Shown one piece after another: positions 1 through 25,751 of a stretch of 25,751 bases of DNA (the first letter of the stretch is position 1; every line of letters begins with the position of its first letter). Source of the DNA: a virus. Where the stretch lies: positions 1 to 25,751 of the IMG/VR virus record IMGVR_UViG_3300032053_000460; one strand, given 5' to 3'. Under the pieces are notes generated by a model, which made no database searches, was not told where the DNA came from, and saw only the letters and a list, made by a program, of their open reading frames with translations. The translations under genes and the position numbers were made by a program.

Positions 1-608
1 CCAAATTGTTCAATAAAATTATCATCATCTAATTGAAAAAATGTAAAAAATGGAACCTGATTAAAATCCCATACAGCAGTAGAAAGAAATGTTACTAACA
101 TATCGATTGAGAAAATATCACAGTCAACATAAACAGTATTCCCATAGGTATCGGTAGATTTTGCTTTACCAGAACTATTTAATCTTGCCTTAAGAGATTT
201 AAGAAGTTTATTTATATTTTTAATAGCAGCTTGTGAATATTGAAATCCAGGATCATCTCCAAGATGAACATAGCCGTCTGAATTGGTGGCGGGGACCTGT
301 GTATGTAATACAATAAAATCAAAATTAGTTTCTACGCGAAATCCATTGATGTATCCCACCCAGATATCATTAAAAACTCCATAAGGTCCATTAATAGGAA
401 CTGTATAAATAAAAGAATACTTGCCCGTGCCAACTTTTGCCACTCCAGCAGAGGTTGGAGATAATGCCACTAAGCCGCTTGGTTGAATAATAGAAATTGT
501 AGGGAAAGAATCGGTATCAACCGGGACTCCCGAAGTATTTTTAAATTGTATAGTTAAATTAACCTGATCTGTGACATCGATTAATTCGCCTCGCGCTTTG
601 ATTGCCAT
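1..608 (-). CDS. Virion structural protein with N-terminal beta (Ig-like) domain, 3' end cut by window edge
   Basis: The gene begins at the ATG at 608 and stays open for 202 codons to the left edge, so its C-terminus is missing. An AGGA ribosome-binding site lies about 8 bases upstream, and the start directly abuts the stop of the gene at 611. The first 105 or so residues look like a beta-sandwich (ELIDVTDQVNLTIQF, then KYSFIYTVP). The next part is helical and basic (AAIKNINKLLKSLKARL), followed by a Tyr/Asp segment (NTVYVDCDIFS). This resembles uncharacterised phage tail or baseplate-associated proteins in which an Ig-like domain precedes a helical region, but I cannot name the family. It carries one DGY motif, at residues 111-113. 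A structural role is inferred from context and composition only. Confidence 0.7.
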   Translation of the reverse strand, partial: MAIKARGELIDVTDQVNLTIQFKNTSGVPVDTDSFPTISIIQPSGLVALSPTSAGVAKVGTGKYSFIYTVPINGPYGVFNDIWVGYINGFRVETNFDFIVLHTQVPATNSDGYVHLGDDPGFQYSQAAIKNINKLLKSLKARLNSSGKAKSTDTYGNTVYVDCDIFSIDMLVTFLSTAVWDFNQVPFFTFFQLDDDNFIEQF

Positions 609-610
609 AT

Positions 611-970
611 TTATCCTATAGTGGTGCCAAAGTTACCGAATGGCGCCGTAACTATTATTTGCCACAATTTATTTAGATAGCTTGCGGGATTAGATCCTGG
701 TATTCGATAATATCCATCCACTGCATAACTTCCAACAGCTGAAGCGGTAACTGGCAGAGTAAATTGGAAAAAATATAATCCAACATCCAATTTAATCATA
801 TTTTGAGGAAATCCGGTAGCTAAAGATAAATCGGGAAAAATAACTCTTGTGATAAAAGGGTATCCATCGGGAAAGGTATAGCCATCAGCGCGCATGCCAT
901 AGCCATCTAAAGTTTCTAGAAAAACTGTAGCTTTTTGTCCTGGAAAGTAATAAAGTTCTGTAGCGCCCAT
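611..970 (-). CDS. Small beta-rich structural protein with four DGY motifs
   Basis: This 119-residue protein starts at an ATG preceded by a strong AAAGGAG site. It is predominantly beta (YYFPGQKATVFLETL near the N-terminus; LDVGLYFFQFTLP in the middle; LWQIIVTAPFGNF at the end) and looks like one Ig-like or fibronectin-like sandwich of the kind found in phage baseplate and tail accessory proteins. There is no signal peptide or membrane segment. It lies between the 20-residue-repeat protein and the Ig-like protein at the left edge, with almost no intergenic space, consistent with one late operon. Four DGY tripeptides in 119 residues (LDGYGM, ADGYTF and PDGYPF within about 15 residues, plus VDGYYR) make it the most DGY-dense gene in the window. 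The exact function is unknown. Confidence 0.75.
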   Translation of the reverse strand: MGATELYYFPGQKATVFLETLDGYGMRADGYTFPDGYPFITRVIFPDLSLATGFPQNMIKLDVGLYFFQFTLPVTASAVGSYAVDGYYRIPGSNPASYLNKLWQIIVTAPFGNFGTTIG

Positions 971-992
971 TGGTCTCCTTTTATTATACTAT

Positions 993-2126
993 TTAATGCA
1001 CTTTTATATGTGAACTAACTAATGGAAAAGAAGGATGAGGTGGATGGTCTACAAATTCGCTTCCTTCAGCTATTGGAACATCTACTGGGGGCACTGGTTG
1101 GGGTGGAATAGGTAAAGGAGGTGGCGGTGGAGCCATATGTCTTAATAATAAAGAAGTAGCGGAGGTATGTACAGAAACATGTGAGGACATAATAGAATTG
1201 TTAATTGGAACAAAGGGAGGCGGGTGAACTATTGATGGAGGCGGGATATGATGCAATGGAAAAGAGGCGTGAGGCGGGTCATCAACGAAATCAGTCCCTT
1301 CAATTAAGTTAAGTGGATTAAGAATAGCTTTATCTTGAAGAAAATTTACCAATCTAGCTAAAATAGATGAAGTTCCATTTAGATTTGCATAAATAAATGA
1401 ATATCCTACTAATAAATCTCCAGCACCATTAATAGTGGCACTAATATCAGCAATTCCCATTAGATTACTAGTAATGGTAGATGTGCCATTAATTAAAGTA
1501 GCTAAATTAAAAATTCCTGTGATGTTTGAATTTATACTTGAAACTCCGTCAATAGTAGCAACACACATACCACTACCAACTAATAAAGAAAAAATAGTAG
1601 CTATACCATCAGTAGTGCTAGATAATATCCCATTAGCTTTTAATGCTGCTATTATAGAAGATGTGCCATTAGCCGTACTAGATAAAAATCCGGTAGCTTC
1701 TAATAAAGCAGAAATAGTAGCAACATTATTTATAGTTGAATTTAGTTGTCCACTTGCTTGAATAGATGCTAAAATATCTGCAGTTCCATTAACAGTTGCA
1801 ATAAGTTCACCGGCTCCTAATAAGGTTCCTGAAATAGTAGCTGTACCATTTATTGTATTAGATAGAGTGCCAATACCATCTATAATGGCAAAAATAGAAG
1901 TAGTACTATTTATAGTTGAATTTAATTGTCCCTCTGCTTGTAATAATGCGTTGATAGTAGAAATACCATCTGTTTGTGAAGATAATGCTCCATCAGCAAC
2001 TAATGACGCAGAAATTGTAGCTGTTCCATTAATAGTTGCGCTTATTAATGAGACTGAAGATAAAATTCCCAGCTCAATATTACCTAGTTTACTATCTGCT
2101 ATTCCAAGTTGCCCAACAAATGACAT
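993..2126 (-). CDS. Tandem 20-residue repeat protein with Pro/His-rich C-terminal tail (probable tail fibre or adhesin-like protein)
   Basis: A 377-residue protein. Residues about 27-262 form roughly eleven head-to-tail repeats of 20 residues with a core like LxSTINGTATISAxLxAxG, a periodicity typical of beta-solenoid or fibrous phage tail proteins. The C-terminal third is quite different: rich in Pro and His, with runs such as APPPPPLPIPP. It contains a duplicated segment, EGTDFVDDPPHASFPL and EGSEFVDHPPHPSFPL, each followed at a distance by SSHxxVH, the second at the very C-terminus. The start ATG overlaps the upstream stop (TAATG) and has a GGAG site, so the two genes are probably translationally coupled. 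It has Ser/Thr/Asn-rich repeats and no DGY. A tail-fibre role is inferred from repeat architecture and neighbours; the family is not recognised. Confidence 0.7.
   Translation of the reverse strand: MSFVGQLGIADSKLGNIELGILSSVSLISATINGTATISASLVADGALSSQTDGISTINALLQAEGQLNSTINSTTSIFAIIDGIGTLSNTINGTATISGTLLGAGELIATVNGTADILASIQASGQLNSTINNVATISALLEATGFLSSTANGTSSIIAALKANGILSSTTDGIATIFSLLVGSGMCVATIDGVSSINSNITGIFNLATLINGTSTITSNLMGIADISATINGAGDLLVGYSFIYANLNGTSSILARLVNFLQDKAILNPLNLIEGTDFVDDPPHASFPLHHIPPPSIVHPPPFVPINNSIMSSHVSVHTSATSLLLRHMAPPPPPLPIPPQPVPPVDVPIAEGSEFVDHPPHPSFPLVSSHIKVH
1341..2048 (-). repeat. About eleven tandem 60-bp (20-codon) degenerate repeats inside a coding sequence
   Basis: Each unit encodes a variant of LxSTINGTATISAxLxAxG. 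The units keep a 20-residue register (the first is 21) but are diverged at DNA level, so this is an old protein repeat rather than a recent microsatellite expansion. The last unit decays into GAGDLLVGYSFIYA before a partial NLNGTSSIL unit. Confidence 0.8.
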
Positions 2127-2668
2127 TAAAATACTCCAAGAACAACTAATGTATTAGTAAATGTTACTCCGGTAGATAATAGTGGGGCGTTAGTAAGTGA
2201 AACATCAAAGCCTAACCAATAACTTCTTGATCCGGTTGTATCATAACACGCCAACAAATATCTCGTAGTAATAGCTGTTACTTTAAGTAAAGTAGTTTTA
2301 GTTTCTAAATAAGAAATTCCACGATCTGAAATAACTTCATTTGCATTACTGCCTAATCTTGCAATATTAGTTTGTCTATTTCTTCTCGCAGATGAGTCGG
2401 ATAATTCCGTAATAGTATACGCTAAAGAATTGCTAAAATAACTGGTTCCAATACTTGAACTTGTTTCATTGGCTGCTAAACCTGCTGGAGATAATATATT
2501 TTTTCTTGCAACTGATGAAAACCCGTTATCAGTACTCGCAAATGCTAAACTAAAAGTATTAATATAAGATTCTCCAGATATACCTCTTGGAGATAATCCT
2601 GCCGTTTGACCAATAGTTGATGCTTCTGATCCATTTGCTCGTCGCTGTGATGCTCCCTGATCAGCCAT
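2126..2668 (-). CDS. Uncharacterised virion-type protein with three imperfect internal repeats
   Basis: A 180-residue protein starting at an ATG with an AGGA site. Three imperfect repeats of about 40 residues are visible, each with Arg-rich, Asn/Gly and SxGxSY-type elements: SPRGISGESYINT, SPAGLAANETSSSIGTSY and a unit ending ISDRGISYLET. The C-terminus is beta-rich and hydrophobic (YWLGFDVSLTNAPLL, then TLVVLGVF), as in many phage tail adaptor or fibre tip domains. It has no DGY motif, no membrane segment and no cysteine pair. It ends by overlapping the start of the repeat protein at 2126 and begins 10 bases after the gene at 2678. I do not recognise the family. A structural role rests on its position in the late cluster. 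Confidence 0.6.
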   Translation of the reverse strand: MADQGASQRRANGSEASTIGQTAGLSPRGISGESYINTFSLAFASTDNGFSSVARKNILSPAGLAANETSSSIGTSYFSNSLAYTITELSDSSARRNRQTNIARLGSNANEVISDRGISYLETKTTLLKVTAITTRYLLACYDTTGSRSYWLGFDVSLTNAPLLSTGVTFTNTLVVLGVF

Positions 2669-2677
2669 TATTTATCC

Positions 2678-4807
2678 TTATGAATTGGTTGGAGTAGTGA
2701 TTCCATCCCAAGGTCCAGCCACCAAAGCTAATCCAAGTGAAGATAATTGAATCCATCTTTTTGTATCATAAGTATCGGTGCCACCGCCACTATTTACAAA
2801 ATATAGCCAACGACACGTTCCCTTTCGTATTTTTTGATTTAATTGTGTTGATACGATCCATAATGGCTCTCTAACTGCAGTATTTACTGGTGCAGTTGCA
2901 ACACGATCTACTGTTCCAGAATTTAAGTTTAGAAGAGATGTAGTACTATATTGTCCTAACATTGCTCCCTGAAATTCTTGAAAAGTATCATTAGTTGAAA
3001 ATCCTCTACGTCTCCAACCACGATATGGTGTAAAATTTATAATCGCAGTTAACCCTGCATTCCATGTATCTGCTGAAGCATAACTAGCTGTAGCTGCCGT
3101 GCGATTTGAGACATAGTTTACGTTATTTTGAGCCATATGAACATATGGATCAATATCTCCATCCTCACTATCATCGCATCTTTGATATGCTGAACCAACA
3201 AATGATGTAGGTGCATTAATTGGTGTCCCTAAAGCTAAAATATAGCTTCCATCTTGAGATATATTAGCATCTTCAATATTATTAGCACACATTACTTGTG
3301 CAACACCATAAGAAGTAGTTGTGGTACCAATCCAGTTTCCAGAGGTAGTAGTTACGGCACCAGGACCTCCAGTTCCAACAATAGTATAAGTTCCAGTGGT
3401 AGGAAATCCATTTGTTAATGGGTTTCCGCCTGATTGTCCTCCAGGACAAATATTAGCAGTACAGGTCGCTAATGCAGCCATAGTAGAAAAACGACCTTGC
3501 ACAGAAGTGGTGGTTGCCTCATTAACAGAATCAATTATTTGAAAATAAGCATGTCCAAGAGCGATAGTATTTTTCCATATAACTATTTCTCTAACAAATT
3601 CAAGTGGCGTTCCTGTTGGAGTAACAGTGGCTCCAGAATATGTCCCAGTAATAATATTAGATGAACTCCATCCTCTAACAGCGGCGCCAGTACCACTAAC
3701 ACGAGGAGCAACCACAATGTAACCTAATGAGGTATCTGGATCTGTTAATACTCCTAATAATTCGCCAGTAGCTCCGGTTGTGGTTTGCGTGACATTTTCT
3801 CCACGTATAAATGATATAGTTGGTACAACGTTTCCAATAGGAATTCTCATAGTAGATGGACCCTCGGCACACCACCATGCACCGACCTGAAAAGCGCCCG
3901 TAATAGATGTTGGCATGACATCTGTTACTGAACTTTTTTCAGTCCACGTTGCTGTTCCTGGAGTTGTCTCCGCAACCGCCGTAGGATTTTCTATTTCTAT
4001 GGAAGTGGCTGAAATGAATTTAGTAATCAACCAAGTTCCATTATTTGCTGCATTAGTAGCACCGGTAATAGTTAGTAAATGCCCAGGAGAAGTGGTTGCA
4101 AAATCAGTTAATCCAGTTAATGTTACTCTTCCACTTTTTGCTGTTGTTGTTGGAGTGCCAATTGTAAATGCAGCGGTAGCTGTTTGTGCTCCAACTTGAA
4201 CGCCGGCACCCCACTTATCATTAGATGGATTGCCTGTAGTTTCTTTTAATCCAAAGAAAACGCTGCCACCAGTAGTCATAGTTCCAGTACCACCAGTACA
4301 GCTTAAAAATTGACTAGCGTTTGTACTTAAATAAGATACTGTCTGTGTGCCAGTACTAGTTACTACTGATATAGTTCCAGACGTTGCAAAACCTGTAGTA
4401 GATGCTACGATAACAGTTGCAGCAGTTACTGCATTACCTGTGGACATAGTACCAGTACCACCCGTACAGCCTGTAAAAGTATTTAATGTTGTTCCAGTAT
4501 ATGTAACTGTTTGTGTACCTGCTCCGGTAACTACAAAAATAGTTCCACTTGTTGAAAATCCAGTAGTGGCAGCAACGTTAATAGTACCAGTAGGAAGAGC
4601 TACACCATTAGAGGCAAGCGCAATTGTTGTGGCTTGTGAAAGAACAGTAGCATTAGATGCTGCGGCAATAGTCGTAATAGAATATCCATCTGATGATGCT
4701 TTATATCTCCATCCAGCAGCTTTTAAACCTCTGGTAAGGCGCCATTGTGCACTCCAAATATCTGTATTGGTAGTAAGGGTAGAGTTTGGTATTGTAATAT
4801 TTGGCAT
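2678..4807 (-). CDS. Large virion or tail protein, paralogue of the gene just upstream, with an inserted duplicated beta module
   Basis: A 709-residue protein of Gly/Thr/Ser-rich beta composition. It matches the 657-residue product of 4811-6784 through most of its length: N-terminus (LKAAGWRYKAS versus LLAAGWKYKAS), centre (GENVTQTTTGATGE in both) and C-terminus (GWRRRGFS, FQEFQGAMLG, GPWDG). It differs by an insertion of about 125 residues after KASSDGY. The insertion holds two copies of a TGFxTSGTIxVVTxxGTQTVxY...CTGGTGTMxTG unit, a module type common in phage receptor-binding proteins. A module with NNGTWLITKFISATS follows and is shared with other genes here. The start ATG lies 4 bases before the upstream gene's stop boundary, so the two are coupled. 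It has one DGY, at the left junction of the insertion. Its exact role in the virion is unknown. Confidence 0.75.
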   Translation of the reverse strand: MPNITIPNSTLTTNTDIWSAQWRLTRGLKAAGWRYKASSDGYSITTIAAASNATVLSQATTIALASNGVALPTGTINVAATTGFSTSGTIFVVTGAGTQTVTYTGTTLNTFTGCTGGTGTMSTGNAVTAATVIVASTTGFATSGTISVVTSTGTQTVSYLSTNASQFLSCTGGTGTMTTGGSVFFGLKETTGNPSNDKWGAGVQVGAQTATAAFTIGTPTTTAKSGRVTLTGLTDFATTSPGHLLTITGATNAANNGTWLITKFISATSIEIENPTAVAETTPGTATWTEKSSVTDVMPTSITGAFQVGAWWCAEGPSTMRIPIGNVVPTISFIRGENVTQTTTGATGELLGVLTDPDTSLGYIVVAPRVSGTGAAVRGWSSSNIITGTYSGATVTPTGTPLEFVREIVIWKNTIALGHAYFQIIDSVNEATTTSVQGRFSTMAALATCTANICPGGQSGGNPLTNGFPTTGTYTIVGTGGPGAVTTTSGNWIGTTTTSYGVAQVMCANNIEDANISQDGSYILALGTPINAPTSFVGSAYQRCDDSEDGDIDPYVHMAQNNVNYVSNRTAATASYASADTWNAGLTAIINFTPYRGWRRRGFSTNDTFQEFQGAMLGQYSTTSLLNLNSGTVDRVATAPVNTAVREPLWIVSTQLNQKIRKGTCRWLYFVNSGGGTDTYDTKRWIQLSSLGLALVAGPWDGITTPTNS

Positions 4808-4810
4808 ATT

Positions 4811-6784
4811 TTATCCGTTAGGTGCAGGGATACCATTCCATGGTCCGACTATCCATGGTCCTGAGGCTGGGTTTGAAGCTGCTGCAAAATAAAGACCATT
4901 ACCATATAATGCTCCATTTACCGCCGCTTGAATAGAGAAAATCCATCTAAGAGATCCTTTTCGCATTTTTGATGCTGTCTGAGCGGAAGCTATCCATATT
5001 TGAGAGCGAACAAGAATAGGAATAGTAGTATTTATTACACAAGCTAATCTATCTGGATTTCCAGTTATTATACCGTCTAGTGCTGTAGTATTTGTAGCTC
5101 CTAAACAAAATCCACCAAATTCTTGGAATGCATCTGCTGATGCCATGCCTCTACGCCTCCAACCTCGATAATGAGTTGAAGTGCTATTTAAAACGCTATT
5201 ATGGCAATAATCAAGAGAGGAAGCAAAACACGTGGCAAGAGCTGTTCTGCTTGCAAGGTACGCACCGGTATTAATCGGAGAAATAACTATATATGGATCT
5301 ACATCTCCATCTTCTGAATTTTCACAAAAATTCCAACCTATAATAGTGCATGCGCCACCAGTAGAGTTGCCGGCATGCCCAAAAATAATATTCCAAGTGC
5401 CATCTTCAGAAATTCCGGATGTACCTATACAATTAGCGACTGGAATTTGAAAGTTTCCATACGCGGCAGCCGAATTTGCCCCATGCCAGTTCGCCGGACC
5501 GGTAGTTGATAAATTGGAACCGCCCGTTCCCAAAATAACAAAAGTGCCTGGTATAGGAAAAGTTCCTGTAGGTCCGCCAGGAGCTAATATATTTGTTACC
5601 GCAGCATTTGTTGCAAGTACAGAAAATCTAGATGCACTTTCACCAGCTGCATCAACACATTGAGCAAAAATATGTCCAAGTAATAAGTTTGTAGAACCTT
5701 TCCATAAAACAAGTTCACGAACAAATTCAATAGCAGTTCCTGATTGAGTAATAGTAGCTCCAGAAAGACCGCCAGTTATAATATTGCCTGTAGCCCAGCC
5801 TCTAACACCACCACCAGTTCCATTTAGTCTTGGCTGTACAACTAAATATCCAAGTCCTCCAGAAGTATCCACCACAACTCCAATAACCTCGCCAGTTGCT
5901 CCGGTAGTAGTTTGAGTAATATTTTCTCCCTTGAAAAAAGTTCCAGTTGGAGTATTAGTATTAAGTGGTATTTTTAATGTTGATGATCCTTGAAGATTAA
6001 TCCAATGTCCAGATGTCGCTGCTCCCAAAGTAGCAATAGGATATACTTGCTCCATTGGATTTGATTCTGCCCAAATAATAGATCCATTATTGGCATCAGA
6101 AACTGCAGCAGAATTTTCAATCTCAACACTGGTTGCACTTATTATTCTTGTAATAAGAAAAGTTCCATTGTTCGCACCAGTAGCTGCTCCAATAATTATA
6201 AGTCTGTTCCCTTGTGAACCGCGAGAGCCAGTTACAGGGGTTGTATTAACTAAAGACATTCCAGTAAGACCAGTAATAATTGCTCGCCCAGGCGTTGCTC
6301 CTGCGGTGCCGGCTGCGGCAATTGAAGCTACTGCCCCGCCATGCATCTCTGACCATAAAGTAGTTGTAGTTCCAGTCTCTGCAATAGCATTAGGGTTCCA
6401 AATTGAAACGGTAGTTCCTGTTTGTGCAGTAATTCTAAATGCACCATTATTTCTTGCGTTTAAGTATTTGCTTAGAACAAGAAAACGACCAACAGAATTG
6501 GCTACAAATCCAGTAACACCAGTAACAATAGATATATTACTGCTTGGAGCGCCAATAGTTGCAGTAGTTCCTGTTTGAGATCCTACTTGATTAAGATTTA
6601 CTCCTCCACCAATTGCCCATGTATCATTAGCATGTACTCCGGCACTTTCTTTAGTAGCGACAGCATCACCACTAGCTTTATATTTCCAGCCAGCGGCAAG
6701 TAAAGTACGTGACAATTTCCATATGGCAGTAACGCCATCTTGTGCGGTAGTAGGTTGAACATTATTTGCTTGAACATGAGCCAT
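4811..6784 (-). CDS. Large virion or tail protein, tandem paralogue of the 2678-4807 product
   Basis: A 657-residue protein with an AAAGG site about 10 bases before its ATG. Its order is an AAGWKYKASGD N-terminal domain, two copies of the NNGxFxIT...TxVxIxN beta module (the second with NNGTFLITRIISATS), the GENITQTTTGATGE segment, a Gly-rich centre, and a C-terminal domain with NSEDGDVDPY, GWRRRGMAS, FQEFGGFCLG and GPWNG. The same C-terminal elements appear in the neighbour downstream, so the pair arose by tandem duplication followed by module gain and loss. Unlike its paralogue it has no DGY: the equivalent N-terminal site reads KASGDAVAT. No enzymatic motif is seen. It is probably a fibre, wall or baseplate component, but a precise assignment is not possible from sequence alone. 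Confidence 0.75.
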   Translation of the reverse strand: MAHVQANNVQPTTAQDGVTAIWKLSRTLLAAGWKYKASGDAVATKESAGVHANDTWAIGGGVNLNQVGSQTGTTATIGAPSSNISIVTGVTGFVANSVGRFLVLSKYLNARNNGAFRITAQTGTTVSIWNPNAIAETGTTTTLWSEMHGGAVASIAAAGTAGATPGRAIITGLTGMSLVNTTPVTGSRGSQGNRLIIIGAATGANNGTFLITRIISATSVEIENSAAVSDANNGSIIWAESNPMEQVYPIATLGAATSGHWINLQGSSTLKIPLNTNTPTGTFFKGENITQTTTGATGEVIGVVVDTSGGLGYLVVQPRLNGTGGGVRGWATGNIITGGLSGATITQSGTAIEFVRELVLWKGSTNLLLGHIFAQCVDAAGESASRFSVLATNAAVTNILAPGGPTGTFPIPGTFVILGTGGSNLSTTGPANWHGANSAAAYGNFQIPVANCIGTSGISEDGTWNIIFGHAGNSTGGACTIIGWNFCENSEDGDVDPYIVISPINTGAYLASRTALATCFASSLDYCHNSVLNSTSTHYRGWRRRGMASADAFQEFGGFCLGATNTTALDGIITGNPDRLACVINTTIPILVRSQIWIASAQTASKMRKGSLRWIFSIQAAVNGALYGNGLYFAAASNPASGPWIVGPWNGIPAPNG

Positions 6785-6825
6785 GTTATTATACCTTTAT
6801 ATTACTAAAACTAAAAACCAAAACA

Positions 6826-7686
6826 TTAAGCATATGTGATTAATAACCGTGCATTTATGCAATAAACTTGATCATTTTGATTGCCGCCGTTCATTTTTAA
6901 TTGAACTTCATATTGAGCGCTTGTATCACTACGAATATTTCCGGCAGACGCCCCAACAGTTAAATTAAGTGCGGAGATTGTTGCCAAACTAAGACTAGTA
7001 GAAGTAAGATTTGTGCTTGTTACTAATGTATTGTTAGTAACATCAAATAATTGGACTTCAACTGATGTAGCAGTAATAGTTTTTTGCACATCTGCAAAAA
7101 ATGAAATTGTACGAGCAAGCCCATTTAATGTGGCTGGCCACTTACTAATATCAATACTTCTGCCGCCTACACGTTGAAAAGTAGATAATCCAGTAGATGA
7201 TTGCCCTGATACAAAAGATAATTCTACTGATGAAACCGCGCCGCCAGCAGTTGCTTTGGCATACCAATACCCATCAGTATTATTCCAAGTTAATGCATAA
7301 CCATCTTGAGATGCCCCTAAACTTTGGGTAGCTACAGGATTACCTTTTATTTTAGCAACTGTAGCATTTTCTACTTTACCAGATAAGTCACCACCACCAG
7401 TTATAACTTGATTAACTGCACCTGCAGTTAATATATGAGTAACAGTGGTTAAATCTGCCCAACCAATAGCCGCAGTGCCTTCTTGACCACGCAATACAGT
7501 AAAGGTAGTTCCGCTAACTCCAGTAACTAAAACAATTTCTGCCGTTATTGGACTAATACCAATTAACAAACGAAAATTAGGTAAAGTTGGAAATGTTGCC
7601 GCACTGGTAACCACTAATGTGGTAGCAACATTAGTAATGGCACCATTTAATGTAGAAGATGCATTATTTGCAAACTGTTCAGTCAT
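6826..7686 (-). CDS. Tail-fibre or receptor-binding type protein
   Basis: A 286-residue protein with an AAGGA site and ATG start. The first 80 residues are a module widely seen in phage tail-fibre proteins: NVATTLVVTSAATFP, then EIVLVTGVSGTTFTV and LRGQEGTAA, ending VTHILTAGAVNQ. A short linker with a typical fibre motif follows (QDGYALTWNNTDGYWYAKA, two DGYs). The C-terminal domain is beta-rich (TISFFADVQKTITATSVEV; YCINARLLITYA at the end), consistent with a receptor-binding or jelly-roll-like head. No catalytic motifs are seen. It lies second in the minus-strand unit that starts at 8169. The tail-fibre call comes from the module order. Target and copy number are unknown. Confidence 0.7.
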   Translation of the reverse strand: MTEQFANNASSTLNGAITNVATTLVVTSAATFPTLPNFRLLIGISPITAEIVLVTGVSGTTFTVLRGQEGTAAIGWADLTTVTHILTAGAVNQVITGGGDLSGKVENATVAKIKGNPVATQSLGASQDGYALTWNNTDGYWYAKATAGGAVSSVELSFVSGQSSTGLSTFQRVGGRSIDISKWPATLNGLARTISFFADVQKTITATSVEVQLFDVTNNTLVTSTNLTSTSLSLATISALNLTVGASAGNIRSDTSAQYEVQLKMNGGNQNDQVYCINARLLITYA

Positions 7687-7707
7687 TGCATCCTTCTATT
7701 TTCCGAA

Positions 7708-8169
7708 TTAATCTTCCGTCACGACAAGAGTTCCGGGAGCATAACTTGGCGTAATGTTTTGAGATACTGCTAATGTAGAGGCTAAAGCTCCAGAATATAA
7801 TAATTTACCAGTACCAGTTGATGCTGTTCCAACTCCAACATGAGTTAATGTATTTAATGGAATATTTGATGTGCATTGTGGAAATGTAGCTTGAGCAGCA
7901 TTAGCCGCCGTTGACGGACCCACATTTACTAATGTAACTGTCCATCCACCAGTAGTTCTTACTATAGAAATTCTGGCATAACCCGTATATGTCGCCTCAC
8001 TAGAAGTTTGATCTCCAGCTTCAGTAGGATCTGCTGTATGTAAGCTAACCCAAAGAACTCCTACAGTTCCGGACCCAACAAGACCAGTTGCATCACCAAT
8101 TAAGGACGCGGTCGTGTTATTAAAAACTAATTTTAATAGATCACTCTCCCAAGTATTGCTTTTGCTCAT
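7708..8169 (-). CDS. Small phage tail-type protein (LHTADPTEAG family)
   Basis: A 153-residue protein, first gene of the left-hand minus-strand unit, with an AGGAG site 7 bases before the ATG. The motif VLWVSLHTADPTEAGDQT, followed by EATYTGYARI and VRTTGGWTV, is characteristic of a small tail-protein family I recognise from many phages, often near fibre genes and usually without an assigned function. The rest is Ser/Thr/Gly-rich beta structure ending in TLVVTED. There is no DGY motif. A sigma70-like promoter lies immediately upstream (8193-8221), so this gene probably leads the transcription unit that continues to the left edge. Confidence 0.7.
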   Translation of the reverse strand: MSKSNTWESDLLKLVFNNTTASLIGDATGLVGSGTVGVLWVSLHTADPTEAGDQTSSEATYTGYARISIVRTTGGWTVTLVNVGPSTAANAAQATFPQCTSNIPLNTLTHVGVGTASTGTGKLLYSGALASTLAVSQNITPSYAPGTLVVTED

Positions 8170-8192
8170 AAATATCTCCTAAACGATAATGC

Positions 8193-8221
8193 TACATAAA
8201 TATGCAAATAGTAGTAGTCAA
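8193..8221 (-). promoter_or_regulatory. Sigma70-like promoter for the left-hand minus-strand tail unit
   Basis: Read on the minus strand, TTGACT (8221-8216) is followed after exactly 17 bases by TATGTA (8198-8193). The ATG of the first gene is 24 bases beyond the -10, with an AGGAG site between. It sits in the only divergent gap on this side of the window. Activity is inferred; in such an AT-rich sequence a -10 match alone would be weak, but the -35 and spacing are good. Confidence 0.5.
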
Positions 8222-8242
8222 TTTTTAGTAATATAGCTGCAT

Positions 8243-8253
8243 TATAATATAAT
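8243..8253 (+). promoter_or_regulatory. Overlapping TATAAT boxes just upstream of a plus-strand start
   Basis: Two overlapping perfect TATAAT hexamers (8243-8248 and 8248-8253) lie 4-14 bases before the ATG at 8257. No convincing -35 box is seen at 16-18 bases. A transcript starting about 7 bases after the first box would begin almost at the ATG, and no Shine-Dalgarno sequence is present, so a leaderless message is plausible. Confidence 0.35.
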
Positions 8254-8256
8254 ATT

Positions 8257-8670
8257 ATGAAAACAGAACAACCTACCTTCTGGCTTACCAATGTATCTAA
8301 TAGAAATGTTAGTTTAACCGATCTAAATTTGACAGTTAAAGCTTATAGTTCTATTAACTTATTAGATAATAAACATTATAAATATACATTAGATCAGCTG
8401 CAAAAATCCGTAGAATCAGGATCTGTTTTTAAAAAAAGAAATAAGTTAGTTGTTCGCAAAATAGCGCCAGAAATTCTTAGAGCTAATATGCCTTTGCTAC
8501 GCGAAACTTTTATTCCCTCAAGAGAAAGATCGGTTTTTGCTATTAAAGAAGAGAACTATGAAGAACTTATGGTGGAAAATGAAAATCAAAAAGCTTCTGA
8601 TGAACAATTTGCCCGAGATAATGCTGACATTATCGAGTTAGACGGTCAACCACTTTTTAAAAAGGTATAA
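8257..8670 (+). CDS. Uncharacterised phage protein, first gene of the plus-strand cassette
   Basis: A 137-residue protein. The N-terminal half is beta/alpha (PTFWLTNVSNRNVSLTDLNL, then SINLLDNKHYKYTLDQLQKS). The C-terminal half is charged and helical (IPSRERSVFAIKEENYEEL; DEQFARDNADIIELDG). It is soluble-looking, with no signal peptide and no membrane segment. The following ATG is one base after its stop, so it is cotranscribed and probably coupled with the 54-residue gene. It lacks an obvious ribosome-binding site, unlike nearly every minus-strand gene. The Phe-Trp-Leu-Thr-Asn start and RSVFAIKEENYEEL segment look like a conserved phage family, but I know of no assigned function. Its orientation against the structural genes suggests a separately controlled accessory or virion component. 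Confidence 0.65.
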   Translation: MKTEQPTFWLTNVSNRNVSLTDLNLTVKAYSSINLLDNKHYKYTLDQLQKSVESGSVFKKRNKLVVRKIAPEILRANMPLLRETFIPSRERSVFAIKEENYEELMVENENQKASDEQFARDNADIIELDGQPLFKKV

Positions 8671-8671
8671 T

Positions 8672-8836
8672 ATGTCAAAACAACTCAATGCAGCTTTGGA
8701 AACAAGTAATCCAACGGAGTCAATTGCAAGTGAAAAGGCGCCAGACACTATTATTGAGGATTATAAAAAACTCAATGAAAAGATAGATAAAGTTATTTCT
8801 AAAATAAAAGGCAGGAAAGAAAAAAAGAAAAAATAA
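8672..8836 (+). CDS. 54-residue charged helical protein
   Basis: A short reading frame from the ATG at 8672 to the TAA at 8834-8836 encodes 54 residues. The N-terminus is MSKQLNAALETSNPTESIAS, the middle is a heptad-like helix (DYKKLNEKIDKVISKIK), and the end is a run of Lys with Arg and Glu. An AAGG element lies about 8 bases upstream and the start is one base after the preceding stop, which supports translation in a tight cassette. The basic tail could bind nucleic acid or membrane lipid. No family is recognised. It is supported by position and start signal rather than similarity. Confidence 0.55.
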   Translation: MSKQLNAALETSNPTESIASEKAPDTIIEDYKKLNEKIDKVISKIKGRKEKKKK

Positions 8837-8851
8837 TCGGAATGAGGAACC

Positions 8852-9136
8852 ATGGTCGAAAAATTAAACGAACAATTAAACAAAAAAGACCTGGAACTAA
8901 TTCTAGAGGTTAATAAAAAAGCCATTGATATTCAATCAGAAGTTGCTGAACAAAATGAAGATATATTAGAAAATCTTATAGACCTTAAAAAGAATCAGAT
9001 TACTCAAGGTGAAAAAATAGATAAGCTTGTAAAGCAATCCGAAGATACCAATAGAGATATCTTCAAAATTCAAATATTATTTCTTTCTGGACTATTTTCT
9101 CTAATAATTCAGGTAATACAATTATGGAAGCACTAA
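8852..9136 (+). CDS. Coiled-coil protein with C-terminal membrane anchor
   Basis: A 94-residue protein with a GAGGAA site upstream of its ATG. Residues 1-70 are almost entirely charged helix with heptad spacing (KKDLELILEVNKKAIDIQSE and onward), a likely coiled coil. Residues about 73-92 (ILFLSGLFSLIIQVIQLW) form one hydrophobic helix followed by KH, so the protein would be tail-anchored with its coiled coil in the cytoplasm. It is the third gene of the plus-strand cassette. The layout could suit a holin-like, spanin-like or membrane-remodelling role, but a single TM segment and coiled coil are not diagnostic and no lysin is visible nearby. Function is unknown. Confidence 0.6.
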   Translation: MVEKLNEQLNKKDLELILEVNKKAIDIQSEVAEQNEDILENLIDLKKNQITQGEKIDKLVKQSEDTNRDIFKIQILFLSGLFSLIIQVIQLWKH

Positions 9137-9159
9137 TTAAATAAAATTACAAATATAAA

Positions 9160-9165
9160 TATAAT
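9160..9165 (+). promoter_or_regulatory. Candidate -10 box upstream of the plus-strand HNH gene
   Basis: A perfect TATAAT lies 15 bases before the ATG at 9181. The best -35 (TTAAAT at 9137-9142, 17-base spacing) is weak. No Shine-Dalgarno sequence lies between the box and the ATG. Such hexamers are common by chance in AT-rich DNA. Confidence 0.25.
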
Positions 9166-9180
9166 AGTTATATTGCCAAT

Positions 9181-9891
9181 ATGAAATTTTGTAGAAAATG
9201 CAATATCGAAAAAGAATTAAAATTTTTTGATATCAAAAATAATCAATGCAAAGCATGCGTTGCTAAATATCAGGAAGAATATAGAAAAAATAATAAACAA
9301 AAAGCTTCTCAATATGGTAAAGAATATAAAGAAAATAATAAAGAAAGATTGTCTCAATCAAATAAAGAGTATTATATAATAAATAAAGATAAAATATCTG
9401 AGTATGTAGAAAAGAATAAAGATAAAATATCTCAACGTAACAAAGAATATTACGTAAATAATAAAGAAAAGATACTCAACCAGCATAAGACGATTTCAAA
9501 GAATAGAAGGAAAATAGATGCTGCCTATAGGTTAAGGCATGATATTTCTGGCTCAATATGGTATGCTCTAAAAAGAAATGCATCCTCTAAAGCCGGAGAA
9601 TCTTATTTAAAATATTTGCCATATACTATTCAAGAATTAAAAAAACATCTTGAGTCTCAATTTGAGCCATGGATGACGTGGGAAAATCGAGGGCATTACA
9701 AAATAAATGAATGGGACTATAATGATCAGTCAACTTGGCGTTGGCAAATTGATCATATAATTCCTCACTCAACATTCAACTATACATCTATGGATAGTCA
9801 AGAATTTAGAGATTGCTGGGCGTTAAATAATTTACGCCCATTATCTGCTAAACAAAATTTAATAGATGGTACAAGTCGGATAAGACATTAG
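9181..9891 (+). CDS. HNH endonuclease with N-terminal zinc finger and Tyr/Asn/Lys repeat linker
   Basis: A 236-residue protein, probably a free-standing homing-type endonuclease. Residues 4-26 hold a four-cysteine zinc finger (C4-x2-C7, C23-x2-C26). Residues about 28-110 are a low-complexity linker of repeated NKEYYxxNKxKISQ units, probably helical and DNA-contacting. The HNH nuclease core is at the C-terminus: WQIDHIIPHSTF (catalytic His192), then CWALNNLRPLSAKQN with the Asn pair at 216-217. This order is typical of phage HNH enzymes that cleave DNA site-specifically and spread their own gene. It stands alone on the plus strand, is richer in A+T than its neighbours, and its stop overlaps the convergent cold-shock gene by four bases, suggesting insertion. 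No ribosome-binding site is evident. The nuclease assignment is firm; homing is inferred. Confidence 0.85.
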   Translation: MKFCRKCNIEKELKFFDIKNNQCKACVAKYQEEYRKNNKQKASQYGKEYKENNKERLSQSNKEYYIINKDKISEYVEKNKDKISQRNKEYYVNNKEKILNQHKTISKNRRKIDAAYRLRHDISGSIWYALKRNASSKAGESYLKYLPYTIQELKKHLESQFEPWMTWENRGHYKINEWDYNDQSTWRWQIDHIIPHSTFNYTSMDSQEFRDCWALNNLRPLSAKQNLIDGTSRIRH

Positions 9892-10121
9892 TTCTTTAGA
9901 ACTTCAATTACGGTAGCTTTTGGATCGCCGCGCACATTAACGCCGAGACCAAATGATACCTTTTGACCTTTGTAAAGAGTCTTAAATCCTTCACAAGAAA
10001 TATCAGAGAAGTGGGCAAATAGATCTTTTTGCTTTACTCCATCTTTTTCCCATAAAATGAATCCGAAACCGCGCTTCGGGTCGAACCACGCCACCTCTCC
10101 AACAAATTTTTCATCACTCAT
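9888..10121 (-). CDS. csp: Cold-shock domain protein
   Basis: A 77-residue protein filling a single cold-shock (OB-fold) domain. The order is GEVAWFDPKRGFGFILWE, containing the RNP1-type KRGFGFI, then DLFAHFS as RNP2, and a C-terminal strand (PKATVIEVLKN). Members bind single-stranded RNA or DNA and can melt mRNA structure or act as antiterminators. The start at 10121 (MSDEKF) is preferred because AAGGA lies about 8 bases before it. An in-frame ATG at 10139 would add six residues and overlap the upstream stop region. It follows the 108-residue gene and an HNH gene in one minus-strand unit and converges with the plus-strand HNH gene. A host-derived cold-shock gene among phage late genes is unusual but known. 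Confidence 0.9.
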   Translation of the reverse strand: MSDEKFVGEVAWFDPKRGFGFILWEKDGVKQKDLFAHFSDISCEGFKTLYKGQKVSFGLGVNVRGDPKATVIEVLKN

Positions 10122-10131
10122 ATTTATTTCC

Positions 10132-10458
10132 TTAGTCATCTTTACACACTAGCTCATTATTAATATATAGTTCACCGCCACCGCCAAGAAGGCGGTACGT
10201 CTCCACCGCGCCCATTTTACCAATATCTTCTCTTTCTTTTTGATTAGAGCAGTTGCGAAGTAATCCATCATATTTTGCAAAAAGAAGCATCATATCTTTT
10301 TCACACCCAACTAATCTTGCATGATTTAAAAGCTTTTTGCGAGTCTCTCTTTCAGTCAAAACTTTATTGCTTAAATTATTTGGATCCGTTGCATCGATCT
10401 TAATTTCTCCGCCTGCAAGATCTCTAAGAAACGACTTATCAATATTTCTATTACTCAT
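10132..10458 (-). CDS. Conserved-looking uncharacterised phage protein
   Basis: A 108-residue soluble protein that is mostly helical. Its N-terminus is SNRNIDKSFLRDLAGGEIK, its centre TRKKLLNHARLVGCEKDMML with KYDGLLRNC, and it ends GGGGELYINNELVCKDD. Three cysteines are present without an obvious zinc spacing. The ATG at 10458 overlaps the end of the HNH gene by eight bases, with a GGGG-type site, so the two are coupled; the cold-shock gene follows closely. The composition and compact layout suggest a folded regulatory or assembly factor rather than a fibre. I recognise no named family and assign no function. Confidence 0.6.
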   Translation of the reverse strand: MSNRNIDKSFLRDLAGGEIKIDATDPNNLSNKVLTERETRKKLLNHARLVGCEKDMMLLFAKYDGLLRNCSNQKEREDIGKMGAVETYRLLGGGGELYINNELVCKDD

Positions 10459-10780
10459 TACTTACCCCATACAATTTGAATGATTTATTTTTAAACTCTA
10501 CATAAGGCTTATCAATATCAATATTTTTCTTGCCATCTAATTCATAAACTAATGTGCGCCCGTTTGGCAACTGAGTAGAAGGGTAAACTCCAATAATCTT
10601 CAATCTGCTCGTATGTGTTAATGCGTGACAATTACCACATAATATCGCGAGGTTAAAATTATTATTTGATGTATTTAATTCAGTTCTTTCAATAATGTGA
10701 TGTAGCTCCAGTAGGGCGGGGTCGGAAATTAAACACGACTCTATCTCACACTTATTCTTAATTAGCTTATTCTTACGCAT
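10451..10780 (-). CDS. Small HNH endonuclease-like protein
   Basis: A 109-residue protein with an AAGGA site close to the ATG. It has the compact HNH layout: an N-terminal cysteine pair (C11 and C16, KCEIESC), the catalytic strand LELHHIIERTE, the central Asn-rich turn NNNFNLAILC, and the zinc-knuckle end LCGNCHALTH. The C-terminal 45 residues are a basic/beta tail with no recognised fold. Unlike the other two HNH genes here it lies on the same strand as the structural genes, overlapping the next gene, so it has been absorbed into the operon. It could be a homing nuclease or an enzyme used in DNA processing; packaging-associated HNH proteins exist, but no terminase is visible in this window. 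Confidence 0.8.
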   Translation of the reverse strand: MRKNKLIKNKCEIESCLISDPALLELHHIIERTELNTSNNNFNLAILCGNCHALTHTSRLKIIGVYPSTQLPNGRTLVYELDGKKNIDIDKPYVEFKNKSFKLYGVSNE

Positions 10781-10804
10781 GCTTCCTTACTCTATATCAG
10801 ATTA

Positions 10805-11164
10805 TTAATCTTTTGCCCAGGCTTCGACTCTTATATTAACAGGTCCAGTAGATCCTGTTTTTAATCTAAACCAAATCATACAAATAGTTCGAAAGGGGAA
10901 ATTTAAAGTAGCAGAGGCTGTGCCCGGCACCATATCTCCATGAACGGTTGTTCCATTAAAAGAATATTCGATAGTATTAGCTGCACCAGAGCCATAATTA
11001 ATAAAGGATCCAGAATGAACTGAAAATGGAATGACGACATCTGGTCCATAACCATCTACAACGGTATACCCATCTGGGGCTCCAAATTGTGTCCAGTTTA
11101 CAGGAACTATTTTAAAATAGTTAAAATTTCTTCCTATTGTTTTTTTAAAATATGGATAAGCCAT
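10805..11164 (-). CDS. Small beta-rich structural protein with two DGY motifs
   Basis: A 119-residue protein with a GGAG site before its ATG. Composition is aromatic and beta-rich: MAYPYFKKTIGRNFNYFKIV at the start, a GGxxNTIEYSF-like strand in the middle, and a C-terminal strand pair ICMIWFRLKTG and VNIRVEAWAKD. It looks like a single beta-sandwich domain of a virion accessory protein. APDGYTVVDGYGPDVV carries two DGY tripeptides five residues apart. It follows the patatin pair and precedes the HNH/cold-shock unit. No family is recognised. Structural assignment is inferred from the fold-like pattern and from DGY, which in this window is confined to structural genes. Confidence 0.65.
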   Translation of the reverse strand: MAYPYFKKTIGRNFNYFKIVPVNWTQFGAPDGYTVVDGYGPDVVIPFSVHSGSFINYGSGAANTIEYSFNGTTVHGDMVPGTASATLNFPFRTICMIWFRLKTGSTGPVNIRVEAWAKD

Positions 11165-11207
11165 TCATTTCTCCAAGTAAACCTTATGTATCTAATATGT
11201 AAAAATA

Positions 11208-12068
11208 TTACATCATATACTTATACTTTGCGTCAGCATACCCCTTTTCCATCATTTCTTTAATTTTTTCGGGTCTAAAATCCAATAAATCCTCAATTAA
11301 ATTATAATCCGGGCGCAAAATATTAAGTTTTACATATTTATAGTCTGCCAAACCTGCCTTTGCCAATAAATTGTGCATTTGAACCTTTTCAATATCATTT
11401 GCCATAATTTTATCGGTTGACAAATCAAGGGAACGCTTTAAAATGTCAACGGTATTGGGATTTTCAATAAAATGCTTAATGCGAGTTTGAGGTGATGTTA
11501 TAATTACATCAATTTCATCGGCTCCCATCTCCATGGCTTTCTTAATGGGAGAAATTTCTTTACAACCACCATCCGTCCATAGCTGACCCAAAAATTTTAC
11601 AGGAGACAGCATCCCTGGAAACGAAGCGCTTGCAATTACAGCCTCCACAAAATGATCTGAAGTCTGATCAAAAATAGTATACTTGCCCGAACTAAGAGAA
11701 ACGGTTCCGACATTTACTTTTTTACCACTGGCTCTAATTTTTTCCAAATCAATTCCAGTTTTTAATAGATTATGTAATGGAGAACTATCATAAAAGCTTT
11801 TACTAAATAAGGCGTGCCATCTACCAAATGGTTTCCAGCGTTTATATATTTTTGATGTATCTAATTGAGACCATAAATCGGCAAGAGTTTCTGAAGATAG
11901 CTTCTCTTGACCCTCATGAAACATTGATAAATAAGCGCAGTTAATGGCGCCAACTGAAACCCCACAAAATATATCGTATTTAACTTTTTGTTCACCTAAA
12001 ATATATTTGAGAGCGCCAGCTTGATAGGCACCTTTTGATCCGCCACCTGATAAAACCAATGCTCTCAT
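11208..12068 (-). CDS. Patatin-like phospholipase (second of a tandem pair)
   Basis: A 286-residue protein that is essentially one patatin domain. Patatin-like enzymes are lipid acyl hydrolases with a Ser-Asp dyad. All the motifs are present: oxyanion-hole loop SGGGSKGAYQAG (residues 7-18), nucleophile elbow GVSVG with Ser38, and catalytic Asp166 in WTDGG. There is no signal peptide or membrane segment, so it acts in the cytoplasm, is packaged, or is released at lysis. A GAGG site precedes the ATG. It lies nine bases after its paralogue and is roughly half identical to it. Both keep the catalytic residues, so both are probably active. Possible roles are membrane disruption at lysis or entry, or remodelling of host lipids. 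None is proven by sequence. Confidence 0.9.
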   Translation of the reverse strand: MRALVLSGGGSKGAYQAGALKYILGEQKVKYDIFCGVSVGAINCAYLSMFHEGQEKLSSETLADLWSQLDTSKIYKRWKPFGRWHALFSKSFYDSSPLHNLLKTGIDLEKIRASGKKVNVGTVSLSSGKYTIFDQTSDHFVEAVIASASFPGMLSPVKFLGQLWTDGGCKEISPIKKAMEMGADEIDVIITSPQTRIKHFIENPNTVDILKRSLDLSTDKIMANDIEKVQMHNLLAKAGLADYKYVKLNILRPDYNLIEDLLDFRPEKIKEMMEKGYADAKYKYMM

Positions 12069-12077
12069 TACGCCTCA

Positions 12078-12932
12078 TTATTTATATTTTGTTAAGGCAT
12101 CAATAAAACCTATATCAATCATGCGATTAATTTCTACATTATCAAACCTCAAAGAGTCATCAATTAAATCAACATCAGGTCTAATACTATGAATATTTAC
12201 AAAGCGTTTATTTGGACAAGCTCCACTTAATACTAATTTATTATACATGTTTGCTATTTGCAAATCAGCTTCAATAATTTGATCTGTCATTAGATCAACG
12301 GTTCTTAATGCTAAAGTAATTGTTTTAGCATTGCTATCATATTTAGACGTAGTTTTAACTGGAGAACAAATAATCATATCCACCTCATCTGCGCCCAAAT
12401 CAATTGCGGCTTTTAATGGTGTAATATGTTTAACGCCGCCATCGGTCCATAACTGACCATCAATTTCAATAGGTTTAAGTCCACTTGGAAAAGATGAGGA
12501 AGCTAATACGCCATCTACAAAACAATCATCTTGTTCGGTAAATAATCTATAGTTACCGGTATCTAATGATACGGCACCAACCGCTACTTTTTTGCCTGAT
12601 GAACGAACTCTATTCATATCAATAGATGAGTGCATTAAATCAATAAGTGGCTGACTATTATATAAACTCTTTTTCCATAGAGCATGAAGTTTGCCAAATG
12701 GAAACCAGCGCTTATATATTTTAGAAGAATCTAAAGATTGCCAAAATTTTAATAGCTGAGTAAATCCTTCTAAATCATTTTTAAACATTGATAAGAAAGA
12801 CACGTTGAGTGCGCCAACAGAAACACCACAAACGATGTCATAAGTTATGCCAAGCTCACCAATTAGATGTTTAAGAGCGCCAACCTGGTAACTACCTTTT
12901 ACTCCGCCTCCTGATAATACTAAGGCTCTCAT
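12078..12932 (-). CDS. Patatin-like phospholipase (first of a tandem pair)
   Basis: A 284-residue patatin-domain protein, a tandem paralogue of the 12068-11208 product. It shows the SGGGVKGSYQVG oxyanion loop (residues 7-18), GVSVG with nucleophile Ser38, and Asp164 in WTDGG. The start chosen is the ATG at 12932: it overlaps the preceding stop (TAATG), has GGAG 8 bases upstream, and begins MRALVLSGGG exactly like the paralogue. An in-frame start at 12965 would add 11 hydrophobic residues lying inside the upstream gene and is unlikely. Shared flanking blocks include SSKIYKRW, FPFGKLHALW and SGKKVAVGAVSL. It forms a coupled pair with the upstream DGY-containing virion-type protein, tying the lipases to the late structural operon. 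Confidence 0.9.
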   Translation of the reverse strand: MRALVLSGGGVKGSYQVGALKHLIGELGITYDIVCGVSVGALNVSFLSMFKNDLEGFTQLLKFWQSLDSSKIYKRWFPFGKLHALWKKSLYNSQPLIDLMHSSIDMNRVRSSGKKVAVGAVSLDTGNYRLFTEQDDCFVDGVLASSSFPSGLKPIEIDGQLWTDGGVKHITPLKAAIDLGADEVDMIICSPVKTTSKYDSNAKTITLALRTVDLMTDQIIEADLQIANMYNKLVLSGACPNKRFVNIHSIRPDVDLIDDSLRFDNVEINRMIDIGFIDALTKYK

Positions 12933-14059
12933 TACTCTGACTCCGATGTACAATAGAAAGTACAAGTAGCTAAATCTCCTTCAAATGGAGTATCGTGACT
13001 AAGCTTAATTCTTAACTCTATTCCATAAGATGATTGTAACAATCTAACAGTTCCATATCTAAAAGGAATCGATTGTAAATATGATGTCATGCCACGTGAT
13101 ATTTTTCTACGATCTTTATTGGACATTGCGGCATGTTGCTTATCAGATCCTAACACTTCAATTAAAGGATAAGCCCCAATAGCCTCATTAAAAATCTGTG
13201 ATAACCTCTTATATACGGTTCTATTCAAAGGAATTTTGGTGCCTGGTGGCAATCCTAACTGTGGGGCAAAAACAGCAGCATATCCGTAAACATTATACTC
13301 AATGGCATCATACATTTTCACATCTTGAGTAAAATCTGCCTCTGCTGCCTCAATGCGTAATTGAGTGCCCGGTAATGGTTGTAAAATAAAAGTACTATCT
13401 ACAGCTTTTGAATAAGAAACTATTACAGCTTTACCACTCCAGTCTTCAAAAGATACAACATAGCCATCGTCCCAATAAACATCATAATCACCACCAGATG
13501 TTAAAAATGGCTCTCTCATTACTTTTTCATAACCATCAACTTTAACTACAACCTGATAGCCATGAGGATCTTCAGCATTTAATTCTTTCTGTTGCTCTAC
13601 CCATCCATCATCATCTTGAACGCGTCCAGAAATCATGTCTACCCAAAATTGATTAGCTGAATTCCAAACATAACCATCAGAAGTCGTTAAGACTTCATCA
13701 TTTATTCTTTCACTAGTTGTAAACCAAGTAACTTTATCACAAAAATTATGTGTAGTTAAAATGGTTTCACTTCCAGAGCGTGGTTCAGATACTACAATTG
13801 TTCTAGATTCATTATCTAATTTTTGAATAGAAATGTTATTTTTATAAGAAGATTCAAAATCTGATGCTTCATCAGTTAATTTATTAAAACTGCAAATTCT
13901 AAAAATATAACTATCCTCAGCTACAACTGTATATGTATTTTCATCTTCCGTCCAAGTATGATTTAATTTAGCGTGCGCTCCATCAATCCATTTTTTAAAT
14001 TCAGCCCAATCTGGACTGTAATCAATTATTGGACTATTATTCATTTGTAATTTTGCCAT
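12932..14059 (-). CDS. Virion-type structural protein with three DGY motifs
   Basis: A 375-residue soluble, acidic, beta-rich protein with an AAGG site before its ATG. The N-terminal part (SPDWAEFKKWIDGAHAKL, then ENTYTVVAEDSYIFRI) precedes a central region rich in Trp/Tyr/Asp. The C-terminal half has PLPGTQLRIEAAEADF, an AIEYNVYGYAAVF strand, and ends with SSYGIELRIKLSHDTPFEG and CTFYCTSESE. This matches a type of phage protein I know only as an uncharacterised tail or virion component. DGY occurs at residues 128, 175 and 198. Its stop overlaps the start of the first patatin gene, so the two are translationally coupled. No enzymatic motif is recognised. Confidence 0.7.
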   Translation of the reverse strand: MAKLQMNNSPIIDYSPDWAEFKKWIDGAHAKLNHTWTEDENTYTVVAEDSYIFRICSFNKLTDEASDFESSYKNNISIQKLDNESRTIVVSEPRSGSETILTTHNFCDKVTWFTTSERINDEVLTTSDGYVWNSANQFWVDMISGRVQDDDGWVEQQKELNAEDPHGYQVVVKVDGYEKVMREPFLTSGGDYDVYWDDGYVVSFEDWSGKAVIVSYSKAVDSTFILQPLPGTQLRIEAAEADFTQDVKMYDAIEYNVYGYAAVFAPQLGLPPGTKIPLNRTVYKRLSQIFNEAIGAYPLIEVLGSDKQHAAMSNKDRRKISRGMTSYLQSIPFRYGTVRLLQSSYGIELRIKLSHDTPFEGDLATCTFYCTSESE

Positions 14060-14067
14060 AATTTACC

Positions 14068-16362
14068 TTACTGTATTAGCTGCACAAGCATGTCTAATAG
14101 TCTAGATTTACTTACGGTACCACCCGCATATTCCATTCCAAGCATAGTGCCTGCTGGAAAAGTAATGGCACCTGGAGCATATAACGTTTCCGTTTGTGTG
14201 GTAGTAGATTGATCTTGATGTAGCGCTAACTGAAGAAGTCCTAATAATTTAGAAATTCCATTCTGAGATGGCGTTCCAGAACAACTTTGAATTGATTGCA
14301 CTCCCAAATCAGCACCCTGTAAAACAAGATCAAATCTGGATCCTACAACAGATCCTTTAGGAATAGTAATAGTACCACTTCTACCTGAAGTTCCAGTTTC
14401 ATTAGTATATCCAACTGTCAAAACAACGTTACCAGAACCTGCCGTATATAGTGTAGTAACCTCTGCCTGTATAACTGGAACCCATTGCGGCGATGCATAT
14501 GAGCTTCCTGCTGTAAACACATTGGTATTATTATTATGCGTTCCCATATTAGTTTCTGCTACAACACGACTGACAGCAACCTCTCCTTGGAATGAAACAA
14601 ATTTAATCAAATACCCAGAATACGCCGCTGGAACAGTATATGTAGTAACTCGTTTATATGCGTTAGCCAAAATGGCACCTTCTGATTTATTGAAGTTAAT
14701 GTTAATAATTTTAGGTAGCGCCGTACCTCCGCCTGGAGTACCGAATTGAATATTAACAGGAATTCCTCCTGGAGCGCCTTGTATTGTAACTGGCTGATCT
14801 AATGCAATAGCATCTCTATTTTGAAAGAAAATACTATCTATAGAAAATGTTGTTAATGAAGCTGTTGTACCAGTATTTTGAATATATACAATTTGATTTA
14901 ATGAATTATAAGGTCCGGGTAAATGAATTTGATGACTGGCAACTTGCGTTCCATTAATAATAAATACAGTTCCCTCAGAACCTTGATCAATTTGAAAGAC
15001 ATTAGAGGCACTAGTTAAAATTCCAGACGGAATAGTTATTAAAGTTTCTTGTATACTATCACTAGCAAAACTACTACGACATTTTACTTTTGAACTATCA
15101 GTACCATCAAACACAAAACAAGCTTGCTGTTCCGGAGTTCCAATAATATCTTGAAATCCTATACAGATTGTTTGATTAACAATACGCTGACTAATAGATA
15201 ATGTAGCTAACATTGTAAATGGAAGATAGTCACCACTTCTTAATATGCTAACTATAGCTCCATTAACTGTGCTGGCTATTAAATTTACTAAAGAGCTACC
15301 AACTGTAATATTTGCGGGAGAAGCGGGAATAGATATAAACCAATCTGATGAAATAGCTGTAGATGATGCTGTAGCGCCAGTATATGCAGAGTCTAATACA
15401 AGTTGAGTATCAGAAATAACTTCACTAACTAATGCTAAAGCTGAATTGGCATGAGCGCTAATACGAATATAATTATCTGTACTAAGTTTGCTCGTAAATA
15501 AAGTTCCAGTTCCAGTTACAGAAGTAGATCCATTAGTGAAGTTAAATGTTCCAGTAAGATTGGTTAATAATGAACTTCCAGAAAAATCATCTCTAAATGA
15601 TCCCTCATCTGTAAGTATTGCGCTACGTGTAATGAGTTGTCCACTAGGATCAGAAGTTATTGGTTGAGGAATACTTACATAATTTTTTGGATCTGGAGAA
15701 TAAGCTGTAATTAAATTTGCTGCTACTCCAATATTTCCAAGTGCATCTCCACGAATTCTTTGGACATAACCATCTTGGTCTACAAGTGCAATTGGAACTG
15801 GTGCATCGGTAGCTAAAGAGCCAACTTCAGACATGCCTTCAATAGCATTTCCTGAAACATGACCGACCCAAGCAACATTAACTCCAGTCCATGAAGCGCC
15901 TGCCCCAGTTACTGTCCATGAAATCTTGACAGTATCACCATCTAACTCTTTTATATTAAGAGATTCTTTTTCAGCTATCGTATGGGTAATTCCGGTTTCT
16001 TTTAATTCAAAAACACTTGTTAAATCTACTGGATCAAGTTCTTCAACTTTAAATCTAATAGTGGGTAATGTTCCAGTGGGAGCATTCTTCAAGTTAATTA
16101 ATAAATACCATTCGCTATAACCAAGACCAGTTATAGTTGCGCTTCCGCTAGAAGTAATGGTAGCGTTATTGTGAATAATTGCTTTCCATGCATCAGCAAC
16201 AGTTTTTGTAGAGCCATTAGATGTGGTGGCTAAAAAACGCGCATTGGTTCCATCTGAACCTGCCATAAGAATAGATTTGGCAGTACTTGCAACCGTTGCA
16301 TTATTAGCAACGCCAAGTTCATATCCATCAGCATTTTCTAGAACCTTTACTGTTAACGGCAT
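14068..16362 (-). CDS. Large tail-fibre-like protein
   Basis: A 764-residue protein with an AAGGA site. The N-terminus (NADGYELGVANN, then LMAGSDGTNARFL) matches that of the next gene upstream, so the two are paralogous there. The middle holds a beta module (FNFTNGSTSVTGTGTLF; EVISDTQLVLDSAYTG) and a region resembling a concanavalin/LamG-type lectin sandwich (TICIGFQDI; GTVFIINGTQVASHQI; TFSIDSIFFQNRD). The C-terminal 200 residues form another beta domain (IININFNKSEGAILA; TMLGMEYAGGT). Composition is Ser/Thr/Ile-rich, without catalytic motifs. It has two DGYs, residues 12-14 and 197-199. A receptor-binding or fibre role is likely from architecture and neighbours. The lectin-like fold is my inference from the strand pattern. 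Confidence 0.75.
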   Translation of the reverse strand: MPLTVKVLENADGYELGVANNATVASTAKSILMAGSDGTNARFLATTSNGSTKTVADAWKAIIHNNATITSSGSATITGLGYSEWYLLINLKNAPTGTLPTIRFKVEELDPVDLTSVFELKETGITHTIAEKESLNIKELDGDTVKISWTVTGAGASWTGVNVAWVGHVSGNAIEGMSEVGSLATDAPVPIALVDQDGYVQRIRGDALGNIGVAANLITAYSPDPKNYVSIPQPITSDPSGQLITRSAILTDEGSFRDDFSGSSLLTNLTGTFNFTNGSTSVTGTGTLFTSKLSTDNYIRISAHANSALALVSEVISDTQLVLDSAYTGATASSTAISSDWFISIPASPANITVGSSLVNLIASTVNGAIVSILRSGDYLPFTMLATLSISQRIVNQTICIGFQDIIGTPEQQACFVFDGTDSSKVKCRSSFASDSIQETLITIPSGILTSASNVFQIDQGSEGTVFIINGTQVASHQIHLPGPYNSLNQIVYIQNTGTTASLTTFSIDSIFFQNRDAIALDQPVTIQGAPGGIPVNIQFGTPGGGTALPKIININFNKSEGAILANAYKRVTTYTVPAAYSGYLIKFVSFQGEVAVSRVVAETNMGTHNNNTNVFTAGSSYASPQWVPVIQAEVTTLYTAGSGNVVLTVGYTNETGTSGRSGTITIPKGSVVGSRFDLVLQGADLGVQSIQSCSGTPSQNGISKLLGLLQLALHQDQSTTTQTETLYAPGAITFPAGTMLGMEYAGGTVSKSRLLDMLVQLIQ

Positions 16363-16376
16363 TTAACTTCCTTATA

Positions 16377-17447
16377 TTATGTTAACTCTGTAACTCTTGC
16401 CGCACCATTGGCACCGGCCCACAATCCATCAAGCTGTCCAGTAAAAGCGGCTGGCACTTCAAAATATCCCTGCGCCCCAACTTTTGCAGTAAAACTAGTC
16501 GTACTTGCAGTTGCGCCTAGCTTAAGATATAACGTTTGATTAGAGTCATTATAGACTGTTGCTCCTAATCTATTAGTATTTGTAGCTAATAATGTTATGT
16601 TGGTAACAGAAGATGATACGCTAGTTACTGCGCTAGTATTGGATTTAGTTTGTGTGGATGAAACTTGTAAAATACCAGTAGTATCTGTTTTAAGCGTTCT
16701 AGCATTCGTTCCATCTGAGCCTGCCATCAAAACTGGATTGCCAGTGACTGCAGCTCCGTTAGCTGCAGCTCCGACTACAATTTGACGACCAGAAACATCA
16801 GTTAAAATATCTCTGGTATTGGTTCCATCAGAACCGCCAATTCTAACTGGACTGCCTACAACCGCCGCTCCGCTAGTTCCCAAACCGCCAACACTAGCTA
16901 ATAAGCTAGATGCAGTTGCCTGCTGAACTGTTACAGTTCCAGTAACTGGTTGACTTGTCGTCCCTGTCGGATCAGTTCTAATTGGGTTGGTCGCGGTTCC
17001 GCCAGCAACAGAACCTCCGCTTGCTGGTAATCTTATGCTGATACCTAAATTATTATCAACACCAGCGCCAGTATCTATATCAAAAACTTTAAAGGGCTGT
17101 AAATTAGTTCCATCAGTACCACCAATAAAAGTGGCTGATGCAGGTACTGCTGCACCTGTAGCACTTACGCTGGCATTGTTAGCAGTAACAGTACCAGATA
17201 CGGGAACTGCTTGACCTCCAGATACGCCTTGAATGGAAAGCACGCCACCTGCTGGTGTTCCGGCAGAACCTGCACCTACCACAATTTGACGGCCAGTCGA
17301 ATCTATTCCGATATATCTGGTATTGGTGCCGTCATAACCAGCAATTAAAAGGGCGGCACTCGTAGCAGGCAATACGGTGTTATTTTTAACAGATACTTCA
17401 TATCCGTCTGTATTGAAAATAATTGATACTGGTGAGTCTAATGACAT
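16377..17447 (-). CDS. Tail protein with repeated SDGTN modules
   Basis: A 356-residue protein with a strong AGGAG site. It is built of repeated units centred on GxDGTNxR followed by a turn such as TDVSGRQIVVGA. Four are visible (AGYDGTNTR, GGTDGTNLQ, GGSDGTNTR, AGSDGTNAR), a repeat well known in phage tail and fibre proteins. The C-terminal domain (LLATNTNRLGATVYNDS, LYLKLGATASTTSF, GLWAGANGAARVTEL) is a common phage capping domain of about 85 residues. The N-terminus has NTDGYEVSVKNN, homologous to the start of the 764-residue neighbour, so DGY is shared by descent at this one position. No enzymatic motif is present. Confidence 0.8.
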   Translation of the reverse strand: MSLDSPVSIIFNTDGYEVSVKNNTVLPATSAALLIAGYDGTNTRYIGIDSTGRQIVVGAGSAGTPAGGVLSIQGVSGGQAVPVSGTVTANNASVSATGAAVPASATFIGGTDGTNLQPFKVFDIDTGAGVDNNLGISIRLPASGGSVAGGTATNPIRTDPTGTTSQPVTGTVTVQQATASSLLASVGGLGTSGAAVVGSPVRIGGSDGTNTRDILTDVSGRQIVVGAAANGAAVTGNPVLMAGSDGTNARTLKTDTTGILQVSSTQTKSNTSAVTSVSSSVTNITLLATNTNRLGATVYNDSNQTLYLKLGATASTTSFTAKVGAQGYFEVPAAFTGQLDGLWAGANGAARVTELT

Positions 17448-17473
17448 ACTAATCTCCTAAGTGGTATGCTCTA

Positions 17474-18151
17474 TTATGGCGTTATCGTTCTAGTTCTAGA
17501 CGTTTCTAGAGGGCCAGAATAGCTTATTGTATCAGTAACTGTAGCTAATACAGTTACTCCATTAGTATCATATGACTTATATATGACTACCGAAGGCGTT
17601 TTATTTGGATTATAAGCTATTAATTTTTCAACTATCTTTTGTGTTTTAACTGGAGAAGTCCACCAAGTTATACTGGTAGGAAAAGGGTCAGCAATTGGTA
17701 AAATTTCCCTATATGTTCCTGTAGTAAATCCTTCAAATGGTCCACCAATGCCATCTGCTAAATGAATAAGTCTTCTTAAAGAATCATGATTGGTCCAAGT
17801 AGGTGGCTGACCAACCCCATGAGTCTGTAGAAAATATCCGTCTGTGCCAGGAGGCAAATCGACCCAGGCATATCCATCAAAATATAATGTGGAACCATAA
17901 GTGGCTCCCGGAATAAAAATGGTAGTTGTATTAATTGGCTGCCAAGAAGTATTGGTATCATCACGTCGATATAAAACATTAATATCGCTACGCCAAAAAA
18001 TTTCACCAGGATATGTCGGAGAGCCTGGAAAAGAAGTGCCAGATGGCATGCCAAGAACACCGCCACAAACCCTATCAAATTGCAATACGCCAGTAATGGT
18101 TCTATCTGAAGAATCATTGATGTGTATTTGGGCTATAACTAATCCTGACAT
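17474..18151 (-). CDS. Virion or tail protein with two DGY motifs
   Basis: A 225-residue protein with a GGAG site before its ATG. The N-terminal half resembles the head-needle or fibre linkers of phage tails: SPTYPGEIFWRSDINVLYRR, then TLYFDGYAWVDLPPGTDG, with two DGYs nine residues apart. The C-terminal half begins SLRRLIHLADGIGGPFEG and continues ITWWTSPVKTQKIVEK. It ends with a beta hairpin (VTVLATVTDTISYSGP) that resembles the end of the next upstream gene (AVVSTLTETFVYSS). A virion component of unknown position is the best call. There is no membrane segment or catalytic motif. Confidence 0.7.
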   Translation of the reverse strand: MSGLVIAQIHINDSSDRTITGVLQFDRVCGGVLGMPSGTSFPGSPTYPGEIFWRSDINVLYRRDDTNTSWQPINTTTIFIPGATYGSTLYFDGYAWVDLPPGTDGYFLQTHGVGQPPTWTNHDSLRRLIHLADGIGGPFEGFTTGTYREILPIADPFPTSITWWTSPVKTQKIVEKLIAYNPNKTPSVVIYKSYDTNGVTVLATVTDTISYSGPLETSRTRTITP

Positions 18152-18178
18152 TTATTCTCCAGCTAATATACTGAAATA

Positions 18179-18916
18179 TTAAGTTTTTGTACTAATGATA
18201 TTAGTAATTTTATTATGAGAAGAATATACAAAAGTTTCCGTTAGAGTGCTGACGACTGCTCCAACTGGATTATATTGTTTAATAACAACTTGATTAACGT
18301 GCTGATCACAAGTAATAATAGTATAACTAATTTGATATTCCCTTATTTTTATAGTCATAAGAGAGTTTGTCCATATAGTATAATTAATAACTTTATTTCC
18401 AGAATATGTAACTGTTGAATATCCATCTTCAGCAATATTATGAACTAAAGTATCTAATATTTCGTGCTCTACTTCAGAAATTCCTGAAGCGCTAAGTGCT
18501 ACCTCTCGAATAGCGTCCTGAACATTATGAGCAGTAATGGAAAATAATCCTGTTGGATCAAATCCTACACTTTTTGCACCAACTGGATGCATAAAATATA
18601 TTGTACCACCAGTAGATGATACTATTGATGTATTTACTGAAAAACTAGTTTCAGATATAATAGAATTAATAATAAAATAACCATCAGCTAACCCACCTGA
18701 TGTTCCGGTTAATCTAACTCTATCTCCAGCATTTGCAAGATGATCTCTACCTGTAATTAAACCTTCACCATCTGATGGTAAAACAATAGTAATTACATTT
18801 CCAATAGAGTTAGTTGATATTAAAGTTGAAGATAAATAGACGGCATATCCATCAGAAACTAATTCTGATGAATCAACAATATCTAAATCAGCTAAATCTT
18901 CTTTACGGATTACCAT
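18179..18916 (-). CDS. Virion or tail protein with three DGY motifs
   Basis: A 245-residue protein. Residues about 30-110 form a beta module shared with several genes here (VRLTGTSGGLADGYFI, then NSIISETSFSV). A motif common in phage tail proteins follows (HNVQDAIREVAL), then a C-terminal beta domain (NYTIWTNSLMTIKIREY; VSTLTETFVYSSHNKI) related to the end of the next gene. DGY occurs in VSDGYAV, LADGYFI and AEDGYST. The ATG at 18916 lacks a recognisable Shine-Dalgarno sequence. Instead an 8-bp inverted repeat overlaps the start, which is unusual in this operon. No enzymatic motif is seen. Confidence 0.7.
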   Translation of the reverse strand: MVIRKEDLADLDIVDSSELVSDGYAVYLSSTLISTNSIGNVITIVLPSDGEGLITGRDHLANAGDRVRLTGTSGGLADGYFIINSIISETSFSVNTSIVSSTGGTIYFMHPVGAKSVGFDPTGLFSITAHNVQDAIREVALSASGISEVEHEILDTLVHNIAEDGYSTVTYSGNKVINYTIWTNSLMTIKIREYQISYTIITCDQHVNQVVIKQYNPVGAVVSTLTETFVYSSHNKITNIISTKT

Positions 18917-18933
18917 TTCATATAGATATGAAA
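18916..18933 (-). promoter_or_regulatory. Inverted repeat at a start codon lacking a ribosome-binding site
   Basis: The arms TTTCATAT and ATATGAAA are perfect complements separated by two bases and end on the start codon of the gene at 18916. The stem occupies the place where a Shine-Dalgarno sequence would lie. It might control initiation or be a chance AT-rich palindrome. Confidence 0.35.
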
Positions 18934-18946
18934 ATATCGAATGAAA

Positions 18947-19375
18947 TTACTTTTTTCTACGCTTACTAGGATCTTCTCCCATAGTTTCAACAATTGCTTT
19001 TACAGAGGGATCTTCATTATCTGCCTCAACAATGCGGGCGGCTGCATCCATGGCGGCTTGTTTTTCAGCCATTTCGCCGGCGCGGTCTTCCTCTTCTCGC
19101 TTTTGCTTTTCAGCAGCGCCAATAAACCCATTTATTACGCTGTACACCATACTACTAACTTGTGAGAAAGCATGAGATTGTCCATCTGCAATAGCCGCTT
19201 GACGCCTCATGTCTTCAGCCCTTGCCACACAAGCCTGTCTTTGCTTTTCAGCTTCATTCATAACTTGAATTAATGTGGCTTCATATAAATCTTTAGAATT
19301 ATTATCTACAACTCCCAAAGACAATCCATCAACCAGCCTCTTTCTTAATTTAATTAAATCATCTGCGTATGCCAT
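18947..19375 (-). CDS. Helical, coiled-coil-type phage protein
   Basis: A 142-residue protein with GGAAGG just before its ATG. It is almost entirely helical and rich in Ala, Glu, Lys, Arg and Met. Blocks include DDLIKLRKRLVDGLSLG, a middle EAEKQRQACVARAEDMRRQA, a short hydrophobic stretch (VSSMVYSVINGFIGAA), then a charged helix KQKREEEDRAGEMAEKQ and a basic end DPSKRRKK. It could be a scaffold-like, tail-assembly or tape-measure-chaperone-type protein, but length and motifs are not diagnostic. It sits in the operon between the Cys/His protein and the DGY-rich tail genes and contains no DGY itself. Confidence 0.6.
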   Translation of the reverse strand: MAYADDLIKLRKRLVDGLSLGVVDNNSKDLYEATLIQVMNEAEKQRQACVARAEDMRRQAAIADGQSHAFSQVSSMVYSVINGFIGAAEKQKREEEDRAGEMAEKQAAMDAAARIVEADNEDPSVKAIVETMGEDPSKRRKK

Positions 19376-19378
19376 TAC

Positions 19379-19600
19379 TTACCTTCCCTTTTCTTCTTTT
19401 TTCTTTTGAGCTAATTTATTAGCAGCTATTAAACATAATTCACAAAATACTCCCGAAACACCACCTTCAATTGAAAAAAACCTCATAGGAATAGTGGTTC
19501 CATCTAATACAAATGTTTCAGGGGGAAAATGACCAGACGAGCACCACCTTCCGGCGGGCTCGTCTGTTTGCTTTATACTTAAGTCAGGCTTACCATTCAT
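19379..19600 (-). CDS. Small probable zinc-binding protein
   Basis: A 73-residue protein starting at the ATG at 19600. C20, H24, C53 and C56 (WCSSGH and FCELC) have the spacing of a small CHCC zinc site. The 28 residues between the pairs form a beta hairpin (TFVLDGTTIPMRFFSIEGG). The C-terminus is a basic/acidic helix (NKLAQKKKEEKGR). The preceding site is weak (AAGTAAG). Its stop is three bases before the next ATG, which supports cotranscription. Function is unknown; a small adaptor or nucleic-acid-binding role is possible. Confidence 0.6.
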   Translation of the reverse strand: MNGKPDLSIKQTDEPAGRWCSSGHFPPETFVLDGTTIPMRFFSIEGGVSGVFCELCLIAANKLAQKKKEEKGR

Positions 19601-19620
19601 ACTTACTTTATATCAACGTA

Positions 19621-21120
19621 TTACGCGTATACAAAATAATTTATATGATCTTGTAACTTTTGCTTCGTATAGAAGGTTACTGAGGTTGTGCTAGTTTCAG
19701 CATAATCATTTCCATCTACGATAGGACCAGGGTCTCTTAAAACACCTCTAGTATAAATAACTAGATTTTGACCATTATTAGTTGGGTCTAGAGTATATGA
19801 TAAGGCACCAGGAATTGTATGTGGTACGTTAGCCAAAATATCAGCAGGCAATCTTTCAATTATTCTAATAAAGCTGGCGGCTTCAATACAATTTGCCAAA
19901 CTTTGTAATAATTCAGTGATTGTATATCCATCTTTATTACCTATACAAGTACCGGTAAATACTCTATCACCAACTTGTGTATTAATAGTATTTAATGCTT
20001 CTGTAACAGATGGAGTTCCATCAGGTAAATCACTCCAAATATAATAATTTGATGTTGGAGTTAATGTAAGGAACGTATCACCAAGCGTCGTACCAAGAGT
20101 GATAAGAATATTGTTAATATTAGTTGCTGATTGAGAGTCTGCAAATAAACCATTAACTAAAGTAGTTCTAAATGCCGTTTCAGTTAATTGGTCTGCTCTT
20201 TCACGATAACCGTAGTAATAATCTACAGTAGTTGGTTGGTAGCCGTCCCAAGTATAAGCTGTAGAAGTGCTAATATCTGCACCCATTGCAACTTTTCTAA
20301 ATTCAACTTCAATGCTATTTGGCTCAACACCAGTAGTTCCTTGACGAGTACGTCCAAAAATTCTGTGACCAGTATAACCATCAATTAAATAATTTTCAGT
20401 TACTGGATTAATAATTTCTACATAATGAGCTTCAAGATTAGCAGCATCAAATCCGTCTACAATTGGAACACCAGTTCTATCTACAGAGTCAGCATATTGA
20501 AATGCGCTTGCAGCAGTAAGAGTAGAATAACCATCGCCAGAAACAACTGGGTCGGCACGATAAACTCTATTAACTACCCATGCATGTGCATCTAAAGTCT
20601 TGCCAGCAATATTAGTTAAGTTAGCCGGAATATTTGTAGCTGAAGTGTTAGTTGGACGAGTATAAACTGGAACAGCGCTATGGAAAGCTGCAGTTCCTTT
20701 AATTAATCTACGGTCTGTACGCGCAAAGTTAATGTCATCTTCTAATGTATATGGAGTTCTTTCGGTCCAAACAATGGCTGCGTTATTTACATCGTTAGCT
20801 ACAGCGCTTGCATTAACGATAGTTACATAACCATCATTAACATAACCGTCAATTAAGAAAGTTCCCGTATTACTTGCAGATGCTGTACCGCTTAATGTAA
20901 GGAATCTTCCCTTAGATTGCTCAGTCATGCCAGTTAAACCGGTAACATTAGCGCCATTTGCGGTTAATGTGGTTATACTTGCTAACGAACCCGTTTGACC
21001 AGAAATGGGCGCACCATAACCGTCTGGCTCATTGGATAGAGTTCTAATATCTGATTGTAACAAAGATCCAGCAATATCTAAAGCTTGGTCTAAAGCATTT
21101 TTGCGTACATAAGCTGTCAT
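19621..21120 (-). CDS. Large structural protein with seven DGY motifs
   Basis: A 499-residue protein with an AGGA site before its ATG. Residues 41-120 form the beta module shared with other genes (GRFLTLSG, NTGTFLI, IVWTER). The remaining 380 residues include TPYTLEDDINFARTDRRLIK, a Tyr-rich DYYYGYRERADQLTETAF helix region, a long middle domain, and a C-terminal end VTFYTKQKLQDHINYFVYA. It follows the short non-coding gap at 21121-21210 and probably leads the tail block. Its place just downstream of the capsid block suggests a tail, sheath-like or neck component, but no family can be named. DGY occurs seven times (EPDGYG, IDGYVNDGYV, GDGYST, IDGYTG, WDGYQP, KDGYTI), the most of any gene here. 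Confidence 0.75.
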   Translation of the reverse strand: MTAYVRKNALDQALDIAGSLLQSDIRTLSNEPDGYGAPISGQTGSLASITTLTANGANVTGLTGMTEQSKGRFLTLSGTASASNTGTFLIDGYVNDGYVTIVNASAVANDVNNAAIVWTERTPYTLEDDINFARTDRRLIKGTAAFHSAVPVYTRPTNTSATNIPANLTNIAGKTLDAHAWVVNRVYRADPVVSGDGYSTLTAASAFQYADSVDRTGVPIVDGFDAANLEAHYVEIINPVTENYLIDGYTGHRIFGRTRQGTTGVEPNSIEVEFRKVAMGADISTSTAYTWDGYQPTTVDYYYGYRERADQLTETAFRTTLVNGLFADSQSATNINNILITLGTTLGDTFLTLTPTSNYYIWSDLPDGTPSVTEALNTINTQVGDRVFTGTCIGNKDGYTITELLQSLANCIEAASFIRIIERLPADILANVPHTIPGALSYTLDPTNNGQNLVIYTRGVLRDPGPIVDGNDYAETSTTSVTFYTKQKLQDHINYFVYA

Positions 21121-21210
21121 ATGTTTTTCCTATAAATTATAGATTTAAGCTTACATCTACTGGTTAATCTTAAAAGTTCTTATCTATAATATCTGGTTAT
21201 GTATATTATA
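21121..21210 (-). promoter_or_regulatory. Intergenic gap with a candidate -10 box
   Basis: This 90-base AT-rich gap precedes the 499-residue gene. On the minus strand a perfect TATAAT (21141-21136) and an AGGA site precede the ATG, but no convincing -35 is seen. It may hold a promoter for the tail block. I see no hairpin terminator in it. Confidence 0.3.
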
Positions 21211-21894
21211 TTAAATTTTAACAACATAAGTTGCATAAAGTAAACTATGAGATACTGGAGTAAGAGAACAAAAATTTAAAGTGTCATAACCTGTTCCAGG
21301 TCCACTAGATTCTCCTATAGTATAATCTATATTTTCATATAATTCTTTACCATTATGCTCTATTGTTATATGAAAAAGATTGCCAAAATAAGATCCATTA
21401 ATAAATTTTTCTGGAGTATAAAAGGTCATATTAAGACCATTTCTTAATCCAATTAAAGGTATTTTTTCTCTCCAAGCATAATTTAATGAGCCTGGTGGAG
21501 TAGGTGGATGATTATTAGTAATGTAACCATCAATACATGCCATTGCATCATCGCTTATGTGAACACATTGAATTTGAAGACCTGGCGCTTTCTCTGGTAT
21601 AAATCCAAAATGAGTTAAAAATTCTCTCTCACAGTCGCTCCACGTTAAAAAATCAACGTCTGTAAAAATTAACTCAATATCTCCGGCTAAAAATTTATGC
21701 CAAATTTCTCCCTTAAGAAGAGAGGCTCTAATATCGCTTTCTGCTACTCCACGAATTTTTAATAAATCTCTTTCCTTTCCAAAATTAATAGGATATCGAA
21801 AAATAGAAATAGTTTTATTTCTATCTGGACAGATATTTTTAACGATAAATGATTTGCATATATTTCTATGCGGGGCGAAGGAATCCATTCCCAT
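21211..21894 (-). CDS. Uncharacterised virion-associated phage protein
   Basis: A 227-residue protein with GGAGAAG upstream of its ATG. The N-terminal 90 residues include KTISIFRYPINFGKERDLL, RGVAESDIRASLLKGEIW and IELIFTDVDFLTWSDCEREF, a pattern I associate with uncharacterised proteins of tailed phages found between capsid and tail genes. The C-terminal half is beta-rich (HITIEHNGKELYENIDYTIG, then a final TPVSHSLLYATYVV). It has five cysteines without zinc spacing and a single DGY (CIDGYITNN). It starts two bases after the previous stop, so it is coupled to the gene at 21897. A neck or head-tail connector role would fit its position but is not demonstrated. Confidence 0.65.
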   Translation of the reverse strand: MGMDSFAPHRNICKSFIVKNICPDRNKTISIFRYPINFGKERDLLKIRGVAESDIRASLLKGEIWHKFLAGDIELIFTDVDFLTWSDCEREFLTHFGFIPEKAPGLQIQCVHISDDAMACIDGYITNNHPPTPPGSLNYAWREKIPLIGLRNGLNMTFYTPEKFINGSYFGNLFHITIEHNGKELYENIDYTIGESSGPGTGYDTLNFCSLTPVSHSLLYATYVVKI

Positions 21895-21896
21895 AA

Positions 21897-22601
21897 TTAC
21901 TTCTCCACAAATTTATCTTTGATCGTGATCGTCACAGTTCGCTCAACTTCAGGATTTTCCGCAGAGGCTCTAACATTTCCAAATAATTTTTCCATCAACG
22001 TGTCATAAGTCTGCGTTGCAACATCGCCCCGTTTAATTTCTAATGCTTGATTAACATCCTTACGAATTAACTCTTCGTCCTTGGATAAAATTACCCGTTT
22101 TAAATCCTTGTCAGCTAATTTATTAAGTTCTTCGAAGCCCAAACGATATCGAACCTGCAACAGCTCTTCGATATAGTCTAAACTTCCCTGAGCGGGCTGG
22201 GCATCGGAATAATCGCCATCTTGTTGTTCGGTTCTTAATCCCTTATCAAGAGTAGATAAAAGAACGCGAGCATTGCTATCTTGCCATTCGTGCTCTTTTC
22301 CAAATTCATTTTTAAGAGATACCAATACATTTCTTAACTTAGCAAAACTTTTTAATTTTTCACCCATAGCTTGAGACAGAAATGCCTCGCTTCTTTGATA
22401 ATTTTGCAAGCCACGGCGAGGGTTATATTCAGTTTCCTGATCAATCCTGCGAGTATCAAAAGCTAATTTAGTAAATCCATTATTGGAGGCATGAGTATTA
22501 AACCCCAATTTTCTAAGCTGAATAGCAGCTTTTCTAGTAGGAATATTTTGAGTTCCGCTAGAAATCAATTGGAATAGCTCTGAAATTGTGTTTATTTTCA
22601 T
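21897..22601 (-). CDS. Uncharacterised, mostly helical phage protein
   Basis: A 234-residue charged protein starting at the ATG at 22601 (MKINTISELFQLIS). An in-frame TTG at 22607 would add two residues, and neither has a strong ribosome-binding site (GAAAG only). Blocks include RKAAIQLRKLGFNTHASN, a Gln/Arg-rich stretch, long helices (AMGEKLKSFAKLRNVLVSLK and EELNKLADKDLKRVILSKDE), and a C-terminal strand (VERTVTITIKDKFVEK). There are no cysteines and no DGY. The gene follows the capsid terminator and leads the next unit. It could be a head-completion, scaffold-like or internal core protein, but I recognise no family. Confidence 0.6.
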   Translation of the reverse strand: MKINTISELFQLISSGTQNIPTRKAAIQLRKLGFNTHASNNGFTKLAFDTRRIDQETEYNPRRGLQNYQRSEAFLSQAMGEKLKSFAKLRNVLVSLKNEFGKEHEWQDSNARVLLSTLDKGLRTEQQDGDYSDAQPAQGSLDYIEELLQVRYRLGFEELNKLADKDLKRVILSKDEELIRKDVNQALEIKRGDVATQTYDTLMEKLFGNVRASAENPEVERTVTITIKDKFVEK

Positions 22602-22684
22602 GCGCAAAATGCTTTCGGAGTGACATATCTCAAATATTATGCGAGATTATTACATTTACTAAATTATTAATATGATACAAAATG

Positions 22685-22716
22685 AAAAAGCCACTAGATT
22701 TCTCTAGTGGCTTTTC
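22685..22716 (-). terminator. Rho-independent terminator of the capsid gene
   Basis: A 13-bp perfect stem (AAAAGCCACTAGA with TCTAGTGGCTTTT, 22686-22698 and 22703-22715) closes a 4-base loop. It lies 21 bases after the capsid stop, and on the minus strand the stem is followed by a T-run. It is the strongest hairpin in this region and separates capsid transcription from the genes below 22601. Confidence 0.9.
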
Positions 22717-22736
22717 CGAAACTTACTTAGTTAGTA

Positions 22737-23762
22737 TTAGTAACCAGATTCAACACCGACAACAACTGACTTACGACCAGCAGCTACGCCTCTTGGATTT
22801 ACGATTGCAATTCCAATGATTTCGCTGACAACCCAGCCTAATTTAAGTTGTTTTGGTTCATCGGCAGGTAATACCTCGATGTCCTGTCTAATTGGCATAA
22901 CTCCTACGAATTCTGGGTCGGCCGCGCCATATATCGTTCCTGGTGGAACAATCTTGCTAACCATAATGTCAGTACCCCAGATGTGGGCATAAAGACCAGT
23001 TTGTAGAACTTCACGCATCGTTACGGGATCGAACTCACCGCCGCCGACACCTTGACCACCACCAGAACCCCACTTAAGGATATCGGTGAACTCATTGATA
23101 TTCATGAAATACTTAGTAGTTACTAAGTCCCAACGATCAATTTGTTGTTTGATTTCGACTAAGTCTCTCTTTAGAAGACCTGCGTCTGCAATGTCAGTTA
23201 AGGTGTTCTCAACTGAAGCTGCTGCGTCAAGAGCGGCAAAGATGTTGGCGTCTTCTTGAGCCATAATCTCTTGACGAGCTTTCTGAACTGCTCTGTCAAT
23301 AACATTGAATCTACGACGTTTGACTTCTGCGATACGAACCGTTGGGTTCGCATAAACTTCAAACTCAGGAACCACAACACGGTCACCGAAGACACGTGAT
23401 TCTGGACCGGTACCGTTGCTTGAGATAACAACGGCTGCAACATCGATATCTCTATCGTAAGTTGGCATTGCACCTTGTGGCAAAGGATCAACCACTAATG
23501 CACGACGTGCAATACCATGGTAATCTAAGTTTCTACGGATTGGGTTTGCCATCGCTTGCGCTAATGCAATCTTTCCGTCTTGAGTCATAATAGCGCGAGA
23601 GATAAGCTCATCACGCTTGTCATCACTCAAAGAAACTTGTCCGGCAAGTCCCATATTGGATGGGGTGTTTTCCTCAAGAACCGCTGCATACTTTACTAAA
23701 GTCTGTAATGCGTCCTTTAAAGAACTTGCATTCATTTGACCTTGATTTGAGAACATATTCAT
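22737..23762 (-). CDS. Major capsid protein
   Basis: A 341-residue protein with a GGAG site before its ATG. Its N-terminal helix (SLKDALQTLVKYAAVL), the long central helix region (VIDRAVQKARQEIMAQEDAN with KQQIDRWDLVTTKYFM), and the beta-rich C-terminal domain (YAHIWGTDIMVSKIVPPGTI; GWVVSEIIGIAIVNPRGV) match the general HK97-fold capsid plan. The strict EVKRRRFNVID and RALVVDPLPQGAMPTYD segments are typical of phage major capsid proteins. It is richer in G+C and uses more frequent-type codons than its neighbours, as expected for a highly expressed protein. It is isolated by its own terminator and by an opposing HNH gene upstream. It contains no DGY, unlike the tail genes. The assignment is by pattern and context. 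Confidence 0.75.
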   Translation of the reverse strand: MNMFSNQGQMNASSLKDALQTLVKYAAVLEENTPSNMGLAGQVSLSDDKRDELISRAIMTQDGKIALAQAMANPIRRNLDYHGIARRALVVDPLPQGAMPTYDRDIDVAAVVISSNGTGPESRVFGDRVVVPEFEVYANPTVRIAEVKRRRFNVIDRAVQKARQEIMAQEDANIFAALDAAASVENTLTDIADAGLLKRDLVEIKQQIDRWDLVTTKYFMNINEFTDILKWGSGGGQGVGGGEFDPVTMREVLQTGLYAHIWGTDIMVSKIVPPGTIYGAADPEFVGVMPIRQDIEVLPADEPKQLKLGWVVSEIIGIAIVNPRGVAAGRKSVVVGVESGY

Positions 23763-23807
23763 TTAGAACTCCGAATTTATAAGAATAATTTGCCAGTTTT
23801 CACCAGC

Positions 23808-23823
23808 CACGCTAAATTGCGTG
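23808..23823. promoter_or_regulatory. Short inverted repeat in the capsid 5' region
   Basis: CACGC and GCGTG flank a 6-base loop in the 140-base gap between the divergent capsid and HNH genes. It is the only G+C-rich palindrome there and lies about 45 bases before the capsid ATG. It may be an operator or an mRNA 5' hairpin. No good -35 is seen for the capsid gene. TATAAATT near the ribosome-binding site resembles a T4-type late -10 box but could be chance. Confidence 0.35.
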
Positions 23824-23902
23824 ATAATTAAATAACTAATTATTACCATTATTGCCATAATATTTTCTTCAAACCACATGCGTATTATGATATATACTTA
23901 AT

Positions 23903-24898
23903 ATGGATTTAATAGGTAGAATTTTTGAAAGATTAACTGTTGTATCATTTGTAGGGATAATTAAAGATAAACATAAAAGCTATAAATGTTGGAAATGTAA
24001 ATGTATTTGTGGTAATTTTATCGAAATATCAACAAATAAATTAACTAGCGGAAACACCAAATCTTGTGGGTGCTTAAAAACAGATAATTTAATAGCGCGT
24101 TCATATAAATTAGCAAATGCGAGGCGACAATTCGAACCACACATTGCTTCGGCTAGAAGAGTTTGGAAAAATACTTATTGTTATCGAGACGTTAATTGTA
24201 TTGGATTTGATGATTTTCTTAAAATATCTCAAAAAAATTGTTTTTATTGTGGAGTGCCGCCGAATACATCATATAATTATTTCGCAATTTCATCAAGTAG
24301 AGCGTCGGCACAAGCGCAACAAAACGGACTATTTATTTATAATGGAATGGACCGTATCGATAGTGACAAGTCACACACAATAGATAATATTGTGCCAGCT
24401 TGTATAATTTGTAATCGTGCTAAAAATAATCGATCTGTAGAAGGCTTCTTATCTTGGAGCAATAATTTAAAAATATCTATTTTTCAACCAATTAATATTA
24501 TTAAAATATCATTTCCAACTAACGGATCATTGGCAACATCTATAAAATGCGTTTTTTATAATCACAAAGATGATACCGATCTAACTTTAGAAGAATATTA
24601 TTCAATCTCTCAGAGAAATTGTTTTTATTGTGATAATACGCCAAGCAACTTATTTAATAATGCAAAAAAAGATAAAAAAGCATCTCTTAAAGCCAAAGAA
24701 AATGGAAATTATATTTATAATGGAATTGATCGAATAGATATCAATCAGCCGCACAATAAAAATAATATTGTTCCGTGTTGCCATTGGTGCAATTTTGCAA
24801 AAAATACATTATCTATTATTGATTTTCAAATATGGGCACATCGCATTCAACAGTTTCAAAAACAAAAAGAGCTGGATTTTACTCCAGCTCTTTTATAA
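23903..24898 (+). CDS. HNH homing-type endonuclease with two tandem HNH domains
   Basis: A 331-residue protein. Residues 1-59 are a zinc-ribbon type DNA-binding domain (GRIFERLTVVSF, CKCICGNFIEIS, TKSCGCL) of the kind found at the N-terminus of phage HNH enzymes. Two homologous nuclease-like units follow. The first, about 113-174, has CFYC, YNGMDRID and NIVPACIICNRAK. The second, about 240-299, has CFYC, YNGIDRID and NIVPCCHWCNFAK. Both keep the Cys pairs and the DRID and Asn core, so neither looks decayed. It lies between the decoration and capsid genes, on the opposite strand, typical of a mobile intercistronic homing endonuclease. There is no ribosome-binding site, and only a TATTAT box 15 bases upstream. 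Its last codons form half of a transcription terminator. Confidence 0.85.
   Translation: MDLIGRIFERLTVVSFVGIIKDKHKSYKCWKCKCICGNFIEISTNKLTSGNTKSCGCLKTDNLIARSYKLANARRQFEPHIASARRVWKNTYCYRDVNCIGFDDFLKISQKNCFYCGVPPNTSYNYFAISSSRASAQAQQNGLFIYNGMDRIDSDKSHTIDNIVPACIICNRAKNNRSVEGFLSWSNNLKISIFQPINIIKISFPTNGSLATSIKCVFYNHKDDTDLTLEEYYSISQRNCFYCDNTPSNLFNNAKKDKKASLKAKENGNYIYNGIDRIDINQPHNKNNIVPCCHWCNFAKNTLSIIDFQIWAHRIQQFQKQKELDFTPALL
24864..24895. terminator. Bidirectional rho-independent terminator embedded in the HNH 3' end
   Basis: An 11-bp perfect stem (AAAAGAGCTGG at 24865-24875 with CCAGCTCTTTT at 24884-24894) has an 8-base loop. The plus strand ends in TTTT and the minus strand in a T-rich run, so it can stop both the HNH gene and the decoration gene (stop at 24920). 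It overlaps the last ten or so codons of the HNH gene. Confidence 0.85.
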
Positions 24899-24919
24899 AA
24901 TTTACTTAACTATCAGTTA

Positions 24920-25585
24920 TTAGCTTGATGGGTTGAAGTAGAAGGTCGCGAATGCATAGGTCTTTAATGCACCGATTAAGCTGTTTGGGGTATTAACCAA
25001 AGAGCCATTAGTATCGAAATCTACGAAGCGACCAACTAGTCTAGTTGAATTGGTGCCAGTAGAGCTATCTGGAGTTAAAAGTCCCGCAGAAGTTGCATAA
25101 AGTGCATTACCCGTACTTAAAGTTCCATTAGTTGGTCTTAAACCAGTAGTAGCATTGCTGTCGCAGGCTGCGTCAAGAGAGACGGCATAAAGACCTGGCT
25201 TCTCCCAGCAAGTTACTTTGCCAGAACCAGTTGCAGTGTGAGGTCCAAGAACTCCACCATTAGCAACCGTTTGACCAGTCATTACTTGACCGACAGTTCC
25301 ACCGACCACAGTGCCGAATAGAGTGCCGTAACCAGTAATACCTTCATCACATAACATTAATGGACGAACGCCAGATGCGAGAGTCTTAGTAACGACAACT
25401 CTTTTTCCAAGGTTAGCAGAGTTTACATAACCATCTAAAGAATCGAAAGCTGCCTTATCAAGAGTAGAAGTTTGAACAGTTCCAAAAGTAACTACTTCTC
25501 CACCTAATAATGTTAATACTTCAGTGTCAAGACCGTCAAATTGTCCAAGGGGTTGTCCACCTGGTTGTAATAGTTTTAAAGACAT
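24920..25585 (-). CDS. Probable capsid decoration or minor head protein
   Basis: A 221-residue Gly/Thr/Val-rich beta protein with an AGGA site. It begins SLKLLQPGGQPLGQFDGLDT and continues GGEVVTFGTVQTSTL, KRVVVTKTLASGVRPLML and YGTLFGTVVGGTVGQVMTG. The end has TCWEKPGLYAVSLDAAC and LIGALKTYAFATFYF. A compact, repetitive beta fold placed immediately upstream of the major capsid gene is the usual setting of a decoration or head-stabilising protein. Two cysteines (in VTCWEKP and DAACDS) flank one strand. Its A+T content is lower than neighbouring tail genes, like the capsid gene, consistent with high expression. It has one DGY (SLDGYVN). The call rests on context and composition, not on a recognised family name. 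Confidence 0.6.
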   Translation of the reverse strand: MSLKLLQPGGQPLGQFDGLDTEVLTLLGGEVVTFGTVQTSTLDKAAFDSLDGYVNSANLGKRVVVTKTLASGVRPLMLCDEGITGYGTLFGTVVGGTVGQVMTGQTVANGGVLGPHTATGSGKVTCWEKPGLYAVSLDAACDSNATTGLRPTNGTLSTGNALYATSAGLLTPDSSTGTNSTRLVGRFVDFDTNGSLVNTPNSLIGALKTYAFATFYFNPSS

Positions 25586-25751
25586 TTTATTTCCTAATTT
25601 TCTAATATCGTGATTTAATCAACGATATCGTTACTTACATCTTAACTTACAAAATCTACAGAACATATTTTCTTATTGATATATTTTACCAGAAAAAGTT
25701 CTTAAAGTTAATTAAATATAGGCTTATGCCCATAACTTAATTATTATTTAC
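25586..25751 (-). promoter_or_regulatory. Non-coding 5' region with a near-perfect palindrome
   Basis: No reading frame is evident in these 166 bases before the decoration gene; the window ends here. ATATCGT (25605-25611) and ACGATAT (25622-25628) pair around a self-complementary GATTTAATC, giving a near-perfect 24-base palindrome interrupted by one base. It overlaps the 12-base palindrome AACGATATCGTT (25621-25632). It lies 20-45 bases before the ATG and could be an operator or a 5' mRNA hairpin. An extended TGGTAAAAT -10-like box lies further upstream on the minus strand. Confidence 0.45.

Follow-up and report, generated by a model that had tools for sequence, protein, structure and literature searches.

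Mycobacteriophages Che8 and Rita carry covalent glycans on their virion proteins and encode the glycosyltransferases themselves; the glycans reside on the major capsid proteins (Freeman et al. 2023, as cited in PMC11256854). Chloroviruses glycosylate their capsids autonomously and outside the classical sequon, with glycans attached to asparagine residues of the capsid protein (PMC5408694). In bacterial S-layer proteins the sugar is attached to the Tyr hydroxyl at few sites per protein. WsfP/WsaP start the glycan on a lipid carrier, from which an oligosaccharyltransferase transfers it; the review of this Tyr O-glycosylation yielded no word resembling Asp-Gly-Tyr (DGY) (PMC2943079). The nearest named relative of the phage described here is Bacillus phage G (Donellivirus), whose capsid protein is homologous (54% identical across 83% of its length) and which gives a distant tail-sheath match: the sheath of a related contig, G003, is 29.5% identical to that of phage G over 16% of the query.

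The locus analyzed here and its relatives share features with these systems. As in the mycobacteriophages, a tailed phage with phage-encoded glycosyltransferases is involved, with a glycan that is putative here. As in the chloroviruses, a large DNA virus has its own glycosyltransferases and nucleotide-sugar enzymes and a non-canonical attachment context, and as in S-layer proteins, a sugar is proposed to sit on the Tyr hydroxyl of surface proteins. Unlike in the mycobacteriophages, the capsid protein is free of the word, and one exact tripeptide is shared by proteins of the tail, its sheath, the baseplate and the fibres; unlike in the chloroviruses, many proteins of a bacteriophage would be modified, each putatively on the Tyr of an exact word; and, in contrast to S-layer proteins, the candidate enzyme is a soluble glycosyltransferase of the GT4 type. 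DGY, found in many tail and baseplate proteins that are unrelated to one another, may well mark where an enzyme of the phages' own attaches a sugar; such a protein-tagging code would be new for bacterial viruses. No description of a DGY word in connection with phages was found in the literature searched.

The window, i.e., the whole 25,751-base record IMGVR_UViG_3300032053_000460, which is itself a fragment, contains 30 GAYGGNTAY sites, all of which lie on the minus strand, while the backward control pattern occurs six times. All 30 sites are in frame and spread over 13 predicted proteins (Table 1), so that the count of 30 DGY in 13 minus-strand proteins given in an earlier note on this DNA was reproduced, as was its statement that the plus-strand and capsid proteins are free of the word. 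The earlier note put the chance expectation at about one; within-protein composition gives 1.15, and 2,000 residue shuffles gave a mean of 1.16 and a maximum of 6. Among all 8,000 tripeptides compared with shuffled proteins, as the note had proposed, DGY is an extreme outlier, ranking first with z = 26.9, and the runner-up has z = 7.9 with 3 copies. The 13 carriers contain 49 DG dipeptides, of which 30 are continued by Tyr. The control words DGF (1), DGW (1) and NGY (0) were recounted as reported, the count of SGY had to be raised from one to 2, and EGY and DAY are absent from the window.

Table 1. DGY carriers and selected neighbours in the window
Feature	Coordinates	Strand	DGY copies	DGY positions	Matches and relatives
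Carrier, 202 aa visible (cut by window end)	3..608	-	1	270-278	Homologues in 10 related contigs; distant one in phage G
Carrier, 119 aa	611..970	-	4	710-718, 860-868, 878-886, 899-907	Family spans 8 contigs, 21 DGY
Carrier, 709 aa	2678..4807	-	1	4682-4690	
Similar neighbour of the 709-aa carrier	4811-6784		0		
Carrier, 286 aa, tail-fibre-like	6826..7686	-	2	7267-7275, 7297-7305	PHROG tail fiber, 8e-11
144-aa family	8257-8670		0		Conserved in the clade
Carrier, 119 aa	10805..11164	-	2	11048-11056, 11066-11074	Family spans 9 contigs
Carrier, 375 aa	12932..14059	-	3	13460-13468, 13529-13537, 13670-13678	
Carrier, 764 aa, tail-fibre-like	14068..16362	-	2	15766-15774, 16321-16329	PHROG tail fiber, 6e-6
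Carrier, 356 aa	16377..17447	-	1	17400-17408	
Carrier, 225 aa	17474..18151	-	2	17834-17842, 17870-17878	
Carrier, 245 aa	18179..18916	-	3	18419-18427, 18677-18685, 18845-18853	Homologue in G007 (non-enriched) with 0 DGY
Carrier, 499 aa	19621..21120	-	7	19924-19932, 20239-20247, 20374-20382, 20527-20535, 20827-20835, 20842-20850, 21016-21024	Relatives at 28 IMG/VR loci
Carrier, 227 aa	21211..21894	-	1	21523-21531	
Major capsid protein	22737..23762	-	0		PHROG major head protein, 6e-78
Carrier, 221 aa, upstream of capsid gene	24920..25585	-	1	25427-25435	Family spans 9 contigs, 12 DGY

That all carriers are virion or tail proteins, as had been suggested, is backed by PHROG tail-fibre matches for two of the carriers scanned and is largely inferred for the rest: a Pfam search of the scanned carriers returned no matches, and the remaining ones are assigned by their place in the operon and by their homology to loci for tail and baseplate. 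The carrier richest in DGY, of 499 residues, has no relative among the annotated phages of the collection searched and none in 84,980 bacterial and archaeal species genomes. Its AlphaFold2 model places the DGYs mostly in loops, at a low confidence (mean pLDDT 61) from which surface exposure cannot be established.

The excess is restricted to a clade of uncultured huge phages. DGY is also the top tripeptide of all 8,000 in ten related contigs of 112-340 kb and 28-56% GC, with the following observed/expected counts: G001 60/8.9, G002 36/4.6, G003 74/7.4, G004 79/11.0, G015 63/6.6, G016 105/14.8, G017 100/16.1, G022 161/14.1, G023 87/9.4 and G025 89/9.2. By comparison, DGY ranks 2,968th in the 91 kb of phage G that were read and 1,321st in contig G007. 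In structural regions the ratio is 0.8-1.5x for phage G (three stretches), 0.8-1.4x for SPO1, phiKZ and Rctr197k and 2.6x for Tunturi_5, and the milder excess of T4 reaches 3.6x. These comparisons rule out a general feature of phage tails, and the outlier rank against shuffled proteins together with the levels in other phages bears out the view of a selected short linear motif common to unrelated virion proteins. In the clade the word is borne, among others, by the tail sheath (identified by a PHROG match), by fibres, by large proteins of the baseplate region and by a protein whose gene adjoins that of the capsid, with many carrier functions named from gene position; it is missing from the capsid protein, from a family of 1,600 aa and from several further families. 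The two DGY-rich baseplate families have no match in the stretches of phage G that were included.

Selection at the level of protein is evident from 98 carrier proteins pooled from five contigs (the window and four others), in which DGY occurs 279 times against 12.7 expected. The word is exact: all 57 single-residue variants lie near chance in this set (NGY 13 against 14.0, EGY 3 against 7.0, DAY 11 against 9.3), and the largest variant excesses, DGF (22 against 11.9) and DGT (52 against 26.7), do not approach that of DGY. The codons used at DGY follow genome usage (GAT 0.82 in both, TAT 0.80 versus 0.78), and the 279 in-frame occurrences compare with 18 in the other two sense frames. Ordinary codon use and the lack of an out-of-frame excess mean that the protein word is selected and not a DNA word; a DNA or mRNA motif is thus ruled out, and with it, at the level of DNA, the recurrent generation that the earlier note had named beside selection. 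The note's observation of no conserved flank is broadly true, although over the 279 DGYs weak preferences exist for T at -1, G at -4 and Y nearby. The copies cluster, with 41 successive spacings of 3-8 residues and sometimes DGYDGY in direct succession.

Individual sites turn over while the word persists. In the 499-aa family, DGY occupies about 17 alignment positions, many of which are used by some members only, and it often replaces other loop residues without insertions or deletions (SAASI/TDGYI, SATSV/NDGYV, WESGQ/WDGYQ). Since DGY replaces aligned residues and the flanks differ, tandem duplication or repeats can be ruled out for most sites. At 40-50% identity DGY is retained in 42% of pairs compared with 15% for other DGx, and over 40-80% identity its retention is about 2-4 times that of other DGx. 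Three quarters of the DGYs (75%, versus 44% at random) are no more than five columns away from a gap in the alignment. At DGY, Tyr is exchanged for Phe in 2.5% of aligned pairs versus 13.1% at other Tyr of the same proteins, and this fivefold avoidance of Phe points to the hydroxyl group. The non-enriched contig G007 shares a tail module with the clade at 31-61% identity and its homologues contain no DGY; its version of the 499-aa protein shares 61% identity with that of G003 and 54% with that of the window, but not one DGY is preserved; where the clade has SVAYTWDGYQPTTVD, for instance, G007 has SVAYTWESGQPTTVD. The loss of the word from these homologues suggests that DGY is tied to the genome in which a protein lives rather than to the protein family. 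An exact word in need of a hydroxyl, gap-rich loops, moving sites and genome-dependent presence together fit a modification or recognition system that reads three residues.

The DGY-rich genes of relatives are linked to an intact island of glycosyltransferase genes. In 71 of 75 loci with a GT4 gene, this gene lies directly 3' of, and on the same strand as, a DGY-rich baseplate gene of 1,000-1,300 aa; two families of GT2 genes are each present in 57 of the 75 loci and a sugar epimerase in 35, so that the order on a single strand is baseplate gene, GT4, GT2 genes and often the epimerase. A converse search with the baseplate gene found GT4 within the 8 kb flank at 64 of 73 loci; of the other nine, eight run out of sequence at most about 1 kb downstream, and in the last, L344, 2.7 kb of downstream sequence is free of it. 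The GT4 protein matches Pfam Glyco_transf_4 (9.5e-7, 29.4 bits versus a cut-off of 28.5) and a PHROG glycosyltransferase profile (1e-25), and scores 17.3 bits against Glycos_transf_1, below the cut-off of 26.4. Its AlphaFold2 model (pLDDT 92) has a GT-B fold and superimposes on the solved BshA with Z 30.8 and rmsd 2.9 over 334 residues, followed by PglA, PimA and a chlorovirus GT4 (Z 29-30), the last being NY2A B736L (3oy2, Z 30.2), which is among the closest solved structures. The EX7E catalytic-site motif is present in 20 of 24 aligned members, and in four its last E is D or Q.

Every strongly DGY-enriched contig of at least 200 kb that was searched encodes this GT4 (E < 1e-109), and seven non-enriched records (phage G in its whole genome, Rctr197k, LR745208, Tunturi_5, Lu11, G007 and G020) do not. 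The enriched contigs without it (G002, G005, G015, G023 and G024) are fragments of 71-161 kb and therefore do not contradict the link. Three contigs possess GT4 with near-background DGY (G028 3.5x, G032 2.5x, G026 2.4x), within the T4 range, and remoter homologues of 25-32% identity (L317-L321) are found at loci without a DGY excess. In the window, a fragment, there is no GT4 gene, and the adjacency of GT4, GT2 and epimerase genes to structural genes is a feature of the relatives, on which the link between DGY and GT4 consequently rests. Because both are traits of the clade, their co-occurrence may also reflect shared ancestry.

Among the roles that the earlier note had considered, the evidence favours a Tyr-modification tag read by a phage-encoded enzyme, and with the linked glycosyltransferase island Tyr O-glycosylation becomes the best single explanation, followed by a docking motif and then by another modification. 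We give a probability of just under one half to the reading, drawn from sequence comparisons, that DGY is a Tyr O-glycosylation sequon with the phage-encoded GT4 as its writer. Under this reading, many exact copies of DGY would be displayed on loops of proteins of the tail and its sheath, of the baseplate and of the fibres in huge contractile-tailed phages, the phage GT4 would place the first sugar on the Tyr hydroxyl in the cytosol, and the neighbouring GT2 enzymes and nucleotide-sugar epimerase would lengthen the glycan or provide the sugar for it. Selection may act on how many loops are tagged and roughly where, and we propose that this is why sites shift from one homologue to the next without any change in the word. 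With sugars coating the tail and baseplate, the virion would likely be stabilized or shielded, or its adsorption to surfaces tuned. The GT4 as writer, Tyr as acceptor, the exposure of the loops and the role of the glycan are all four what we infer.

Instead of a sugar, DGY might offer a non-covalent docking site for a phage assembly factor, a decoration protein or a tail lectin, where many weak sites would add up to avidity while the virion is being assembled or once it is complete. The exactness of the word, its close spacing, the proximity to gaps and the turnover of sites suit such a multivalent motif, and families free of DGY but conserved in the clade could supply the partner. No candidate pocket was identified, however, and a word whose 57 variants all stay far from its level and in which Phe is strongly avoided is stricter than most docking motifs, which leaves docking unlikely, though it is the reading we would turn to next. 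The 144-aa family at first seemed to track strong DGY enrichment and was considered as the specific partner; it was rejected as it is also present in the weakly enriched G028 and is missing from the enriched G027 and G031, both of which are fragments. It is also possible that the glycosyltransferase island acts on phage DNA, host capsule or lipopolysaccharide and that its linkage to DGY is accidental. Glycosyltransferase clusters of jumbo phages have indeed been interpreted as capsule-modifying systems (PMC7824862), but the GT4 gene adjoins the same DGY-rich baseplate gene on the same strand in nearly all of its loci, while its GT2 partners vary, and we consider this improbable; as it overlaps with docking and with other modifications, its likelihood is not to be added to theirs.

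A different covalent modification (sulfation, nucleotidylation, phosphorylation, oxidation, or Asp-Gly isomerization or cross-linking) by an enzyme that escaped recognition in our analysis would account equally well for the hydroxyl requirement and the exactness, and Asp-Gly is chemically prone to isomerization. The only modifying genes found in tight linkage to the DGY-rich genes, in a non-exhaustive search, are the glycosyltransferases and the epimerase, and we regard such a modification as distinctly improbable. Repeated contacts of DGY with a host surface receptor or glycan, again for avidity, would agree with the tail-fibre-like proteins among the carriers, but the same word is used by phages of such diverse GC content, which probably infect different hosts, and is present in tail sheath and baseplate-region proteins as well, so that this role is highly improbable. 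The least probable reading, which we hold to be very unlikely, is that DGY is merely a favoured tight turn in tail proteins that are repetitive and rich in beta structure. Asp-Gly forms turns readily, and the loops of the low-confidence model would agree, but NGY, DGF, DGT and DAY are without comparable enrichment, the homologous loops of G007 use other residues, and unrelated phages have no such excess.

If Tyr O-glycosylation at DGY is correct, the tagging of numerous proteins of the virion at a strict sequon of three residues would be a rare and easily readable glycosylation code, would account for glycan gene islands in huge phages and may become a tool for site-specific Tyr glycosylation in the bacterial cytosol. 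We know of no strict DGY word in mycobacteriophage, chlorovirus or S-layer glycosylation. The wider claim, that an exact sequon written by a cytosolic phage glycosyltransferase on many tail and baseplate proteins, with copies gained and lost through protein-level selection, constitutes a previously unknown post-translational code of bacterial viruses in a widespread clade of uncultured huge phages, is put forward tentatively, as somewhat short of an even chance. Whatever the mechanism, a tripeptide that is exact and stands out above all 8,000 across the unrelated proteins of a clade points strongly, and in a way open to testing, to a protein-recognition system not yet described. Conserved non-virion proteins have DGY at 0.34 compared with 0.58 in controls, at the 6th percentile of the latter, a weak depletion that we do not rely on as avoidance.

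Large GT4 glycosyltransferase-containing proteins are also found among the head and tail genes of other phages (loci L317 and L319), where the excess of the Asp-Gly-Tyr (DGY) tripeptide is absent, and this arrangement suggests that there are further glycosylation systems acting on the virion or the surface.

Among the related DGY-enriched contigs, the baseplate-region DGY-rich protein of G003 (L020:13691-17602) matches dockerin type I (E 7.5e-5), and the consensus of its family (alignment A5) contains two DxNGDGxxxxxD-like motifs. Such a dockerin-like module is unusual for a phage baseplate. The highest DGY count among all proteins seen, 37 tripeptides in a single protein of 2,116 amino acids, is that of locus L116 on contig G022. 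The epimerase gene in the glycan island of G003 (L020:6280-8265) appears to contain an intein, there being a weak match to Pfam Intein_splicing between the two enzyme halves.

Several other proteins are encoded in the window (table). The family of the plus-strand protein is present in 24 of the 33 related records and is located near DGY-rich genes.

Further proteins encoded in the window
Protein	Position	Strand	Remarks
Conserved 137-aa protein	8257-8670	+ (opposite strand)	
Patatin-like protein	11208-12068		Amid tail genes; adjacent and related to the next
Patatin-like protein	12078-12965		Amid tail genes
377-aa protein	993-2126		Consists of imperfect INGTATISA-like repeats; C-terminus rich in Pro and His
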